A program made the translations under genes and the position numbers. Below the pieces are notes generated by a model. That model did no database searches and was not told the DNA's origin. It was given only the letters and a program-made list of their open reading frames with translations. 64,000 bases of DNA, from NCBI RefSeq assembly GCF_019668465.1, contig NZ_AP024828.1, positions 2,976,001-3,040,000 on the forward strand, read 5' to 3'. The number at the start of each line of letters is the position of its first letter. The stretch's first letter is position 1. Below, in pieces: positions 1-64,000 of the stretch. The DNA is from Mycobacterium senriense. Its GTDB lineage: Bacteria; Actinomycetota; Actinomycetes; Mycobacteriales; Mycobacteriaceae.

Positions 1-591
1 GCGGGTCACCTCGAAGCCCGGCGTGCCCTTCTCGACCGCGAGCAGTGAAACGCCGCCCGCGCCGGCGCCTCCGGTGCGCACCGCGGTGACCACGTAGTCG
101 GCGCGGACCCCGGAGGTGATGTAGGTCTTGGCACCGTTGACGACGTAGTGGTCAGCGTCGCGCACAGCTGCGGTCCGCAGATGCCCGACGTCGGAACCGC
201 CGCCGGGCTCGGTGATGGCCAGCGAACCGATCATCTCGCCGGCCAGCGTCGGGCGGACGAACTCATCGATCAGCCGCTGGTCGCCGGAGGCGATCATGTG
301 CGGAACCGCGATGCCGCAGGTGAACAGCGACGCGAAGACACCGCCCGGCGCTCCGGCCTGATGCATCTCCTCGCAGATGATCACCGCGTCGGCGCCGTCA
401 CCGCCACCACCGCCGACCGACTCGGGGAAGCCAGCACCCAGCAGCCCGGCGGCCCCGGCGCTGCGGTGCAATTCGCGCGGCAGGTCGCCGGTGCGCTCCC
501 ACTCGTCGACGTGGGGCAAGATCTCGCGTTCTGCGAACGAGCGCACCGTCTTTCGCAGCTGTTCGCGCTCGGGCGTGGTCCAGATGGTCAC
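1..591 (-). CDS. fadE13: Acyl-CoA dehydrogenase, N-terminal part (cut by window edge)
   Basis: The reverse-strand reading begins at a GTG (591) and runs off the window at base 1, giving about 197 residues. It starts MTIWTTPEREQLRKTV, has the N-terminal acyl-CoA dehydrogenase helical domain, and then the middle-domain signature SLAITEPGGGSDVG followed by NGAKTYITSG. These features are typical of FAD-dependent acyl-CoA dehydrogenases, which catalyse the first oxidation of beta-oxidation or branched-chain acyl catabolism. The start overlaps the stop of the upstream AtuA-like gene (GTGA), so the two are translationally coupled. The position next to an AtuA-like gene matches fadE13 beside Rv0976c in M. 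tuberculosis. The symbol is assigned by synteny and the substrate cannot be read from the sequence. Confidence 0.88.
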   Translation of the reverse strand, partial: MTIWTTPEREQLRKTVRSFAEREILPHVDEWERTGDLPRELHRSAGAAGLLGAGFPESVGGGGGDGADAVIICEEMHQAGAPGGVFASLFTCGIAVPHMIASGDQRLIDEFVRPTLAGEMIGSLAITEPGGGSDVGHLRTAAVRDADHYVVNGAKTYITSGVRADYVVTAVRTGGAGAGGVSLLAVEKGTPGFEVTR

Positions 592-2327
592 AGCAAATTC
601 TCCGGGATGTCGAGGTATCGGCCACGGAGCCATTCGCCCAGCCCCTTGGCCTGGGGATCGAATCGAGCCTGGTAGGCGACGCCCTGGCCGAGGATGCCGT
701 CGATGACGAAGTTGACCGCCCGCAGATTCGGCAGCAGGTGTCGGGTGACGTCGAAATCCGCCGCCTCGGGCAGCAGCTCCTTGAGCAGCTCGACGGTCAA
801 AGTGTTGGCCAGCCATCGCCATTGCTCGTCGGTGGGCACCCAGACCCCGACGTTGGCCGAGCCGCCCTTGTCGCCGCTGCGCGCCCCGGCGATGCGGCCC
901 AACGGCGCCCGCCGGGTCGGCCCGTCGGCCAGCGGTTCCGGCAGCGGGGGCGTGGCGGCCGGGGTCAACTCCAAAGTCTCTGTGGCGCAGGGAATCTCAA
1001 CGCGGGATCCGTCGGCGTGTACCGCGACGTGCGGTACCTGATCGGCGGCGACATAACCGGGCGTGAACACGCCGTAGACCTGGCCGTCGGCCGGCGGAGC
1101 CGTCACGTGAAATCCCGGATAGCTGGCCAACGCCAATTCAACAGCGGCGGAAGAGAATTGGCGCCCGACATTGGCGGGGTCGGGGTCGCGCACCACACAG
1201 TGCAGCAGGGCGCTGGCGGCCTCTTCGGTGTCGGCGTCGGGGTGGTCGGTGCGGGCCAGCGACCACTGCAGTTCGGCGGGCTTGACGGTGAGCGCGGCGT
1301 CGAGTTGCCGGCGCACCAAGTCGGCCTTGGCCTCGATGTCCAGGCCGGTCAACACGAAGGTCATCGAGTTGCGGAACCCGCCGATGCTGTTCATCGACAC
1401 CTTGTAGGTGGGTGGCGGGGCTTCGCCGCGCACCCCGCTGATGCGCACCCGGTCGGGCCCGTCGGACGACAACTCGACGCTGTCCATCCGGGCGGTGACG
1501 TCGGGATTGGCGTAGCGGGCCCCGGTGATCTCGTAGAGCAGTTGGGCGGTGACGGTGTCGACGCTGACCAGGCCGCCGGTGCCCGGGTGTTTGGTGATCA
1601 CCGAGGATCCGTCGGCGCTGACCTCGGCCAGGGGGAAACCGGCGTGCAGGAGCCCGGAGGACTCCGGGATTTCCGTGAAGAACGAGTAGTTGCCGCCGGT
1701 GGCCTGGACGCCGCATTCGATGACGTGGCCGGCGACCACGGCGCCGGCGAGCCGGTCGTAGTCGGTGCGGTCCCACCCGAAGTGCGCGGCGGCCGCCCCG
1801 ACGATCACCGAGGCGTCTGTGACGCGGCCGGTCACGACGACGTCGGCGCCGTCGTCGAGGCAGTCGACGATTCCCCAGGCGCCCAGGTACGCGTTCGCGG
1901 TCAGCGGGCTGCCCAGGCCAAGATCGGCGGCACGCGACAGCAGGTCATCGCCCTCCACGTGAGCGATCCGGGCGTCGATGCCCAGCCGCTCGGCCAGCGC
2001 GCGTATCGCGTCGGCCAGGCCGGCCGGGTTGAGGCCACCTGCGTTGGCGACGATTCGGACCCCGCGGTCGCGGGCCTCGCCTAGGCAGTCCTCGAGTTGG
2101 GTCAAAAAGGTCTTCGCGTAGCCGCGCTCGGGGTGTTTCATCCGGTCGCGGCCCAGGATCAGCATGGTGAGTTCGGCCAGGTAGTCGCCGGTGAGGTAGT
2201 CGACCTCGCCGCCGGTGAGCATCTCGCGCATGGCCGACAGCCGGTCGCCGTAGAACCCCGAACAGTTCGCGATCCGGACGGCGCCGGAACTGCCCAAAGC
2301 GCCGGAAGCGCCGGAAGCAGAGGCCAT
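588..2327 (-). CDS. AtuA-family (DUF1446) acyl-CoA catabolism protein
   Basis: 579 residues from an ATG preceded by a good ribosome site (GGAGGA). After an Ala/Ser/Gly-rich lead, the AtuA domain begins at RIANCSGFYGDR and continues through YLTGDYLAELTM and NAGGLNP. A separate C-terminal AtuA-like domain begins around RIAGARSGDKGGSANVGVW. AtuA belongs to the acyclic terpene utilisation cluster of Pseudomonas. In mycobacteria the family sits with fadE, acc and ech genes and is assumed to act in acyl-CoA degradation, but its reaction is not settled. It is coupled to the following acyl-CoA dehydrogenase by a GTGA overlap. It corresponds to Rv0976c by gene order. Confidence 0.85.
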   Translation of the reverse strand: MASASGASGALGSSGAVRIANCSGFYGDRLSAMREMLTGGEVDYLTGDYLAELTMLILGRDRMKHPERGYAKTFLTQLEDCLGEARDRGVRIVANAGGLNPAGLADAIRALAERLGIDARIAHVEGDDLLSRAADLGLGSPLTANAYLGAWGIVDCLDDGADVVVTGRVTDASVIVGAAAAHFGWDRTDYDRLAGAVVAGHVIECGVQATGGNYSFFTEIPESSGLLHAGFPLAEVSADGSSVITKHPGTGGLVSVDTVTAQLLYEITGARYANPDVTARMDSVELSSDGPDRVRISGVRGEAPPPTYKVSMNSIGGFRNSMTFVLTGLDIEAKADLVRRQLDAALTVKPAELQWSLARTDHPDADTEEAASALLHCVVRDPDPANVGRQFSSAAVELALASYPGFHVTAPPADGQVYGVFTPGYVAADQVPHVAVHADGSRVEIPCATETLELTPAATPPLPEPLADGPTRRAPLGRIAGARSGDKGGSANVGVWVPTDEQWRWLANTLTVELLKELLPEAADFDVTRHLLPNLRAVNFVIDGILGQGVAYQARFDPQAKGLGEWLRGRYLDIPENLL

Positions 2328-2371
2328 GCCTGTCCTCCATTCGGGGATTCACCGGTTCGGACCAACCAACC

Positions 2372-2383
2372 AACCGGTAGGTT
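2372..2383. promoter_or_regulatory. Short inverted repeat upstream of the AtuA/fadE operon
   Basis: AACC-GGTA-GGTT forms an inverted repeat with 4-bp arms. It lies within a run of ACCA repeats about 45 bp upstream of the AtuA-like start. Its position suits a repressor site for the catabolic operon, but the arms are short and I cannot assign a regulator. Confidence 0.3.
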
Positions 2384-2598
2384 ATCGGGTACCGCCGGTG
2401 TCACGTCAAGGATCCCACTTCGGGACGGGGTGCCCTCGGCGCGCCCGCAGGCGCGGGGGATCGGCGCGTGGGCGTCCATTTTGGCCACAGGCGGACCAGC
2501 GACTATCCTGATGTGCGATCGTCGCCCGTTCGGCCCACCGGCCACGCCGCGCGACATGCCGAACCAGCAAGTCCCACATCGAGGAGTTAGGCCCGACC

Positions 2599-2772
2599 AT
2601 GGCCGTACCCAAGCGCAGAATGTCGCGCGCGAACACCCGTAGCCGGCGCGCGCAGTGGAAGGCCGAGAAAACCGAGCTTGTCGGTGTGACGGTCGCAGGT
2701 CAGCGGCACAAAGTGCCCCGGCGGCTGCTCAAGGCGGCCCGCCTCGGTCTGATCGACCTCGACCGCCGCTAG
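2599..2772 (+). CDS. rpmF: 50S ribosomal protein L32 (cysteine-free form)
   Basis: 57 residues beginning [20 protein letters not shown], which is the standard start of bacterial L32, and ending in LIDLDRR. The sequence is strongly basic. It contains no cysteine, so it is the C-minus form without a zinc ribbon, whereas many L32 proteins carry four zinc-binding cysteines. It stands alone between the divergent AtuA operon and mprA, as rpmF (Rv0979A) does in M. tuberculosis. The start codon is the only one that gives the conserved N-terminus. Confidence 0.95.
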
Positions 2773-2843
2773 CCCGATGGCGGCGGCCCGCTGCACCCGG
2801 CTTCGCCGCGCTTGCGACCCCCGCTAGCCCCTCCCGGCGCGCC

Positions 2844-2862
2844 TCTCAGGTCAGTCTCAGGC
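2844..2862 (+). promoter_or_regulatory. MprA-box-like direct repeat upstream of mprA
   Basis: TCTCAGGT and TCTCAGGC are separated by 3 bp, giving a 19-bp motif 22 bp before the mprA start. The known MprA box is a pair of loosely conserved 8-bp direct repeats of this form, and mprAB is autoregulated in M. tuberculosis. The same architecture occurs before pepD at 5124-5142. Confidence 0.7.
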
Positions 2863-2883
2863 GGTGGGACGAAACTAGGGGCC

Positions 2884-3573
2884 GTGCGAATACTGGTCGT
2901 CGACGATGATCGCGCCGTGCGCGAGTCGCTACGTAGGTCGTTGTCCTTCAACGGCTACTCCGTTGAGTTGGCCCATGACGGGGTCGAAGCCCTCGAACTG
3001 ATCGCGAACGAGCGGCCCGATGCCCTCGTCCTGGATGTGATGATGCCGCGCCTGGACGGCCTCGAGGTGTGCCGTCAGCTCCGCAGCACCGGCGACGACC
3101 TGCCCATCCTGGTGCTCACCGCGCGTGATTCGGTATCGGAGCGGGTCGCCGGCCTGGACGCCGGCGCCGACGACTATCTGCCGAAGCCGTTCGCCCTGGA
3201 AGAGCTGTTGGCCCGGATGCGCGCGCTGTTGCGCCGCACCAAGCCCGAGGACGAGGACGCCGATTCGGTGGCGATGACGTTCTCCGACCTGACGCTGGAC
3301 CCGGCCACCCGCGAGGTCACCCGCGGACAGCGCCGGATCAGCCTGACCCGCACCGAATTCGCGCTGCTGGAAATGCTGATCGCCAATCCGCGCCGGGTGC
3401 TCACCCGCAGCCGCATCCTCGAGGAGGTCTGGGGGTTCGACTTCCCCACCTCGGGCAACGCGCTGGAGGTCTACGTGGGCTACCTGCGGCGCAAAACCGA
3501 AGCCGACGGGGAGTCGCGGCTGATCCACACCGTGCGCGGCGTGGGTTACGTCCTTCGGGAGACGCCCCCGTGA
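2884..3573 (+). CDS. mprA: Response regulator MprA (OmpR family)
   Basis: 229 residues from a GTG that gives the conserved N-terminus [11 protein letters not shown]; an in-frame upstream ATG would add an unlikely leader. The receiver domain has the acidic pocket (DDD), the phosphoacceptor Asp in [12 protein letters not shown] (about residue 51) and the lysine in LPKPF. The C-terminal winged-helix domain ends in [15 protein letters not shown]. MprA with MprB controls the envelope and detergent stress response in mycobacteria, including sigE and pepD. The gene is followed by mprB after about 16 bp. An MprA-box-like repeat lies just upstream, consistent with autoregulation. Confidence 0.96.
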
Positions 3574-3589
3574 CGATGCGGGTCCCTCG

Positions 3590-5158
3590 ATGATCCGGTT
3601 CCCCCGGCCTCAACGTCCACCGATGCGCCCACCGTTGCGCGCAACGCCCTCCCTGTCGTTGCGGTGGCGGGTGATGCTGCTGGCCATGTCGATGGTGGCC
3701 ATGGTCGTGGTGCTGATGGCCTTCGCCGTCTACGCCGTGATCTCGGCCGCGCTGTACAGCGACATCGACAACCAGCTGCAAAGCCGGGCACAGCTGCTGA
3801 TCGCCAGCGGTTCACTGGCCGCCGACCCCGGCAAAGCCATCGAGGGCACCGCCTATTCCGACGTCAACGCGATGCTGGTGAACCCGGGCCACGCGATCTA
3901 CACCGCCCAGCAGCCGGGTCAGACCCTGCCGGTCGGCTCGCCGGAAAAAGCGGTCATCCACGGTGACTTGTTCATGTCGCGGCGCACCGCCGGCGACCAG
4001 CGAATCCTCGCCGTGCACCTGCAGAACGGCACCTCGCTGCTGATCTCCAAGAGCCTCAAGCCCACTGAAGCGGTGATGAACCGGCTGCGCTGGGTACTGC
4101 TGATGGTCGGCGGTGTGGGTGTGGCGGTCGCCGCGGTGGCGGGTGGCATGGTCACCCGGGCCGGGTTGCGCCCGGTGGCACGGCTGACCGAAGCGGCCGA
4201 GCGGGTCGCGCGCACCGATGACCTGAGACCCATTCCCGTGTTCGGTAGCGACGAACTGGCAAGGCTCACCGAGTCGTTCAACCTGATGCTGCGCGCGCTC
4301 GCCGAGTCCCGGGAGCGGCAGGCACGGCTGGTCACCGACGCCGGGCATGAACTGCGCACCCCGCTGACGTCGCTGCGGACAAACGTCGAGCTGCTGATGG
4401 CCGCGATGGAGCCGGGGGCGCCGCGCCTGCCCGAGCAGGAGATGGTTGACCTGCGCACCGATGTCATCGCGCAGATCGAGGAATTGTCAACGCTGGTCGG
4501 CGATTTGGTGGACCTCACCCGGGATGACGCCGGCCAGGTGGTGCACGAACCCGTCGACATGTCCGAGGTCGTCGATCGCAGCCTGGAGCGAGTCAGGCGG
4601 CGGCGCAACGACATTCACTTCGACGTGGACGTGACGCCGTGGCAGATGTACGGCGACGCCGCCGGGTTGTCGCGCGCGGTCCTCAACCTGCTCGACAACG
4701 CCGCCAAGTGGAGCCCGCCCGGTGGGCACGTCGGTGTCACAATGCGCCAGCTCGACCCGTCGCACGCGGAGCTGGTGATCGCCGACCAAGGTCCCGGCAT
4801 CCCGCTCGAGGAGCGCCGCCTGGTGTTCGAGCGGTTTTACCGTTCGACGACGGCACGCGCCATGCCTGGCTCCGGACTCGGGCTCGCCATTGTCAAAAAG
4901 GTCGTGCTCAACCACGGGGGACTGCTGCGCGTCGAGGACACCGTTCCGGGCGGCCAGCCCCCGGGCACGTCCTTCTATGTGCTGCTGCCCGGCCGGCCGC
5001 TGCCCGCCTCGACGTACGCCACAGCCGCCGACGATGCGGAAACCGACCAGGTGGACGCCGCCACCGGCCCCACTCGAGCGGTGACCGACGACGAGGCGAA
5101 CTCTCGGGAATCGGCGAACGTTATCTCAGTGGACTCTCAGTCCGCGCGGGCAAGGTAG
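3590..5158 (+). CDS. mprB: Sensor histidine kinase MprB
   Basis: 522 residues, slightly longer than the 504-residue M. tuberculosis protein. A basic, proline-rich N-terminus leads into a transmembrane helix at about residues 26-50 and an extracytoplasmic sensor region. A second helix (WVLLMVGGVGVAVAAVAGG) and a HAMP domain follow. The phosphoacceptor His lies in TDAGHELRTPLTSLRTN (about residue 250), and the ATPase has the N, G1 (DQGPGIP) and G2 (GSGLGLAIVKK) boxes. It phosphorylates MprA in response to envelope stress. The last codons contain the second MprA-box-like repeat, which belongs to the pepD promoter. The exact start is uncertain because nearby ATG codons lie in frame. Confidence 0.95.
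   Translation: MIRFPRPQRPPMRPPLRATPSLSLRWRVMLLAMSMVAMVVVLMAFAVYAVISAALYSDIDNQLQSRAQLLIASGSLAADPGKAIEGTAYSDVNAMLVNPGHAIYTAQQPGQTLPVGSPEKAVIHGDLFMSRRTAGDQRILAVHLQNGTSLLISKSLKPTEAVMNRLRWVLLMVGGVGVAVAAVAGGMVTRAGLRPVARLTEAAERVARTDDLRPIPVFGSDELARLTESFNLMLRALAESRERQARLVTDAGHELRTPLTSLRTNVELLMAAMEPGAPRLPEQEMVDLRTDVIAQIEELSTLVGDLVDLTRDDAGQVVHEPVDMSEVVDRSLERVRRRRNDIHFDVDVTPWQMYGDAAGLSRAVLNLLDNAAKWSPPGGHVGVTMRQLDPSHAELVIADQGPGIPLEERRLVFERFYRSTTARAMPGSGLGLAIVKKVVLNHGGLLRVEDTVPGGQPPGTSFYVLLPGRPLPASTYATAADDAETDQVDAATGPTRAVTDDEANSRESANVISVDSQSARAR
5124..5142 (+). promoter_or_regulatory. MprA-box-like direct repeat upstream of pepD
   Basis: TCTCAGTG and TCTCAGTC are separated by GAC, the same 8-3-8 layout as the repeat before mprA. 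It lies within the last codons of mprB, about 90 bp before pepD. In M. tuberculosis MprA controls pepD, so this is the likely site of that control. Confidence 0.65.
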
Positions 5159-5230
5159 GTCTGCGGCTACTGTTGAACCCAGCCGTCGACTTGCCGAAAC
5201 ACTGAGATAGAGGAAGAGCGACTTAGCGAC

Positions 5231-6781
5231 ATGACGAATGACCCGAGGTATTCGCCGCCGCCGCAGCAGCCGGGATATCCCCCCGCGCCGAATCAGCCTG
5301 CGCACGTCCCGAGCCATGCGGCGTCCTCCGGCTACGCCCCGGGACAACAGCAGCCGTACAACCAGCAATATGACTGGCGCTATCGGTCGCAGCCGTCCCA
5401 GTCGCCGACGACGCAGTTCCGTTCGCCCTACGAGCCCTTCAGCAACGCCGGGCAGGGTCGGATCCCCGGGGGAACCGGCGCGGGCCCGATCCCGGGCGGT
5501 GCCGGCGCGGGTCACATGCCCGGCATGCTGCCTGGAATGCCTGTCCCGCCGGAGCCCCAAAAGCGTTCTCGCACAGGCCTATTGGTCGTCGGTGCGCTGG
5601 CCATCGCGGTGGTGTCGGCCGGTATCGGCGGTGCCGCGGCGACGGCCGTCGAGCTCGGCACGCACGCGACCGGGAACGGTGGCGGGCGGGTCATCGGGGC
5701 GGCGCCCAGCGTCCCGGCCGCGAACATGCCGCCCGGCAGCGTCGAGGGGGTCGCCTCCAAGGTGGTGCCCAGCGTCGTGATGCTCGAGACCGACATCGGG
5801 CGCCAGTCCGAAGAGGGGTCCGGCATCGTCTTGTCCACCGACGGGCTCATCCTGACGAACAACCACGTGATCGCCGCCGCGGCGGGACCGCCCAAGGGGC
5901 CCGGCGGCCCCCCGGGAGCTCCGCCCGCGGCTCCCGCGCCTCCGGGCCTCCCCGGTGGCCCCGGCGGCCCCGGCGGCCCCGGCGGCTCGGGCGGCGCCGG
6001 TGCCGGCGCGCCGACGGCGAAGACGACGGTGACCTTCTCTGACGGTCGCACCGCACCGTTCACGGTGGTCGGCGCGGACCCCACCAGCGATATCGCCGTG
6101 ATTCGGGTGCAGGGCATGTCCGGGCTCACGCCCATCTCGCTGGGCTCCTCGTCGGACCTTCGCGTCGGCCAGCCGGTCGTGGCGATCGGCTCGCCGCTGG
6201 GCCTGTCGGGCACGGTGACCACTGGCATCGTCAGCGCGCTGAACCGGCCGGTGTCCACAACCGGTGAGTCGGGCAACCAGAACACCGTGCTGGACGCGAT
6301 TCAGACCGACGCCGCGATCAACCCCGGTAACTCCGGTGGCGCGCTGGTCAACATGAACGGCCAGCTGGTGGGCGTCAACTCGGCCATCGCGACGCTGGGC
6401 GCCGACTCGCCGGATGCCCAGAGCGGTTCGATCGGCCTGGGCTTCGCGATTCCGGTCGATCAGGCCAAGCGCATCGCCGATGAGCTGATCGCCACCGGCA
6501 AGGCGTCCCACGCCTCGCTCGGCGTGCAGGTGACCAACGACAAGGGCACCCCCGGGGCCAAGGTTGTCGACGTCGTCTCGGGCGGTGCGGCGGCATCCGC
6601 CGGCGTCCCCAAGAACGTGGTCGTCACCAAGGTCGACGACCGGCCGATCAACAGCGCCGACGCGCTGGTCGCGGCGGTGCGGTCCAAGGCGCCCGGCGAC
6701 AAGATCTCGCTGACGTTCCAGGATCCCGCTGGTGGCGGCAGCCGGACGTTGCCGGTCACCCTCGGAAAGGCGGACCAGTAG
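5231..6781 (+). CDS. pepD: Membrane-anchored HtrA-like serine protease PepD
   Basis: 516 residues against 464 in M. tuberculosis. A cytoplasmic Pro/Gln/Gly-rich N-terminus precedes one transmembrane segment (about 117-140). A trypsin-like protease domain follows, with His in LTNNHVIAA, Asp in DPTSDIAVI and Ser in INPGNSGGALV, and a C-terminal PDZ domain begins at ASLGVQVTND. The extra length is largely a Pro/Gly-rich insertion directly after the catalytic His (nt about 5880-6010), with GGPGGPGGPGG-type repeats. PepD acts in envelope protein quality control and is linked to MprAB and SigE. It ends in a TAGTG overlap with the next gene. Confidence 0.95.
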   Translation: MTNDPRYSPPPQQPGYPPAPNQPAHVPSHAASSGYAPGQQQPYNQQYDWRYRSQPSQSPTTQFRSPYEPFSNAGQGRIPGGTGAGPIPGGAGAGHMPGMLPGMPVPPEPQKRSRTGLLVVGALAIAVVSAGIGGAAATAVELGTHATGNGGGRVIGAAPSVPAANMPPGSVEGVASKVVPSVVMLETDIGRQSEEGSGIVLSTDGLILTNNHVIAAAAGPPKGPGGPPGAPPAAPAPPGLPGGPGGPGGPGGSGGAGAGAPTAKTTVTFSDGRTAPFTVVGADPTSDIAVIRVQGMSGLTPISLGSSSDLRVGQPVVAIGSPLGLSGTVTTGIVSALNRPVSTTGESGNQNTVLDAIQTDAAINPGNSGGALVNMNGQLVGVNSAIATLGADSPDAQSGSIGLGFAIPVDQAKRIADELIATGKASHASLGVQVTNDKGTPGAKVVDVVSGGAAASAGVPKNVVVTKVDDRPINSADALVAAVRSKAPGDKISLTFQDPAGGGSRTLPVTLGKADQ

Positions 6782-7338
6782 TGAAGGTGGACGAACCCTC
6801 GGCGACGGGATTGTCTGAGCTCGGATATACGGTTGCTCCCATGGGAACGGGTGCGGAATTGGTAGTTGGCCGGGCTTTGGTTGTGGTGGTCGACGATCGC
6901 ACCGCTCACGGGGACGAGGACCACAGCGGGCCGCTGGTGACCGAGCTGCTGACCGAGGCGGGATTCGTCGTCGACGGTGTGGTCGCGGTCGCCGCTGACG
7001 AGATCGAGATCCGCAACGCGCTGAACACCGCGGTGATCGGCGGGGTGGACCTCGTCGTCTCCGTCGGTGGGACGGGCGTCACCCCGCGCGACGTCACCCC
7101 GGAGGCCACCCGCGAGATCCTGGATCGCGAAATCCTCGGCATCGCAGAGGCCATCCGCGGGTCGGGCCTGTCGGCGGGGATCATCGATGCCGGATTGTCA
7201 CGCGGCCTGGCCGGGGTGTCCGGCAGCACGCTGGTGGTCAACCTGGCCGGCTCCCGCTACGCCGTGCGCGACGGGATGGCAACGCTGAATCCGTTGGCGG
7301 CCCAGATCATCGGGCAGCTGTCGAGCCTGGAAATTTAG
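6781..7338 (+). CDS. moaB2: MoaB/Mog-family molybdenum cofactor protein
   Basis: 185 residues from a GTG overlapping the pepD stop by one base. The MoaB/MogA fold is clear: GRALVVVVDDRTAHGDEDHSGPLV, then the SVGGTGVTPRDVTPEA signature that binds molybdopterin, and a C-terminal NLAGSRYAVRDGMATLNPL segment. Family members adenylylate molybdopterin or act as accessory proteins. This gene is always found with mprAB-pepD in mycobacteria (Rv0984 position), so it may be co-transcribed with the stress operon. The N-terminal 25 residues look weakly conserved, and an internal ATG at 6841 is a possible alternative start. The symbol follows the mycobacterial naming of this paralogue. Confidence 0.85.
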   Translation: MKVDEPSATGLSELGYTVAPMGTGAELVVGRALVVVVDDRTAHGDEDHSGPLVTELLTEAGFVVDGVVAVAADEIEIRNALNTAVIGGVDLVVSVGGTGVTPRDVTPEATREILDREILGIAEAIRGSGLSAGIIDAGLSRGLAGVSGSTLVVNLAGSRYAVRDGMATLNPLAAQIIGQLSSLEI

Positions 7339-7340
7339 CG

Positions 7341-7375
7341 CCGAGGCCGGCTAAAGCCCAAGCCGACAACCTCGG
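7341..7375. terminator. Hairpin between convergent moaB2 and mscL
   Basis: CCGAGG pairs with CCTCGG, and an inner CGGCT pairs with AGCCG around an 8-nt loop. The hairpin sits in the 44-bp gap between convergent genes, so it could end both transcripts. No T-tract follows, as is common in mycobacteria. Confidence 0.5.
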
Positions 7376-7382
7376 TCGCGGC

Positions 7383-7841
7383 TTATTTCGTTTCGGCTTC
7401 CGCGCGCGGTCCGTAGTCGGGTGGGGGCTTGGTGGTCACACTCCCGTGCTTGCCCGGCGATTCGCCGTTGGTCTGCGCGAGCAGGTCGCGGATCTCCTTG
7501 AGCAGGACGACCTGCGCGTCGTCGGCCGGCTCCACCTCGTTGCGTTTGCGCAGAGTGGTGTACGGCAGCACGACCAGGAAATAGACCACCGCGGCGATGA
7601 TCACGAAGTTGATGGCAGCCGACAGGACGTCGTTCAGGTCGATGGTCTGACCGCCACCGATGCTGATCCGCAGGATGCCGATATCAGACTTCTGGTTGAC
7701 GCCGATCCGGTTGATCAACGGCTTGATGATGGAGTTGGTGAATGTCGTGACCAGCGCCGTGAACGCGGTACCGATGACCACCGCGGTGGACAGGTCGATG
7801 ATGTTGCCCCGCGAGAGAAACTCCTTGAACCCTTTGAGCAT
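7383..7841 (-). CDS. mscL: Large-conductance mechanosensitive channel MscL
   Basis: 152 residues with the MscL N-terminus [20 protein letters not shown], the pore-lining first helix ([22 protein letters not shown]) and a second helix ([18 protein letters not shown]). A charged cytoplasmic bundle follows ([11 protein letters not shown]). The homopentameric channel releases solutes under hypo-osmotic shock. The tail after the bundle is Pro/Gly-rich. The gene is transcribed towards moaB2 and lies downstream of the SAF-domain gene. In M. tuberculosis mscL (Rv0985c) is also next to this locus. Confidence 0.96.
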
Positions 7842-7908
7842 TGGGGATGGCCTTTCTGGGACTGGACAGAGTTTGCTGTCGACTCGCAGACCAACAACGG
7901 CCAGGCAC

Positions 7909-8577
7909 TCAGTGCAGGGTGAGCGTCACGGTCTGGCCCAGCGCCGACCCTGCCACCGTGTTCGCCACACGAGCCGGCAGCGCAACTAACACTACGCGGT
8001 CGCTGTCGGCGGCCTGAATCTTTTCTTTGGCCGATACCAGCACCACCACGGCGTCGGTGGCCAGCACCTTGGGGGCGGCGTGGGCGTTATCCGGCGCACT
8101 GGTGGCCGGCGCGGCCAGCACGTCGACCACGTCACCGATCCGGACGAGGTCGATCAGTGCGGCGTCGGCCAAATGCAGCGGCACGACGCGGGCACCCGGT
8201 CCGGCCGTCGATTCCGCCAGCCGGCTGCCCAGTAGCCGGACGTCGGTGAGCACCTCACCGCGTCGGGTCGGGCCGGCCAGCGTCGAACCCAGCACCGCGC
8301 CCAAGTCCGCCCGAGCTCCGTCGGGAACGGTTGCGGCCAAACGCTTTTCGAGCCGGACATCGGCGGAAGTCAACGCGGCACCGGGACGCAGGTCATGGTC
8401 GGCCACCACGACTTGCGCATAGTCACCGGCGGGGTCGGACCGCAGCGTCGCGATGCCGGCCAGCGCGACCAGCCCGCCCGCGGCGACGCGGCGCGCCAGC
8501 ACGGTGCGAGTCCAGTCCGGGCGCAACCACAGCGAGACTCGGCTCAATAGGCTTGGGTTCAGCGATGATTCGCCCAC
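7909..8577 (-). CDS. SAF-domain (CpaB/FlgA-like) membrane-anchored protein
   Basis: 222 residues. A basic N-terminus ([13 protein letters not shown]) is followed by one hydrophobic helix (about 31-43), then an SAF domain with [21 protein letters not shown] and a second half [25 protein letters not shown]. This is the arrangement of the RcpC/CpaB family, which acts in Flp pilus assembly, but no pilus genes are nearby. It corresponds to Rv0990c by position. The conserved neighbourhood with ruc and 5-formyl-THF cyclo-ligase gives no clear hint of its job. Function unknown. Confidence 0.75.
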
Positions 8578-8641
8578 GCGGCAACGGTAGGCGTTACCCG
8601 GCGCGTGGGCTCACGCCCGGCGAGGCCGGTGTGGATAACCG

Positions 8642-8995
8642 TCAGTTGGTCGCGGCGGCGGTGGATGTCGTGGAGCTGCTGCTCGACTTGTCGCTCGAGC
8701 TGGAGCTGGACTTCTCGCTCGAACTCGAGCCGGACTTGTCGCTCGAGCCCGAGCCGTTGGATCCCGAGTCGCCCGTCGAGGAGGAGCCGTTGCTTGAACT
8801 CGACGACTTCTTGCTGGACTCGCGGCTGTCGGTGCGGTAGAAGCCGCTGCCCTTGAACACCACGCCGACGGAGTTGAAGCGCTTGCGCAGCCGCCCGGCG
8901 CAGCGTTTGCACGTGGTCAGCGCGTCGTCGGTGAAGGCCTGCACGATGTCGAAGCGATCGTCGCACTCGGTGCACTGATAGCTGTAAGTCGGCAC
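8642..8995 (-). CDS. ruc: FmdB-type zinc-ribbon, redox-regulated chaperone Ruc
   Basis: 117 residues. The N-terminal zinc ribbon has cysteines at 8, 11, 29 and 32 (YQCTEC and TTCKRC). From about residue 57 the protein is almost only Ser with some Gly, Asp, Lys and Glu, so it is predicted disordered. The M. tuberculosis homologue Rv0991c (Ruc) is a chaperone switched on by oxidation of the zinc cysteines. A CIRCE-like inverted repeat is 29 bp upstream, consistent with HrcA heat-shock control. The Ser-rich tail contains repeated Ser/Lys/Glu blocks that could vary in length between strains. Confidence 0.9.
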   Translation of the reverse strand: MPTYSYQCTECDDRFDIVQAFTDDALTTCKRCAGRLRKRFNSVGVVFKGSGFYRTDSRESSKKSSSSSNGSSSTGDSGSNGSGSSDKSGSSSSEKSSSSSSDKSSSSSTTSTAAATN

Positions 8996-9023
8996 AAAAA
9001 CCTCCGGATGATTGCAAACCTGG

Positions 9024-9050
9024 TTAGCACTCTAGCGTCTCAAGTGCTAG
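9024..9050 (-). promoter_or_regulatory. CIRCE-like HrcA operator upstream of ruc
   Basis: TTAGCACTC, 9 bp, then AAGTGCTAG. This matches the CIRCE consensus TTAGCACTC-N9-GAGTGCTAA at 16 of 18 positions. It sits just before the ruc start. Rv0991c is reported as part of the HrcA regulon in M. tuberculosis, which fits. Confidence 0.85.
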
Positions 9051-9083
9051 AACCGCCACGTGACATGTCTCATTCCCGATATG

Positions 9084-9683
9084 TCAGCGTCCATCGAGGT
9101 CGATCAATCCTTGTCGCGGCGTGAGCGCGTGGGTCATCGGAATGTCGTGCGGATCGGCCGGCACTTCGTCGAGCACTTCGGCGTCGCGGACGACCGCGAT
9201 CAGCCGCGCGTGCGGGTCGCGGCCGCCCAGCGAGCGGTCGTAGAAACCCCGGCCCCGGCCCAGCCGCACGCCGCGGCGGTCCACGGCCAGGGCCGGCACC
9301 AGCACCACGCCGGCTTGCGCCAGGGCGGATGACGGCAGCCACGGCTGCGGTGGCTCGAGCAACCCCCACCGCCCGGTGGTCAGCGTGCCGGGCCGGTATT
9401 CGCCCCAGGACAACGGCAGCGGCGTGTTGTCGGCCGCGGTGCGCGCAACCGGCAGCAGCACTCGCCCGGTGCGCCGCAGCAACATGTCGAGCATCTCGAT
9501 GGATCCCGGCTCGGTGCCCACCGGCACGTAGGCGCAGATCGTGCTGTCGCTGGTCATGATGCTTTCCAGGCGCTCCAGCCGCTCGCACACCTGGCGCGCC
9601 TCGGCGGCGCGAACGTCGTCGGCAACGTGGCGCCGGGCGGCGAGCAGCTGGTCGCGCAGCGCGGCTTTGCTGGTGGTCGCCAT
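9084..9683 (-). CDS. 5-formyltetrahydrofolate cyclo-ligase
   Basis: 199 residues. The protein starts ATTSKAALRDQLLAARR and carries the family ATP-binding C-terminal motif GRGRGFYDRSLGG. PVGTEPGSIEMLDML and LVPALAVDRRGVRLG correspond to conserved parts of the fold. The enzyme converts 5-formyl-THF to 5,10-methenyl-THF with ATP. It equals Rv0992c by order, and is upstream of ruc and divergent from galU. The ATG start gives normal family length. Confidence 0.93.
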   Translation of the reverse strand: MATTSKAALRDQLLAARRHVADDVRAAEARQVCERLERLESIMTSDSTICAYVPVGTEPGSIEMLDMLLRRTGRVLLPVARTAADNTPLPLSWGEYRPGTLTTGRWGLLEPPQPWLPSSALAQAGVVLVPALAVDRRGVRLGRGRGFYDRSLGGRDPHARLIAVVRDAEVLDEVPADPHDIPMTHALTPRQGLIDLDGR

Positions 9684-9759
9684 GCGTCAACCATGACAGC
9701 CGGGTCTTTGCCCGCGCCACATCGACTCGGCGAAGCGGATGCGGGTTATCGTGTGAACA

Positions 9760-10671
9760 ATGTCAAGCCCAAACGTGGTGGTGCCACGCACAGCAGTCGT
9801 GCCCGCCGCGGGTCTCGGTACCCGCTTCTTGCCGGCGACCAAAACGGTCCCCAAGGAGCTGTTGCCCGTTGTCGATACGCCGGGCATAGAGCTGGTGGCC
9901 GCCGAGGCGGCCGAGGCCGGTGCCGAGCGCCTGGTGATCATCACCTCGGAGGGCAAGGACGGCGTCGTCGCGCACTTCGTCGAAGACCTGGTGCTGGAAA
10001 GCACGTTGGAGGAACGCGGCAAGACGGCGATGCTCGACAAGGTCCGCCGCGCGCCGCAGCTGATCAAGGTCGAGTCCGTGGTGCAGAGCGAGCCGCTGGG
10101 CCTGGGGCATGCGATCGGCTGCGTGGAGTCGCGGCTGGCCGACGACGAGGACGCCGTCGCGGTATTGCTGCCCGACGACCTGGTGCTGCCGACCGGCGTG
10201 CTGGGCACGATGTCGAAGGTGCGCGCGCACTACGGGGGCACGGTGTTGTGTGCCATCGAGGTGACCCCCGAAGAGGTCAGCGCCTACGGCGTTTTCGACG
10301 TCGAACCGATTCCCGACGACGACAACCCCGACGTGCTCAAGGTCAACGGCATGGTCGAGAAGCCTCCGGCCGAGGACGCGCCGTCGCTGTTCGCCGCGGC
10401 CGGCCGTTATGTGCTCGACCGCGCGATATTCGATGCGTTGCGCCGCATCGAGTGTGGGGCCGGCGGCGAAGTACAGCTCACCGACGGGATCGCGTTGCTG
10501 ATCGCGGAGGGTCACCCGGTGCACGTGGTCGTGCATCGCGGATCTCGACACGACTTGGGAAATCCTGGCGGCTACCTCAAGGCTGCGGTTGACTTTGCAT
10601 TGGATCGTGACGACTACGGCCCGGATTTGCGGCAGTGGTTGGTGGCGCGATTAGGTCTGGCCGAAAAGTAG
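9760..10671 (+). CDS. galU: UTP-glucose-1-phosphate uridylyltransferase
   Basis: 303 residues with the nucleotide-binding signature AAGLGTRFLPATKTVPKELLPV near the N-terminus, and the downstream ITSEGKDGV, VLLPDDLVL and GMVEKP motifs of bacterial GalU. It makes UDP-glucose from UTP and glucose 1-phosphate, a precursor for trehalose, glucans and other glycans, and possibly for the polysaccharide locus further right. It is followed by glp, rimJ and glpR, the usual actinobacterial galU-glp cluster. The 77-bp gap to the divergent cyclo-ligase gene must hold both promoters. Confidence 0.96.
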   Translation: MSSPNVVVPRTAVVPAAGLGTRFLPATKTVPKELLPVVDTPGIELVAAEAAEAGAERLVIITSEGKDGVVAHFVEDLVLESTLEERGKTAMLDKVRRAPQLIKVESVVQSEPLGLGHAIGCVESRLADDEDAVAVLLPDDLVLPTGVLGTMSKVRAHYGGTVLCAIEVTPEEVSAYGVFDVEPIPDDDNPDVLKVNGMVEKPPAEDAPSLFAAAGRYVLDRAIFDALRRIECGAGGEVQLTDGIALLIAEGHPVHVVVHRGSRHDLGNPGGYLKAAVDFALDRDDYGPDLRQWLVARLGLAEK

Positions 10672-10797
10672 CCGGGCGCTAACCCGGCTGGCGGACGACA
10701 GCGGGCCGGCGGAACGCGTAGCGGTCCCGGGTGGGGATGCCCCGCCTGCGCAGTGAGCGGGTCGTCTACGCGCGGCCCGACGGCAGAGAGGCGCGCT

Positions 10798-12087
10798 GTG
10801 CGTTCGGTGGAAGAGCAGCAGGCCCGGATCACGGCCGCCGCGGTGGCCCCGCGGCCGATACGTGTGGCGATCGCCGAGGCGCAGGGATTGCTCTGCGCCG
10901 AAGAAGTGGTGACCGAGCGCCCGATGCCCGGCTTCGACCAGGCCGCGATCGATGGCTATGCGGTGCGCAGCGTCGACGTCCTGGGTGTCGGCGAGGTGGG
11001 CAGCGAAGGTCTTCCGGGGCCGTTTGACGAGGCGGGCGAGGGCGACGGGCGCGAGGGCCTGGTGCTGCCGGTGATGGGCATGGTCGAGGCGGGCTCGCGC
11101 ACCCCGAGCCGGTTGCAGCCGCGCCAGGCCGTGCGCGTGCAGACCGGGGCGCCGCTGCCGACCCTGGCCGACGCGGTCCTGCCGTTGCGGTGGACCGACG
11201 GCGGGACGCAACGGGTGCGGATTCTGCGGGGCGCCCCGTCGGGCGCCTACGTGCGCCGCGCCGGCGACGACGTCCAGCCCGGTGACGTCGCGGTGCGATC
11301 CGGGACCGTCATCGGTGCGGCGCAGGTCGGGCTGCTGGCCGCGGTCGGCCGCGAGCGGGTGCTGGTGCACCCGCGGCCCCGGGTGACGATCATGGCGCTG
11401 GGCGGCGAACTGGTCGACATCTCGCGCACCCCGGGCAACGGGCAGGTCTACGACGTCAACTCCTATGCGCTGGCGGCGGCGGCGCGCGATGCCGGCGCGG
11501 AGGTCAACCGTGTCGGGATCGTCAGCGGCGGTCCCCGCGAGCTCCGCGAGATCGTCGAGGGCCAGATCAATCGCGCCGAGGTGATCGTGATCGCCGGTGC
11601 GGTCGGGGGCGCCGCGGCCGAGGCGGTGCGCCAGGTGCTCGCCGAGCTCGGCGACATAGAGGTGGTGCGCGTCGGCATGCATCCGGGATCCATCCAGGGT
11701 TTCGGGCAGCTGGGCCGCGAGGGCGTGCCGACCTTCCTGCTGCCGGCCAACCCGGTGAGCGCGCTGGTGGTCTTCGAGGTGATGGTCCGTCCGTTGATCC
11801 GGCTGTCGCTGGGCAAGCGCCAGCCGATGCGTCGCATCGTGCAGGCGCGCACGCTGTCACCCATCACGTCGGTGGCCGGACGTAAGGGCTTCCTGCGCGG
11901 CCAGCTGATGCGCGACCAGGAGAGCGGGGAGTATCTGGTGCAGGCGCTCGGCGGCGGCCCGGGCGCGTCGTCGCACCTGCTGGCCACCCTCGCCGAGGCG
12001 AACTGTCTGGTGGTGGTGCCGAGCGGCGCCGAGCAGATCCGCACCGGCGAGATCGTCGACGTTGCCTTCCTGGCTCAGCGCGGCTGA
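10798..12087 (+). CDS. glp: Gephyrin-like molybdotransferase Glp (MoeA1)
   Basis: 429 residues from a GTG preceded by AGAGAGG; this start reproduces the conserved RSVEEQQARI N-terminus. MoeA domains are present: PGFDQAAIDGYAVRS in domain I-II, the MPT-binding domain (VTIMALGGELVDIS) and a C-terminal beta-barrel domain. The classical MoeA reaction inserts molybdate into molybdopterin. In Corynebacterium the orthologue Glp binds FtsZ and the membrane protein GlpR, linking it to division. Here rimJ and the GlpR/SepX gene follow directly, so the division role is more likely than bulk cofactor synthesis, although both are possible. M. tuberculosis calls it moeA1. Confidence 0.9.
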   Translation: MRSVEEQQARITAAAVAPRPIRVAIAEAQGLLCAEEVVTERPMPGFDQAAIDGYAVRSVDVLGVGEVGSEGLPGPFDEAGEGDGREGLVLPVMGMVEAGSRTPSRLQPRQAVRVQTGAPLPTLADAVLPLRWTDGGTQRVRILRGAPSGAYVRRAGDDVQPGDVAVRSGTVIGAAQVGLLAAVGRERVLVHPRPRVTIMALGGELVDISRTPGNGQVYDVNSYALAAAARDAGAEVNRVGIVSGGPRELREIVEGQINRAEVIVIAGAVGGAAAEAVRQVLAELGDIEVVRVGMHPGSIQGFGQLGREGVPTFLLPANPVSALVVFEVMVRPLIRLSLGKRQPMRRIVQARTLSPITSVAGRKGFLRGQLMRDQESGEYLVQALGGGPGASSHLLATLAEANCLVVVPSGAEQIRTGEIVDVAFLAQRG

Positions 12088-12149
12088 GCGAAAGAACCGC
12101 ACACACGGTGAACCTGTTGCGCGCCAATTCCCGTCATCCAGGGTGGCCC

Positions 12150-12761
12150 ATGAGCGTTGGGCCACTGCGGGTTCCGGCCGGCGTCGTGCGGTTGCGGGCG
12201 GTGCGGCTGCGCGATGGCGCGCAGTGGAGCCGGATTCGGTTGACCGATCGTGCGCATCTCGAACCGTGGGAGCCCAGCTCCGAGGGTGATTGGACGACCC
12301 GTCACGCGGTGGCGGCCTGGCCGGCGCTGTGTTCCGGTCTGCGCGCCGAGGCGCGGCAGGGGCGGATGCTGCCCTACGTCATCGAGCTCGACGGTCACTT
12401 TTGCGGCCAGCTGACCATCGGCAATGTCACCCACGGCGCGCTGCGGTCGGCGTGGATCGGCTACTGGGTACCGCGATCGGCAACCGGCGGCGGCGTGGCC
12501 ACCGCGGCGCTGGCGCTGGGGTTGGATCACTGTTTCGGCCCGGTGATGTTGCACCGGGTCGAGGCGACCGTGCGCCCGGAAAACGCCGCGAGCCGGGCCG
12601 TGCTGGCCAAAGTCGGCTTCCGCCAGGAGGGGCTGCTGCAGCGCTACCTGGAAGTCGACAGGGCGTGGCGCGACCACCTGCTGATGGCCATCACCGTGGA
12701 AGAGGTGAGCGGATCGGTGACATCGGCGCTGGTCCGCGCCGGTAACGCCAGCTGGGTGTGA
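12150..12761 (+). CDS. rimJ: GNAT ribosomal-protein N-acetyltransferase RimJ-like
   Basis: 203 residues from the ATG that gives SVGPLRVPAGVVRLR; a GTG 42 bp upstream would add an unconserved leader. The GNAT fold shows the acetyl-CoA site WIGYWVPRSATGGGVATAAL and the ENAASRAVLAKVGFRQEG motif typical of the RimJ/RimL group. These enzymes acetylate N-termini, classically of ribosomal proteins. The true substrate in mycobacteria is not known. It lies between glp and glpR, an order kept in many Actinobacteria. Confidence 0.9.
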   Translation: MSVGPLRVPAGVVRLRAVRLRDGAQWSRIRLTDRAHLEPWEPSSEGDWTTRHAVAAWPALCSGLRAEARQGRMLPYVIELDGHFCGQLTIGNVTHGALRSAWIGYWVPRSATGGGVATAALALGLDHCFGPVMLHRVEATVRPENAASRAVLAKVGFRQEGLLQRYLEVDRAWRDHLLMAITVEEVSGSVTSALVRAGNASWV

Positions 12762-12859
12762 CGGCCTCGCCGGCGAGGCGCGGATTTCGCCGTCCCTTAC
12801 CAGGTTCTCCGACGGCTCGCGGGGGAGTCCGAATTGTTGCCGTTCTGGGACTGGCGCGA

Positions 12860-12908
12860 CACGAGTGACTCGTGGTGCTTGTGAGAGGCAAATTACAGGT
12901 GTGTAATT
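12860..12908. promoter_or_regulatory. Two inverted repeats in the glpR promoter region
   Basis: CACGAG-TGA-CTCGTG (12860-12874) and AATTAC-AGGTGT-GTAATT (12891-12908) are both perfect 6-bp-arm inverted repeats in the 225-bp gap between rimJ and glpR. They suggest that glpR has its own regulated promoter. I cannot name the regulators. Confidence 0.4.
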
Positions 12909-12986
12909 GTCCTGTTCAGTACCACCCGGTCGCGTTGGCCACCAATGGGCTGCGCGGGGGATGGACACCGAAGAGAGCAGGTCATC

Positions 12987-14063
12987 ATGCCAAGCATCCC
13001 GCAGTCATTGTTGTGGATATCGCTCGTGGTGCTGTGGCTGTTCGTCTTGGTGCCGATGCTCGTCAGCAAGCGCGACGCAGTGCGGCGCACCAGCGACGTG
13101 GCCTTGGCGACCCGGGTGCTCAACGGCGGGGGCAACTCCCGGCTGATCAAGCGCAGCGGTCCGGCCGCCGGGCATCGCAGCGACCCAAACTGGACGCCGC
13201 CGGAAGAGTCGGCCGAGACCGATCTCGACGAGGAGCGCGACTTCTCCGAGGATGAAGACCGCGACCACGAGGCGGACGACGACGCCGATACCGACGAGCC
13301 GAGCCGCCGGCGCCCGGTCGTGATGAGGATGGCCGTCGCCGAGCCCGCCGAGCCCGCTGAGCCCGACTACGTCGACGTCGATGTGGTCGAGGATTCCCAC
13401 GTACTTCCGGTGGGGGCCAGCGATTCTGCCGCCGAGCCGGAGACGGCCGACATCGAGCCGATCGAAGACGATGAGGCGGACACCGAGGCCGTCGCCAAAC
13501 GCGACGAGGAGGACAAGGACGAGGACAGCTACGAGTACGTCGAGGACTCGTCCGGTCTGGAGCCCGCCGCCGAGGCTGACGACGCCGACGAGGAGGCGCC
13601 GGCGCCGATGCCGCGCAACGCCTCGCGGCGGCGCCGGTTCGACAACAAGACCGCCGCCGCGGTCAGCGCCCGCAAGTACGCCTTCCGCAAAAAGGTCCTG
13701 ATGGTGATGGCGGTCGTTTTGATCGGCTCGGCCACCGCGGCCTTCAAGATCTCGCCGACCGCCTGGTGGGTGTGCGGCACCGCCACCGCGATCACCCTGC
13801 TGTACCTGGGCTACCTGCGGCGCCAGACCCGCATCGAGGAGAAGGTGCGCAACCGCCGGATGAAGCGGGTGGCGCGGGCGCGGCTCGGCGTGGAGAACGC
13901 CTACGACCGCGACTACGACGTGGTCCCGTCGCGGCTGCGACGCCCCGGCGCGGTGGTCCTGGAAATCGACGACGAGGATCCCGTCTTCGAGCACCTGGAC
14001 TACGCGATGGCGATGCGGACCTTCGGTTGGCCGCGGGACTTGCCACGCGCCGTCGGCGAATAG
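12987..14063 (+). CDS. glpR: Divisome membrane protein SepX/GlpR
   Basis: 358 residues from the ATG before PSIPQSLLWISLVVLWLF; longer in-frame starts add a non-conserved leader. There is one N-terminal transmembrane helix (about 7-25), then a long acidic Asp/Glu-rich cytoplasmic linker. A pair of helices follows near the C-terminus (KKVLMVMAVVLIGSATAAF and WWVCGTATAITLLYLGYL), then a basic tail with ending RTFGWPRDLPRAVGE. Architecture and position match GlpR of Corynebacterium and SepX of Streptomyces, which bind the division apparatus through Glp or FtsZ. It is Rv0996 by order. Confidence 0.87.
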   Translation: MPSIPQSLLWISLVVLWLFVLVPMLVSKRDAVRRTSDVALATRVLNGGGNSRLIKRSGPAAGHRSDPNWTPPEESAETDLDEERDFSEDEDRDHEADDDADTDEPSRRRPVVMRMAVAEPAEPAEPDYVDVDVVEDSHVLPVGASDSAAEPETADIEPIEDDEADTEAVAKRDEEDKDEDSYEYVEDSSGLEPAAEADDADEEAPAPMPRNASRRRRFDNKTAAAVSARKYAFRKKVLMVMAVVLIGSATAAFKISPTAWWVCGTATAITLLYLGYLRRQTRIEEKVRNRRMKRVARARLGVENAYDRDYDVVPSRLRRPGAVVLEIDDEDPVFEHLDYAMAMRTFGWPRDLPRAVGE

Positions 14064-14113
14064 TGCTGGCAGTTCGGTAGTTGGTGCCGCGGCTGGTAGC
14101 CTGCTAGCGGTCA

Positions 14114-14186
14114 GGGGCTATGGCGCAGTTGGTAGCGCGACTCGTTCGCATCGAGTAGGTCAGGGGTTCGATTCCCCTTAGCTCCA
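14114..14186 (+). tRNA. tRNA-Ala (CGC anticodon)
   Basis: A 73-nt cloverleaf with a perfect 7-bp acceptor (GGGGCTA with TAGCTCC), D-stem GCGC/GCGC, anticodon stem ACTCG/CGAGT with loop TTCGCAT, and T-arm AGGGG/CCCCT with TTCGATT. The anticodon is CGC, so it reads GCG alanine codons. CCA is not encoded. The 3' half from the anticodon loop onward is repeated at 17533-17575, marking it as the integration site of the element that follows. Confidence 0.97.
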
Positions 14187-14187
14187 C
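14145..14187 (+). repeat. Direct repeat, tRNA-side attachment site
   Basis: 43 bp from the anticodon loop through the discriminator base and one base beyond. It is identical to 17533-17575 and restores a full tRNA, as expected for attL. Confidence 0.9.
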
Positions 14188-14200
14188 GCGAGAAACCCAG

Positions 14201-14410
14201 CTAAGCGCTTGTATTTGCATTAGCTGGCGCCGTTGTTTTGGATGGTCCAGTTAGCAGTCGGTCCGCAGCAGATCGGATCGCCGCGTCGAGGTTGGTCGCG
14301 ACGTGGTCCAAATCCTCGTCAAATAGGTCGGCGTAAACGTCAAGCGGCATAGACGCTTTCGCGTGCGCGAGCATTCGCTGGACCGCCTTCACGTAGGCGC
14401 CCGCCGACAC
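14201..14410 (-). pseudogene. Tyrosine-recombinase integrase, C-terminal remnant
   Basis: About 69 residues read as SAGAYVKAVQRMLAHAKASM followed by LDVYADLFDEDLD. This is the C-terminal end of a phage-type integrase with the final His-containing helix and the catalytic Tyr in LDVYADLF. The rest of the catalytic domain and the N-terminal domains are missing, so it cannot be active. It lies 14 bp from the tRNA repeat and reads toward it, the usual position of the integrase relative to attL. Homology breaks at about base 14405. Confidence 0.88.
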
Positions 14411-14483
14411 GCTCCTCGGCGAGCGCGGCCGGGAACGGCACCGAGGCTCGACCCAAGGGAGCGGTGCCCAGTACAGCGGGGCG

Positions 14484-14591
14484 ATGCGGCCCGACGCACC
14501 GCCCGGGCTTTACACGGTCAACTGGTATGTGACGTCCGACGACGGTGACCCTGCGTCCGGATCGTGGACCTATACCGTGAAGCCGTCCTGA
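14484..14591 (+). pseudogene. CopC-domain protein, C-terminal remnant
   Basis: The reading frame ending at TGA 14589-14591 gives MRPDAPPGLYTVNWYVTSDD followed by GDPASGSWTYTVKPS. This is the last beta-strand segment of CopC copper-binding domains, which usually reads YTV-W-V-S-DGH---G---F-V. No signal peptide or N-terminal His motif remains upstream; the frame before it runs into the integrase junction. It is a decayed fragment, perhaps from an element that carried a copper gene. Confidence 0.55.
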
Positions 14592-14733
14592 GCAACTCCG
14601 ACAAGTCGGACAAGTCCGAGGACTCCGACAAGTAGTGGGATCAGGTTCCGGTCCCGTGGTTCACTCCGGCAACAACCCTTCCAGTTGGTGAGAGTGCTTC
14701 TAGCTAGTGATGCACCTAGTTTGCACCGGGCTA

Positions 14734-15936
14734 TCAGTTGTCGGACAGTCGGACGAGGAATCCGATTACGATCAGCGACCGGGCTAGCTCGACCTGCTGG
14801 TGCGCACTCAGTCCGGGAAGATCGCAAATCCGGAACGGCTCGGCGCTTTTCGAGATGAACTGCATCGCGGCTTTGTGGTCGGCACCGGCGCGCACCGACA
14901 AACTGGCAAAGTGCAGCGAAACACCGTCGGCAGCTGCTTTCACCCGCGAATAGAGCGGTTGATACTTCCTTACTAGTGTTTGTCCGTCGATTCGGGCTGC
15001 TTTCGACGCGCTGGGTGGGATTGGTGGGCATCGGCCGCGGCGGACCAGGGCACCCGCCAATGTGTCGAGACCTCTCGCGATGGCGCTCGGGTCCTCAACC
15101 GCTTTGACAGCGTCACGTAGGAGCACGCCCAGGCTTGCCTGCACACTAGGGTCATCGAGATACCGCGGAGGCGGATAGGCATTCAGACGGTCGTCGTGGA
15201 ATCGCTGCGATTTAAGCGCCGCGATGGCGAGCTGAAGCATGGTGGGTGGGTGGAATCCGACGGTCAGATGGGCGGATGCCTCTGAATTTGTCTCGGCTGC
15301 ATGAACTTTGCCGCGTGGCAGGTACAGCGCGTCACCGACTTCGAGGCGCAAGTCGGTTAGCAACGGGAGGTTGTCGATGACAACCGTCTTGTCCTTCTCG
15401 GGTTGCAGTTCGCGCGGCGGGACCTCGGGGGCGTCGTACAAATGCCAGATCTTGGAGCCCTGGATCTGCAGGATCATCACGTCGTGGTCGTCGTAGTGGG
15501 GAACGAGCCCTTGTGTTGCGGGCGGGGTGATGTAGGCGTTGATCTGTATCGGGAAGTTCAGCTCGACCTCGATGGAGTGGGCCAACGACGCAATCGTGCG
15601 CACGTAGCGCTCGACGCCTCCCATCACGATGGTGTAGCCATCGGCAAAGTCGTTGCGGATGCCGGCAAGGTCCAGACTGCCATCAGCAAGCTGGTAGCTG
15701 TCGGAGCCACTCTTCCTGTGTTTTCCTCTCAGCAGGTGAACCGTCGATGGGTCCCGCCGAAAAAGCTCCAAGAGTTCCTCAACCGCCGACGACGCCTGCA
15801 GCAGGCTATCGAAGTAGCCCGCGCACGAGCGCTTAACGTGGTAGTGCGTTATCCCCCAGATCTGGTCAACAAAGGTCTCTACGGCGAGAGGTTGAAGCAA
15901 CCAGGCTAGTGACGGCTCGCTGGTGGCAGTAGGCAC
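14734..15936 (-). CDS. JmjC/cupin_4 Fe(II)- and 2-oxoglutarate-dependent oxygenase
   Basis: 400 residues. The N-terminal FVDQIWGITHYHVKRS corresponds to the family opening. The iron site is HYDDHD (His and Asp) near residue 147 with the distal His in LPRGKVHAAE, and IWHLYD is a characteristic strand. This is the fold of ribosomal oxygenases (RoxA, NO66, MINA type), which hydroxylate a His or Arg of a ribosomal protein. Related enzymes modify peptides or small molecules. It is the only full enzyme in the tRNA-Ala element. Substrate unknown; no peptide precursor is obvious nearby. Confidence 0.85.
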   Translation of the reverse strand: MPTATSEPSLAWLLQPLAVETFVDQIWGITHYHVKRSCAGYFDSLLQASSAVEELLELFRRDPSTVHLLRGKHRKSGSDSYQLADGSLDLAGIRNDFADGYTIVMGGVERYVRTIASLAHSIEVELNFPIQINAYITPPATQGLVPHYDDHDVMILQIQGSKIWHLYDAPEVPPRELQPEKDKTVVIDNLPLLTDLRLEVGDALYLPRGKVHAAETNSEASAHLTVGFHPPTMLQLAIAALKSQRFHDDRLNAYPPPRYLDDPSVQASLGVLLRDAVKAVEDPSAIARGLDTLAGALVRRGRCPPIPPSASKAARIDGQTLVRKYQPLYSRVKAAADGVSLHFASLSVRAGADHKAAMQFISKSAEPFRICDLPGLSAHQQVELARSLIVIGFLVRLSDN

Positions 15937-16299
15937 TTCGAATATGGTCTTCCGATGCAGTGGGCCGACGGATTCATCGAAACTGTTGTGTGGCGGGCGG
16001 GATCACGCGTACGTCGGCAGTTGGCGTTACGCCACTCCGGGGAACGTTACCGCAGCTTTTCGGCGCAGCTTCGGTTGGGATCGGAGAAGCGGACGACCAC
16101 CCGCACCGCGGAATCCTCGTCGATGGAGAAGTCTTTGACGCGGCGGAGTCCGTCCAGGTGCTCGAGCAGTTCCGGTCTGGTCACGGACGGTCATTCAACG
16201 TCGGCCGTCCGACAGAATCGGGCCGCCCCGACGAGAGCAGGGGCGGCCCGCCAGCGGGTCCTGGGTAACGTAATTGCGGTACCAGCCGACTTAACGTCC
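15937..16299. other. Intergenic stretch with one strong hairpin
   Basis: The 363 bp between the divergent oxygenase gene and the small membrane-protein gene contain overlapping open frames with no recognisable product. The clear structure is the hairpin at 16220-16249. I see no convincing gene here. Confidence 0.5.
16220..16249. terminator. Perfect 10-bp-stem hairpin
   Basis: GGGCCGCCCC and GGGGCGGCCC pair perfectly around a 10-nt loop. No T-run follows, but the strength suggests an intrinsic-type terminator or a structured 5' region 50 bp before the small membrane-protein gene. Confidence 0.55.
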
Positions 16300-16602
16300 A
16301 TGATGATGAGAAGGCTGATTTGGCTCAGTGTCTTGAGCTTTTCCTTTGCGTTCATCGTGACCGCCGCAGCGGGGCCGGTGGTTTCCGTCGTAGCCTGCGC
16401 CGGGGTGTTGGTTTACGCACTGGCCGTGACACGCGGAGCCGCGGCTTGCCGCGCCGAGGCAGCAGGGGTCGAGGCCGCAGAGGCCGAGGCGGCAGAAGCC
16501 GAGATAGAAGCCAGGGCATTGGTGGCAGAAGCAGTAATCGCAGAAGCCGAGGCAGTGGTAGCAGCGGCCCGATTACGCCTGCTCGGAGGAGCTGCTTCCT
16601 GA
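16300..16602 (+). CDS. Small membrane protein with Ala/Glu-rich helical tail
   Basis: 100 residues from one of three consecutive ATG codons. Residues about 5-42 form one or two hydrophobic helices (RRLIWLSVLSFSFAFIVTAA). The rest is an Ala/Glu/Val-rich, cysteine-poor stretch (AEAAEAEAAEAEIEARALVA) that would form a long amphipathic helix or coiled coil. The frame extends upstream to 15955, but that part is Arg/Ser-rich and unlike a protein. No strong ribosome site is visible. I do not recognise a family; it could be a structural phage- or element-derived protein. Confidence 0.45.
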   Translation: MMMRRLIWLSVLSFSFAFIVTAAAGPVVSVVACAGVLVYALAVTRGAAACRAEAAGVEAAEAEAAEAEIEARALVAEAVIAEAEAVVAAARLRLLGGAAS

Positions 16603-16801
16603 ACCGTTTATGTCTGCAAAATCGTTCCGGTTAGTAATTGCCCAGGCACGTCGGTTTCCCCGGTTCAACAGAGGGACGTCTGCGCCCGAGTGGACGCGGC
16701 CGTTCGTGAGCGAGGACCGAAAGTCCTTGGGGGAGTGCCACACTGCTACCTGCGCCACGCGCAGCGTATGCGTGGCGTACGACGATGAACGGCGATGGAC
16801 G

Positions 16802-17002
16802 CTAGTTGTGCGCGGGCTCCCGTCCGGTCAGGTCTACGACCTTCGCGGCGGGAGCACTTGTCTTGACCGACTCGATGCCTTTATGGGCACTTTCGTTGGT
16901 CTCATAGCCCTGGCTGGCGGCGATGATCTCGCCGTTGGCTGCTTTGAGGTGGAACCGATACTTGCCGGATTTGTCCTTGCTGATCTCGAACTTGGCTGCC
17001 AT
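16802..17002 (-). CDS. YegP/DUF1508 single-repeat protein
   Basis: 66 residues: KFEISKDKSGKYRFHLKAAN then GEIIAASQGYETNESAHKGI. This is one complete YegP repeat, in which the GEIIA-S-GY segment is the hallmark. YegP proteins are small alpha/beta proteins of unknown function, widespread and often encoded on mobile DNA. A GGGAGA ribosome site precedes the ATG. The longer opposite-strand frame is a shadow. Confidence 0.88.
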   Translation of the reverse strand: MAAKFEISKDKSGKYRFHLKAANGEIIAASQGYETNESAHKGIESVKTSAPAAKVVDLTGREPAHN

Positions 17003-17041
17003 GGCAGTTCTCCCTGTTCGTTTCCTCGAACGGCGAAAACG

Positions 17042-17392
17042 CTACCCCTCGTTGGCTCCTCGAAAAAGGTACTGAGCTGCGAAACGCGCACCTAGCCACG
17101 TCCAAGTGGCCGGGCGCCAGTCCGTGCGCTGATCACGCACAGCAACGGTCTCGCTGCCGGTCACGGCGGGTGTCGGGACCTCGGCAACCGCCGTTGACCT
17201 GGCCAGTTCTTCCCTGGCGCGGCGTTCAACCAGCAATGGAACGTAGTCGCGCAGTTTGCTTTTGTTGAACCCCGCATACACATGCTGGACTACCGCCGCC
17301 ACGTGATCGTGCGGAAGTTCCGCGTACTTCTGGACAAGACGACGTTCGACCGCGTCGATCTGTGCCCGCTCTTCTTGAGGCACGCCCGCCAC
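17042..17392 (-). CDS. Three-helix-bundle-domain protein of unknown function
   Basis: 116 residues from a GTG. The N-terminal 65 residues (IDAVERRLVQKYAELPHDHV then YAGFNKSKLRDYVPLLVERR) look like the short three-helix dimerisation domain found in many mycobacterial proteins, in which an F-xx-xxxRD-VP-LVER segment is typical. The rest is Thr/Val-rich and ends in ARFAAQYLFRGANEG. It lies just upstream of the YegP gene on the same strand, inside the right end of the tRNA element. No catalytic function is implied. Confidence 0.6.
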   Translation of the reverse strand: MAGVPQEERAQIDAVERRLVQKYAELPHDHVAAVVQHVYAGFNKSKLRDYVPLLVERRAREELARSTAVAEVPTPAVTGSETVAVRDQRTDWRPATWTWLGARFAAQYLFRGANEG

Positions 17393-17532
17393 CGTAGATG
17401 AAGAACTCGATTCTCACCAGCAAATAACTGGATTCTCGCTCGGGCGTAAACGTGGGATACGTCACAAGTCCAGGCTCGACGAGTCGATCAACTGTTCAGA
17501 CGCCGGTCTTGGCCGATCTGGTTCCCAATGGT

Positions 17533-17575
17533 TTCGCATCGAGTAGGTCAGGGGTTCGATTCCCCTTAGCTCCAC
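17533..17575 (+). repeat. Direct repeat, distal attachment site (attR)
   Basis: 43 bp identical to 14145-14187. It is the displaced 3' half of the tRNA-Ala gene with no 5' half in front, so it is not a functional tRNA. Confidence 0.9.
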
Positions 17576-17641
17576 AACGTTTAGCGCTGGTCAACGCGTG
17601 GGTCTGGATCGGTCCTCGGGCCGAACGGAGCCGGCCCGCAG

Positions 17642-18199
17642 TCACGAGTTCAGGCTCGGTTTCGGCTGGTTGTCCGTCACGAGCTCGATGAGAGCACGTT
17701 TATCCGCTTCGTCGAGCTGATGCGTCAGCAGTCCCTCCACAGCGAACACCCCGAGCGTGGTCCTGGCGGCAATTCCTGCCTCCGCGAAGCCGGCTTCGCG
17801 CAGGCCATGAGCCAGCATTCCTTCGACGAGAAGATGGAACCCGTTGTGCCATGCGTCGATTCGGGGGGATACGGCGGTTCGCGAGTGCACGACCGTCACC
17901 AATTTGTGGTAGCGCTCCAAGCGTTGGACGACCCACAGCACGCGCTCGGTGAGTGCCGTCTCGGCCAGTGTGGCGAATTCCGTGACCGCGTTGGCCACGA
18001 TTTGTTCAAGCACCCCGACCAGAAGGGCATCTTTGTCCTCGAAATACCAGTAGATCGTGGTCGGTGTTACCCCGGCGGCCGACGCCAGTTGTCCCATCGA
18101 GGCGTGGTCGTACCCGGCATCGGTGAACAACCGCTCAGCGACCGCGAGGATCTCGGCCCGCTTCTCCTGCGGATCCTGCGGTCGCCGATTTCGGGGCAC
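17642..18199 (-). CDS. TetR-family regulator
   Basis: 185 residues. The N-terminal DNA-binding domain reads ILAVAERLFTDAGYDHASMG then ASAAGVTPTTIYWYFEDKDA, a textbook TetR helix-turn-helix. The C-terminal ligand-binding half is not recognisable beyond the fold. It is divergent from a hydrolase gene, and the shared 140-bp gap holds strong inverted and direct repeats, so it probably represses itself and the hydrolase. It is the first gene outside the tRNA element. Confidence 0.92.
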   Translation of the reverse strand: MPRNRRPQDPQEKRAEILAVAERLFTDAGYDHASMGQLASAAGVTPTTIYWYFEDKDALLVGVLEQIVANAVTEFATLAETALTERVLWVVQRLERYHKLVTVVHSRTAVSPRIDAWHNGFHLLVEGMLAHGLREAGFAEAGIAARTTLGVFAVEGLLTHQLDEADKRALIELVTDNQPKPSLNS

Positions 18200-18221
18200 C
18201 GCGTCAGCTTATCTTGACTGG

Positions 18222-18263
18222 CATACAAGAAGCTTGTTAGGTTTCTTGTACGACATACAAGAA
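18222..18263. promoter_or_regulatory. Operator repeats between the TetR and hydrolase genes
   Basis: TTCTTGTA-CGACA-TACAAGAA (18243-18263) is a perfect 8-bp-arm inverted repeat. CATACAAGAA occurs twice (18222-18231 and 18254-18263), and ACAAG-AAG-CTTGT overlaps the first copy. The arrangement suits two TetR dimers covering a divergent promoter. Confidence 0.75.
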
Positions 18264-18340
18264 CAGCGGTAGCTCGAGGTATGAGGCCGACGCACCCGCC
18301 GACCGCCAGCCCGCCGACGAATAGCACCGATGGAGTTGTT

Positions 18341-19278
18341 GTGACCGTGACGCCCAATCAATCCTTCGCCACCACCGAGGAGTCCTTCACTTCCGGCGGG
18401 GTCCGGTGCGCCGCACGCGTATACCGCCCTACCGGCTCAGATGCGACGCCGCGACCGGTGATCGTGATGGCGCACGGATTCGGGGCCGTCCGCGCCTTGC
18501 GGCTTTACGCCTACGCCGAACGATTCGCCGCTGCCGGTTATGTCGTCGTCGCCTTTGACTATCGCGGCTTCGGTGACAGTGAGGGCCAGCCCCGTCAACT
18601 TCTGGACATCAAGGCACAGCATGCCGACTGGCGAGCGGCCTTGAAATTCGCACGCGAACTGCCAGGAACCGATCCGGACCGCGTGATCGCCTGGGGAACT
18701 TCCTTCGCCGGTGGTCACGTCATCACACTTGCCGGCACCGGCGAGCCGTTAGCGGCGATCATCGCCCAGGTGCCACACATCAGCGGCCCCGCCGCCGTCC
18801 GCGCCACCGGCGTCCGGGCAAGCCTGCGACTCGCCCCACACGGCCTGAGAGACCAACTCCGAGCGTGGTCGCACCGAACGCCGGTTTACGTCAACTCCGC
18901 CGGCGCAACAGGGGAAACCGCCGTCATGACCTCACCGGACGCCTTGGCCGGCATGGAGCGGCTGATCGCCGACTCGGGACTCGCCCCCGACGCCTACCCG
19001 ACCACGGTGGCCGCTCGCATCGTGCTGCGTGTCGGCACATACTCACCAGGGCGGCATGCCGGCGGCATCGCCTGCCCTGCACTCGTCCAAATAGCCGAGC
19101 ACGACGCGGTGACCCCACACACGTCGCCCTGAAAGCTGCGCACAAGATGGCAGAGCCGACCGTGCACACTTACGACTGCGGCCACTTCGACCCCTACGTG
19201 GAACCACTATTCTCGACCGTCGTTGCCGACCAGCTCGCCTTCCTGCACAGGCACGCCCCCGTCCGCATCGAACGGTAG
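18341..19278 (+). pseudogene. Alpha/beta hydrolase with a frameshift near 19120
   Basis: The first frame runs from a GTG (18341; an ATG at 18281 is also in frame) to TGA 19130-19132. It has the nucleophile elbow WGTSFAGGH and the acid AEHDAVTP. Immediately after DAVTP the homology moves to another frame: HVALKAAHKMAEPTVHTYDC then GHFDPYVEPLF, ending at 19278, and this frame carries the catalytic His. A one- or two-base change near 19115-19125 therefore separates Ser and Asp from His. The intact family is a dienelactone-hydrolase-like hydrolase of unknown substrate. A sequencing error could also explain the break. Confidence 0.75.
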
Positions 19279-19282
19279 AGGG

Positions 19283-19305
19283 GGTAGCGCGACTCGTTCG
19301 CATCG
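19283..19305 (+). repeat. 23-nt fragment of tRNA-Ala (D-arm to anticodon stem)
   Basis: Bases 19283-19305 are identical to 14131-14153 of the tRNA-Ala gene. Neither the acceptor stem nor the T-arm is present on either side, so it is a scar and not a gene. It lies just after the frameshifted hydrolase. Confidence 0.8.
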
Positions 19306-19378
19306 TCATTCGCAGGCCCCACGCGGCGCGGTCGGCGTCACTGACGGGACCGCCGAGACCCGTCTTTCGCCGCGATCA

Positions 19379-20011
19379 TCAGGGCAGATTGATTCGCCAG
19401 TACAGCCCGACCAGGAAGTCCGCGAGCTGACCCGCGGTCATGTCCAGAAGCCCTTCGGCCCATGAGATCAAGAGTTCCGAGGCGGCCCCGGTGAAGGCGA
19501 AAGTCTTCGTCCGGGTCTCTAGGGAGCTGCTCTCGAAATCGCCCGCGTGGGTTCCTGACCACCGGTAGAAGTTCTGGGCGGCGCGTAATGGGATCTCATT
19601 TCGGCGAGCCCCGGCCCGTCCTCCTTTACCGAGTGCCTCGACGAAGATGATTCGGATCATGCGGGGGTCGCCGGCCAGTGTGTCGGCGGTTGTTCGCAGT
19701 ACGGTCGTCATCCGCGAAATGTCGTCATCAGGCGCCTCGACGACTGCGGCGTTCACGGCACTCTCAACCGTGTCGTCGGCGAGCTCGAGTACCGCGTCGA
19801 ACAACGCGTCCAGATCGCTGAAGCTCTCGTAGAAATACCGCTCGGTCAGCCCGGCTTCAACGACCACATCTTTGACCCGAACCGATCCGGAACCCGCAGA
19901 ACCGAATAGGTTCATGCCGGCCTCGATCAACTTCCGCCGCCGCTCGGCGATCCGCTGTTCACCCGTTGCTCCGCCGTACACACGGCCAGCCGACACCTTG
20001 GCTCCTACCAC
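19379..20011 (-). CDS. TetR-family regulator
   Basis: 210 residues from a GTG. The DNA-binding domain shows RRRKLIEAGMNLFGSAGSGS then VVEAGLTERYFYESFSDLDA. The FYESFSDLDALF form is common among mycobacterial TetR regulators of lipid or xenobiotic genes. The ligand domain is not identified. The target is unclear: the next genes on the same side are the decayed hydrolase and, divergently, a small membrane protein. Confidence 0.9.
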   Translation of the reverse strand: MVGAKVSAGRVYGGATGEQRIAERRRKLIEAGMNLFGSAGSGSVRVKDVVVEAGLTERYFYESFSDLDALFDAVLELADDTVESAVNAAVVEAPDDDISRMTTVLRTTADTLAGDPRMIRIIFVEALGKGGRAGARRNEIPLRAAQNFYRWSGTHAGDFESSSLETRTKTFAFTGAASELLISWAEGLLDMTAGQLADFLVGLYWRINLP

Positions 20012-20166
20012 TGAAGTTCTCCAGCCTCAGCATAAGTGTCGACCGTTGACCTCCCGGACGAGCCAGAGGCGGTCTCGAGCAGGTGACGCTACGGCGTGTC
20101 GCGGTTTCACCGCAGGTCGGTTCTGAGACCGTTGGACATACTCGCGATGGAACGCAAGGAGGCGGC

Positions 20167-20673
20167 GTGAGCCCGACTCAGATTTTCTTCGTGTCAGCCC
20201 TCGTCGTCATGCTGGTAGTCGGGATCGCGGCAGTCAACTTCTCCGGAAAGCTGTTCCGCCCTGAAGCGACCCTGGCGATTGTCTTGACGGTGATTACAGT
20301 CGCGGCCTGGGTCTGGCGGATGCCACGGGGGTGGTACACGATTTCGCAAATCGCTTGGCGCTACCGGTTAAAGACTTGGCAGGTCCGGGAGGTCGCGGAC
20401 AAGCTCGGAATGAGGGCCCTCAACCGTGGTGCGCTGGTTCCTCCCTCACAGCGGAAGAAGATGCATCCCGAACTGATGCGTCTGAAGAAGCGTAAGGCGG
20501 TGCGGGAGCCGAGGGCACCGAGAAACACACGATTGGTCTACGAATCCTCGGCCGCGCAGCCTGATTCCCTGGGGGAGGCCGATCGCCTGCCGTTCTCCGG
20601 TGAGGAGCTACTGCGACATCTGCATCCGCGCATTACCCATTCAGTGGCAGACGTCGAGGACGAGGCAGTCTGA
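20167..20673 (+). CDS. Hypothetical two-helix membrane protein
   Basis: 168 residues from a GTG with AAGGAGG eight bases upstream; a longer frame begins at 20083 but without such a site. Two hydrophobic helices near the N-terminus (IFFVSALVVMLVVGIAAVNF and ATLAIVLTVITVAAWVW) are followed by WYTISQIAWRYRLKTWQVRE and a basic cytoplasmic tail. The middle part faintly resembles a LysM or helix-turn-helix-like fold, but I cannot assign it. The gene is divergent from the TetR gene at 19379-20011 and could be under its control. Confidence 0.55.
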   Translation: MSPTQIFFVSALVVMLVVGIAAVNFSGKLFRPEATLAIVLTVITVAAWVWRMPRGWYTISQIAWRYRLKTWQVREVADKLGMRALNRGALVPPSQRKKMHPELMRLKKRKAVREPRAPRNTRLVYESSAAQPDSLGEADRLPFSGEELLRHLHPRITHSVADVEDEAV

Positions 20674-20784
20674 CGGATCAGTTCAGGCCGTACGGGATCT
20701 CAGCGGGCGTTCCGCCCGGCACGCCCGCGCGAGGTCTGCCGGGTCGGGCGCGACCTCCCCGCCCCGGGCACCTAGCATTCCTAT

Positions 20785-20985
20785 ATGAGCAAGACTTTCG
20801 TCGTCGCATTCGCCGTCGGGTTGCTTGTCGCGGCATTCGGTCTGATCTGGGCGCTGCAGGGATTCGGAGTGCTTGGCGGCAGTCCGATGAGCAACACCAC
20901 AACCTGGTCCATCATTGGTCCGGTCACCGTGGTCATCGGCATCGTGATTGCGGTGTTCAGTTGGCGGAAACTTACCTCGAAATAG
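20785..20985 (+). CDS. Small two-helix membrane protein
   Basis: 66 residues: SKTFVVAFAVGLLVAAFGLI, a short loop with GGSPMSN, then a second helix (WSIIGPVTVVIGIVIAVFSW) and a basic end RKLTSK. Both helices are fully hydrophobic, and the layout is common in small actinobacterial membrane proteins of unknown role. It ends 3 bp before the convergent molybdopterin oxidoreductase gene. No family name is supported. Confidence 0.65.
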   Translation: MSKTFVVAFAVGLLVAAFGLIWALQGFGVLGGSPMSNTTTWSIIGPVTVVIGIVIAVFSWRKLTSK

Positions 20986-20988
20986 GCT

Positions 20989-22536
20989 TCACGTCTCCGC
21001 CACGGTGAAGTCCACCGTGTGCCAGCCGGTGGCTCCGTCGGGCACGGTACCAACCCGATCTGCGGTCTGGGTAGCTCCGGTGTTGTCCGTAGCGCGCACC
21101 GTAATACTATGTCTCCCTCGTGTTTTCGCTTGCCAGGGGAAGCTCCACAATCGCCACGTCTGATTGGAATAACTCGCGCCCAATTCGGCGGGCTGCCACG
21201 AGCCGTCGCCGATGCGGACCTCCACGCCCCGCACCCCACGATTCTGGGCCCACGCGACCCCGCCAAAGACCACCGGTCCCATCGGCGTTATCTGACCAGC
21301 TTTCGGCACGTCGATGCGCGACTCGGTCTTGATGGGCGCGCGCGGTGCCCAGCCCTGACGCGTCCAGTACGCCTTGGCTCTGTCGAAACGGGTCAGCTCG
21401 AGCTCGACGACCCATTTGGTGGCCGACACGTACCCGTAGAGCCCCGGCACTACCAGCCGGGCGGGATAGCCATGCTCGATCGGTAGCGGCTGGCCGTTGA
21501 GGCCGACCGCGAGGAGCGCGTCGCTGCCATCGGTGAGCGCCTCCACTGGTGTGCCCGCAGTGAACCCGTCGATCGATGTCGACAGCACCATATCGGCGTC
21601 CGCGTGTACACGGGTGGGCGCCAGCAGATCAGCCACCCGATAGCCTGTCCAGACGCCCGTCGAAATCAGGTTTCCCCCAACGGGATTCGACACGCAGGTC
21701 AACGTCGTCACCATTTCGACGGCGTCAAAGCCGAGGAGCTCGTCGAAGCTGTAGGTGGCTTCGTGGTCCACCATGCCGTGGATGCGCAGCCGCCAGTCGC
21801 CGTGGCTGAGTTGGGGAAGACTGAGTGCGGTGTCCACCCGGTAAAAGTCGGCGCTGGGGGTGATAAATCTCGGTAGCGCAACGCCGTTCGGTTGCACGTC
21901 AGCAGGTATCGGTGGCGCCGGTGATCGAGGTCGGGGAAGTGTGAAGGTGTTGCGGTCGGCGGCCACCGAATGGACAAACCGTGTGATGACCGCACCGACC
22001 ACACCACTGGCTATCCCGAGTCCGAGTAGCCCGAGCACGACCAATCTGCGCCTGCCGGCATCCGGGTCGTCGTGGTCAAGTGTGGTTTCCGGCTCTCGCG
22101 GGCCGGGCCAAAACCGACGCGTGAGCGAGCGAAGGACCACTACGCCGCAGATGGCCCCCGCGACGGTGGGGATCGTGTCGAGTACCGTCGCGCCCTGTCG
22201 CGATAGCACCGCGATGCATCCGAGGACGCCCGCTGTGGCGATCACGACGCTGCCGAATGGGCGGCGCTGAGTCTCTAGGCTCCCGGCGATTGCCGCGATG
22301 GTAGCGATCACGACGATCACGACGACGGCTAGGAAGGGCTTGTCCAGGGAGCCCAGGGCCTGAATCGCCCATTCCTTGATGGGTCCCGGCGTCAGGTCGA
22401 CGACCACTGAGCCGATCGCAGCACGCGCATCGGCACGCGCTCCGAACGGGACACCCACCAGCTGGGCCACGCCGAGCGAGACGACCGCGGCGGCGACGCC
22501 GGCAACCATCCGCTCATTCGACGAGACGACAGCCAT
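20989..22536 (-). CDS. Membrane-anchored sulfite-oxidase-family molybdopterin oxidoreductase
   Basis: 515 residues from the ATG before AVVSSNERMVAGVAAAV; the open frame extends 47 codons further but that part is not protein-like. The N-terminal 185 residues hold about five transmembrane helices. The Moco domain follows with the molybdenum-ligating Cys in TTLTCVSNPVGG and the conserved ARLVVPGLYGYVSATKWV stretch. A C-terminal Ig-like dimerisation domain (GVRGVEVRIGDGSWQPAELG) closes the protein. Family members oxidise sulfite or related substrates outside the membrane. The electron acceptor is unknown; the membrane domain suggests direct quinone or cytochrome coupling. Confidence 0.88.
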   Translation of the reverse strand: MAVVSSNERMVAGVAAAVVSLGVAQLVGVPFGARADARAAIGSVVVDLTPGPIKEWAIQALGSLDKPFLAVVVIVVIATIAAIAGSLETQRRPFGSVVIATAGVLGCIAVLSRQGATVLDTIPTVAGAICGVVVLRSLTRRFWPGPREPETTLDHDDPDAGRRRLVVLGLLGLGIASGVVGAVITRFVHSVAADRNTFTLPRPRSPAPPIPADVQPNGVALPRFITPSADFYRVDTALSLPQLSHGDWRLRIHGMVDHEATYSFDELLGFDAVEMVTTLTCVSNPVGGNLISTGVWTGYRVADLLAPTRVHADADMVLSTSIDGFTAGTPVEALTDGSDALLAVGLNGQPLPIEHGYPARLVVPGLYGYVSATKWVVELELTRFDRAKAYWTRQGWAPRAPIKTESRIDVPKAGQITPMGPVVFGGVAWAQNRGVRGVEVRIGDGSWQPAELGASYSNQTWRLWSFPWQAKTRGRHSITVRATDNTGATQTADRVGTVPDGATGWHTVDFTVAET

Positions 22537-22752
22537 CGGAGTTACTGTACTCGCTTTCGCCTCAAACGCACCGCAAACACCTTGTCGTGCAGTCGAACCG
22601 GCGCCAAAACGCCTCAGAAACAACGTTGTCTCACCCGGTGGTATGCGGGATCGAGCGCCTAACGCTGGCCGCGGCATCGGACGCGGTCCTCGTCAACACT
22701 GTCGAAAACCGGGCGAACATGGATAGCCTGCGTTGCATAGACAGGAGCTGAT

Positions 22753-23571
22753 GTGGCCGACGAATCGCAGGGCGAAGAACCGCAGTTGAAGATGGAGCGC
22801 GACGGCAGCGTCGTCGTGCTGACCATGAACAATCCACGGCGGCGCAACGCGCTGACGCCGGCGATGATCACATTGCTGGCCGAGGCGTGGGACGAGATCG
22901 ACGCCGACGACGGCATCCGTGCTGCCATTCTCACCGGCGCGGGATCGTCCTACTGCGTGGGCGGCGACCTCGCCGATGGGTGGATGACTCGCGGACCGAA
23001 GGCGGATAACACAGCGGCCCAGGGCAAGTCGCGTGGCAGCGTGATCACCGAAGGCCTGTTGTTGAGCCGCTCCTTGACCAAGCCGTTGATCGCCGCGGTC
23101 AACGGGCCGTGTCTTGGCGGTGGCTGTGAAATGTTGCAGCAGACCGACATTCGGATCGCCGAGGAACAGGCGGTGTTCGGCCTGCCGGAAGCCAAATGGG
23201 GGCTGATCGCCGGTGCCGGCTCGACCGTCCGGCTCAAGCGTCAGATCCCCTACACCAAGGCCATGGAGATGATCCTGACGGGCGACCCGCTGACGGCCGC
23301 CGAGGCCTACCACTTCGGCCTGGTGGGTCATGTGGTGCCGACGGGCCAGGCGTTGATCAAGGCCCGCGAGATCGCGGCTCGCGTTGTGGCCAATGGCCCC
23401 TTGGCCGTTCGCAACGCGAAGGCGTCGGTGATCAACAGCGGCTGGATCGACGAGGAAGACGCGCGACGCATCGAGCAGCGGTTCGTCGTCGAGGTGGTCC
23501 GCTCCGAGGACGCCAAGGAAGGGCTTGCCGCCTTCGCCGCCAAACGTGAACCGCGTTTCACGGGAAGGTAG
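22753..23571 (+). CDS. Enoyl-CoA hydratase/isomerase (crotonase family)
   Basis: 272 residues from a GTG. The crotonase core is present: MNNPRRRNALTPAM at the start of the fold, the oxyanion-hole segment ILTGAGSSYCVGGDL and the second oxyanion strand GPCLGGGCEMLQQTDIRIA. The residue after FGLPEAKWGL corresponds to the usual catalytic Glu region. The substrate is unknown. The gene faces a TetR gene and a Rieske oxygenase, which suggests a small catabolic unit. Confidence 0.93.
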   Translation: MADESQGEEPQLKMERDGSVVVLTMNNPRRRNALTPAMITLLAEAWDEIDADDGIRAAILTGAGSSYCVGGDLADGWMTRGPKADNTAAQGKSRGSVITEGLLLSRSLTKPLIAAVNGPCLGGGCEMLQQTDIRIAEEQAVFGLPEAKWGLIAGAGSTVRLKRQIPYTKAMEMILTGDPLTAAEAYHFGLVGHVVPTGQALIKAREIAARVVANGPLAVRNAKASVINSGWIDEEDARRIEQRFVVEVVRSEDAKEGLAAFAAKREPRFTGR

Positions 23572-23583
23572 CCCTGGGGCGGC

Positions 23584-24192
23584 TCACCGCTCGACGGCGG
23601 CGTGGGCGCGCACCGACGGCGCGATCCAGTCTTCGAGGAACTGTCGCAGCTCGCGTCCGGTGCGTGGTGGACGGCCCGGGTCGACAATCAGTGACTGCAG
23701 GGTGCGCAGCATGATCTCGACCAGTTCGTCGAGCCGACGTTCGGCGAATCCCGCTGCGGCCCAATCGACGTCGAATCGCCGCAGGATCGACCGGCCGAAC
23801 GAAATGGCCATGTCGGAGGTGACTCCTGTGGTGAAGGCGCTGGCCTTGCCGGGCTGGAACACAAGGCTCAGGTACTTGTCGTGCGCGAGTTGCTCGAAGG
23901 TGTAGGCGATGCCCTCGACCACCGCCTCGGTGGGGTCGGTGATCGAACCCAGATGCGCCGCAAGGCGGTCCAGGAACCTGTCGACGGCGGACAGCGCCGT
24001 CGCGCCCAGCAGTGCCTCGTGGGTGGGGAAGTACCGGTAAATCGTCTGCCGCGTCACTCCGAGCGTCGACGCGACCTCGGAGACGCTTACCGTTCCGCGC
24101 GCGTCGATGGCGCTGCGGGTCGCGCCCAGGATGCGTGCGACCGCCTCATCGTCGTCGGCCGGGATGTCACCCGACCAGCCGTGTCGGCGCAT
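23584..24192 (-). CDS. TetR-family regulator of the Rieske oxygenase unit
   Basis: 202 residues from the ATG at 24192; an upstream in-frame start adds 13 residues that would lie in the operator. The DNA-binding part reads SEVASTLGVTRQTIYRYFPT. The gene is convergent with the enoyl-CoA hydratase and divergent from the Rieske oxygenase, and the short divergent gap holds an inverted repeat. It therefore probably controls the oxygenase. Confidence 0.9.
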   Translation of the reverse strand: MRRHGWSGDIPADDDEAVARILGATRSAIDARGTVSVSEVASTLGVTRQTIYRYFPTHEALLGATALSAVDRFLDRLAAHLGSITDPTEAVVEGIAYTFEQLAHDKYLSLVFQPGKASAFTTGVTSDMAISFGRSILRRFDVDWAAAGFAERRLDELVEIMLRTLQSLIVDPGRPPRTGRELRQFLEDWIAPSVRAHAAVER

Positions 24193-24230
24193 GGCGTGAT
24201 CGTCGCACACCCCGGCCGCCGATCTTGACA

Positions 24231-24252
24231 ATACAAACGATAATGATTGTAT
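24231..24252. promoter_or_regulatory. Inverted repeat in the TetR/Rieske intergenic region
   Basis: ATACAA (24231-24236) and TTGTAT (24247-24252) are separated by 10 bp containing GATAAT, which could be a -10 element. A TetR dimer here would block both divergent promoters. Confidence 0.55.
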
Positions 24253-24284
24253 GGTCCGGGAAGACGGGGCCGAAGGAGAGCAGG

Positions 24285-25454
24285 GTGACGACGATCGACA
24301 AGCCGGTGAGTGGCACCGATGAGACGCTGACCCGGCGGGGCCTGCGTCACGCCCGGGACAAGACGACCGATCTGGCCGAACGTGAGCTGCGGGTGCCGCT
24401 GCACTACTATCGCGATCCCAAGATCACCGAGATCGAGGAATCGCAGATCCTGCGCCGGGTGCCGTTGGCCGTCGTCCCGTCGGCGCAGGTGCCGAACAAG
24501 AACGACTACGTGGTGCGCTCGGTGCTGGGTGACTCGCTGCTGGTCACCCGCGACCGCAGCGGCGCCAGCCACGTCTTGCTCAACTACTGCCGGCACCGCG
24601 GCGCGATGCCTGCCTGCGGCTCGGGCAACGCCTCGCGGTTCGTCTGCCCGTATCACGCCTGGACCTACCGCAACACCGGCGAACTGTTCACCGTCCCGGG
24701 CAAGGCCGGCTTTGATTCGATGGACACCAAGGACTATGGCCTGGTCGAGTTGCCCTCCGAGGAGCGGCACGGGTTCATCTGGGCGGTGCTGACCGCCGGC
24801 GCCACCATCGACCTGGACTCGCACCTGGGAGACTTCGGGAACGAACTGGCGCTGTGGAACTACCAGTCGTACGGCTATCACACGCAGCGCGAATTCACGT
24901 CCGAGGTGTCCTGGAAGGGCGCCCTGGAAGCGTTCGCCGAGGGCTACCACTTCCCGTACGTGCACGGCCAGAGCCTCATCGGGCAGAACACCCTGGCCAA
25001 CACGATGGTGTACGACGAATTCGGCAAGCATCACCGCATCGGATTTCCGTTCACCTGGATCACCAACGCGGACACCGACCCCACAGCGTCGCTGGACCCC
25101 TCGACGAACATGGGCGTGATCTATTGGGTGTATCCCAACCTGATCCTGGCCAACAGCCCGGTGGGCGTGGAGATCATCGACATGCTGCCCGCGGGTGAAC
25201 CGACCCGCTGCACGGTCCGGCACAGCTGGATGGGCCGCATCCCGGCCGCCGACGACGAGATGAGAGCGGCCTACGACACGGTCTTCGAAGGGGTGCATGC
25301 GGCCGTGCGCGACGAAGACTTCGCCATGCTGCCCCAGTGCGGCGAGGGCGTCCGGCACGGCCAGCACGACCACATGATCATCGGGCGCAACGAAATCGCC
25401 GTCCAGCACATGATCAAGGTGTTCGCCGAGGAACTGGGCGTCGCACTGGGCTGA
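24285..25454 (+). CDS. Rieske-type aromatic ring-hydroxylating oxygenase, alpha subunit
   Basis: 389 residues from a GTG (after GAAGGAGAG) that gives TTIDKPVSGTDETL; the longer open frame overlaps the regulator gene. The Rieske [2Fe-2S] site is CRHRGAMPAC followed 11 residues on by CPYHAW. The catalytic mononuclear-iron motif is EAFAEGYHFPYVHGQ with the third ligand in DEDFAML. These enzymes oxygenate aromatic or steroid-like rings with electrons from a separate reductase, which is not encoded nearby. Expression is probably controlled by the divergent TetR regulator. Confidence 0.92.
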   Translation: MTTIDKPVSGTDETLTRRGLRHARDKTTDLAERELRVPLHYYRDPKITEIEESQILRRVPLAVVPSAQVPNKNDYVVRSVLGDSLLVTRDRSGASHVLLNYCRHRGAMPACGSGNASRFVCPYHAWTYRNTGELFTVPGKAGFDSMDTKDYGLVELPSEERHGFIWAVLTAGATIDLDSHLGDFGNELALWNYQSYGYHTQREFTSEVSWKGALEAFAEGYHFPYVHGQSLIGQNTLANTMVYDEFGKHHRIGFPFTWITNADTDPTASLDPSTNMGVIYWVYPNLILANSPVGVEIIDMLPAGEPTRCTVRHSWMGRIPAADDEMRAAYDTVFEGVHAAVRDEDFAMLPQCGEGVRHGQHDHMIIGRNEIAVQHMIKVFAEELGVALG

Positions 25455-25533
25455 ACAGCGTTGTTGCCCCGGGTTGGGTAGCCGCAAGCCAGCGCGGGTA
25501 CTGATCCTCTGAACCCAAGACGGAGAGGATCCG

Positions 25534-26667
25534 ATGGCGCACCGCGACCGCGACTCCACCGACGAGCTGCTGCAAGAACTTCTGTTGGCCTTCGGGCCGT
25601 GCGGGCAGGAGGGCGCGGTACGCGCGGTCATTGCCCGCGAATTGCAACCCCTTGTCGACGACATGTGGACCGATGACGCCGGCAACCTGATCGGCTATGT
25701 CGCGGCCGACCCCTCGGCCGGTGATGCCGGGGCGCCCAACCACCGCCACCGGACCGAGTTCATCCCCGGTACCGCGACACGGGTGATGGCGCACATGGAC
25801 GAACTGTCCATGATCGTCAAGCGCGTAGAACCCGATGGCACACTGCATCTGACGCAGCTTGGCACCATGTACCCGGGAAACTTCGGACTGGGTCCGGTCG
25901 CGGTGCTGGGCGACAACGAAACCCTCACCGCTGTACTGACTCTCGGCTCCGAGCACACCACCCAGGAGAGCTCGCGAATCTGGGAGACCAAACCCGACCA
26001 GGGCGACCGCGCGTTGGACTGGGATCACGTCTATGTTTTCACCGGGCGCAGCGTCGACGAGCTGACCGCCGCGGGAGTGCACGCCGGAACCCGGGTGTGT
26101 GTCGACGGCAGCAAGAGATCGATGGTCGAGATCGGCGACTACGTCGGCGCCTACTTCCTCGACGACCGCGCCGCGGTGACCGCCCTGCTGAACGCCGCAC
26201 GCCTGCTGCGCGAGCGCCAACAACGGCCCGCCGACGACGTCTACCTGGTATTCACCACCAACGAAGAGATCGGCGGGGTCGGAGGCACCTACGCCAGCGC
26301 CACCCTGCCCGGCGACCTCACCCTGGCCCTGGAGGTCGGCCCCACCGAACGCGAATACAACACCAGCGTTACCGGCGGCCCGATCATCGGTTACAGCGAC
26401 GCCCTATGTGTTTACGACAAAGAGGTCGCCGACCGGTTGCTGAAAATCGCCACCGACCGCGAGCTGTCGCCACAGGCGGCCGCGCTCGGCGCCTTTGAAT
26501 CCGACGCGTCACACTCCAAGGCCAACGGACTGACCGCGCGCGCCGGCCTGCTGTGCCTGCCCACGCTGAGCACCCATGGCTATGAGGTCATCGCTCGCCG
26601 CGCGCTCGACGACATGGCCGCGATCGTCGTCGATTTCGTCGTGGAGCCGAGTCCAAAGATCGTCTGA
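25534..26667 (+). CDS. M42-family metallopeptidase (aminopeptidase/cellulase-like)
   Basis: 377 residues with GGAGAGG before the ATG. Metal ligands are visible in order: AHMDEL, FLDDRAAV, the catalytic NEEIGGVGG, LEVGPT and the C-terminal STHGYEV. M42 enzymes are co-catalytic dimetal aminopeptidases that often assemble into large tetrahedral complexes; some are annotated as endoglucanases on weak evidence. The gene follows the Rieske oxygenase by 79 bp on the same strand, but a shared role is not obvious. Confidence 0.9.
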   Translation: MAHRDRDSTDELLQELLLAFGPCGQEGAVRAVIARELQPLVDDMWTDDAGNLIGYVAADPSAGDAGAPNHRHRTEFIPGTATRVMAHMDELSMIVKRVEPDGTLHLTQLGTMYPGNFGLGPVAVLGDNETLTAVLTLGSEHTTQESSRIWETKPDQGDRALDWDHVYVFTGRSVDELTAAGVHAGTRVCVDGSKRSMVEIGDYVGAYFLDDRAAVTALLNAARLLRERQQRPADDVYLVFTTNEEIGGVGGTYASATLPGDLTLALEVGPTEREYNTSVTGGPIIGYSDALCVYDKEVADRLLKIATDRELSPQAAALGAFESDASHSKANGLTARAGLLCLPTLSTHGYEVIARRALDDMAAIVVDFVVEPSPKIV

Positions 26668-26789
26668 AAACCCGGCGACCGCGCTGATCACCCTGTTAGG
26701 CTGGCGGCGCTTCAGGACGCCAAACGATGGGATTAGCACGTGGCGGGTGTGGTCTCTGACAAAACGCTGCCGCAACAACGCGAATCCCC

Positions 26790-27806
26790 ATGACGCGCCC
26801 ACGAATTCGCGCACGAGCGCCGCTGCGGATCTCGTTCGCCGGAGGCGGCACCGACGTCCCGCCGTTCCCGACGACCGAAGGCGGCTGCGTCCTGTCGGCC
26901 ACCATCGATCGCTACGCGCAGGGATCGCTCGCGCCGCGTACCGATCGCCGGGTCAGCATCGAGTCGGTGGACTTCAAGACCACGCATGAGATGACGCTGG
27001 ACAGCGAGATCCTCTGCGACGGCAGCCTCGACCTGATCAAGGCCGCGGTGCGCAGGTTCGGCCGCGACGGCACGGACGGCTACGACCTGGTGCTGCGTTC
27101 CAGCGCTCCGCCCGGCTCGGGACTGGGCTCGTCGTCGACGATGATGGTCGCCCTCACCGGCCTGCTCGCCGAGCACTACCGGGTGCCGATGGGCGAGTAC
27201 GAGACCGCCCAGCTTGCGTGCGCCATCGAACGCGACGACCTGGGCATCGCGGGCGGCCTTCAGGACATGTACGCCGCGACGTTCGGCGGCTTCAACTTCA
27301 TCGAGTTCACCGACCGGGTGATAGTCAATCCTTTGCGGATCCGCGATGAGACGGCCTTCGAGCTCGAGCTCAGCCTGCTGCTGTGCTACACCGGCATCAC
27401 CCGCGACTCCGCGCGCGTGATCGAGGACCAAACCCGGCGCGCCACAGCGGGTTCCGACGACACCCTGGCGGGGCTGCGGGCCCAGAAGGATCTGGCGGTC
27501 GCGATGAAGGCGGCGCTGCTGACCGGCAAGCTGAACGACTTCGGCGCGCTGCTCGGCGAGGCGTGGAGTCAAAAGAAACGCATGTCGCCCTACATCACCA
27601 ACGAGCGCATCGACGACCTCTACGACCTCGCCCGGAAAAACGGTGCGCTGGGCGGCAAGCTCACCGGCGCGGGTGGTGGGGGATACATCCTGCTGTTCTG
27701 TGACTTTGCCAAAAAGCACCGACTCATCGAAGCCCTCGAGGGCGCCGGCGCCACGATCACCGAATTCGCGTTCGAGAGCAAGGGATTGACAACATGGCAG
27801 GCCTGA
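26790..27806 (+). CDS. hddA: D-glycero-alpha-D-manno-heptose 7-phosphate kinase (GHMP family)
   Basis: 338 residues. The N-terminal RAPLRISFAGGGTDVPPFP is the signature of HddA-type sugar kinases. The GHMP ATP loop is SSAPPGSGLGSSSTMMVAL and the C-terminal motif is GGKLTGAGGGGYILLF. It phosphorylates D,D-heptose 7-phosphate at C1 in the GDP-heptose route. The end overlaps gmhA by 13 bp, and gmhB follows, so the three genes form one operon. M. tuberculosis carries the set at Rv0113-Rv0115 in another order and place. Confidence 0.93.
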   Translation: MTRPRIRARAPLRISFAGGGTDVPPFPTTEGGCVLSATIDRYAQGSLAPRTDRRVSIESVDFKTTHEMTLDSEILCDGSLDLIKAAVRRFGRDGTDGYDLVLRSSAPPGSGLGSSSTMMVALTGLLAEHYRVPMGEYETAQLACAIERDDLGIAGGLQDMYAATFGGFNFIEFTDRVIVNPLRIRDETAFELELSLLLCYTGITRDSARVIEDQTRRATAGSDDTLAGLRAQKDLAVAMKAALLTGKLNDFGALLGEAWSQKKRMSPYITNERIDDLYDLARKNGALGGKLTGAGGGGYILLFCDFAKKHRLIEALEGAGATITEFAFESKGLTTWQA

Positions 27807-28411
27807 CCGAGTCGGATGTCGTCCCGCCGAGCGTGGACCTGGTGCGGCAGCGGCTTGCCGAGACCATCGCGGTCAAGCAACAAATGCAGCAGGGCGATTT
27901 CGCCGCGCGGACCGTCGAAGTGGCCCGCGTGATCATCGGAGCGTTGCGCGCCGGCGGCAAGGTGATCTTTTTCGGCAACGGGGGATCCGCGCAAGACGCC
28001 GGGCACCTGGCCGCCGAACTGATGGGCCGCTTCGCTTTTGACCGCCCCGGGCTGGCGGCGATCAGCCTCCCCGACGCCACCGCGGCGATTACCGCGATCG
28101 GCAACGACTATTCCTACGACGAGGTGTTCGCCCGTCAGGTCCTCGCCGCGGGGCGCCCGGGGGACGTGGTGGTCGGGCTGACCACATCGGGGAACTCTCC
28201 CAACGTCGTTCGCGCGCTCGAGGCGGCCGGCCAGGCAGGGATGACGACCGTGACGCTCACCGGCGCACGCGGCGGCAAGGTGGCCGACGTCGCCGAAATC
28301 TGCATCCGGGTGCCCAGCCACGACACCGGGCGGATCCAGGAAGCATCCCTGCACCTGGGCCACTCCATCTGCGAAATGGTCGAAGCGGCACTGTTTGCCA
28401 GGCCTTCCTGA
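27794..28411 (+). CDS. gmhA: Phosphoheptose isomerase (sedoheptulose 7-phosphate isomerase)
   Basis: 205 residues. A SIS domain with FFGNGGSAQDAGHLAAELMG and GLTTSGNSPNVVRALEAA gives the substrate-binding loops, and the C-terminal GRIQEASLHLGHSICEMVE carries the Glu and His of the active site. It isomerises sedoheptulose 7-phosphate to D-glycero-D-manno-heptose 7-phosphate, the first committed step. It overlaps the kinase gene and is 8 bp before gmhB. Confidence 0.95.
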   Translation: MAGLTESDVVPPSVDLVRQRLAETIAVKQQMQQGDFAARTVEVARVIIGALRAGGKVIFFGNGGSAQDAGHLAAELMGRFAFDRPGLAAISLPDATAAITAIGNDYSYDEVFARQVLAAGRPGDVVVGLTTSGNSPNVVRALEAAGQAGMTTVTLTGARGGKVADVAEICIRVPSHDTGRIQEASLHLGHSICEMVEAALFARPS

Positions 28412-28419
28412 CGTCGACG

Positions 28420-28971
28420 ATGGCCGCACCCGACCTGCGCACCGTGCGCACCGTGTTCTTGGACCGGGACGGCACGATCAACGTCAAGGCCGCCGATTGC
28501 GAATACATCCGATCACCCGCCGAGCTGGTGCTGTTGCCCGGCGCCGCCGAGGCGCTGGCCGCGCTGAACGCCGCTGGCCTGCGGACCGTGCTGGTGACCA
28601 ACCAGCGCTGGCTATCGGAAAAGACCGCCAACTTAGCAGATTTCGCCGCCACCCAGGGGCGCCTGGACGAAATGCTGGCGCGCGACGGCGCGCGACTCGA
28701 TGCCGCCTATCACTGTCCGCACGCGGCGAACAGCTGCGACTGTCGCAAGCCGCTGGCCGGCATGTTGGTACGTGCGGCCAGAGAGCACGATTTCGACCTG
28801 GCCGACTCGGTCATGATCGGCGACAGCGACATCGACATGCTGGCCGGGCGGGCGGCCGGGACGGCGACCATCCTGCTCCGTCCGGGTGGCGGGGCCGCCG
28901 ACGACGCTGACTTCGTGGTCGACGATCTTGCCGCGGCCGTCGAACTGATATTGAGCGCCCGAGCCGCCTAA
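28420..28971 (+). CDS. gmhB: D-glycero-D-manno-heptose 1,7-bisphosphate 7-phosphatase
   Basis: 183 residues. HAD motif I is FLDRDGTINV, motif II VLVTNQR, and the terminal motif is MIGDSDIDMLAGRAAG. The zinc-binding loop typical of GmhB is present: HCPHAANSCDCRKPLAGML. It removes the 7-phosphate from heptose 1,7-bisphosphate. No heptose-1-phosphate guanylyltransferase (hddC) or GDP-heptose transferase lies in the window, so the last step must be encoded elsewhere. Confidence 0.94.
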   Translation: MAAPDLRTVRTVFLDRDGTINVKAADCEYIRSPAELVLLPGAAEALAALNAAGLRTVLVTNQRWLSEKTANLADFAATQGRLDEMLARDGARLDAAYHCPHAANSCDCRKPLAGMLVRAAREHDFDLADSVMIGDSDIDMLAGRAAGTATILLRPGGGAADDADFVVDDLAAAVELILSARAA

Positions 28972-29017
28972 CTGTCGCTGCTCAGCGGACCTCGACAGGT
29001 GGCGCGCAATGCGGTGA

Positions 29018-30175
<1,158 letters not shown>

Positions 30176-30231
30176 GGCGGCGCGCGCGTGGGACGACCGG
30201 GTGCGGTTGTGTCCTGTGCTATCAACTGCTC

Positions 30232-30921
30232 ATGCGGCCGTTCTGGATTGGCCCGGCGATGGCTACCGCGCTCACGTTGGCGGTCGTCGGCTGCGCTCAT
30301 TCACCCGCGCCCAAACCGCCGGCCGTTCCGGCAAAATCGCCGCCCCCGAATACCGTTACCGTCAACCCCGCCAACATCAAACGAGTCGTTCGGGACCTGC
30401 CGCCCGGTTACGAGGTGACCACCGGGATCCCCAGCGCGGCCTCACCGAGGGTGATCTGGAGCCTGGGGGACGACCTGCAGGCCAAGCCGGCCAAATGCGG
30501 GACGCTGGCCGATCCCGGGAACGGGCGCGATCAGTCGGCGCAGGGCGTATCGGGATCGGGGAGCGGCGGCATCGTCGACGCGGTGGTGGTGGCTTTGCCG
30601 GAGCCGGTGGATTTCCCGGACGACCTGCTCGCCTCGTGTCCGCAGTGGTCGGAGTCCGCCGGGCGCACCGTGGTGCACGTCCACCTCACCGACGCGCCGC
30701 ACATCGATGGTGTCGACACCGTAGGCATGGTGGCAGACGTGAAGTCCTCCGTGGAATCGGGCACCGAAATAGATTCGCGCACCTACACATTCACCGCGTA
30801 CCTGGGCAACTACTACGCTTTCACCACGCTGACCACAGATCCGGGTTCGGCGCTTCCGGTGCTGCCGCCGCAATTCGCCGCGGATCTGCTCGCCAAAACG
30901 GTGTCCACGTTGCGCAGCTGA
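30232..30921 (+). CDS. Lipoprotein, DUF5642-like (Rv0999 position)
   Basis: 229 residues. A signal peptide ends in a lipobox LAVVGC, followed by a Pro-rich linker (APKPPAVPAKSPPPN) and a soluble domain with RVVRDLPPGYEVTTG near its start and FAADLLAKTVSTLRS at its end. This fits the mycobacterial DUF5642 lipoprotein family, whose function is unknown. The next gene encodes a related lipoprotein, so the pair probably arose by duplication. Confidence 0.75.
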   Translation: MRPFWIGPAMATALTLAVVGCAHSPAPKPPAVPAKSPPPNTVTVNPANIKRVVRDLPPGYEVTTGIPSAASPRVIWSLGDDLQAKPAKCGTLADPGNGRDQSAQGVSGSGSGGIVDAVVVALPEPVDFPDDLLASCPQWSESAGRTVVHVHLTDAPHIDGVDTVGMVADVKSSVESGTEIDSRTYTFTAYLGNYYAFTTLTTDPGSALPVLPPQFAADLLAKTVSTLRS

Positions 30922-30948
30922 GTTACCCGCTTGGGTAGATTGGCCACG

Positions 30949-31599
30949 ATGTCCAAGGTGTTGCTCGCGGTCGCGGCTGTCTGCGTCCTGGCCGGCTGCT
31001 CTTCGACCACTCACTCGGCAAAGGTCGACATCAGCAAGGTCATCGACGTGAAGTCCAGCTTCGGACCCGACTTCAAGGTCAGCGACATCAGCAAACGGGG
31101 AATCGATCCCAAGCTGCTGGCGGGCCGCAAACTGCCCGACGGGTTGACGTTCGACCCGGCGAACTGTGCGAAAGTGGCGGCCGGGCCGGACATGCCGGCG
31201 GACCTGCAGGGCAACATGTCCGCGGTCACCGCCGAGGGCCGCGGCAACCGGTTCGTGGTGATCGCGCTGGAGACGTCAAAAGCGTTGCCGTTCAACGATC
31301 CCGGGAAGGATTGCAACAAGGTGACCTTCACCGGACCGCAGATGCGGGGCGGTGTTCAGGTGGTCGAGGTGCCACAGATCGAGAGCACCCGCACGCTGGG
31401 CGTGCATCGCGTCATGCAGGCGCTGACACCCGGCGGTCCGCGCACCGGTGAGCTGTACGACTATTCGGCCGCATTCGGCGATTACCAGGTGATCGTCATC
31501 GCCAACCCGCTGGTACTTCCCAATCAACCCGTCGCCCCGGTTGACACCCAGCGGGCGCGTGACCTGCTCGTCAAAGCGGTGTCCGCGGTGCGCACCTGA
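30949..31599 (+). CDS. Lipoprotein, paralogue of the preceding gene
   Basis: 216 residues from the ATG before SKVLLAVAAVCVLAGCSS; an in-frame start 18 bp upstream is less likely. The lipobox is LAGC. The mature part shares with its neighbour the segment SAAFGDYQVIVIANPL and the terminal ARDLLVKAVSAVRT. I place it in the same DUF5642-like group with moderate certainty. It follows the first gene by 27 bp and is probably co-transcribed. Function unknown. Confidence 0.75.
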   Translation: MSKVLLAVAAVCVLAGCSSTTHSAKVDISKVIDVKSSFGPDFKVSDISKRGIDPKLLAGRKLPDGLTFDPANCAKVAAGPDMPADLQGNMSAVTAEGRGNRFVVIALETSKALPFNDPGKDCNKVTFTGPQMRGGVQVVEVPQIESTRTLGVHRVMQALTPGGPRTGELYDYSAAFGDYQVIVIANPLVLPNQPVAPVDTQRARDLLVKAVSAVRT

Positions 31600-31619
31600 C
31601 GCTCGTGCGCAGCCGGCGT

Positions 31620-32237
31620 TCAGCGCACGCCGCGCGGCCGGAACTGGATGCTCACCCGGGGGCCGACGGACGCCGTCGTCTTGGGCACCGCGTGTTCCCA
31701 GGTGCGTTGGCACGACCCACCCATCACCAGCAGGTCGCCGTGCGCCTGCGGCAGTCGCAGCGACGGGCCGCCGCCGCGGCGTCGCATCGCGAACGAGCGG
31801 GTGGCGCCCAGGCTGACGATCGCCACCATGGTGTCCTCCGAACTGCTGCGGCCGATGGTGTCGCCGTGCCAGGCCACGCTGTCCGAGCCGTCGCGATAGC
31901 AACACAACCCGACCGTGGTGAACGGCTCACCGAGCTCGCCGGCGTAGATGTCGTTGAGCCGGCGACGCAGTCGGGCCAGCTCCGGATGCGGGGGCTCGCC
32001 CACCGTGAGGTCGTGAAAGCTCAGCAGCCGCGGCACGTCGACGACCCGGTCGTACATCTGCCGGCGCTCCTCGCGCCACGGCACCGTCGACAGCAGGGCG
32101 TCCAGCAGGTCATCGGCGTCGGTGAGCCAGCCGGCACGGATCTCGATGAACGCGCCATCACCGAGTTGCCTGCGCTCGGTGTGCTGGAACAGGGAGCCTT
32201 GGACCGCGATCTCCACGGAACTGAGTTTATCGCACAT
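31620..32237 (-). CDS. AlkB-like 2-oxoglutarate-dependent dioxygenase
   Basis: 205 residues. The Fe(II) ligands are in VAWHGDTIG (His, Asp) and WEHAVPK (His), and the 2-oxoglutarate-binding Arg is in VSIQFRPRG. ARLRRRLNDIYAGELGEPFT and the CCYRDGSDSV nucleotide-recognition region match the AlkB family, which removes alkyl groups from nucleic-acid bases. It is Rv1000c by order and is convergent with the lipoprotein pair. Confidence 0.92.
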   Translation of the reverse strand: MCDKLSSVEIAVQGSLFQHTERRQLGDGAFIEIRAGWLTDADDLLDALLSTVPWREERRQMYDRVVDVPRLLSFHDLTVGEPPHPELARLRRRLNDIYAGELGEPFTTVGLCCYRDGSDSVAWHGDTIGRSSSEDTMVAIVSLGATRSFAMRRRGGGPSLRLPQAHGDLLVMGGSCQRTWEHAVPKTTASVGPRVSIQFRPRGVR

Positions 32238-32310
32238 CCGTTCGATCGCGTGCGGCGCGCGACGGGGCGTGTGGCGCGACCCCGCGGGCCGGCGCCGCTA
32301 CGGTTGAGCT

Positions 32311-33525
32311 GTGGGTGTTGTTGAGCTGGGCACCAATTCCGAGGTCGGCGCGCTGCGCGTGGTCATCCTGCACCGCCCCGGCGCCGAGCTGCTCCGCCTC
32401 AATCCGCGCAACGTCGACCAGCTGCTGTTCGACGGCCTGCCGTGGGTCGCCCGGGCCCAGGACGAGCATGACCAGTTCTCCGCGCTGCTGCGGTCCCGCG
32501 GCATCGAGGTGCTGCTGTTGTCGGACCTGCTCACCGAGGCTCTGACGCACAGCGGAGCCGCCCGGATGCAGGGCGTCGCGGCCGCCGTCGACGCACGACG
32601 ACTCGGAGTGCCGTTGGCGCAAGAACTTTCGGGTTACCTGCGGGGGCTCGAGCCGGCCCGGCTGGCCCAGGTGCTGATGGCCGGCATGACGTTCAACGAA
32701 TTGCCCTCCGACACCCGGACCGACGTGTCGCTGGTGCTGCGCATGCACCACGGCGGCGATTTCGTCATCGAACCGCTGCCCAACCTGGTCTTCACCCGCG
32801 ACTCGTCCATTTGGATCGGCCAGCGGGTGGTGATCCCGACGCTGGCGCTGCGCGCCCGCATCCGCGAGGCGTCGCTGACCGATCTCATCTACGCCCACCA
32901 CCCACGGTTCACCGGCGTGCGACGTGCCTACGAGTCGCGGACCGCCCCCGTCGAGGGCGGTGACGTGCTGCTGCTGGCGCCCGGCGTGGTCGCCGTGGGG
33001 GTCGGCGAGCGGACCACTCCGGCCGGCGCGGAAGCGTTGGCCCGCAGCCTGTTCGACGATGACCTGACTAACACGGTGCTCGCGGTGCCGATCGCTCAGC
33101 GGCGCGCCCAGATGCACCTGGACACGGTGTGCACGATGGTCGACACCGATACGGTGGTGATGTACGCCAACATCGTCGACTCGTTGTCGGCGTTCACCAT
33201 TGCGCGCACCCCGGACGGGGTTGCGATCAGCGACGAGGCCCCTTTCCTGGAGGCCGCGGCCAAGGCGATGGAGATCGACAAGCTGCGGGTCATCGACACG
33301 GGGCTCGATCCCGTCGTCGCCGAGCGCGAGCAGTGGGACGACGGCAACAACACGCTGGCGCTCGCCCCCGGCGTGGTGGTCGCCTACGAGCGCAACGTGC
33401 AGACCAACATCCGCCAGCAGGACGCCGGCATCGAGGTGCTGACCATCGCCGGATCCGAACTGGGCACCGGCCGCGGCGGGCCCCGGTGTATGTCCTGCCC
33501 CGTCGCCCGTGACCTGCTGGCGTAG
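32311..33525 (+). CDS. arcA: Arginine deiminase
   Basis: 404 residues from a GTG. Family motifs are [14 protein letters not shown], the GGD of [19 protein letters not shown] with the catalytic His, and the C-terminal nucleophile Cys in [10 protein letters not shown]. It hydrolyses arginine to citrulline and ammonia. It stands alone here, without a carbamate kinase or ornithine transcarbamylase gene, as in M. tuberculosis (Rv1001). Confidence 0.96.
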
Positions 33526-33529
33526 CTAG

Positions 33530-35125
33530 CTAGCGCCAGCTGGGCAGCCAGATCTCCATGTTCCACGTCTGCTGCGAAATCGGCAGACCGGTGAGCACCG
33601 GGAACAGCCATGCGAAGTTCGTCACGACTAAGGCCACGTAACAGCACACGGCGATCAGCCCCAGCGTGCGCCGCTCCGAATTCGCCTGCAGCCGCAGCCG
33701 CCGGGGTGGGGCGCCCGGGGTATAGAGAATGTCGCCGCAAATCAGCGCGATGGCCATCACCAGGAACGGCGCCATGGTCGCCGCATAGAAGAAGTACATC
33801 TGCCGATCGATGTCGGCGAACCAGGGCAGCCAGCCCGCGCAGTAGCCGACCAGCACCGCGGCGTAACGCCAGTCGCGGCGGACCAGCATGCGCCACAACG
33901 CGAAAACCAGGACCGGCACCGCCAGCCACCACATCGCGGGGGTGCCCACCAGCATCTCGGCCTTGACGCACGATTGCGCGCCGCACCCGGCGACGTTCTG
34001 CTCGTCGATGGCATAAAGCACCGGTCGCAGCGACATCGGCCAACTCCACGGCTTCGATTCCCACGGGTGGTAGTTGCCGGCGGAATTCGTCAATCCCGCA
34101 TGGAATTGGAATGCCTTGGCGGTGTAATGCCACAGCGACCGGATGGCGTCGGGCAGCGGCACCAGCGAATGCGGGCCGATCGTCTGGCCCACCTCGTGCC
34201 GGTCGATGGCGGTCTCGGAGGCGAACCACGGTGCGTAGCTGGCCAGGTACACCAGCACCGGCATGACGGCCAGCGCATAGACGGTCGGGGCGAGATCGCG
34301 TCGCAGCGTCCCCAGCCAGGGCCGGGTGACCTGGTACTGGCGCCGCGCGGCCACATCGAACGCGAGTGACATGGCCCCGAAGAACAGCACGAAGTACAGG
34401 CCGGACCACTTTGTGCCGCAAGCCAATCCGAGCAGGATCCCGGCGCCGAAGCGCCACCACCGCACGCCCAGCCGCGGGCCCCACACCGTGTCGGCGTTGC
34501 GGCCCTCCTGCAGCGCGATGTGCATTCGTTGGCGTACCTGGTCTCGGTCGACGATCAGCGCGCCGAACGCCGCGACCACGAAGAACGTGAGGATGCCGTC
34601 GAGCAGGGCCGTCCGCGAGGCGACGAAGCTGACGCCGTCGCAGATCACCAGCACCCCGGCGATGGCGCCGACCAGCGTCGAGCGGCTGATCCGCCGGACG
34701 ATCCGCATCACCAGCGCCACCATCACCACACCGAGCAGCGCGCCGGTGAACCGCCAGCCGATTCCGCTGTAGCCGAAGATCGCCTCGCCGAGGGCGATCA
34801 GCTGCTTGCCGACCGGTGGGTGCACGACCAGGCCGAACCCGGGATTGTCCTCCACACCGTGGTTGTGCAGCACCTGCCAGGCCTGCGGCGCGTAGTGCTT
34901 CTCGTCGAAGACGGGGGTGCCGCCGTCGGTGGGTGAGCCCAGGTTGAGGAACCGGGTCACCGCCGCCACCAGGGTGATCACCCCGGTCACCACCCAGCCG
35001 CGGACCTGATCGGTCGGGCCGAAATCGGCCACCGGCACCAGCGGCCCGGGGCTGACGACGGGCACCACGCGTTCCTGGTCGGCACCCTCCAGATTCAAGG
35101 GGGATTCGCGGGTCAGGGCAGTCAT
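33530..35125 (-). CDS. pmt: Protein O-mannosyltransferase (GT39)
   Basis: 531 residues from the ATG before TALTRESPLNLEGADQERVV; the longer frame overlaps rsmI. The N-terminal catalytic loop holds the Asp-Glu pair in TPVFDEKHYAPQAW, and about 11 membrane helices follow. The family segment FHAGLTNSAGNYHPWESKPW lies in a loop. It transfers mannose from polyprenyl-phosphate mannose to secreted proteins at the membrane. Its partner enzyme Ppm1 is encoded elsewhere. It is Rv1002c by order. Confidence 0.95.
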   Translation of the reverse strand: MTALTRESPLNLEGADQERVVPVVSPGPLVPVADFGPTDQVRGWVVTGVITLVAAVTRFLNLGSPTDGGTPVFDEKHYAPQAWQVLHNHGVEDNPGFGLVVHPPVGKQLIALGEAIFGYSGIGWRFTGALLGVVMVALVMRIVRRISRSTLVGAIAGVLVICDGVSFVASRTALLDGILTFFVVAAFGALIVDRDQVRQRMHIALQEGRNADTVWGPRLGVRWWRFGAGILLGLACGTKWSGLYFVLFFGAMSLAFDVAARRQYQVTRPWLGTLRRDLAPTVYALAVMPVLVYLASYAPWFASETAIDRHEVGQTIGPHSLVPLPDAIRSLWHYTAKAFQFHAGLTNSAGNYHPWESKPWSWPMSLRPVLYAIDEQNVAGCGAQSCVKAEMLVGTPAMWWLAVPVLVFALWRMLVRRDWRYAAVLVGYCAGWLPWFADIDRQMYFFYAATMAPFLVMAIALICGDILYTPGAPPRRLRLQANSERRTLGLIAVCCYVALVVTNFAWLFPVLTGLPISQQTWNMEIWLPSWR

Positions 35126-35150
35126 CGGTGTCGATCGTAGGCTGTCGGTC

Positions 35151-35987
35151 ATGACCACCGGCCGCCTGCTGCTGGGCGCGACCCCCCTGGGCCAGCCGTC
35201 GGACGCCTCCCCCCGCCTGCTGGACGCCCTGGCCCGAGCCGATGTGGTGGCCGCCGAGGACACCCGCCGGGTGCGCACCCTGGCCAAGGCCCTCGAGGTG
35301 CGGATCACCGGTCGGGTGATCAGCATGTTCGACCAGGTCGAGAACGCCCGGGTGGAGTCGGTGATCGAGGCGATCCGCGCGGGTGCGACGGTGCTGGTGG
35401 TCAGCGACGCCGGGATGCCGCTGATCAGCGACCCCGGCTACCGGCTGGTGACGGCCTGCGTGGAGGCCGGACTGCCGGTGGGATGCCTGCCGGGGCCATC
35501 GGCGGTGACGACCGCGCTGGCCCTGTCCGGCCTACCGGCCGAGAAGTTCTGCTTCGAGGGATTCGCGCCGCGCAAGAAATCGGCGCGGCGGACCTGGCTG
35601 GACTCACTGGCCGACGAGCGGCGCACCTGTGTGTTCTTCGAATCGCCGCGCCGGTTGTCCGCCTGCCTGCAGGACGCCGTCGAGCGGCTCGGCGGCGCAC
35701 GCCGGGCGGCGGTCTGTCGGGAGCTGACCAAGGTGCACGAGGAGGTGGTGCGCGGGTCGCTCGACGAGCTGGCGGCGTGGGCGGCCGACGGTGTGCTCGG
35801 TGAGATCACCGTGGTGCTGGCCGGCGCCACCCCGAGCGCCGACCTGCCGTCGCTGGTTGTCGAGGTCGAGGAGCTGGTCGCCGGCGGCACCCGCATCAAG
35901 GACGCCTGCGGGGAGGTGGCCGCCGCCCATCCGGGGGTGCGTTCGCGCCAGCTCTACGACGCGGTGTTGCAGTCCCGACGCGACTGA
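35151..35987 (+). CDS. rsmI: 16S rRNA (cytidine-1402 2'-O)-methyltransferase
   Basis: 278 residues. The tetrapyrrole-methylase-like fold shows LLLGATPLGQPSDASPRLLD, VVAAEDTRRVRTL and VSDAGMPLISDPGYRLV, then LPGPSAVTTALALSGLP. This is the RsmI signature. The enzyme modifies the decoding centre of 16S rRNA. It is divergent from pmt with a 25-bp gap, so their promoters must overlap. Confidence 0.95.
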   Translation: MTTGRLLLGATPLGQPSDASPRLLDALARADVVAAEDTRRVRTLAKALEVRITGRVISMFDQVENARVESVIEAIRAGATVLVVSDAGMPLISDPGYRLVTACVEAGLPVGCLPGPSAVTTALALSGLPAEKFCFEGFAPRKKSARRTWLDSLADERRTCVFFESPRRLSACLQDAVERLGGARRAAVCRELTKVHEEVVRGSLDELAAWAADGVLGEITVVLAGATPSADLPSLVVEVEELVAGGTRIKDACGEVAAAHPGVRSRQLYDAVLQSRRD

Positions 35988-35997
35988 GGCCGCGCGG

Positions 35998-37248
35998 TCA
36001 GCCGGCCGGGCTCGCGACGGCGATGGACGGCATCCCGACGATCGGGGACGCCTTGTGCAGGCATTCGGCCCACTCGGCGTCCGGGTCGGAGTCGGCGGTG
36101 ATCCCGCCGCCGACGCCGAGCACGGCGGCGCCCGCGGCATCGAATTCGACGGTGCGGATGGCGACGTTCAGCTCGCAGCCGGCCACCGGTGAGGCCAATC
36201 CTATTGTTCCGCAATATATTCCACGGCGGTTCGGCTCCCACTGCGAGAGCAGTTGTCGGGCACGGTGTTTGGGCGTCCCGGTGACGGAGGCCGGCGGGAA
36301 GGTGGCGTCCAGCAGCGCCGACGTCGGCAAGTCGGCGGGGACCTGCGCGGACACCGTCGACACCAGGTGCCACACGCCGGGGGCCCGCCGCACCACCAGC
36401 AACTCGGGCACGGTCACCGTGCCGGTGAGCGCGACTCGGCCGAGGTCGTTGCGGACCAGGTCGACGATCATGATGTTCTCGGCGACCTCTTTGGCCGACG
36501 CGCGCAACGCCGCCGGCCAGGCATCCAGCGGCAAGGTGCCCTTGATCGGGCTCGAGGTGACGACGGCGCCGCGCCGTTGCAGGAAGAGCTCGGGGGACAG
36601 CGACGCCACCGCTCCCCAGGTGCCCGCGACGTACGCCGCCCTGGCGGGGGAGGTGCGCGCGACGCCCTCGATGAAGAAGTCGAGCGGGGCGCCGGTGACC
36701 GTCCCGGTGAACTGCGTGCACACGCAGGCCTGGTAGACCTCTCCGGCGCGGATGGCCTCCAGGCAGGCCAGCACCCCGTCGCGATGCGCCGCCCGGTCGG
36801 CGGTGCCCCAATCGATGTGGCATTCGCGCGGCGCGGCCGGTGGTGCGGCCAGCGCGGTGTCGAGCCACCCCGGCATCGGCGCGCCGGAGAGGCTCTCGTA
36901 CCACCAGTGCCCGTTTCGGTCACGGCGCAGCACGCAGTCGGTCCAGCCGCCGGCGGCCTCGGGAACGCGGTTGGGCTGGGCATCGGCGCCGGGGTCGGGG
37001 TAGGACAGGTAGCCGATCCAGCCGCCGCCCACCGCGTGCGGCTCCGGCGTCTGCGACGCCTCGACCGCGAACACGTCGTCGGCATGCACCGGGCGCACCG
37101 ACAGGCTCGGCGCGATCACCGCCAGGGCGCCGAACCACTCGCCGGTCAGCGCGGCGGGCGGCGGCAGACCCAGCCGGCGGGTGGCGTCACCCACGGCGCG
37201 CAGCACCTGGGGTGCGGCGCCAAGATCGCCGAGCCGGTCGATTCGCAC
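35998..37248 (-). CDS. pabB: Aminodeoxychorismate synthase component I (chorismate-binding)
   Basis: 416 residues from a GTG that begins RIDRLGDLGAAPQVLRAV; the open frame extends far into the sigma-factor region, but that part is antisense. Chorismate-binding motifs are visible: SPELFLQRRGAVVTSSPIKG, VAENIMIVDLVRNDLGRVA, FPPASVTGTPKHRA and GGGITADSDPDAEW. The product is the aminase component making 4-amino-4-deoxychorismate for folate. It is Rv1005c by order and convergent with rsmI. Confidence 0.92.
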   Translation of the reverse strand: MRIDRLGDLGAAPQVLRAVGDATRRLGLPPPAALTGEWFGALAVIAPSLSVRPVHADDVFAVEASQTPEPHAVGGGWIGYLSYPDPGADAQPNRVPEAAGGWTDCVLRRDRNGHWWYESLSGAPMPGWLDTALAAPPAAPRECHIDWGTADRAAHRDGVLACLEAIRAGEVYQACVCTQFTGTVTGAPLDFFIEGVARTSPARAAYVAGTWGAVASLSPELFLQRRGAVVTSSPIKGTLPLDAWPAALRASAKEVAENIMIVDLVRNDLGRVALTGTVTVPELLVVRRAPGVWHLVSTVSAQVPADLPTSALLDATFPPASVTGTPKHRARQLLSQWEPNRRGIYCGTIGLASPVAGCELNVAIRTVEFDAAGAAVLGVGGGITADSDPDAEWAECLHKASPIVGMPSIAVASPAG

Positions 37249-37301
37249 AGCCCTAGCTTGACAGAGCGGCGGCGTTTCGCACCGGCGGTGCCCGGCCGGG
37301 C

Positions 37302-38213
37302 TCAGCCGCGGCTGATGTCGCGCGCGGTGGCCAGCGCGGCCAGCTTCTGCGGGTTGCGCATCACGTAGAAATTGGTGATCTTGCCCTCGGCGATCTCCAG
37401 CGTGATCACGCCCTCGAGCTGCTCGCCTAGGTAGAGCAGCACCGCCGGGGCGCTGTTGCAGGTCACCATGTCCACCCGCATCGTGCCGAGGGCCGCGGCC
37501 CGGCGCATCAGGCCGGCGATCGCGCGGGCCACCTTCTCGGCGCCGACCACCGGCCGGCGGGCGGCGCTCACCACGCCGCCGCTGTCGGCCGTCCAGGTGG
37601 CGTCCGGGGCGAGCATCGTCATCAGCGCTTCCACATCGCCACCGGCCGCGGTGGCCAGAAACTGCGCGGTGATCTCGGCGTTGCGTTCGGGGTCCACCGA
37701 GTCGAAGCGCTTGCGCCGGGCCCGCACGTGTTCGCGAGCCCGGTGCGCGACCTGCCGCACGGTGGGCGCCGGCTTGCCCACCGCCTCGGCGATCTCGCCG
37801 TAGTCGAACCCGAACACCTCGCGCAGCACGAACACCGCCCGCTCGTCGGGACTCAACGTCTCCAGCAACACCAGCATCGCCATCGAAATCGACTCCGCCA
37901 GAACGACGTCGGCCGAGGGATCCTGCTCGTCGAGCAGCAGGGGCTCGGGCAGCCACGGCCCCACGTAGTCCTCGCGCCGGCGAGCACCGGCCCGCAGCGA
38001 GTTCAGCGCCTGGCGGGTGACCAGCTGGGCCAGATACGACTTGGTGTCGCGCACCGTCGCCAAGTCGACCGCCGCCCACCGCAGATAGCTGTCCTGCAAG
38101 ACGTCGTCGGCCTCGGTCGCCGAGCCCAGCATCTCGTAGGCGATGGTGAACAGCAGTGGCCGCAGCAGGGTGAACCGTTCGGCGTGCTCGCTGCCGGCCG
38201 GTGCTTGCGTCAT
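37302..38213 (-). CDS. ECF41-type sigma factor (SigJ-like) with SnoaL-like extension
   Basis: 303 residues. Region sigma-2 is RPLLFTIAYEMLGSATEADD then DVLQDSYLRW, region sigma-4 is DERAVFVLREVFGFDYGEIA, and a SnoaL-type C-terminal domain follows. ECF41 hallmarks are present: WLPEP in the linker and NPQKL at the end, corresponding to the NPDKL motif. In this group the extension controls activity and there is no separate anti-sigma gene. The upstream flavoprotein gene overlaps it by ATGA, matching the ECF41 habit of pairing with an oxidoreductase, decarboxylase or epimerase gene. Confidence 0.9.
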   Translation of the reverse strand: MTQAPAGSEHAERFTLLRPLLFTIAYEMLGSATEADDVLQDSYLRWAAVDLATVRDTKSYLAQLVTRQALNSLRAGARRREDYVGPWLPEPLLLDEQDPSADVVLAESISMAMLVLLETLSPDERAVFVLREVFGFDYGEIAEAVGKPAPTVRQVAHRAREHVRARRKRFDSVDPERNAEITAQFLATAAGGDVEALMTMLAPDATWTADSGGVVSAARRPVVGAEKVARAIAGLMRRAAALGTMRVDMVTCNSAPAVLLYLGEQLEGVITLEIAEGKITNFYVMRNPQKLAALATARDISRG

Positions 38214-39391
38214 CGCGCTGCGACCTCCTCGTCGACCGGGGACTGCGCGGGCCGCTTGCCGCCCTTGATCCAGCGATACGAACCTGGCTTGGCCGCCTCC
38301 CGCCGGATCGACCACACCGTGCCCTTGCAGACCGCTTCCTTGAGCGAAGCCGCCGCCCGGCCACCGAGGAACGTGTTCACCGGGGTGTCGTCCGTGCGCG
38401 CCATCTGGAACGTCGCGTGCCTGCGGCCCAGGCTGATGCACTGCCCGACGAACGCCTGGCTCAGCACCGCGGGGGTGTCGCCGGCGATGCGGGCGAGCAC
38501 GGTGTTGGCGGCCTGGGCCCCCATCGGGCCGGCGGCCTGGCAACTCATCCGCAACGGCCGGCCGGACGGCGCGGCGGCGTCACCCGCGGCGACGACGCGC
38601 TCGTCGTCGATGCTGGTGAGCGTCTCGTCGGTGAGCAGCCGGCCCATCGGGTCGGTGTGCAACCCGCTGCGCGCGGCCAGGTCCGGCACGGCGAATCCGG
38701 CCGTCCAGATGGTGAGAGCGCTGGGCAGCACCACGCCGTCGGTGAGCACCACCTCATCCCAGCGCACCTCGGCCACCGCCACGGACTCCAGCACGTTGAC
38801 GCCCAGGCGCCGCAGCCGCTTGGCCACCGAGCGCCGGCCCCGCTTGCTCAGCGACGGACCGAGCACCGGACCGCACACCAGGGTCACCGGGCGCCCGCCC
38901 TCGGCGAGCTCGGCGGCCGTCTCGATGCCGGTCAACCCGCCACCGACCACGGTGATGGCTGCGGGCAGCGGCAGATCGGTGAGCGCGTAGCGCAGCCGCT
39001 GCGCGCTGTCCAGATCGGCGACCGAATGCGCGAACTCGGCGTAGCCGGGCACCGTCGACGCGGTGGCGCCGGTGCTTCCGACGGCGTAGATCAGGTAGTC
39101 GTAGATCAGCTCGGCGCCCGAGGCCAGCGCGACCCGGCGCCCGGCGGTGTCGATGTGATCGACGGAGTCGACGATCAGCTGGATCCCGTCGCCGAGCAAC
39201 GACGCGTAGTCGGCGGTCGCCGTGCCGGTGTCGGCAACCAACTGGTGCAAGCGGATCCGCTCGACGAAGACCGGTCGCGGGTTCACCACGGTGATGTCGA
39301 TGTCCGGGCGCTGGCGCAGACGGTTGGCCGCCAGTGTTCCGGCGTATCCGGCGCCGACAACGACGACATGGGTTCTTTGGGGGGCCTTCAT
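38210..39391 (-). CDS. NAD(P)/FAD-dependent oxidoreductase (NDH-2-like), ECF41 partner
   Basis: 393 residues with AAGGAGA before the ATG. Two dinucleotide-binding motifs are visible, VVVVGAGYAGTLAANRL (FAD) and ITVVGGGLTGIETAAEL (NAD), and the FAD-closing segment is DERVVAAGDAAAP. The protein resembles type II NADH dehydrogenases and related quinone reductases, but the usual C-terminal membrane helix is not obvious. Overlap with the sigma gene and a candidate ECF41 promoter upstream suggest it is the sigma factor's target. Confidence 0.88.
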   Translation of the reverse strand: MKAPQRTHVVVVGAGYAGTLAANRLRQRPDIDITVVNPRPVFVERIRLHQLVADTGTATADYASLLGDGIQLIVDSVDHIDTAGRRVALASGAELIYDYLIYAVGSTGATASTVPGYAEFAHSVADLDSAQRLRYALTDLPLPAAITVVGGGLTGIETAAELAEGGRPVTLVCGPVLGPSLSKRGRRSVAKRLRRLGVNVLESVAVAEVRWDEVVLTDGVVLPSALTIWTAGFAVPDLAARSGLHTDPMGRLLTDETLTSIDDERVVAAGDAAAPSGRPLRMSCQAAGPMGAQAANTVLARIAGDTPAVLSQAFVGQCISLGRRHATFQMARTDDTPVNTFLGGRAAASLKEAVCKGTVWSIRREAAKPGSYRWIKGGKRPAQSPVDEEVAAR

Positions 39392-39765
39392 GGCTGTCTC
39401 CTTCTGGTGAGGACCTGTGCCCTTGAGACACCGCAGCCCCGCCGAGCGTGACAGGCGCGCCCGCGATTGTGACCCGTCTCACTGCACGGTATGGGTCGGT
39501 GCGGGGCGATTAACCGCGTGCACCCCCGCTGAGCTGCGACGAAGCCATGCCGAAAGGCGCATGATACGCTGCGCTACGCCAATTCGTGGCCTGCCCCGGG
39601 CCGCCTGCACGCACCACTGGAACGCGCAAAATGCGGGGCCACTTACCCGCGCATCGGTGTGTATCGGGAGAAGCAACCTTGACGACGATGACAGCTATGA
39701 CCGGGCCGGGCGCCGCGCCGGCGCGGTCGCGCGGGCCGCTGTCGTCGGGCGCGATCTGACGTCAC
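39392..39765. other. Divergent intergenic region with ECF41 promoter candidate
   Basis: 374 bp between the flavoprotein gene and the first DUF4832-like lipoprotein. The left part holds the promoter candidate at 39427-39453. The rest shows only unsupported short frames; no gene or RNA is recognised. Confidence 0.5.
39427..39453 (-). promoter_or_regulatory. Predicted ECF41 promoter
   Basis: On the reverse strand the order is TGTCACG, 16 bp, TGTC. The published ECF41 consensus is TGTCACA-N16-CGTC, so two bases differ. It lies 36 bp upstream of the flavoprotein start, where an autoregulated promoter of the sigma-flavoprotein pair is expected. Confidence 0.55.
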
Positions 39766-41439
39766 ATGGTGTGCTCATCGAGGAAACGCGCGCTGGCCGC
39801 TGTCGTGTGCGCGGCGGTGGGGCTCAGCGGCTGCGGCGGCAGGAGCGACCCCGGGCCGCTGTCGGCGATGGTCAGCCCGGCTATCCCGCCCACCGCGCAG
39901 GAGATTCCCAACCCGCTGCGGGGCCAGTACGAGGAGATGCTGAATCCGCTTTTCCCGCAAGGCAATTCGGCGCAACAGCGATACTCCGCCTGGCCTGCGT
40001 CGTACGACGCCAGCCTGCGCGTCTCGTGGCGGCAGTTGCAGCCCGTCGACCCGCGCACGTTGCCACCGGACGCACCCGATGACCGCAAGTTCGATTTCAG
40101 CGCCATCGACGACGCGCTGGCCAAGCTCGGCTCCCGCAACATGCGCCTGACCCTGGGCGTGTACGTCTACAAGTCCTGCTGCAACGACTCCTACGCCGAC
40201 AACACCAACATCGCGATTCCGGACTGGCTGCGCCCGTCGGCCGCCAGCTATCCCGCGCCGCCGAACGGTTCCGCCCCGGGCGTGACCCAGGTGGTGCCGA
40301 ACTTCAACGACCCCGACTACCTCAACGGCGTCGGCCAGCTGCTGGCCGCACTCGGCCGCCGCTACGACGGCGACGAGCGGCTCAGCGTGTTCGAGTTCTC
40401 CGGGTACGGGGACTTCGGCCAGAACCAGCTCGCTTACCTGCGCGACTCGCTGAGCGCGCCGGGCCCCGCCCCCGACGACAGCGCGGTGAAGCTCGGCTAC
40501 TACAGCCAGTTCCGTGACCAGAGCATCACCAAGGCCTCCATCGCGCAGCTGGTCGCGGCCAACACGGACGCCTTCCCGCACACCCAGCTGGTGGTGGCTC
40601 CGCAGAACCCGGAGATCGTCCGCCAGCTGTTCGCCGACGACGTCACCAAGAAGTTGGCGGCACCGGTCGGCGTCCGCGCCGACTGCCTCGGGGTGCAGGC
40701 CCCCCTGCCGGAATGGGCCGAGGCCAACGACTCGCACTACGTGCAGTCCAACGACGCGGTGGTCAACGCGATCAAGCAGCGGCTGATGACCGCGCTGGTG
40801 ATCAGCCAGTGGTGCCGCTTGCCGAGCGGAGCCGATGCCCGGTCGTATTACGAGAAGGGCCTGCACGACGTCATCCGGTATCACGTGTCGATGACGTCGA
40901 GCGCCGATTTCCCGGACCGCGATGCGTCCTCGGCGATGGATCCCAAGCTGTTCCAGTTGTGGAGCCAGGCCAATACCTTTGCCGGTTACCGGTACTCGGT
41001 CGAGGCGAAGCCGGGATCGCAATCGATCCAGGGCAAGGTGGCCACGATTTCGGTCGACTGGACCAATTACGGCTCGGCGGCGGCCACCGAGCGCTGGGTG
41101 CCCGGCTACAAGCTGGTGGATTTCTCGGGTGCGGTGGTTCGCAGCCTGCCGGCGACCGTCAACCTCAAGACGTTGGTTCACGACGAATCCAGCCAGTCGC
41201 GTGAGGAGCCGGTTGCGGAGTCGGCCAGCGAGTCGGTGCAGGTGGACGTCGCCGGCCTGGCGCCCGGTCACTACACACTGCGCGCCTCGGTCGAATGGCA
41301 ACAGCACATCCCGGGCGCCTCGCACGTGGTCAACTACGCCCCGATGGCGCTGGCGCGGGACGGCCGCGACGGCTCCGGGCTGTACCCGATTGCCACACTT
41401 GACGTTTCGAGCGACGCGGCCTCAGCAAACGGTCAGTGA
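39766..41439 (+). CDS. DUF4832/glycosidase-like lipoprotein, copy 1
   Basis: 557 residues. The lipobox is LSGC at the end of a short signal. A TIM-barrel-like body follows, with IPNPLRGQYEEM, SYDASLRVSWRQLQP, RLSVFEFSGYGDFG and VISQWCRLPS, the pattern of DUF4832-type glycoside-hydrolase-like proteins that begin with an NP-RG/Y motif. The C-terminal beta domain includes DWTNYGSAAATERWVPGYKL and APGHYTLRASVEW. It is probably an extracytoplasmic protein acting on or binding a glycan. A close paralogue is at 44628-46307. The domain name is given from pattern memory and should be checked. Confidence 0.7.
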   Translation: MVCSSRKRALAAVVCAAVGLSGCGGRSDPGPLSAMVSPAIPPTAQEIPNPLRGQYEEMLNPLFPQGNSAQQRYSAWPASYDASLRVSWRQLQPVDPRTLPPDAPDDRKFDFSAIDDALAKLGSRNMRLTLGVYVYKSCCNDSYADNTNIAIPDWLRPSAASYPAPPNGSAPGVTQVVPNFNDPDYLNGVGQLLAALGRRYDGDERLSVFEFSGYGDFGQNQLAYLRDSLSAPGPAPDDSAVKLGYYSQFRDQSITKASIAQLVAANTDAFPHTQLVVAPQNPEIVRQLFADDVTKKLAAPVGVRADCLGVQAPLPEWAEANDSHYVQSNDAVVNAIKQRLMTALVISQWCRLPSGADARSYYEKGLHDVIRYHVSMTSSADFPDRDASSAMDPKLFQLWSQANTFAGYRYSVEAKPGSQSIQGKVATISVDWTNYGSAAATERWVPGYKLVDFSGAVVRSLPATVNLKTLVHDESSQSREEPVAESASESVQVDVAGLAPGHYTLRASVEWQQHIPGASHVVNYAPMALARDGRDGSGLYPIATLDVSSDAASANGQ

Positions 41440-41636
41440 TCCGTCGCGGTGCGGCGCTGGCCGCCACCTTGTCGTAAGTCCCGATCGAACGGCCGGTGCG
41501 TGATACCGTTTTTAGACGTATTTCGGCCGCGTCGCCGCGCGGTTCGAAGTTCGGCCAGCAAACAAGCGAGCGAACTATCGGACCCCTTCGATGGGTATTC
41601 GGAAGGGTCGCCGAGTGTGCCCGTATCGGAGGACCC

Positions 41637-43499
41637 GTGCCACGCAGCGTGGACCTGGTGGTCACCTCCGTCGCCACCCAGTTGATGGAGGCCACAGCGT
41701 CCACCGCGACCCAGGTCAGCGAAAAGGTTCTCGCGCAGCTCGTCGAGCAGTTCGATGTGGACGCCAGCTTCCTGCGCCACCACGCTCAGGACGCCCCGGC
41801 CTCGGTGCTGGTGGCCGAGTGGCGACGGCGCACCGACGCCGCCGATTCGGATCCGGTAGATCTCGAGCGGGACGGCGCCGAGTCGGTGCTGGCCCAGTGC
41901 GAGCGCGACCGGAAGCCGGTGGTAACCCGGCCGGATCAGCCCAACGGCTGGATACGCCGCTCGCTGAACCAGGGCAGGTCACCGGTGTCGCCGTCGCTGG
42001 CCGTCGCGCCGCTGGTGTCCGGCGATGCCACCACCGGTGTGCTCGGCTTCGTCAAGTTCGGCGCCCGCAAGTGGAAACAAGAGGAGATCAACACCCTCGA
42101 GGCGGTCGCCGCCCTGTTCGCCCAGCTGCAGGCCCGCATCGCCGCCGAGGAACGGCTCCGCTATCTCGCCGAACACGACGACCTGACCGGCGTCCACAAC
42201 CGTCGCGCGCTGGTCGCGTATCTGACCGAACGGCTCACGGCCGGAAGCCCCGGGCCCGTCGCGGTCTTCTACCTCGACCTCGACCGACTCAAGCCGATCA
42301 ACGATTACCTCGGCCACACCGCGGGTGACTGGTTCATCAGGATGTTCGCGCAACGTCTCGAGGAGTGCGCGGGGAGCCAGGGCATGATCGCCCGGCTGGG
42401 CGGCGACGAGTTCGTTGTCATCCCGCACCAGCCGATGTCGTCGGACGACGCCGAGGCGTTCGCGGGCCGCCTGTCGGCGATGCTGCGCGACCGCCTCACC
42501 ATCGGCGGGCACGTGATCAGCCGGACCGTCAGCATCGGGCTGGCGGTGGGCACGCCCGGGACCGACAACTGCGCCGACCTGTTGCGGCGAGCCGACGAAG
42601 CGGTGCTGACGGCCAAGCGCGCCGGCGGCAACCAGACCGCGGTGTCCACCGACGACATGTCGCTGAAACGGGCCTTCCGCAACGACATCGAGCTGCACCT
42701 GCAGGGCGACATCGAAAGCGAAGGCCTGCTGCTGCACTACCTGCCCGAGGTCGATCTGTGGACCGGCGCCATCGTCGGCGCCGAGGCGCTGGTGCGGTGG
42801 CGTCATCCGGTGTGGGGACTGCTGTTGCCCGACGCGTTCATCGGTGTCGCCGAATCGACCAACCTGGCCGCGGAATTGGGCAGGTGGGTGATGCGCAGCG
42901 CCTGCGCCGAGTTCAGCGGGTGGCGGGCCAACGGTGTCGGGCAGGGCGCCATGCTGCGCATCAACGTGTCGCCCATTCAGCTGATCAGCGGCAATTTCGT
43001 GGAAAGTGTCGCCGACACCATCGGCGAGTTCGGCATCGATGCCGAGTCGGTGTGCCTGGAGATCACCGAGCGCGCGGTGGTGCATGACATCGAGACCACG
43101 CGAAAGACCTTGACGGAGCTCAAGAAGGTGGGCGTGCAGATCGCCATCGACGACTTCGGCACCGGTTATGCCGTGCTGTCCCATCTGAAGTCGCTTCCGG
43201 TGGACATGCTCAAGATCGATGCCGGGTTCGTTCGTGACGTGGGCACCGACGCCGGTGACATGGCCATCGTCCGCGCGATCATCGGGCTGGCCGAGGCGTT
43301 TGGCCTGGAAGTGGTCGCTGAAGGCGTCGAGACGCCCGCTGCCGCACTGACTTTGATGCAACACGGCTGCCACCGGGCGCAGGGCTTCTTGTTGTCGCGC
43401 CCGCTCCCCGGTGATGCGATGGAAGCGTTACTGTCCGCGCGTTGGATGCCGATGCCGTTTCTGGCCGATCGCGAGTCATCGTCGCTGGGTCCGGTCTAG
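41637..43499 (+). CDS. GAF-GGDEF-EAL c-di-GMP cyclase/phosphodiesterase
   Basis: 620 residues from a GTG with GGAGG upstream; the longer frame has no such site. A GAF domain (about 1-185) precedes the GGDEF domain with RLGGDEF (about residue 255) and the EAL domain with GAEALVRW and the catalytic DDFGTGYA. All key residues look intact, so both synthesis and breakdown of c-di-GMP are possible. An RxxD inhibitory site before GGDEF is not seen. It resembles Rv1354c of M. tuberculosis in length and order of domains. It sits between the two DUF4832 lipoproteins beside the polysaccharide genes. Confidence 0.93.
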   Translation: MPRSVDLVVTSVATQLMEATASTATQVSEKVLAQLVEQFDVDASFLRHHAQDAPASVLVAEWRRRTDAADSDPVDLERDGAESVLAQCERDRKPVVTRPDQPNGWIRRSLNQGRSPVSPSLAVAPLVSGDATTGVLGFVKFGARKWKQEEINTLEAVAALFAQLQARIAAEERLRYLAEHDDLTGVHNRRALVAYLTERLTAGSPGPVAVFYLDLDRLKPINDYLGHTAGDWFIRMFAQRLEECAGSQGMIARLGGDEFVVIPHQPMSSDDAEAFAGRLSAMLRDRLTIGGHVISRTVSIGLAVGTPGTDNCADLLRRADEAVLTAKRAGGNQTAVSTDDMSLKRAFRNDIELHLQGDIESEGLLLHYLPEVDLWTGAIVGAEALVRWRHPVWGLLLPDAFIGVAESTNLAAELGRWVMRSACAEFSGWRANGVGQGAMLRINVSPIQLISGNFVESVADTIGEFGIDAESVCLEITERAVVHDIETTRKTLTELKKVGVQIAIDDFGTGYAVLSHLKSLPVDMLKIDAGFVRDVGTDAGDMAIVRAIIGLAEAFGLEVVAEGVETPAAALTLMQHGCHRAQGFLLSRPLPGDAMEALLSARWMPMPFLADRESSSLGPV

Positions 43500-43521
43500 C
43501 ATCGCCTGTCGCCGGCGCTTC

Positions 43522-44316
43522 TCAGCGATTCTCGGGCAGGAAGACGAAGTTGTTGACGTAGATGCCGCGGCCCGCCCAACCGTTCTCCCGGCTGCCGACG
43601 TTGGCCTCATCCTGATGCCGGGCCGGGTCGAACTCGATGATCGGGCGCCGCACGCCGCCGAGGTCGAAGAAGCCTGCGTAGCCGAGTCCATCCAGCAGCG
43701 CGGTGATCTCGGCGACTGAATTGGGGTGATGGCGTTCCTCGGCTTCCACCACAATCGCCGGGCGGTGGCGAGTGAGAGTTTCTGTGGCGCCGTGCAACAC
43801 GGCGAGTTCATGGCCCTCGACATCGATCTTGATCAGACCGATGTCTCCCAAGTGCACATCGTCGAGGCGTCTGACCGGCACGTCGATGCTTTCGATAGTG
43901 CCGCCATTCACGTCGCCCAGCTTGTTGCCGGCCTCGATGGTGCTACGGCCCGGCTCGGACGCAACCACTCGCATGGCCACCACGCCGGGCTCGTCCGACA
44001 ACGCCACCGGTTCCACTCGGACCGCGGCGCCGACCGCGTCGAACATCGATGCCAGATCGCAGGCCTGGGCCGGCCGGGGTTCGAATGCGATCACCGATCG
44101 CGACGACGCGAGCATCGCGATCGTGAACTCACCGAGATCGGCTCCGATGTCCAAGGAGACCCGTTCTGGATCGCATAACGAGGCCACCAGCTGTATGTCC
44201 GGGCGAGATCGGCCCAGGTCCTGCAGGATGCGGAATCTGCGGCGCCAGAACAGCCGCGGTGCGAGTTTCTCCGCCGCGGGTGCGAGCCAACGTTTGACCG
44301 AGGGTGCGACAGCCAT
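43522..44316 (-). CDS. FkbM-family methyltransferase
   Basis: 264 residues with AGGAGA before the ATG. SAM-binding motif LDIGADLGEFTIAML and the FkbM segment IGLIKIDVEGHELAVLHGAT are clear, as is RPAIVVEAEERHH. FkbM-type enzymes O-methylate sugars, polyketides or glycolipids, and in polysaccharide clusters usually a sugar hydroxyl. It is convergent with the c-di-GMP gene and divergent from the second lipoprotein gene. Confidence 0.9.
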   Translation of the reverse strand: MAVAPSVKRWLAPAAEKLAPRLFWRRRFRILQDLGRSRPDIQLVASLCDPERVSLDIGADLGEFTIAMLASSRSVIAFEPRPAQACDLASMFDAVGAAVRVEPVALSDEPGVVAMRVVASEPGRSTIEAGNKLGDVNGGTIESIDVPVRRLDDVHLGDIGLIKIDVEGHELAVLHGATETLTRHRPAIVVEAEERHHPNSVAEITALLDGLGYAGFFDLGGVRRPIIEFDPARHQDEANVGSRENGWAGRGIYVNNFVFLPENR

Positions 44317-44627
44317 TTGTGGTGATCTCCTGCCCGATCTGCGGAGCCATTAGCTTAGTTGATCTTCCGCAAGGCGACGGGCTTTAGGACAGGCGTCCGG
44401 ATTTGCCTGTGCGACCGGGGTCTGGGCTATAGCCTGTTGTAACCCTTGACATCCCGCACGACGACGTGGCGTCAGCCAACGGGTCCATGACGGTAGCGAA
44501 CGCGAACCCTAGAGAGGTGGCAGTCGATGCGATTGATGGAGACGGTGCATGCCCGCCGGTGCATGCCGATGTCGTTCCTCGCCTACCGCGAGCCGTTGTC
44601 GCCCGACGTGGTCTAGCGAACGAAGTT
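44317..44627. other. Divergent intergenic region before lipoprotein copy 2
   Basis: 311 bp between the FkbM gene and the second lipoprotein. An in-frame extension of the lipoprotein frame reaches 44466 but is not conserved with copy 1. A TTGACA is seen near 44447 without a clear -10. No gene recognised. Confidence 0.45.
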
Positions 44628-46307
44628 ATGGTACGGACGATTCGACAACAACATATCCTTATCGTCGGCGTATGCATGGCGCTGGTGCTGAGTGGATGCA
44701 GTCGTGGCCGTGACCTCGGGCCCCTGAACGCGATTGCCAGTCCGGCCATCCCGATGGCCATGCAGGACGTATCGAACCCGCTGCGCGGCCAGTACGAAGA
44801 TCTCCTGCAACCGCTTTTCCCGCAAGGAAATCGCGCGCAGCAGCGTTACCCGGCATGGCCCGCATCCTACGATGCAAGTCTGCGCGTGCCGTGGCGGCAG
44901 TTGCAGCCCACCGATCCGAGCACACTGCCGCCGGACGCCCCCGACGACCGCAGGTTCGATTTCAGCGTGATCGATGACGCGCTGGCCAAGCTGGGCAGTC
45001 GCAACATGCGGCTGACTCTGCGCGTGGTCGCCTATAACTCCTGTTGCGACAACACCTATGCGAACAACACGAACATCGCCATGCCTGACTGGATGCGCTC
45101 CGTGGCCACCAATTACACCGGTCCGCAACGCTATTGGTGGACGCCTGGTGTGACGCAGGTCGTTCCGAACTGGAATGACCCGAATTACCTCAACGCATTC
45201 GGTCAGCTGTTGGGCGCGCTGGGCCGCCGCTATGACGGCGACGAGCGACTGAGTGTCTTCGAGTTCTCCGGTTACGGTGATTTCAGCGAGAACCACATCT
45301 CGTATCTGCGTGACACGTTGGGCGCGCCCGGACCGGCACCTGACGAGAGCGTCGCGAAGCTGGGTTATTACAGCCAGTTTCGTGACCAGAGCATCACCGC
45401 CGGATCCATTCGGCAGCTGGTCACAGCGACCGTAAATGCCTTCCCCCATACGCAATTGGTGACGACGGCGCTGAATCCGGAGATCGTGCGTCAGTTGCTC
45501 GCCGACGACGTCACGAAGAAACTTTCCGCGCCGGTGGGGATCCGTGCGGATTGCCTTGGGGTCCAGGCGCCGTTGCCCGCATGGGCAGACAAAGACGGCT
45601 CGCACTATGTGGAGTCGAAGGATCCGCTGGTCAGCGCGCTGAAGAGCCGGATGGCCTCGGCTTTGGTGATCACCGAATGGTGCCAGCTGCCCGACGGGAC
45701 CGATCCACGGACCTATTACGAAAAGGGTCTGTACGACGTCGTCAAGTACCACGTGTCGATGACATCGAGTTACAACTTTCCGGCCGTGGATTCCACCACG
45801 CCGATGGATCCTGCGCTGTACCTGCTGTGGGCCCATGCCAACGTTGTCGCCGGATACCGATATTCGGTCGAGGCGGGGCAGGGGTCGCAGTCAGTGCGCG
45901 ACGGAAAGGCGACGCTGACCGTCACGTGGACGAATTTCGGCGCCGCCGCGGCAACCGAGAACTGGGTCCCGGGCTACCGGCTGGTCGATTTCTCGGGGGC
46001 GGTGATCCGTTCGATTCCCGCGACGGTGGCGCTCAAGTCGCTGATCGGAGGGCAACTCGGAGACGGCTCCCGCAAGGAACCCGTTCCGACGTCGTCCACT
46101 GAGTCCATTCATTTCGACTTGGCGGGCTTGGCGCCGGGGCACTACACGCTGTGCGCCTCGGTGGACTGGCAACAGCACAAGCCGGGTGCGTCGCATGTGG
46201 TGAACTATCCGCCCATGCGGCTGGCCCGCGACGGACGCGACGGCTCCGGGTGCTATCCCTTAGCGACGCTCGACCTGCCGCGCGACGCGCCGACCCATGC
46301 CACCTGA
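44628..46307 (+). CDS. DUF4832/glycosidase-like lipoprotein, copy 2
   Basis: 559 residues from the ATG before VRTIRQQHILIVGVCMALVL; the lipobox is LSGC. It is colinear with copy 1 over almost the whole length: VSNPLRGQYEDL, PLFPQGNRAQQRYPAWPASY, VFEFSGYGDFSENH, ALVITEWCQLP and the same C-terminal beta domain ending NYPPMRLARDGRDGSG. The high similarity indicates a duplication. It is the first gene of the long forward-strand polysaccharide run, so an extracytoplasmic glycan role is likely. Confidence 0.72.
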   Translation: MVRTIRQQHILIVGVCMALVLSGCSRGRDLGPLNAIASPAIPMAMQDVSNPLRGQYEDLLQPLFPQGNRAQQRYPAWPASYDASLRVPWRQLQPTDPSTLPPDAPDDRRFDFSVIDDALAKLGSRNMRLTLRVVAYNSCCDNTYANNTNIAMPDWMRSVATNYTGPQRYWWTPGVTQVVPNWNDPNYLNAFGQLLGALGRRYDGDERLSVFEFSGYGDFSENHISYLRDTLGAPGPAPDESVAKLGYYSQFRDQSITAGSIRQLVTATVNAFPHTQLVTTALNPEIVRQLLADDVTKKLSAPVGIRADCLGVQAPLPAWADKDGSHYVESKDPLVSALKSRMASALVITEWCQLPDGTDPRTYYEKGLYDVVKYHVSMTSSYNFPAVDSTTPMDPALYLLWAHANVVAGYRYSVEAGQGSQSVRDGKATLTVTWTNFGAAAATENWVPGYRLVDFSGAVIRSIPATVALKSLIGGQLGDGSRKEPVPTSSTESIHFDLAGLAPGHYTLCASVDWQQHKPGASHVVNYPPMRLARDGRDGSGCYPLATLDLPRDAPTHAT

Positions 46308-46498
46308 TACTGCACAGCCGGTATGCCACTCCGCTTGCCGGTTTTGGCGGCGGCACCGGACCTGCTCGCCGGCACCACTGCGATTTCGGCAATGGCCGCG
46401 TGATGATGCTGCATAATCTGCAGTGGATATGCGTGGCCGGTGCCGGGAAATCTGATGACGCCATTCGCGTCATAAGCTTCTAGAAAGGTTATTAGCCG

Positions 46499-47962
46499 AT
46501 GGATTTCCGTACCTTCGTCCGGATACTCGGCACGCACTGGAAGCTCGCCATCACCGCGCTGCTGGCCTGCACGATCGGCGCCGCGTTCGTAACGGCGTTG
46601 CAGACGAAGCACTATCAATCTTCGGCCACGGTCCTCATCTCGTTTTCGGGTGCGACTGATCTGAATGAGCTATACAGCGGCACGGAGGCTGCACAAGAAC
46701 GGTTGTCGTCATACGCCCAAATCGCAGGCGGACACATCGTGGCCGAGCGCGCAATACGTCAGCTCCAGCTTTCGACAAGCGCCGATGATCTGCTGAGCCA
46801 AACCCAAGTGAAATACACTCCGAAATCGGTGCTCTTCACGATCAGCGTCAAGGACACCGATCCCGCGCGCGCCGCCGCGCTGGCGGGTGCCATGGCCAAT
46901 CAGTTCAGCGCGATCCTTCCCACCCTCAATCCGGCTTCGGGTCCGACCGGTGCCGGTGAACGGGTAACCGCTGGACCGCGGCCCGAGGGCGTTGAGATAA
47001 CCCCGCCGTCGGGCCAGCCCTCGGACATGCCGGCCTCCGCACAGCCCACGGGCAAACCGATACCGGCGGCCCGGGCGACAGTGGTCGAGCCGCCCCGCGT
47101 GCCGAGAGTTCCCGTTTCTCCGGTGCCGATGCGAAACATGGTGATCGGGTTTGTCGCCGGGGTGCTCCTTGCTATCGCGGTCGCGCTGACCCGCGAGGCC
47201 GGCGATCGCACCATCCGCACCCGCGAGAAGCTCGAAGGAGTCTCGGGGCTGCCGACTTTGGCGGAGCTGCCCGGAAAGCGCGGCACGGTTCCGCGGTTCG
47301 GCACCGACACCGCATCCGACGATGCCGTGCGCGGCATGCGCACCCGGTTGCTCAGGGCGATCGGACCGGATGCCCGCCGGGTGCTGGTGACCGGGCCGTT
47401 CGGCGGTGAAGGCGCGACAACCACGGCGATGAACCTTGCGCTCGCCCTCGCCGAAATGGGTGAAGACACATTGCTTGTCGAGGGCGACAGCCGCCGACAC
47501 GTGCTCGCCGGATTGCTGAGGGTCGAATCAGGCGAGGGGCTGGGCAACGCATTGGCCAACCCCGACATCGCCGCCGAAGCCGTCAAGCCGACGCCGATTT
47601 CAAGGTTGTTCATCCTGGCGTCCCGGTCCGCGCGCCGCGAAAGTTTGCCTGTCAGTGGCTATTTGCCGGAAGTGATCGACCGCGTCCTACAGGAGCTGTC
47701 GTCACGCTTCGATCGGATCGTCGTCGACGGCCCGCCGGTCCTCGCCACGGCCGACGCCGGCCTGCTGGGCGGCGCCGTCAACGCGACGGTGGTAGTGGTG
47801 CGGGCGCGGCGCACCACCGCCGACGAACTCAAGGACGCGCTGACCGCCCTGCGCTCGGCCGGGGCGCAAGTTGTCGGCACCGTACTCATCGACGCGCGTC
47901 AGTCGCTGCACATCAGGGCGGCCGACCGCGCCTACCGGTCAAAGGCCAGCGGGTCGGCGTGA
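46499..47962 (+). CDS. Wzz/BY-kinase-like chain-length protein with altered P-loop
   Basis: 487 residues. Wzz-type part: first helix about 13-33 (WKLAITALLACTIGAAFVTA), periplasmic domain, Pro-rich linker and second helix about 212-232. The cytoplasmic ATPase part follows. Its P-loop reads GPFGGEGATTTAMN, with Ala306 where tyrosine autokinases have the invariant Lys (GEGKST). The A' motif is VEGDSRR and the B motif is RIVVDGPPVLATADA. There is no Tyr-rich tail, only one Tyr near the end. It probably sets polymer length with Wzy but may lack kinase activity. It overlaps the wzy gene by four bases. Confidence 0.87.
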   Translation: MDFRTFVRILGTHWKLAITALLACTIGAAFVTALQTKHYQSSATVLISFSGATDLNELYSGTEAAQERLSSYAQIAGGHIVAERAIRQLQLSTSADDLLSQTQVKYTPKSVLFTISVKDTDPARAAALAGAMANQFSAILPTLNPASGPTGAGERVTAGPRPEGVEITPPSGQPSDMPASAQPTGKPIPAARATVVEPPRVPRVPVSPVPMRNMVIGFVAGVLLAIAVALTREAGDRTIRTREKLEGVSGLPTLAELPGKRGTVPRFGTDTASDDAVRGMRTRLLRAIGPDARRVLVTGPFGGEGATTTAMNLALALAEMGEDTLLVEGDSRRHVLAGLLRVESGEGLGNALANPDIAAEAVKPTPISRLFILASRSARRESLPVSGYLPEVIDRVLQELSSRFDRIVVDGPPVLATADAGLLGGAVNATVVVVRARRTTADELKDALTALRSAGAQVVGTVLIDARQSLHIRAADRAYRSKASGSA

Positions 47963-49461
47963 ATCTGTACCTGCGGGCTCGTCCCCGCCTGGCGGTGGAC
48001 GGAACCCTGCTCGCGATCTTCGTGTTCGGGTGCTTTGTGTTCGGTGTGCTCTCGGTGCGCCGAACCACCGAGGGAGTGCTGCTGACCGCCGCGTTGTTCT
48101 GCGTGGTCGTGTACTGGGTGAAGCCCGAAGGAATGGTGGCGGTCACGCTGTTCGGGGCCTTCGCGGCACTGCCAGAAGGATTGCACGTCGGCAAAGTCAT
48201 TGGCCCCGTGACGATTTACGCATACCACGTGGCCGCGGTGCTTGCCATTTGTTATCTGATCCCATCCGCGAGACCGCGATCGTACGATTTCGTGTTGCCG
48301 GGGCTTTTGGTGCTCACGGTGGCGTGGTCCACCATCACCGGTTTCGAAACCGGACACGCTGCCCTCGTAGTGATGCGTGAATCGTCGAGCATGATCGAGA
48401 TGGCCATCGGATTCATGTTGGCGCTACTCGTTGTCTACGCCGGCCACGTCAAATTCTCGATCCGGGTGATGATTGTGATCCTGTGGTTTTCGGCGGGTAT
48501 GGCGATTGTGAGTTCGCTGTCTGCCATCCGGCTGGCCGGCCGGTCGGAAAGCCTGGAAGGGACCACGGGCGCCGGCCAGGCCGTGCGCATCATCCTGTCC
48601 ACCCAAACGCCGGCAACCGCCATCCTGTCCGCGCTGGTCGCCGCGCCGATCGTCGGGCGCGTCAGGCCCGCAATGTATCTCGCGTTGGGCCCACCGGCGC
48701 TGAGCATTTCGCTGTTGTCCTTCTCCCGCAACACGCTGATCTCGATGGGGGTGGCGGCCGGGGTAGCGCTACTCGGGAGCTTGAGCTGGGCCGCGATTCG
48801 GCGCACGGTCGCGGCCGCTGCGGTCGGCTTGGCCATGATCGCCGTGACGGTGCCGGGATCGCTGTTTTTGTTGCAACGCTCGAAGACCGGGGCGTGGCTC
48901 AGCGATCAGTACGCCGCCTTCAATCAGCGCGTGCTGGGCGGGGTGTCGTCAAGCGCGCTCGCCATTGACGATTCGGCACTGGAACGACTGCGCGAAATCA
49001 ACCTGCTCAAGGAGACCATCGCTCGCGCCCCGGTGTTCGGGCACGGACTCGGCTACGTGTATCAACCGCCTACCGGCGACGACGAGTTCCATCTCTACTT
49101 GTATCCCGCCTATTCCCACAACTTCTACCTCTGGTGGTTGGCCAAGGCCGGAGCCGTGGGCATGGCGGTGTTCGCGCTATTCGCGCTCACGCCGGTCATA
49201 TTGGCGCTGCGATGCGCGCCGGGGCCCGCGAAAATCAGCGCGGCGGTCGCCGCCGGCCTCCTGGCGATATCCGCCGTGTGGCCGTTGCCGGAAATGCCGA
49301 TGGACGCACTGGGACTCGGTCTGGCCCTCGGCGCGGCAATGGGGTACGCGGGTCTGCGGCGCAGAAACAGTGACGGTGGCCGGGGAGATGTCAGCCCTGC
49401 GCCGGCCCCGACGTCCGGCTCGACCGCACATGCCAATGTCGGCCTCGCCACGTCCAGCTGA
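47959..49461 (+). CDS. Wzy-like O-antigen polymerase/ligase
   Basis: 500 residues from a GTG overlapping the previous stop. Roughly 11-12 hydrophobic helices are visible, with a large extracytoplasmic loop between about residues 290 and 380. The loop and helix after it include LKETIARAPVFGHGLGYVYQ, the wzy-C style glycine motif, and YPAYSHNFYLWWLAKAGAVG with the H-N-Y-L pattern of polymerases and ligases. It likely joins repeat units of the polysaccharide on the outer face of the membrane. Confidence 0.88.
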   Translation: MNLYLRARPRLAVDGTLLAIFVFGCFVFGVLSVRRTTEGVLLTAALFCVVVYWVKPEGMVAVTLFGAFAALPEGLHVGKVIGPVTIYAYHVAAVLAICYLIPSARPRSYDFVLPGLLVLTVAWSTITGFETGHAALVVMRESSSMIEMAIGFMLALLVVYAGHVKFSIRVMIVILWFSAGMAIVSSLSAIRLAGRSESLEGTTGAGQAVRIILSTQTPATAILSALVAAPIVGRVRPAMYLALGPPALSISLLSFSRNTLISMGVAAGVALLGSLSWAAIRRTVAAAAVGLAMIAVTVPGSLFLLQRSKTGAWLSDQYAAFNQRVLGGVSSSALAIDDSALERLREINLLKETIARAPVFGHGLGYVYQPPTGDDEFHLYLYPAYSHNFYLWWLAKAGAVGMAVFALFALTPVILALRCAPGPAKISAAVAAGLLAISAVWPLPEMPMDALGLGLALGAAMGYAGLRRRNSDGGRGDVSPAPAPTSGSTAHANVGLATSS

Positions 49462-49547
49462 TTCGTGGGGGTGCGGCCGGTGCTGACCATCTACTTCTTC
49501 GCACACACCTGCCACTCGTGGGTGCGCGGATCCGCCACGGGCCGAAC

Positions 49548-50564
49548 ATGATCGCGGTGACTCACGTGGGGCCCGACATGTACAGCATCGGCGGGACGCA
49601 ATCAGTGATCCGGGTCATCCGCGACAACCGGATCGGCGCCGACGAGATCCGAGTCCTCTCGACGTGGGCCGGACCACACCAGCATCTCAAGAGCCTATTG
49701 CTCACCGCGGGTGCGGGGTTGGTGCTGGCTCAGATGTCTCGCACGACCATCGTGCACTTTCACGTCTCGAATGGCGGAGCGTGGTTGCGGGATGGATCCT
49801 TGATCCGACTGGCCAGAGCGCGCGGCCTGCGGGTGATCGTCACCGTGCACGGCTCCGACTTTCCCGAGTTCGCCCAATCTCACCCCCATTTTGTGGGTGG
49901 GGTGCTGAACCATGCGGACCATGTGATCACCCTGTCGCAGGAAGCGGCCGCCGCGGTTGCCGACGTGGCGCCCGCGACGTCAACCACGATTGTGGCGAAC
50001 CCGATCGTGATCGATCGAGATGCGCCCGGGGCCGGCTCCACCCCACCCGTGGTGCTTTTTGCCGGCACGGTCGGGCAGCGCAAGGGTGTGGACAGACTTG
50101 TCGCGGCGTGGCAGCTGCTGCTCGCCGAGGGTATCGACGGATGTTGTCGCATAGTCGGTCCCATCGACGACTACACGCCGCCGCCAACAGAGCGGCTGAC
50201 CGTCGAAGGCCCGGTGCATCCGGATGCGGTCCGTGAATTGCTCCGCTCGGTTCGAGTCGTCGTGCTTCCGTCGTCCGCTGAGGGAATGCCTATGATACTG
50301 ACCGAGGCCCTCGCGGGTGCGCGACCGTTTGTGGCGACGCCGGTTGGCGGCACGGCAGGGATCACCCCGGACCCGAGCATGCTCGTCCCACTCGATGACG
50401 TTCCAGCACTGGCTGCGGCGATCGGGCGCTACCTGCGTGACCCGGCCCTGGCTGAGCGTGATGGGCTACGGGGGCAACAGCACGTCGCGGCCACCCGGAG
50501 CCCCGAGGTCATCGGCGCCCGGCTGCGCCAAATCTATGAGGGCTGTGGCGTTGCATCGAGTTGA
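49548..50564 (+). CDS. Glycosyltransferase family 4
   Basis: 338 residues from the ATG before IAVTHVGPDMYSIGGTQSVI; the frame begins 30 bp earlier. The N-terminal acceptor domain has the glycine-rich YSIGGTQ loop. The GT4 donor site is PPVVLFAGTVGQRKGVDRLV and VVVLPSSAEGMPMILTEALA, with the E-x7-E motif. It probably adds a sugar to the lipid-linked repeat. The next gene begins within its last 29 bases. Confidence 0.9.
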   Translation: MIAVTHVGPDMYSIGGTQSVIRVIRDNRIGADEIRVLSTWAGPHQHLKSLLLTAGAGLVLAQMSRTTIVHFHVSNGGAWLRDGSLIRLARARGLRVIVTVHGSDFPEFAQSHPHFVGGVLNHADHVITLSQEAAAAVADVAPATSTTIVANPIVIDRDAPGAGSTPPVVLFAGTVGQRKGVDRLVAAWQLLLAEGIDGCCRIVGPIDDYTPPPTERLTVEGPVHPDAVRELLRSVRVVVLPSSAEGMPMILTEALAGARPFVATPVGGTAGITPDPSMLVPLDDVPALAAAIGRYLRDPALAERDGLRGQQHVAATRSPEVIGARLRQIYEGCGVASS

Positions 50565-51507
50565 ACTTCAGGGGCCGCGATTGTCGGTCAGCGCAATCGG
50601 TTTCGGATGCGGCTCGTTGATGCAGTCGCCCTCCCGCAAGGAGCGCATGGCCGTGCTCGCCAGCGCAATGGCGGGCGGCATCACCCATTTCGACACCGCG
50701 CGAATGTACGGCCTGGGTATGGCAGAGGCAGAGCTTGGAACGTTCTTACGCACGGTCGAGCGCGACACCGTGACCATCGCTACGAAATTCGGCATCGATG
50801 TCGGCGGCGCGGCGCGGCGCCTCGCCCGGTTCCAAAGTCCGGCAAGAGCATTGCTCCGCAAAGCCCCTGCGCTCCGCGCGACCGTCAAGCGACGCCATGC
50901 CCCGCCCACCACCGTCCGGCTCTACGATGCGGCCGTCGCGGCTCGCAGCCTCGACCAGAGCCTTGCGGCGCTCGGTGTCGACTATGTCGACATCCTGTTC
51001 GTTCACGCCCCCCGGCCCGGTGACACGCTGGTCAGTGATGAACTCCGCGCGTTCTTCGAACGCGCTCGCCGACAGGGCAAGATTCTCGCCTGGGGGGTAT
51101 CCCAGGATGAGGGGCTGGACGTTGATTTCTCCCGAGCTTTCGCACCCGAGGGAGTGAGTCAGCTTCGCAGCGATCTCCTCGATCCGTCACCTCGACCCGC
51201 CCACCTCGCCTTCGGTGTCCTGAGTGGTCCGCACCGAAGACTCTCGGGGGCGTTGCAGGCGGACCCGATGTTGGCGGGACGCTGGCGCGAGGCCCTGCAG
51301 ACCGACCCCCTGGCTCCCGGCGTGCTTGCCACACTGATCCTCGGATCATCCGCCGCCGCAACGGGTTGTCAGGCAATCCTTTACAGCAGCACCAGGCCCC
51401 AACGGGTCACCGAGGCCGCGGCCGCCGTCTTGTCGCCGCCGGACGCGGAGACCGTGACGCGGTTCCTCGCTCTAGTCAAGGAGTTTCGCGACGGGGCTGC
51501 CGCATGA
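50536..51507 (+). CDS. Aldo/keto reductase-family enzyme
   Basis: 323 residues from an ATG inside the end of the glycosyltransferase gene (a GTG at 50545 is also possible). FGCGSLMQSPSRKERMAVLA and GGITHFDTARMYGLGMAEAE carry the catalytic Asp-Tyr region, and GVDYVDILFVHAPRPGD the His region. The fold is an NAD(P)-dependent TIM barrel. It is coupled by ATGA to the GMC oxidoreductase, so both may alter one sugar or its precursor. Substrate unknown. Confidence 0.85.
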   Translation: MRAVALHRVELQGPRLSVSAIGFGCGSLMQSPSRKERMAVLASAMAGGITHFDTARMYGLGMAEAELGTFLRTVERDTVTIATKFGIDVGGAARRLARFQSPARALLRKAPALRATVKRRHAPPTTVRLYDAAVAARSLDQSLAALGVDYVDILFVHAPRPGDTLVSDELRAFFERARRQGKILAWGVSQDEGLDVDFSRAFAPEGVSQLRSDLLDPSPRPAHLAFGVLSGPHRRLSGALQADPMLAGRWREALQTDPLAPGVLATLILGSSAAATGCQAILYSSTRPQRVTEAAAAVLSPPDAETVTRFLALVKEFRDGAAA

Positions 51508-53213
51508 TCCGGCGCATGGCCGACTTCACGTCCGATATGACGATCGAGACCGACGTCGCAGTCGTCGGGGCCGGTCCGATCGGTATCGCGACGGCGCTCG
51601 AACTTGCGCGGGCGGGCGTGCAGGTGACGCTCATCGAAAGCGGCCTCGAGCGCAGTGACCGTGCGGCGCAGAAGTTGTCGAGTTTCGACTCTCGCCAGGA
51701 CGACTACTTCCATTCAGGCAGTGAGCTCACGGTCCGCCGGCAAGTCGGTGGAACCTCGGCGCTCTGGGGTGGGCGCTGTGTCAAGTTCGACCTCATCGAT
51801 TTCGAGGCTCGACCCATCACCGCACAGGCGCCCTGGCCCATCGGGCATGACGATGTCGAGCCGTATCTTCAACGCGCCTGCGATTACGCGGTATGCGGCC
51901 GGGCGGCATTCAATGCGCGTGACATCCCTGAAATTGCGGATCGCGACATGATCGTTGGACTTCCCGACGGCCAGGTGCGCACGACAGACCTCGAACGCTG
52001 GTCCCTGCCAACACGTTTCGGGCGCAAATACCGCACCGCATTGCGGGAGACGTCCGGCCTGACGCTGTGGACCGGCCTGACCTGCACCGAAATCGTGACC
52101 GTGCCGGCCGGTGAGCGCGTTGATCACCTCGTGGTCAAGGCGCGCGACGGCCGGCAGGGGAGGGTGGTCGCAGCGGACTACGTCATCGCGACCGGCGGTT
52201 TGGAGGCCACCCGTCTGCTGCTGACGTCGGACCGCCATCACCCCGCGGGGCTGGGGAATGCGGGCGGCCACCTGGGACGGTGGTACATGGCTCACGTCGA
52301 AGGCCGAGTGGCGCGGGTGCACTTCACCACGGATCAGGTCCTCTACGCGTATGAAAGAGACAGCGAGGGGGTCTACGTTCGCCGGCGCTTCACCTTCGAT
52401 CCGCACCTGTTACGCGAGTCCGGAATGCCCAACGCCGCAGTTTGGTTGGTGAATCCGCCGATCAGCGACCCGGGCCACGGGAGCGGGATCCTGTCCGGCG
52501 TCTACCTGACCCTCATCTCCCCACTCGGCCGGTTCCTGCTCGCCGGAGCCATTCGTGAGGCGCACACCAGGACCGTTGGGTCGCCGCAGATCGTCGCGCA
52601 CCTGCGCAACGTTGCGCGAGACCTGCTCCCCTCGATCCGGTTCGCGATCGCCTTCTGCTACGCCCGGTTCCTGCGCAGGGGCAGGAAAGCTCCGGGATTT
52701 TTCGTGAAGAGCGCCGACAATCGCTACCTACTCCAATACCACGGCGAGCATCTCCCGCATTGGGAGAGCCGTGTCGAGCTGACCGACGAGCGGGATGCGC
52801 TGGGTATGAGGCGTATTCGCACCCACATGCACTTCTCCGAAGCGGATTACCAGAGCGTGCGCAAGGCCATCGTCGCGGTCGACGAGCATCTTCGTCGCCA
52901 CGGTGTGGGCTACGTGGAGTGGCTGAGCGACGATGTCGAGGGCTCGGTGCGCGCGTTCATGGAGAAGCGAACCGGGTACCACCAGGCGGGAACGACCAGG
53001 ATGTCGAACTCGCCGCAGGACGGCGTCGTGGACTCCCAGCTGCAGGTACACGGGGTGTGCGGGCTGTACATTGCGAGCACGTCGGTGCTGCCGACGTCTG
53101 GCCAAGCCAACCCGACGCTCGTCGGGATGGCGTTGGGGGTCCGGCTCGCCCGGCGTCTTGCTGACGCTCGAAGGGAATGCGGCGCAACCGGTCTCGGGAT
53201 ACCCGGGTATTGA
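51504..53213 (+). CDS. GMC-family FAD-dependent oxidoreductase
   Basis: 569 residues. FAD-binding ETDVAVVGAGPIGIATALEL, then QVGGTSALWGGRCVKFD, and C-terminal YHQAGTTRMSNSPQDGVVDS with the active-site His and TSVLPTSGQANPTLVGMALG. This is the GMC pattern, which includes glucose and pyranose oxidases and polyol dehydrogenases. In this cluster it most likely oxidises a sugar hydroxyl. It is the last gene of the forward run and is translationally coupled to the aldo/keto reductase. Confidence 0.88.
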   Translation: MIRRMADFTSDMTIETDVAVVGAGPIGIATALELARAGVQVTLIESGLERSDRAAQKLSSFDSRQDDYFHSGSELTVRRQVGGTSALWGGRCVKFDLIDFEARPITAQAPWPIGHDDVEPYLQRACDYAVCGRAAFNARDIPEIADRDMIVGLPDGQVRTTDLERWSLPTRFGRKYRTALRETSGLTLWTGLTCTEIVTVPAGERVDHLVVKARDGRQGRVVAADYVIATGGLEATRLLLTSDRHHPAGLGNAGGHLGRWYMAHVEGRVARVHFTTDQVLYAYERDSEGVYVRRRFTFDPHLLRESGMPNAAVWLVNPPISDPGHGSGILSGVYLTLISPLGRFLLAGAIREAHTRTVGSPQIVAHLRNVARDLLPSIRFAIAFCYARFLRRGRKAPGFFVKSADNRYLLQYHGEHLPHWESRVELTDERDALGMRRIRTHMHFSEADYQSVRKAIVAVDEHLRRHGVGYVEWLSDDVEGSVRAFMEKRTGYHQAGTTRMSNSPQDGVVDSQLQVHGVCGLYIASTSVLPTSGQANPTLVGMALGVRLARRLADARRECGATGLGIPGY

Positions 53214-53242
53214 CGGTGCATGCGCTGCACCCGGCGCAGGTA

Positions 53243-54118
53243 TCAGGTCGCCCTCGGCCACATTTCGTCGATGAGGGATTTTGTCTGGTGAATGTTGTTG
53301 CGGCTGGACGCGCCGAACACGATCGACTCGATCCTCGGCTGCCCGCACACGTACTCGATTGCCTCGCGAGGCGGAATCGCGCCCGAGGCGAGCACAGACA
53401 TCGCGATCAGCCGGCATCGCCGTTCGCGGATAGTCTTCTCGTAAAGCTCAACGCCGCCGCACATCCGGAAGCCGATTTTATTGAAATTGGTGCACACGAT
53501 CGGGTTCTCCATTCCTTGCCTTTCGAGCGCATCGAGAAGCCTGGGCAGGTTCATACTGATGAACCCCGGCTCAGCGTGGTACTTGAGCCTGACGTGATCG
53601 GAAAACAACCGGAAGGCCTCTTCCATTCCGAGTCCGAGAAGCAAGTCGGTTACCACGTTTTGAATGAAAATGACGGGTGTCGATAACCCGGCGAACATCT
53701 TCATCTCGGCATCGACCAACAGCTGCATCAAGGGGTCGACGTCCTTACTGGCAATGGCGACACCGCCCTTGAACATCGACCTGACCGCCCCATCGTCCGG
53801 CAAAAACTTCCGCAGCGCCTCGACGATTCCGAACTCGGTCACAGCATTCGCATATTTATGCGCGTACGGCATGCACGGGTAGAAGGTGTAGTCGGGGTAC
53901 TCAGTTCGATTGGCGCGGAAGTGATCACAGATTTCGCCGACCCGATCATGGGTCGTGCAAACGAATGTGCGGATGCCTTCCCGATAGGCGTCGTCCAGCG
54001 TCGCGAGCACAGCCGGGAGATGTTGAAAGCGTATCGCCTGTGCGCGTGCCTTCTCCTCGGACATGTGGTTGACGCCGAAGAACTGGTTGTCGCCGAATAG
54101 CACACGGTCCATGGTCAC
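53243..54118 (-). CDS. TIM-barrel protein with aldo/keto-reductase-like end, function unknown
   Basis: 291 residues beginning TMDRVLFGDNQFFGVNHMSE. The start with FGDNQF-GVNH and the end ESIVFGASSRNNIHQTKSLI recall aldo/keto reductases, but the usual Asp-Tyr-Lys-His tetrad is not evident. FPPC-like motifs are absent; FYPCMPYAHKYANAVTEFG is a distinctive middle segment. It is coupled (ATGA) to a Gfo/Idh/MocA gene, a pairing that suggests a shared sugar-modifying step. I do not recognise a named family. Confidence 0.7.
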   Translation of the reverse strand: MTMDRVLFGDNQFFGVNHMSEEKARAQAIRFQHLPAVLATLDDAYREGIRTFVCTTHDRVGEICDHFRANRTEYPDYTFYPCMPYAHKYANAVTEFGIVEALRKFLPDDGAVRSMFKGGVAIASKDVDPLMQLLVDAEMKMFAGLSTPVIFIQNVVTDLLLGLGMEEAFRLFSDHVRLKYHAEPGFISMNLPRLLDALERQGMENPIVCTNFNKIGFRMCGGVELYEKTIRERRCRLIAMSVLASGAIPPREAIEYVCGQPRIESIVFGASSRNNIHQTKSLIDEMWPRAT

Positions 54119-55239
54119 GACGCCCTCGAGGTCGCGAGTTTTCTGATACGCGCGACGATCTCACGGCGGAACGCGCCGCGCGGGGATCCATTCGCCGACC
54201 CCCGCGGCCCCTGCACCGAGCGTGTGGTGTCCGCGTCGCCGGTGATCATCTCGACCACTCGATCGACATCGAGTGCCGAACGAAACGTGTTCTCGCCATC
54301 CACCCGGTTCTGACTCACACTGTTGGCGAAATAGTTGATCTGCGCCGAGTATTCTTCGCCCCGAAGGTAGTACCAAACCTCCTCGGTGAGGTCGGTCGTG
54401 TATCGGATGGTCCATCCCTTCGCCAACTCGGGGAGCTGGGGGTGCGCCTCACGAAGGTAGATTTGGCACTCCTGCCGATCGGCCGTGATGCGGCCATTTG
54501 TTCCCCATACCGACACCTTCGTCGACATCTTGCGGAAGCTCTCGTCGCTCCAATTCACGCACAGTTGGCCGGTTGCGCCGTCGGGGTAACGCATTGTGCA
54601 GTAGACCTCGTCGTCGACATCGCGCGAGAAGATGCTTCGCCGGACGACTCCGTCGACCGAATGGGGTACGCCGACCATGAAGTTCATCAGATCGATGGCG
54701 TGGCACGCGTAGTCGTAGAGGGCGCCGCCACCCTCGGCCTTCACTCCGCGCCAGGTGCTGCCCTTTTCGCGGAGGACGACCGGACCGTATGCTTCTGCGC
54801 GCACATGGTGTACGCGTCCCAGTGCGCCCGCCCCGACGAGCCGCGCCGCCTCTTGGAAAGAACCAATGAAACGGCAGTGATAGCCGACCTGAGTGACGAG
54901 CCGGTTCGTCTCGGCCAAGCCCACCAGGCGCTCGCCGTCGTTCACGTCGAGGACGAACGGCTTCTCGCAGAAGACATGCGCCCCGGCCCCCAGCGCCTTC
55001 TCGACGACCGACGCGTGCAGCCTCGAGGGGACGGCGACAACGACCGCCTCGGCATTGGTTGCCGCCAGCATCCGATCGAAGTCGTCATAACAGTCCAGGC
55101 CGGTGTATTTGGACAGGACATCACGCACGTAGCCGGCCGAATCGCAGATACCGACCACATCGAGGTGCGGATGCGTTCGCAGGATCGCAAGATGCGACAG
55201 CCCCATTTTTCCGAGGCCAACGATGGCCGTTCGAATCAT
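54115..55239 (-). CDS. Gfo/Idh/MocA-family oxidoreductase
   Basis: 374 residues. The Rossmann start is IRTAIVGLGKMGLSHLAILR, and the NAD-binding EKPFVLD carries the family Lys (FCEKPF). The C-terminal alpha/beta domain includes GGGALYDYACHAIDLMNFMV with the catalytic Asp-His pattern. These enzymes oxidise or epimerise sugars, often NDP-sugars, with NAD(P). It is transcribed with the preceding unknown gene, opposite to the forward run. Confidence 0.92.
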   Translation of the reverse strand: MIRTAIVGLGKMGLSHLAILRTHPHLDVVGICDSAGYVRDVLSKYTGLDCYDDFDRMLAATNAEAVVVAVPSRLHASVVEKALGAGAHVFCEKPFVLDVNDGERLVGLAETNRLVTQVGYHCRFIGSFQEAARLVGAGALGRVHHVRAEAYGPVVLREKGSTWRGVKAEGGGALYDYACHAIDLMNFMVGVPHSVDGVVRRSIFSRDVDDEVYCTMRYPDGATGQLCVNWSDESFRKMSTKVSVWGTNGRITADRQECQIYLREAHPQLPELAKGWTIRYTTDLTEEVWYYLRGEEYSAQINYFANSVSQNRVDGENTFRSALDVDRVVEMITGDADTTRSVQGPRGSANGSPRGAFRREIVARIRKLATSRAS

Positions 55240-55706
55240 TGTGTGCGCCTTTCACTCTTCGAGTCCCGCGGCGACATGTGCAGCCATTGCTGTCGAGCCA
55301 GATGGGCTGAAGGAATTCCACATTGCTCACGCATGGGCGCCGGTGGTGCATGGATTCACCACGGCCGCCCGCAGTCTTTTACTGCGCCGACGCCTGTCAA
55401 GACATACCGGGCATCCCTGTCCTCGTACGCAGTGAGATCGCCTGTCGGGGGGCGCTCAACGCAACGAGGATGACGTTAGCATCGGCGAGCTGATGATTTC
55501 GTCGATCTCGTCGAACTCGGTGCCGGCGCTTCGACGGCGGCGGAAGAGACGTCTGGCCGGTGCGGGCGAGTTTCGTTGGTATATGCGAGAACGCGGGTTG
55601 GAAAGCACCGGATTCACTAACATTGAGCTGCCGCATCGCCTGATGCATTACGGGGCGGGAGCGAAGGCTCTCGTCGCGCGGCCGAGCTTGATCGCGAACG
55701 CCTGAG
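55240..55706. other. Gap between divergent polysaccharide genes, with possible gene scar
   Basis: 467 bp between the Gfo/Idh gene and pssD. Apart from a frame at 55493-55705 (next entry) I see no gene. The left half must hold the promoter of the Gfo/Idh operon; no clear motif stands out. Confidence 0.5.
55493..55705 (+). pseudogene. Possible methyltransferase C-terminal remnant
   Basis: 70 codons whose second half reads FRWYMRERGLESTGFTNIEL then PHRLMHYGAGAKALVARPS. This resembles the last strands of class I SAM methyltransferases (GFT-IEV ... ALVARRP), while the Arg-rich first half does not look like protein. It may be the scar of a lost methyltransferase gene. The match is weak and unverified. 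Confidence 0.25.
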
Positions 55707-56174
55707 ATGGGGGAGGACATGGGCCGCCTGCTCCTCATCGCGTCCTCCGGCGGCCACATCTACGAAATGTTTTGCCTGCGGGAGTTTTGGCAGGACAAGG
55801 ATCGGTTTTGGGTGAGTTTTCCAACCGCGGACGCCCAGTACCTGCTGCGCGACGAGGAGGATATTCATTGGGCGGCGCACCCCACCGTCCGGAATGTTCC
55901 CAACCTCATGCGCAATTTGGTGCTGGCACTGCGGCTCCTGATCCACCACCGGCCCGCGATGATCCTGACCACAGGTTCGGGCGTGGCCGCCCCCTTCCTC
56001 TGGCTGGCCTGGCTGCTGCGGATCCCCACCGTCTTCGTGGAGTCGATCACCCGCATCACCGAGCTCTCCCTCACCGCCCGGATGGTGAAGCCTTTTGCCA
56101 CCCGGTTTTTGGTGCAGTGGCCCGAGCTGGTCGACCGCATTCCCCGCACGGAATACCACGGGAGGATCGTGTGA
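55707..56174 (+). CDS. PssD/Alg14-like glycosyltransferase subunit
   Basis: 155 residues with the Alg14 start GRLLLIASSGGHIYEMFCLR, TTGSGVAAPFLWLAWLLRIP and FVESITRITELSLTARM. Alg14-type proteins anchor the catalytic Alg13-type partner at the membrane. The partner follows directly with a GTGA overlap. The pair resembles PssD-PssE or EpsE-EpsF of bacterial capsule loci and adds a second sugar to the lipid-linked primer. Confidence 0.9.
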   Translation: MGEDMGRLLLIASSGGHIYEMFCLREFWQDKDRFWVSFPTADAQYLLRDEEDIHWAAHPTVRNVPNLMRNLVLALRLLIHHRPAMILTTGSGVAAPFLWLAWLLRIPTVFVESITRITELSLTARMVKPFATRFLVQWPELVDRIPRTEYHGRIV

Positions 56175-56656
56175 TCTTCGTGATCATGGGGATGGAGGTG
56201 CACCCCTTCGACAGGCTGGCGCGCACAGTCGACGAGATGGCCCGGGCGGGCACCACCGGGGAGGACTTTTTCGTGCAGCTCGGAACCTGCGGCTACGAGC
56301 CACGGCATGCCCGGTTCAAGCGCTTCCTGTCCTTCGGGGATGTCTGCGAACAGATACGGTCGGCGTCCGTGGCCGTCACTCACGCCGGCGCCGGGTCCAC
56401 CTTGCTCTGCATCGAACAGGGGAAGCATCCGGTGATGGTCCCTCGTCGATCGCGGCTCGGCGAGCACGTCGACGAGCACCAGCTGCCGTTCGCCGAGAAG
56501 TTGGAGGCAGGCGGGCTGGCCACCGTGGTCCGAGAAATGGAGGAGCTACCGGCAGCGATCGAGGCGACGCGTTCTCGGACGGCCCCGGCCGATGCGCTGG
56601 GCCGGGCGCGTGAGCTGACGGGGTGGCTGGAGACCTTCTGGCGCGGGCTCGGCTGA
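56171..56656 (+). CDS. PssE/Alg13-like glycosyltransferase catalytic subunit
   Basis: 161 residues from a GTG overlapping the pssD stop. IFVIMGMEVHPFDRLARTVD, VTHAGAGSTLLCIEQGKHPV and VPRRSRLGEHVDEHQLPFAE are the Alg13/MurG-type C-terminal donor-binding motifs. The usual start of the family reads FVTVGTxxxPFDRL; here MGMEVHPFDRL is a close match. It works with the preceding Alg14-like protein. Confidence 0.9.
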   Translation: MIFVIMGMEVHPFDRLARTVDEMARAGTTGEDFFVQLGTCGYEPRHARFKRFLSFGDVCEQIRSASVAVTHAGAGSTLLCIEQGKHPVMVPRRSRLGEHVDEHQLPFAEKLEAGGLATVVREMEELPAAIEATRSRTAPADALGRARELTGWLETFWRGLG

Positions 56657-56665
56657 GCCGCCGCG

Positions 56666-57724
56666 TCAGCGCTGACGAGCCACCACCTGTGCGATGACCT
56701 GTAACAAGCGCTCCGCGACCAGATCGACCGAGCATCGCCGCGCATAGTAACGCGCGGCCTCGGCCCCTTTCGCCGCCGCTATCTCCGGATCCGCCAATGC
56801 ATCGAATGTGGCTGCGAGCCGGTCAATGTCGTCGATGCCGACCGGGACGCAGCCCGGTGGTTGGTACTCGGGCAGGGCGCCGGCGGTGGACACGATCGGC
56901 ATGACGCCCAACTGCATGGAGAGCACTTGCACGCCGCTTTGTGAGGCGCGCCGATAGTGGGCGATCGAACCTTTCGCGGCGGCCAGCGCCGGGATGACAT
57001 CGGCGTAGCGGAAGCTGCCGTTGCGCCAGCGCGTGTGCTTGGGCAGGGCGGCCGCGTCCAACGGTCCGTTGCCGATGAGCACCAGGCTGTCCCCACGCCA
57101 GCCGCCCCCGATCACATGTCGCCGCCAGGCTTCTAGCACGACGTCGACGTTCTTATACGGGTTGAGGCGGCCGAACATCACAAAGTCACGACGCCCTTCG
57201 GGCCCCACGAACGGCGGAAGTCTGTCCAGGTCGAGGTCGCTGGCCAACGGCACGACATGCACAGGAGTGCCCGCGATGTCACGCCGCGCGGTGACGGCGG
57301 CCGCGACATACTCGCTGTAGGTGACCGTCGCCGCCGAACCGGCGCCCCAGCGGTCGAATACCGCACGCTCGTACGCCGGCGTCAGTTCGTCGGGATCGTG
57401 TGGTCGGTCGTCGTGCACCACCTGGATGCGGGGGTCTCGTCCCGCCAGCGCGATCCAGCGCGGATCCCGGACCAGTTCGGCGATCACGACGTCAGGCCGG
57501 TACTCGCGGACGCGGCGCCAGGCCTTGAAAGTCGGCAGCCAGGTCGCGGCCGTGCGAAACCGCGGGTCGAGCACCAACTCGTAATCACGTGCGGCATCGG
57601 ACTCGGGGTGCTGATCGGAGGTCACCAACAGTACCTCGGCGCCATGTCGCAGCAGCGCTTCGGCCTGCACACGTACCGCCGGCCGTGTCCACGGCGAAAG
57701 CCAAAGCACACGAGGCGAACTCAC
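56666..57724 (-). CDS. Glycosyltransferase (GT4/GT1-like)
   Basis: 352 residues from a GTG overlapping the stop of the upstream gene. The donor-domain features are FVMFGRLNPYKNVDVVLEAW, LVLIGNGPLDAAALPKH and SQSGVQVLSMQLGVMPIVST. The N-terminal half (SSPRVLWLSPWTRPAVRVQA) is a weakly conserved acceptor domain. The E-x7-E motif is not clear, so the family is approximate. It belongs to the reverse operon of rmlC-like, sugar transferase, wzx and the GT fusion. Confidence 0.82.
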   Translation of the reverse strand: MSSPRVLWLSPWTRPAVRVQAEALLRHGAEVLLVTSDQHPESDAARDYELVLDPRFRTAATWLPTFKAWRRVREYRPDVVIAELVRDPRWIALAGRDPRIQVVHDDRPHDPDELTPAYERAVFDRWGAGSAATVTYSEYVAAAVTARRDIAGTPVHVVPLASDLDLDRLPPFVGPEGRRDFVMFGRLNPYKNVDVVLEAWRRHVIGGGWRGDSLVLIGNGPLDAAALPKHTRWRNGSFRYADVIPALAAAKGSIAHYRRASQSGVQVLSMQLGVMPIVSTAGALPEYQPPGCVPVGIDDIDRLAATFDALADPEIAAAKGAEAARYYARRCSVDLVAERLLQVIAQVVARQR

Positions 57725-59682
57725 AGCACAGCTCCGATCGCATCGAGGTAGGCATCGGCCATTGCCTGCACCGTGTAGTGCTTGCGCATGCGCTCGTAGC
57801 CACGGCGTCCAACCGGTGGCAGTGCGCCCGGGTCCGCCAGGATCCGGGCGAGCTCTTCTCGCCAGCCCGAAGCCGACACGGGTTCGACGAGGAATCCGGC
57901 CGTGCCGAAATCCAACATTTCGGGGACGGCGCAAACCGCCGAGGCCGCAACCGGTATCGCCCGCGACATCGCCTCGAGGATCACCACCGGGAAGGCCTCG
58001 GAGCGGCTCGGAACGCAGAGTAGATCCGCGTCGGCCAGCGCAGGCTCGGGGCCCGCCGACCATCCGCGCCACTGAACCCGCTCGCCCAATTCGGGAGGCG
58101 TACCCGCCTGCAGCCTCTCCCGATCGGGTCCGTCACCGAAAATCGATAACTTCCAGGGCATCTCGGCAAGCCCACGCAGCGCTTCGATCAACAGATGGGG
58201 GTTCTTGTGCTCGACGATGCGGGACAGCATCACCAGGTGCAGTGGCTCGCCTGCACTGCGGTGCCGAAGGACGGGTTCCCCGATGGCGGCGACGCCGTTG
58301 GGTGCGATGAATCGCCTTCCCGAGAGCCGATGCTGCGCGAGCAGCATATCCCAATGCCGTTGCGCCAAAACGATAAAGCCGTCGGCACGCCGCATCGCGG
58401 ACGTCAGTGGCCGGGAGTAGATGGGCGCGTCCTCCTCGGGGGGAACATGCGGAGCAATCAACCAGCGTCGATTTCGACCGCTCGCGCGCCACAAACTACC
58501 GAATCCCACCTCGGTGTTGGTGTCGCCGGTGACAACCACCGCCGGGCCCTTCGGGATGTCAACGACCGGAGCCCACCAGGGCTGGCGCATCACGCGCACG
58601 GCATGAGCAATCTCCGAGATCAACGGGCCGAGCCGCTGAACGCAGACGACGACGACCGGAAAGCCGCGTCGGTCTAATTCCGTTGCCAATAACGCTTTTT
58701 GTCGCTCGGCCCCGCCGTAGACCAGGCGGTTGGTGGTGATCACGATCGTGGGTAGGTCCGTACTCCGGCGGTCCCGAGCGACCCGGCGCGCAATCCGTTT
58801 TGGCCTTTGAAGCCGGTCCAGCACGGTGGTGCCGGCCAGATACGCGTCAGCGTGATGAACGCTGCGTTGATGTTCGAGCAGCAGCGCGGTGTTGGTGCGC
58901 CGCAGGTCCTGATTGCGGCGGGATTTGTCGCTTTGGCCGGGCGCGGTGGCGCGTTCAGCACCGAGTTCGTCGGCCAGCAAGACGCGCCAGCCTGCGGCGC
59001 GCGCCCGGGCCTGCCAGTCGGCGGCCTCGCCGTAACCGAAGAATTCTTCGTCGAAGCCGCCGATGGCGTTCCACGCAGCGCGGTTGATCGCCAGACAGGC
59101 GGGGCTCAAATCACCTTCCAGGCCGTGTGTTTCGGAAGGCTGGTGAGCATACAACGGTGAGATCGGTGCGTGACGGAGCGAGCCGGAGTAGCCGGCAGCG
59201 GCGATGAGAGACCGCACCAGTGTCGGTCGCCGGGTAGCGATGTCCCATGGCGCCCGACCGGGCGCGCGCACCATTGGTGAAACCGCCGCCACCTTGGGCT
59301 GGCGAAGTAACTCCCGGGTGCGGGTGAGTGGTCCCAGCACGCGAACGTCGGCGGCGAGTAACAACAGATCGGAGTCGGCGGGCGTTTGGTCCACCAGCGC
59401 GTTGCATGCCTGTGCGAAACCAACGTTTGCCGATCCCGACACCCAATGCGCCGCAGGGCATTTCGCGGCCAGTTCGACACACCCCGGATCCTGCTGATCG
59501 CTGTCCGCGTAGATGTACACCGGCAGCGCAGGCAAATGTTCGGCGATACTGGCTAAACAGCCCTGCAGCGATTCGTGGTTGCGACGGCTTACGATCACCA
59601 CCGCGAGCGAGCGCGCGGCAGGCAGGTCCGGCGGGTCGCCGGTCGTACGTTTCAGATACGCCCGATCTGATTCGCGCTTCAT
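57721..59682 (-). CDS. Two-domain GT2-GT4 glycosyltransferase fusion
   Basis: 653 residues. Residues about 25-285 form a GT2-type domain (SLAVVIVSRRNHESLQGCLA, NVGFAQACNALVDQT and INRAAWNAIGGFDEEFFGYG, as in rhamnosyl and N-acetylglucosaminyl transferases). From about 310 a GT4 domain follows, with RLVYGGAERQKALLATELDR, LVMLSRIVEHKNPHLLIEAL and VPSRSEAFPVVILEAMSRA including E-x7-E. Both parts look complete, so one polypeptide could add two sugars in sequence. The upstream flippase and downstream transferase genes overlap it by four bases. Confidence 0.88.
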   Translation of the reverse strand: MKRESDRAYLKRTTGDPPDLPAARSLAVVIVSRRNHESLQGCLASIAEHLPALPVYIYADSDQQDPGCVELAAKCPAAHWVSGSANVGFAQACNALVDQTPADSDLLLLAADVRVLGPLTRTRELLRQPKVAAVSPMVRAPGRAPWDIATRRPTLVRSLIAAAGYSGSLRHAPISPLYAHQPSETHGLEGDLSPACLAINRAAWNAIGGFDEEFFGYGEAADWQARARAAGWRVLLADELGAERATAPGQSDKSRRNQDLRRTNTALLLEHQRSVHHADAYLAGTTVLDRLQRPKRIARRVARDRRSTDLPTIVITTNRLVYGGAERQKALLATELDRRGFPVVVVCVQRLGPLISEIAHAVRVMRQPWWAPVVDIPKGPAVVVTGDTNTEVGFGSLWRASGRNRRWLIAPHVPPEEDAPIYSRPLTSAMRRADGFIVLAQRHWDMLLAQHRLSGRRFIAPNGVAAIGEPVLRHRSAGEPLHLVMLSRIVEHKNPHLLIEALRGLAEMPWKLSIFGDGPDRERLQAGTPPELGERVQWRGWSAGPEPALADADLLCVPSRSEAFPVVILEAMSRAIPVAASAVCAVPEMLDFGTAGFLVEPVSASGWREELARILADPGALPPVGRRGYERMRKHYTVQAMADAYLDAIGAVL

Positions 59683-61142
59683 GCCGGCAGCTGATTCCCG
59701 CGCAGCGAGGTCAAGTTCGACCAGCCGATCGGCCCCGCGATCGCGCTGGTGGCCAGATAGGCGGCAGCGGCGGCCATCAGCGTCACCACGACGTGGTGAC
59801 CCGAAAGCAGCAGTGTCACGGCAACACTCGCTGCCGTCGGGATCAGCAAGCGCAGCAAGAACATCACCGGCGTACGGTAGCCGCAGCGACGGCGCAACCA
59901 CCAGGTGCTGACCACCAAGTTGAAGAATTCCGTGCACACCAGCGCGACGCCCGGACCGACCGCCCCGTACCGTCCGGCGAGACTGAGATTGAGTGCGACG
60001 TTGAGCACCAGGGTGGCCATCGTCAACCAAAACAAGATCCGCTGATGATGACTGGCCACCAGGCCCTGGCCCAGGGTGCCGCCGACGAATCGCAACGCCG
60101 CCGCGACGAACAGCAACGCCAGCGTCGGCGTGCCGCGATGGACGAACGCGTTGTCGCCGAAGAACGCGATCAGCGATCCGGCCAGCAGCGCACCGACCGT
60201 TGCGACCGGCACCGCCACGAAGCACATCAGCTCTACGCTTCGGCGTAGAAAGCCCGCGAAAGCGGCGACGTCACGCGAAAACAGCTCGGTGGCCGTCGAC
60301 AGCGTCGATTTGTGAAAGATCAGCGACACCACGATGGTGTTGAACGCGATCGTGAATGCCAGGCCGTAGACGCCCACTTCGGAATGCGTGCTCAACAAGG
60401 ACAGGATCACGCCGTCGGCGCGGCAGTACAGCAGACCGATCACCAGAAAGCCGATCAGCGGCAGGCTTTCCCGTAACAAGTCGGCCGCCTCTCGCGGCGC
60501 GAAGATCGGGCGGACCGAGATGTGCCGCGTGGCCGCGGCGCCCTGGATCAACAGCTGCACAGCGGGCGGGATCAGTTGCGCGACGGCGAACCAGATGACG
60601 CCCGACCGCATCGCAACCAGACAGGCGACCATTGCCAGGGTGCCCGTGCGGGCGGCGATGTCGGAGATGGCCACCGCGGAGAACCGGACGGTGGCCAGAA
60701 ATATCGGCTCGAAGCGCGTCACCATGGTCTGCATCAGCAGCGCTCCCGAGAGCACGACGAGCATGATCCGCACGTCCGAATCGTGATAGATGAGCAGGCC
60801 GGACACGGCGGCCAATACCGCCAGCGGGACGCAATAGATCAGGGCCAGGCCACTGTTGATGCGCACCAGGCGTTCCAAGTCGCCGCGGCCCGAGGTCACC
60901 CGGCGCACGATCACGGTCGCGATACCGAGATCGGCGAGGCTGGTCCACATGGCGATGAAGAGAACCGCGATGGAGAGTTGGCCGTAGCGTCCCGGTCCCA
61001 GATAGCGGGCGGTCATGGCCACCGAGACGACCGAGGCGAGCATGCCAACGGCGCGGCAGATCAGCTGGATCGAGAACGCATGAGCCATTCGCGTGAGTGG
61101 CACCGACGACACCACCGCGTCGGGTGCCGTCGGCTCGGTCAT
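59679..61142 (-). CDS. Wzx-like oligosaccharide flippase
   Basis: 487 residues with about 12-14 hydrophobic helices and the polysaccharide-transport layout: ARYLGPGRYGQLSIAVLFIA near the N-terminus, FLRRSVELMCFVAVPVATVG in the middle and AGRYGAVGPGVALVCTEFFN in the second half. Such MOP-family proteins flip undecaprenyl-linked repeat units. With the Wzy and Wzz-like genes it completes a Wzx/Wzy system. ATGA overlap with the GT fusion gene. Confidence 0.9.
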   Translation of the reverse strand: MTEPTAPDAVVSSVPLTRMAHAFSIQLICRAVGMLASVVSVAMTARYLGPGRYGQLSIAVLFIAMWTSLADLGIATVIVRRVTSGRGDLERLVRINSGLALIYCVPLAVLAAVSGLLIYHDSDVRIMLVVLSGALLMQTMVTRFEPIFLATVRFSAVAISDIAARTGTLAMVACLVAMRSGVIWFAVAQLIPPAVQLLIQGAAATRHISVRPIFAPREAADLLRESLPLIGFLVIGLLYCRADGVILSLLSTHSEVGVYGLAFTIAFNTIVVSLIFHKSTLSTATELFSRDVAAFAGFLRRSVELMCFVAVPVATVGALLAGSLIAFFGDNAFVHRGTPTLALLFVAAALRFVGGTLGQGLVASHHQRILFWLTMATLVLNVALNLSLAGRYGAVGPGVALVCTEFFNLVVSTWWLRRRCGYRTPVMFLLRLLIPTAASVAVTLLLSGHHVVVTLMAAAAAYLATSAIAGPIGWSNLTSLRGNQLPA

Positions 61143-61153
61143 GGCTCGCGAGC

Positions 61154-62737
61154 CTAGTAGGCTCCGTGGCTCGTTAGAACCGCTTTCACCGTCTTGGCGA
61201 CAATCACCAGATCACCCGACATCGACCAGTTGTCGACATACGACAGGTCCAGCCGCACCGACTCTTCCCAGGACAGGTCCGAACGGCCGCTCACTTGCCA
61301 CAATCCGCTGACGCCCGGCTTCACCAGCAGCCGCCGCTTGACGTCGGTTTCGTACTTGTCGACTTCCCGTCGCAACGGGGGCCGCGGCCCCACGACGCTC
61401 ATGTCTCCCTTGAGGACGTTGATGAATTGAGGCAGCTCGTCGATGCTGTAGCGGCGAAGAATCTTGCCGACGGGGGTGATCCGAGGGTCTTCGCGCATCT
61501 TGAACAGCATGCCGCCGGCGCACTCATTCATTGTCAGCAGGTGCTCGATCTGGGTGTCCGCCCCGTCAACCATGGTGCGGAACTTCAGCATCGTGAAGGG
61601 TTTTCCGTCGACGCCGATGCGCTCGGCCGGGTAGAAGACGGGCCCCCTGCTGGTCAGCTTGATGGCGATGGCGGCCGCAATGAGAATCGGTGCGGTGGCG
61701 ACCAGGGCTGCCAACGAGAACAAGAAGTCAAAGGCCTGCTTTTGAAAGCGGTGCGCCCCTTCGTATTGCGGCTTGTCGACATGCAGCAGAGGCAGGCCCG
61801 CGGTGAGGCGCAGGGTCAATCGCGCCTCGGTCACGTCCATGACGCCGGGCGACACGACCAGGTCGACGTTCATGGTCTCGAGCTGCCACATCAACTCCCT
61901 GATCCCGTGCATCCCAAAGCGATCCGTCTGGGTCAGCGCCACGGTGTCCGCGTCGCAGCGCGTGATCGCGGTAGCCGCGTGGGTCTGGTCGCCCAGGATC
62001 GGGATCTCGCGGCCCGCGATGGTCAGGCAGTTGCCGCGGTCCGGCCCGTAGCCGGGGATGCAGACACCGACCACGACGCAGCCGGCCAGCGGGTTGCGGG
62101 CCAGTTCGTGTGCGAGGTGGGTAACCGCCTGGCGGTCTCCGATGGCCAAAACGCGGGTCTGGTACTGGCCTTCGGCGCGCTTGCGGTTGACGTGCTTGCG
62201 CCACCCGCTGCGACTTCCCAGCAGCGCCAGGGTGCCGACGGGAAGCGCGATGGCCAGGTAGCCGCGGGCCAGGTCGACCTTGGCGAGCAGCGTCACCATC
62301 GCGATGATTCCGAATGTCCAAAACGATGCGGTGCCGATCCGGCGGTACTCCTCGATTCCCGCGCCGATCACTCGCGTTGAGCGCGTTTGGAATACCGCGA
62401 GGGCCGACAGCCACAGCACCGCGAAGAGGCAGGAGAACAGCGTCATCATCGGGTCCGAGTAACCCGATGTGTTCGCGATCTCGCCGAAGCGAACGTACTG
62501 GGCAAGCAACACCGAGGCGCAGACGATCACCGAGTCGCTGATGCGCAGGTTCTGCGAATAGTGGTCCTGCCAACGCCGTAAGACGCCGGCACCGGCCGAA
62601 GGCGCCGGACCCGCAGTGGTCGGCGAGCCATTGGTGTCGCCGCCATGCGACGTGGTCATGTTGGCGGGCCGGGTCTTCAGCGGTCGCCGGCGGGGCATGA
62701 CATGCTCCGTGTTGCGAATCATCACCGACTGATGCAT
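61154..62737 (-). CDS. Polyprenyl-phosphate sugar-1-phosphate transferase (WbaP/CpsE-like)
   Basis: 527 residues from the ATG before HQSVMIRNTEHVMPR. Four helices in the N-terminal part, a CoA-binding-like middle domain, one reentrant helix (FDFLFSLAALVATAPILIAA), then the catalytic part with MLKFRTMVDGADTQIEHLL and ELPQFINVLKGDMSVVGPRP. It starts repeat-unit synthesis by moving a hexose-1-phosphate to undecaprenyl phosphate. It overlaps the RmlC-like gene by 16 bp. The exact start is less certain than the domains. Confidence 0.92.
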   Translation of the reverse strand: MHQSVMIRNTEHVMPRRRPLKTRPANMTTSHGGDTNGSPTTAGPAPSAGAGVLRRWQDHYSQNLRISDSVIVCASVLLAQYVRFGEIANTSGYSDPMMTLFSCLFAVLWLSALAVFQTRSTRVIGAGIEEYRRIGTASFWTFGIIAMVTLLAKVDLARGYLAIALPVGTLALLGSRSGWRKHVNRKRAEGQYQTRVLAIGDRQAVTHLAHELARNPLAGCVVVGVCIPGYGPDRGNCLTIAGREIPILGDQTHAATAITRCDADTVALTQTDRFGMHGIRELMWQLETMNVDLVVSPGVMDVTEARLTLRLTAGLPLLHVDKPQYEGAHRFQKQAFDFLFSLAALVATAPILIAAAIAIKLTSRGPVFYPAERIGVDGKPFTMLKFRTMVDGADTQIEHLLTMNECAGGMLFKMREDPRITPVGKILRRYSIDELPQFINVLKGDMSVVGPRPPLRREVDKYETDVKRRLLVKPGVSGLWQVSGRSDLSWEESVRLDLSYVDNWSMSGDLVIVAKTVKAVLTSHGAY

Positions 62738-63294
62738 GTTGCCACCTGCTCCACTGGTACCAATCTGGGTTTGCGTGCGGGCCAGCTCGCGTCCTGCTCG
62801 GAGATGACCGTGACCGGTATGGGCCACGAGATGCCGAATTCGGGGTCGTCCCAGCGGATCCCCTGCTGGTCGGCCAGCGTGTGGTCCCCGCTGATCTGGT
62901 AGCTGACTTCGGTGTTGTCGACCTGCGTCTGGAACCCGTGGGCGACATAGGGCGGCAAGTACAGCGTCCGGTGGTCGTCGGCGTTCAGCCCGACCATGAC
63001 GTGGTCGCCATAGGTCAGCGAGTCGGGGCGGACGTCGACCGCGACGGCGGCGATGGCACCGCGGGTACAGCGGACCAGCATGGCCTCGGCGTGTGGCGGC
63101 ACCTGTCGGTACAGACCACGCACGGTGCCGCGGGTGTAGTTGAAGACGATATTCGTCTGCGTGACATCGAAATTCAGTCCGTGATTGGCGAAGTCCCGGG
63201 CGCAGAACGAGCGTGAGGAATACCCGCGATGGTCGCGATGGAGCTCGAGGTCGATGATTGTCACTCCGGCGACCTTGGTGGGCGTGTACTTCAC
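62722..63294 (-). CDS. RmlC-like cupin with altered catalytic His
   Basis: 190 residues, the size of dTDP-4-keto-6-deoxyglucose 3,5-epimerases. FNYTRGTVRGLYRQVPPHAE aligns to the RmlC stretch RG-LRGLHFQ-PP, but Tyr62 replaces the catalytic His. AIAAVAVDVRPDSLTYGDHV and LYLPPYVAHGFQTQVDNTEV are normal. The Asp and the PP-AHG motif remain. It may be a 3- or 5-epimerase variant, a ketoisomerase or a non-catalytic relative. It heads the reverse operon that continues with the sugar transferase. Confidence 0.82.
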   Translation of the reverse strand: MKYTPTKVAGVTIIDLELHRDHRGYSSRSFCARDFANHGLNFDVTQTNIVFNYTRGTVRGLYRQVPPHAEAMLVRCTRGAIAAVAVDVRPDSLTYGDHVMVGLNADDHRTLYLPPYVAHGFQTQVDNTEVSYQISGDHTLADQQGIRWDDPEFGISWPIPVTVISEQDASWPARKPRLVPVEQVATCISR

Positions 63295-63349
63295 TTACCG
63301 CTCCTTCTGTAACCGGGCCTGCTGAAAACCATGTCGCTCATGCGAGGGC

Positions 63350-64000
63350 TCACGCGTATCCGGCGGCCGGCGGGCGCGTCATCACGGTGGGGATGACGCC
63401 GTAGCGGGGTCCAAGCGTCTTGCCCGACGCGGCCGCCAGGCGCGGCAGCGAGCCCATGACGCTCGGCGGCACATTCGCGCCGGCGAGGTTGATGGCGGGC
63501 AACGCGGACACGGCGCTGTGGGCGGCCGGGATCACGCTGGTCCAGCTCGCCGGCACCGCCAGCGGCCCCAGCGAGGCCGCGCTGCCGAGGCTGCCGAACA
63601 CGCCAGATCCGATCGATCCGATCGATCCGAGCGCTCCCGCGCCGGAGCTGGCCGCACTGGCGGCTCCGGTGGCCGCAGCCGCTGCTCCACTGGTCGCTGC
63701 GTTCGCCAGGCCCTGCGCGGTCTGGGCCATGCCGAGGATGGAGGACATCCCATACAGCGGGGTCGCCGCCGCCGAGAAAGCGCTGGGAATAGCGCCGGGT
63801 ATACCCGAGGCGAGCCCCGTCATGATCGACGACGAGCTCGAGTCGGTTGCGCCCGCGGCTGCACTTCCGGCCGTTCCAACGGCCCCGGCGGTTCCGCCGA
63901 GGTCGCCGGCGGTGCCGCTCGCAGTGGTCATCGGTGAGGAAAGCTGGTGCAGCGCGGTGGGGACGTTGGACACCACGTGCGCGAGATTCGCCTGCTCCGA
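63350..64000 (-). CDS. PPE-family protein, SVP subgroup, C-terminal part
   Basis: The frame is open to the window edge, and the visible 216 residues are the C-terminal part. It is Ala/Ser/Gly-rich with a GSIGSIGSGVFGSLGSAAS stretch and then LGPLAVPASWTSVIPAA, the SVP-type motif (in place of SVPxxW), ending in GVIPTVMTRPPAAGYA. PPE-SVP proteins are secreted by type VII systems in slow-growing mycobacteria. The PPE N-terminus lies outside the window. It is the upstream neighbour of the polysaccharide operon on the same strand. Confidence 0.9.
   Translation of the reverse strand, partial: SEQANLAHVVSNVPTALHQLSSPMTTASGTAGDLGGTAGAVGTAGSAAAGATDSSSSSIMTGLASGIPGAIPSAFSAAATPLYGMSSILGMAQTAQGLANAATSGAAAAATGAASAASSGAGALGSIGSIGSGVFGSLGSAASLGPLAVPASWTSVIPAAHSAVSALPAINLAGANVPPSVMGSLPRLAAASGKTLGPRYGVIPTVMTRPPAAGYA

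What the first reader, a model, noticed from the sequence alone, without database searches (positions are those of the whole stretch)
44628..63294. Apparently complete Wzx/Wzy polysaccharide locus in a Mycobacterium
In one window I see an initiating sugar-phosphate transferase, PssD/PssE-like transferases, GT4 enzymes, a GT2-GT4 fusion, a flippase, a polymerase and a Wzz-like protein, with oxidoreductases and an RmlC-like enzyme. Such Wzx/Wzy pathways are well described in other bacteria, but I know of no well-characterised one in mycobacteria. There is no outer-membrane exporter of the Wza type, so passage across the mycomembrane would need another route.
Basis: partly seen in the sequence, partly recalled or inferred. 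Interest (0 to 1): 0.8.

Follow-up and report, generated by a model that had tools for sequence, protein, structure and literature searches.

The report
Mycobacterial surface-polysaccharide (Wzx/Wzy) gene locus
A mycobacterium close to Mycobacterium colombiense carries a complete, intact set of genes for building and flipping out a repeating-sugar polymer, shared in modular form by other mycobacterial species; it gives a concrete gene set with which to test how mycobacteria could make polysaccharide coats and biofilm matrix.

Summary
Every gene type named is present and open: initiating transferase (PHPT), flippase (Wzx), GT2-GT4 fusion, GT4s, PssD/PssE, polymerase (Wzy_C), Wzz-like co-polymerase, oxidoreductases, RmlC-like protein. 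The genome has one PHPT and one Wzy_C match, both here, and no Wza match. The nearest named flippases are about 94% identical (M. colombiense and an unclassified Mycobacterium). Strong flippase orthologues occur in 57 of 198 genus genomes sampled; all 44 with a strong Wzy are among them. Locus genes are under purifying selection, and synonymous divergence rises in the middle, as in exchanged capsule loci. Best reading: a Wzx/Wzy heteropolysaccharide locus, a new variant of a known kind. Product and export route are unknown. My paper searches (open-access library, listed rows) showed no characterised mycobacterial example.

The parts
38210..39391 (-). FAD/NAD-dependent oxidoreductase (Pyr_redox_2), called NOX here; left boundary gene of the chromosomal site
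   Evidence: Pfam; about 0.1 kb from metS in three Wzx-less genomes
39766..41439 (+). glycoside-hydrolase-fold lipoprotein, copy 1 (LSGC lipobox read by eye); Gln at the E350 position
   Evidence: 69% identical to copy 2; Gln also in five relatives
41496..43499 (+). GAF-GGDEF-EAL c-di-GMP enzyme; GGDEF, EAL and DDFGTG motifs present
   Evidence: Pfam; motifs; 1.1-2.1 kb from a lipoprotein gene in 43 genomes
43522..44316 (-). FkbM-type methyltransferase
   Evidence: Pfam
44628..46307 (+). glycoside-hydrolase-fold lipoprotein, copy 2, both Glu kept
   Evidence: AlphaFold2 model pLDDT 81; Foldseek and VIA matches; alignment
46499..47962 (+). Wzz-like co-polymerase fused to a BY-kinase-type domain whose Walker-A Lys is replaced
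47959..49461 (+). Wzy-type polymerase (Wzy_C / O-antigen ligase superfamily), about 12 hydrophobic segments
   Evidence: only PF04932 match in the genome
49518..50564 (+). GT4 glycosyltransferase
   Evidence: Pfam
50581..51507 (+). aldo/keto reductase (start codon uncertain)
   Evidence: Pfam; dN/dS 0.13-0.17
51504..53213 (+). GMC oxidoreductase
   Evidence: Pfam
53243..54118 (-). conserved 291-aa protein without a Pfam match, next to MocA
   Evidence: 8000 of 8000 scored candidates match at E<=0.001; no Pfam at E<=1
54115..55239 (-). Gfo/Idh/MocA sugar dehydrogenase
   Evidence: Pfam
55707..56174 (+). PssD/Alg14-like glycosyltransferase subunit
56171..56656 (+). PssE/Alg13-like glycosyltransferase subunit (start codon uncertain)
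56666..57724 (-). GT4 glycosyltransferase (GT4b)
   Evidence: Pfam; order
57721..59682 (-). GT2-GT4 fusion glycosyltransferase
   Evidence: Pfam; order
59679..61142 (-). Wzx/MOP-family flippase, about 14 hydrophobic segments
61154..62737 (-). polyprenyl-phosphate hexose-1-phosphate transferase (PHPT; open frame to 62827, start codon uncertain)
   Evidence: Pfam; TIGR03025 423.6 bits over a cut-off of 295.6; WbaP E 1e-51; only PF02397 match in the genome
62722..63294 (-). RmlC-like protein; the His of the GLH motif is Tyr here

Best explanation
The locus encodes a Wzx/Wzy-dependent pathway for a secreted or surface heteropolysaccharide. The PHPT loads a hexose-1-phosphate on a polyprenyl carrier. 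PssD/E, the GT4s and the GT2-GT4 fusion extend it to a repeat unit, with sugars tailored by the locus's dehydrogenases and perhaps the FkbM methyltransferase. Wzx flips the unit. The Wzy_C protein polymerises it outside the membrane under a Wzz co-polymerase that probably no longer has a working kinase. Lipid-anchored hydrolase-fold proteins clip, release or hold the chains (copy 2 probably active, copy 1 perhaps binding only), and the neighbouring GGDEF-EAL enzyme probably ties production to c-di-GMP. A BcsB-like protein may guide the chain outwards. Shown by sequence: genes, open frames, order, co-occurrence, selection, motifs, predicted folds. Inferred: substrate sugars, polymerisation, c-di-GMP control, the roles of the hydrolase-fold proteins and of BcsB, and where the polymer ends up.
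For: Complete gene set. One PHPT and one Wzy_C in the genome, both here. Of 44 genomes with a strong Wzy, all have the Wzx: 35 within 4.4-17.6 kb, 8 on different contigs, 1 at 67 kb; in 41 of the 44 the PHPT lies within 2.4 kb of the Wzx. The order Wzx, GT2-GT4, GT4b on one strand is kept in 72 of 80 named loci; 6 of the 8 others are shorter than the full stretch. A different PF04932 protein is present where the close Wzy is missing (one locus tested, L143). dN/dS 0.06-0.32. Against G061 (L160/L077, M. colombiense E1334), dS is 0.10-0.14 for NOX, lipoprotein 1 and GGDEF-EAL, 0.37-0.67 for ten genes (FkbM, lipoprotein 2, GT4a, AKR, GMC, the 291-aa protein, MocA, PssE, GT4b, GT2-GT4), and 0.19-0.31 for Wzz, Wzy, PssD, Wzx, PHPT and RmlC: uneven, as in loci that recombine. 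Hydrolase fold. GGDEF-EAL beside a lipoprotein gene in 43 genomes.
Against: No product is known. The Wzz match is weak and its kinase degenerate. Wzy_C also covers WaaL-type ligases. No exporter for the mycomembrane was found. In G079, G162 and G081 no close PHPT lies beside the Wzx. G172 has a 39% Wzy match without a strong Wzx. The lipoprotein and GGDEF-EAL genes also occur without Wzx (G058, G059, G113, G195), so they are not dedicated to it. Foldseek TM-scores of the lipoprotein are low (0.23-0.40 in the first 22 rows). The BcsB-like gene is also in M. avium, whose name does not appear among the 120 best flippases.
Confidence: 0.78

Rival explanations
1. The Wzy_C protein is a ligase, and the locus makes a short oligosaccharide that is transferred to a lipid, protein or wall polymer (glycolipid or protein-glycosylation locus).
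For: PF04932 covers both ligases and polymerases. The Wzz kinase is degenerate. A protein mannosyltransferase gene lies about 3 kb left of NOX, though it is also beside the site in the 8 Wzx-less genomes examined.
Against: A Wzz-like protein overlaps it in the same operon and no second PF04932 protein is in the genome. A ligase would need neither co-polymerase nor hydrolases. No lipid-assembly genes among the proteins scanned.
Confidence: 0.14
2. It is part of a known mycobacterial glycolipid pathway (lipooligosaccharide or glycopeptidolipid).
For: The genus is rich in such glycolipids, whose loci also hold sugar-modifying and methyltransferase genes (recalled).
Against: No PKS, FadD, Pap, MmpL or NRPS genes among the proteins scanned. 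A flippase, polymerase and Wzz are not part of those pathways (recalled).
Confidence: 0.04
3. It is a decaying relic without product.
For: Walker-A Lys lost in Wzz; RmlC His lost in this clade; Glu lost in lipoprotein copy 1; two 3.3-Mb genomes hold only fragmentary lipoprotein matches, most of them with stops.
Against: Window frames are open; dN/dS 0.06-0.32; the Lys loss is shared by 16 of 16 Wzz sequences aligned, including ones 45-46% identical, so it is old and tolerated.
Confidence: 0.04

Closest known systems
Corynebacterium glutamicum cg0419-cg0438 wzx/wzy/wzz cluster (PMC7305114, passages read)
   Same: A Wzx/Wzy/Wzz cluster with glycosyltransferases in a mycolic-acid bacterium; deletion of cg0424 and then cg0420 lowered mannose and arabinose of surface polysaccharide.
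   Different: The passages do not establish the Wzx/Wzy product, and the authors tie these two genes to mannan and arabinomannan; orthology to the present locus was not tested here.
Actinoplanes missouriensis imp cluster with GimA/GimB, and wps clusters (PMC12691653, PMC13390465, passages read)
   Same: Actinobacterial Wzx/Wzy-type matrix polysaccharide cluster; gimB, one of two paralogous secreted glycoside hydrolase genes that degrade the matrix, lies beside the cluster.
   Different: GimA/B are GH5 with a galactose-binding-like domain and signal peptide; here the hydrolase-fold proteins are lipoproteins with only a DUF4832 trace (E 0.0088), and a c-di-GMP gene lies between them.
Pseudomonas aeruginosa PslG of the Psl locus (fold match; Psl biology recalled)
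   Same: EPS locus with a glycoside hydrolase of the same barrel type; link to c-di-GMP (recalled).
   Different: No Wza-type match here; identity to PslG about 10-11%, TM-score 0.31-0.40.
BcsB of bacterial cellulose synthase
   Same: Predicted fold of the neighbouring 682-aa protein: the 22 best Foldseek rows are all chains of cellulose synthase entries, most named BcsB.
   Different: No CelA/BcsA match in the genome (TIGR03030); the gene keeps company with Wzx/Wzy genes.
E. coli-type Wzc/Wza capsule export system
   Same: Co-polymerase fused to a BY-kinase-type domain (Wzc match).
   Different: Walker-A Lys lost; no Wza match in the genome.

Membership tests
Wzx/Wzy-dependent polysaccharide pathway | polyprenyl-phosphate sugar-1-phosphate transferase that starts the repeat unit | tested here: met
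   TIGR03025 423.6 bits over a cut-off of 295.6; PF02397 1.7e-67; the only match in the genome
Wzx/Wzy-dependent polysaccharide pathway | MOP-family flippase | tested here: met
   PF01943 69.3 bits over a cut-off of 28.2; about 14 hydrophobic segments
Wzx/Wzy-dependent polysaccharide pathway | Wzy polymerase | tested here: inconclusive
   PF04932 44.3 bits over 31.7, about 12 hydrophobic segments, 15 invariant charged residues in 35 sequences; polymerase and ligase share this family and the activity cannot be told here
Wzx/Wzy-dependent polysaccharide pathway | Wzz/PCP co-polymerase with two flanking TM helices | tested here: inconclusive
   PF02706 24.8 bits, under 25.5; hydrophobic segments at 16-34 and 213-231; C-terminal part matches BceF and Wzc
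Wzx/Wzy-dependent polysaccharide pathway | repeat-unit polymer made | not testable with these tools
   needs glycan analysis
BY-kinase (Wzc/CapB) | Walker A GK[ST] for ATP binding | tested here: not met
   Lys replaced by A, T or S in 16 of 16 sequences aligned
Outer-membrane polysaccharide exporter (Wza) system | PF02563 protein in the genome | tested here: not met
   no match at E<=0.001; control rings in 4 of 14
RmlC dTDP-4-dehydrorhamnose 3,5-epimerase | catalytic His in the RGLH motif (role recalled) | tested here: not met
   Tyr in the window and 9 named loci; His in 59 of 69 aligned; NCBIfam rmlC 129.6 bits, under 155.8
Clan-A-type glycoside hydrolase (lipoproteins; clan rule recalled) | barrel fold with two conserved Glu at strand ends | tested here: inconclusive
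   model and fold matches for copy 2 with low TM-scores; E212 in 16 of 16, E350 in 15 of 16, copy 1 of the window being Gln; no activity known
BcsB | BcsB fold | tested here: met
BcsB | partner BcsA in the genome | tested here: not met
   TIGR03030 no match at E<=0.001 in own genome; control rings in 11 of 14, over the cut-off in 1
C. glutamicum cg0419-0438 cluster | orthologous Wzx and Wzy | not tested
   C. glutamicum rings in the PF02397 and PF04932 controls; orthology was not examined

The most novel reading that the evidence does not exclude
Mycobacteria of the M. colombiense/scrofulaceum/gordonae/interjectum/triplex groups make a previously unrecognised, c-di-GMP-linked, serotype-like capsular or biofilm polysaccharide by a hybrid machine: a Wzx/Wzy assembly line with a kinase-dead Wzz, a pair of lipid-anchored hydrolase-fold proteins of which one has turned into a binder, and a BcsB-like periplasmic guide that has been recruited from cellulose synthases (no BcsA) to carry a Wzy-made chain through the periplasm of a mycomembrane cell that has no Wza.
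Probability: 0.2. Interest if true: 0.88.

Novelty: new variant of a known kind. Interest (0 to 1): 0.63.

Why it matters
Two papers of which I read passages say that the machinery for extracellular polysaccharides of mycobacterial biofilms is not identified (PMC12167362; PMC6364259, which also notes putative cellulose synthase genes in M. neoaurum and M. cosmeticum). This locus is a concrete candidate in many nontuberculous species, with a natural comparison set: genomes with a full, partial or nearly empty version of the same chromosomal site. If it makes a variable surface polymer, it would matter for antigen typing, phage and host recognition, biofilms and drug tolerance, and for how any long sugar polymer crosses the mycomembrane.

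Tried and rejected
LOS/GPL membership: rejected for lack of lipid-assembly genes among the proteins scanned. Relic: rejected on dN/dS and open frames. Dedicated c-di-GMP/hydrolase module: weakened, since G058, G059, G113 and G195 have the pair without any listed Wzx match. CAZy family of the lipoproteins: Foldseek and VIA rows spread over several hydrolase families, so none is claimed. PDB sequence searches with the lipoprotein and the 291-aa protein found nothing; 1gtt for the BcsB-like protein (E 0.66) is chance. The AKR rows used a wrong frame or a stretch with a stop and are dropped; redone. The viral, metagenome, plasmid, phage and E. coli collections were not searched.

Paper searches on mycobacteri + Wzx/Wzy, exopolysaccharide + flippase, polyprenyl glycosylphosphotransferase, Mycolicibacterium + exopolysaccharide biosynthesis, Corynebacterium + Wzx/Wzy, M. 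colombiense + polysaccharide, BcsB, c-di-GMP, Wzy-dependent, nontuberculous showed no characterised mycobacterial Wzx/Wzy locus in the rows listed; several searches had more hits than were listed.


Full report
WHAT WAS CHECKED. The window is G000:C1:2976001-3040000 of a 5.83-Mb genome. The plus-strand genes run lipoprotein 2, Wzz-kinase, Wzy, GT4, AKR, GMC (44628-53213). The minus-strand genes run RmlC-like, PHPT, Wzx, GT2-GT4, GT4 (63294-56666), overlapping or a few bases apart. Between the two lie PssD/PssE (+) and MocA with a conserved 291-aa protein (-). Start codons of AKR, PssE and PHPT are uncertain. The genome holds one PF02397 and one PF04932 match, both here, and no PF02563 (Wza) match.

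SPECIES. The nearest named flippases are 94% identical and belong to M. colombiense and an unclassified Mycobacterium.

DISTRIBUTION. In a genus sample of 198 genomes (the window's own included), 72 have a flippase match and 57 a strong one (E below 1e-100). 55 have a Wzy match, 44 a strong one (E 3e-120 or less). All 44 strong-Wzy genomes have the strong Wzx: 35 within 4.4-17.6 kb, one 67 kb apart (G108), eight on different contigs. The next-best Wzy, 39% identical in G172, has no strong Wzx. The other 13 strong-Wzx genomes have flippases only 44-53% identical to the query and no strong Wzy; G196 has a 31% Wzy match about 3 kb from its Wzx, and one such locus (L143, Mycobacteroides sp. LB1) encodes its own PF04932 protein, so there the polymerase seems exchanged rather than lost. 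PHPT matches occur in 150 of 198; of the 44 best genomes 41 have it within 2.4 kb of the Wzx and 3 have no strong Wzx; conversely in G079, G162 and G081 no close PHPT lies beside the Wzx. The named scan (80 loci kept of 104) includes M. scrofulaceum, M. parascrofulaceum, M. europaeum, M. nebraskense, M. bohemicum, M. gordonae, M. asiaticum, M. interjectum, M. kyorinense, M. triplex, Mycobacteroides franklinii, Rhodococcoides, Tsukamurella and Aeromicrobium; M. decipiens appears. The order Wzx, GT2-GT4, GT4b on one strand is kept in 72 of the 80; the others are L099, L104, L108, L114, L130, L133, L141 and L151, six of them shorter than the full stretch.

INTEGRITY. No strong flippase row is marked with an internal stop; G045 is in two frames and G076 is matched over 1-431. 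Five of 44 strong Wzy rows have one TGA in the aligned stretch; in L051, L103 and L106 it lies opposite residue 468-469 of 500, behind the Wzy_C match (251-406); G001 and G143 were not placed. One PHPT row among the best 44 (G048) has a TAA, not placed. dN/dS of locus genes is 0.06-0.32 against L077, L085, L096, L091 and L160, the highest being Wzy against L091; the flanking NOX has 0.39.

MODULARITY. Between GT2-GT4 and GT4b some loci carry other genes, such as C-methyltransferases in L113 and L132. Against G061 (L160 and L077 are parts of one M. colombiense E1334 contig) dS is 0.10-0.14 for NOX, lipoprotein 1 and GGDEF-EAL; 0.37 and 0.42 for FkbM and lipoprotein 2; 0.19-0.22 for Wzz and Wzy; 0.43-0.67 for GT4a, AKR, GMC, the 291-aa protein, MocA, PssE, GT4b and GT2-GT4; 0.23 for PssD; 0.21-0.31 for RmlC, PHPT and Wzx. 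I take this unevenness as a sign of exchange between strains.

CHROMOSOMAL SITE. The locus lies between NOX (38210-39391) and metS (L002:16402-18690), 31 kb apart by their coordinates. I took the site in 8 Wzx-less genomes (of 12 searched for the flank). By match ends, NOX and metS are about 0.1 kb apart in G016, G073 and G150, 1.5-1.9 kb in G012 and G022, 2.3-2.6 kb with a lipoprotein gene in G105 and G161 (G161 also has a 59-residue GGDEF-EAL match), and 7.9 kb with GGDEF-EAL, lipoprotein and TetR in G058. Whether the locus was gained or lost is not settled. GC is 0.652 in 39766-63294 and 0.69 in 24000-39391.

DEGENERATE MOTIFS. In the Wzz-kinase the Walker-A Lys is A, T or S in 16 of 16 aligned sequences (15 named loci and the window; 4 shorter of 19 left out). 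The RmlC-like protein has RGLY instead of RGLH in 10 of 69 sequences: the window, L073-L077, L085, L095, L096 and L099. All but L099, too short to tell, carry the MocA/PssDE cassette; L080 has the cassette but no RmlC match. The catalytic role of the His is recalled.

LITERATURE. Passages seen: PMC7305114, PMC13390465 and PMC12691653, PMC12167362 (abstract and passages), PMC6364259. Others only as listings.

The dN/dS range, the Wzy stop codons, the Gln of copy 1, the circularity of the BcsB contrast and the TM-scores were added or mended after re-reading the calls; for the circularity the odds of the novel case were lowered from 0.22 to 0.20.

VERDICT. A genuine, intact, conserved and modular Wzx/Wzy locus: a known kind of pathway, unusual in its host, its probably dead Wzz kinase, and its hydrolase-fold, c-di-GMP and BcsB-like neighbours.

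Noticed in passing
L002:12711-14756 (C1:3042711-3044756, right of the window): BcsB-like protein in a genome without a CelA/BcsA match; close relatives lie by the Wzx in 25 sampled genomes (one more on another contig)
   Followed up: yes
L002:14770-15825: Polysaccharide deacetylase beside the BcsB-like gene, possible polymer-modifying enzyme
   Followed up: no
window 39766-41439: Lipoprotein copy 1 has Gln where copy 2 has a catalytic-type Glu; the same in five relatives
   Followed up: partly
window 62722-63294: RmlC-like protein with the motif His replaced by Tyr, tracking the MocA/PssDE cassette
   Followed up: partly
G075 and G115 (3.3-Mb genomes): Fragmentary lipoprotein-gene matches, most with stops, in two small mycobacterial genomes
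   Followed up: no
P0345: A 70% identical flippase in M. decipiens, recalled as a close relative of the tuberculosis complex
   Followed up: no
window 14114-24000: tRNA-Ala followed by several kb of lower GC (0.61-0.67), looks like an integrated element
   Followed up: no
window 33530-35326: Protein O-mannosyltransferase gene left of the site, next to an arginine deiminase gene
   Followed up: partly
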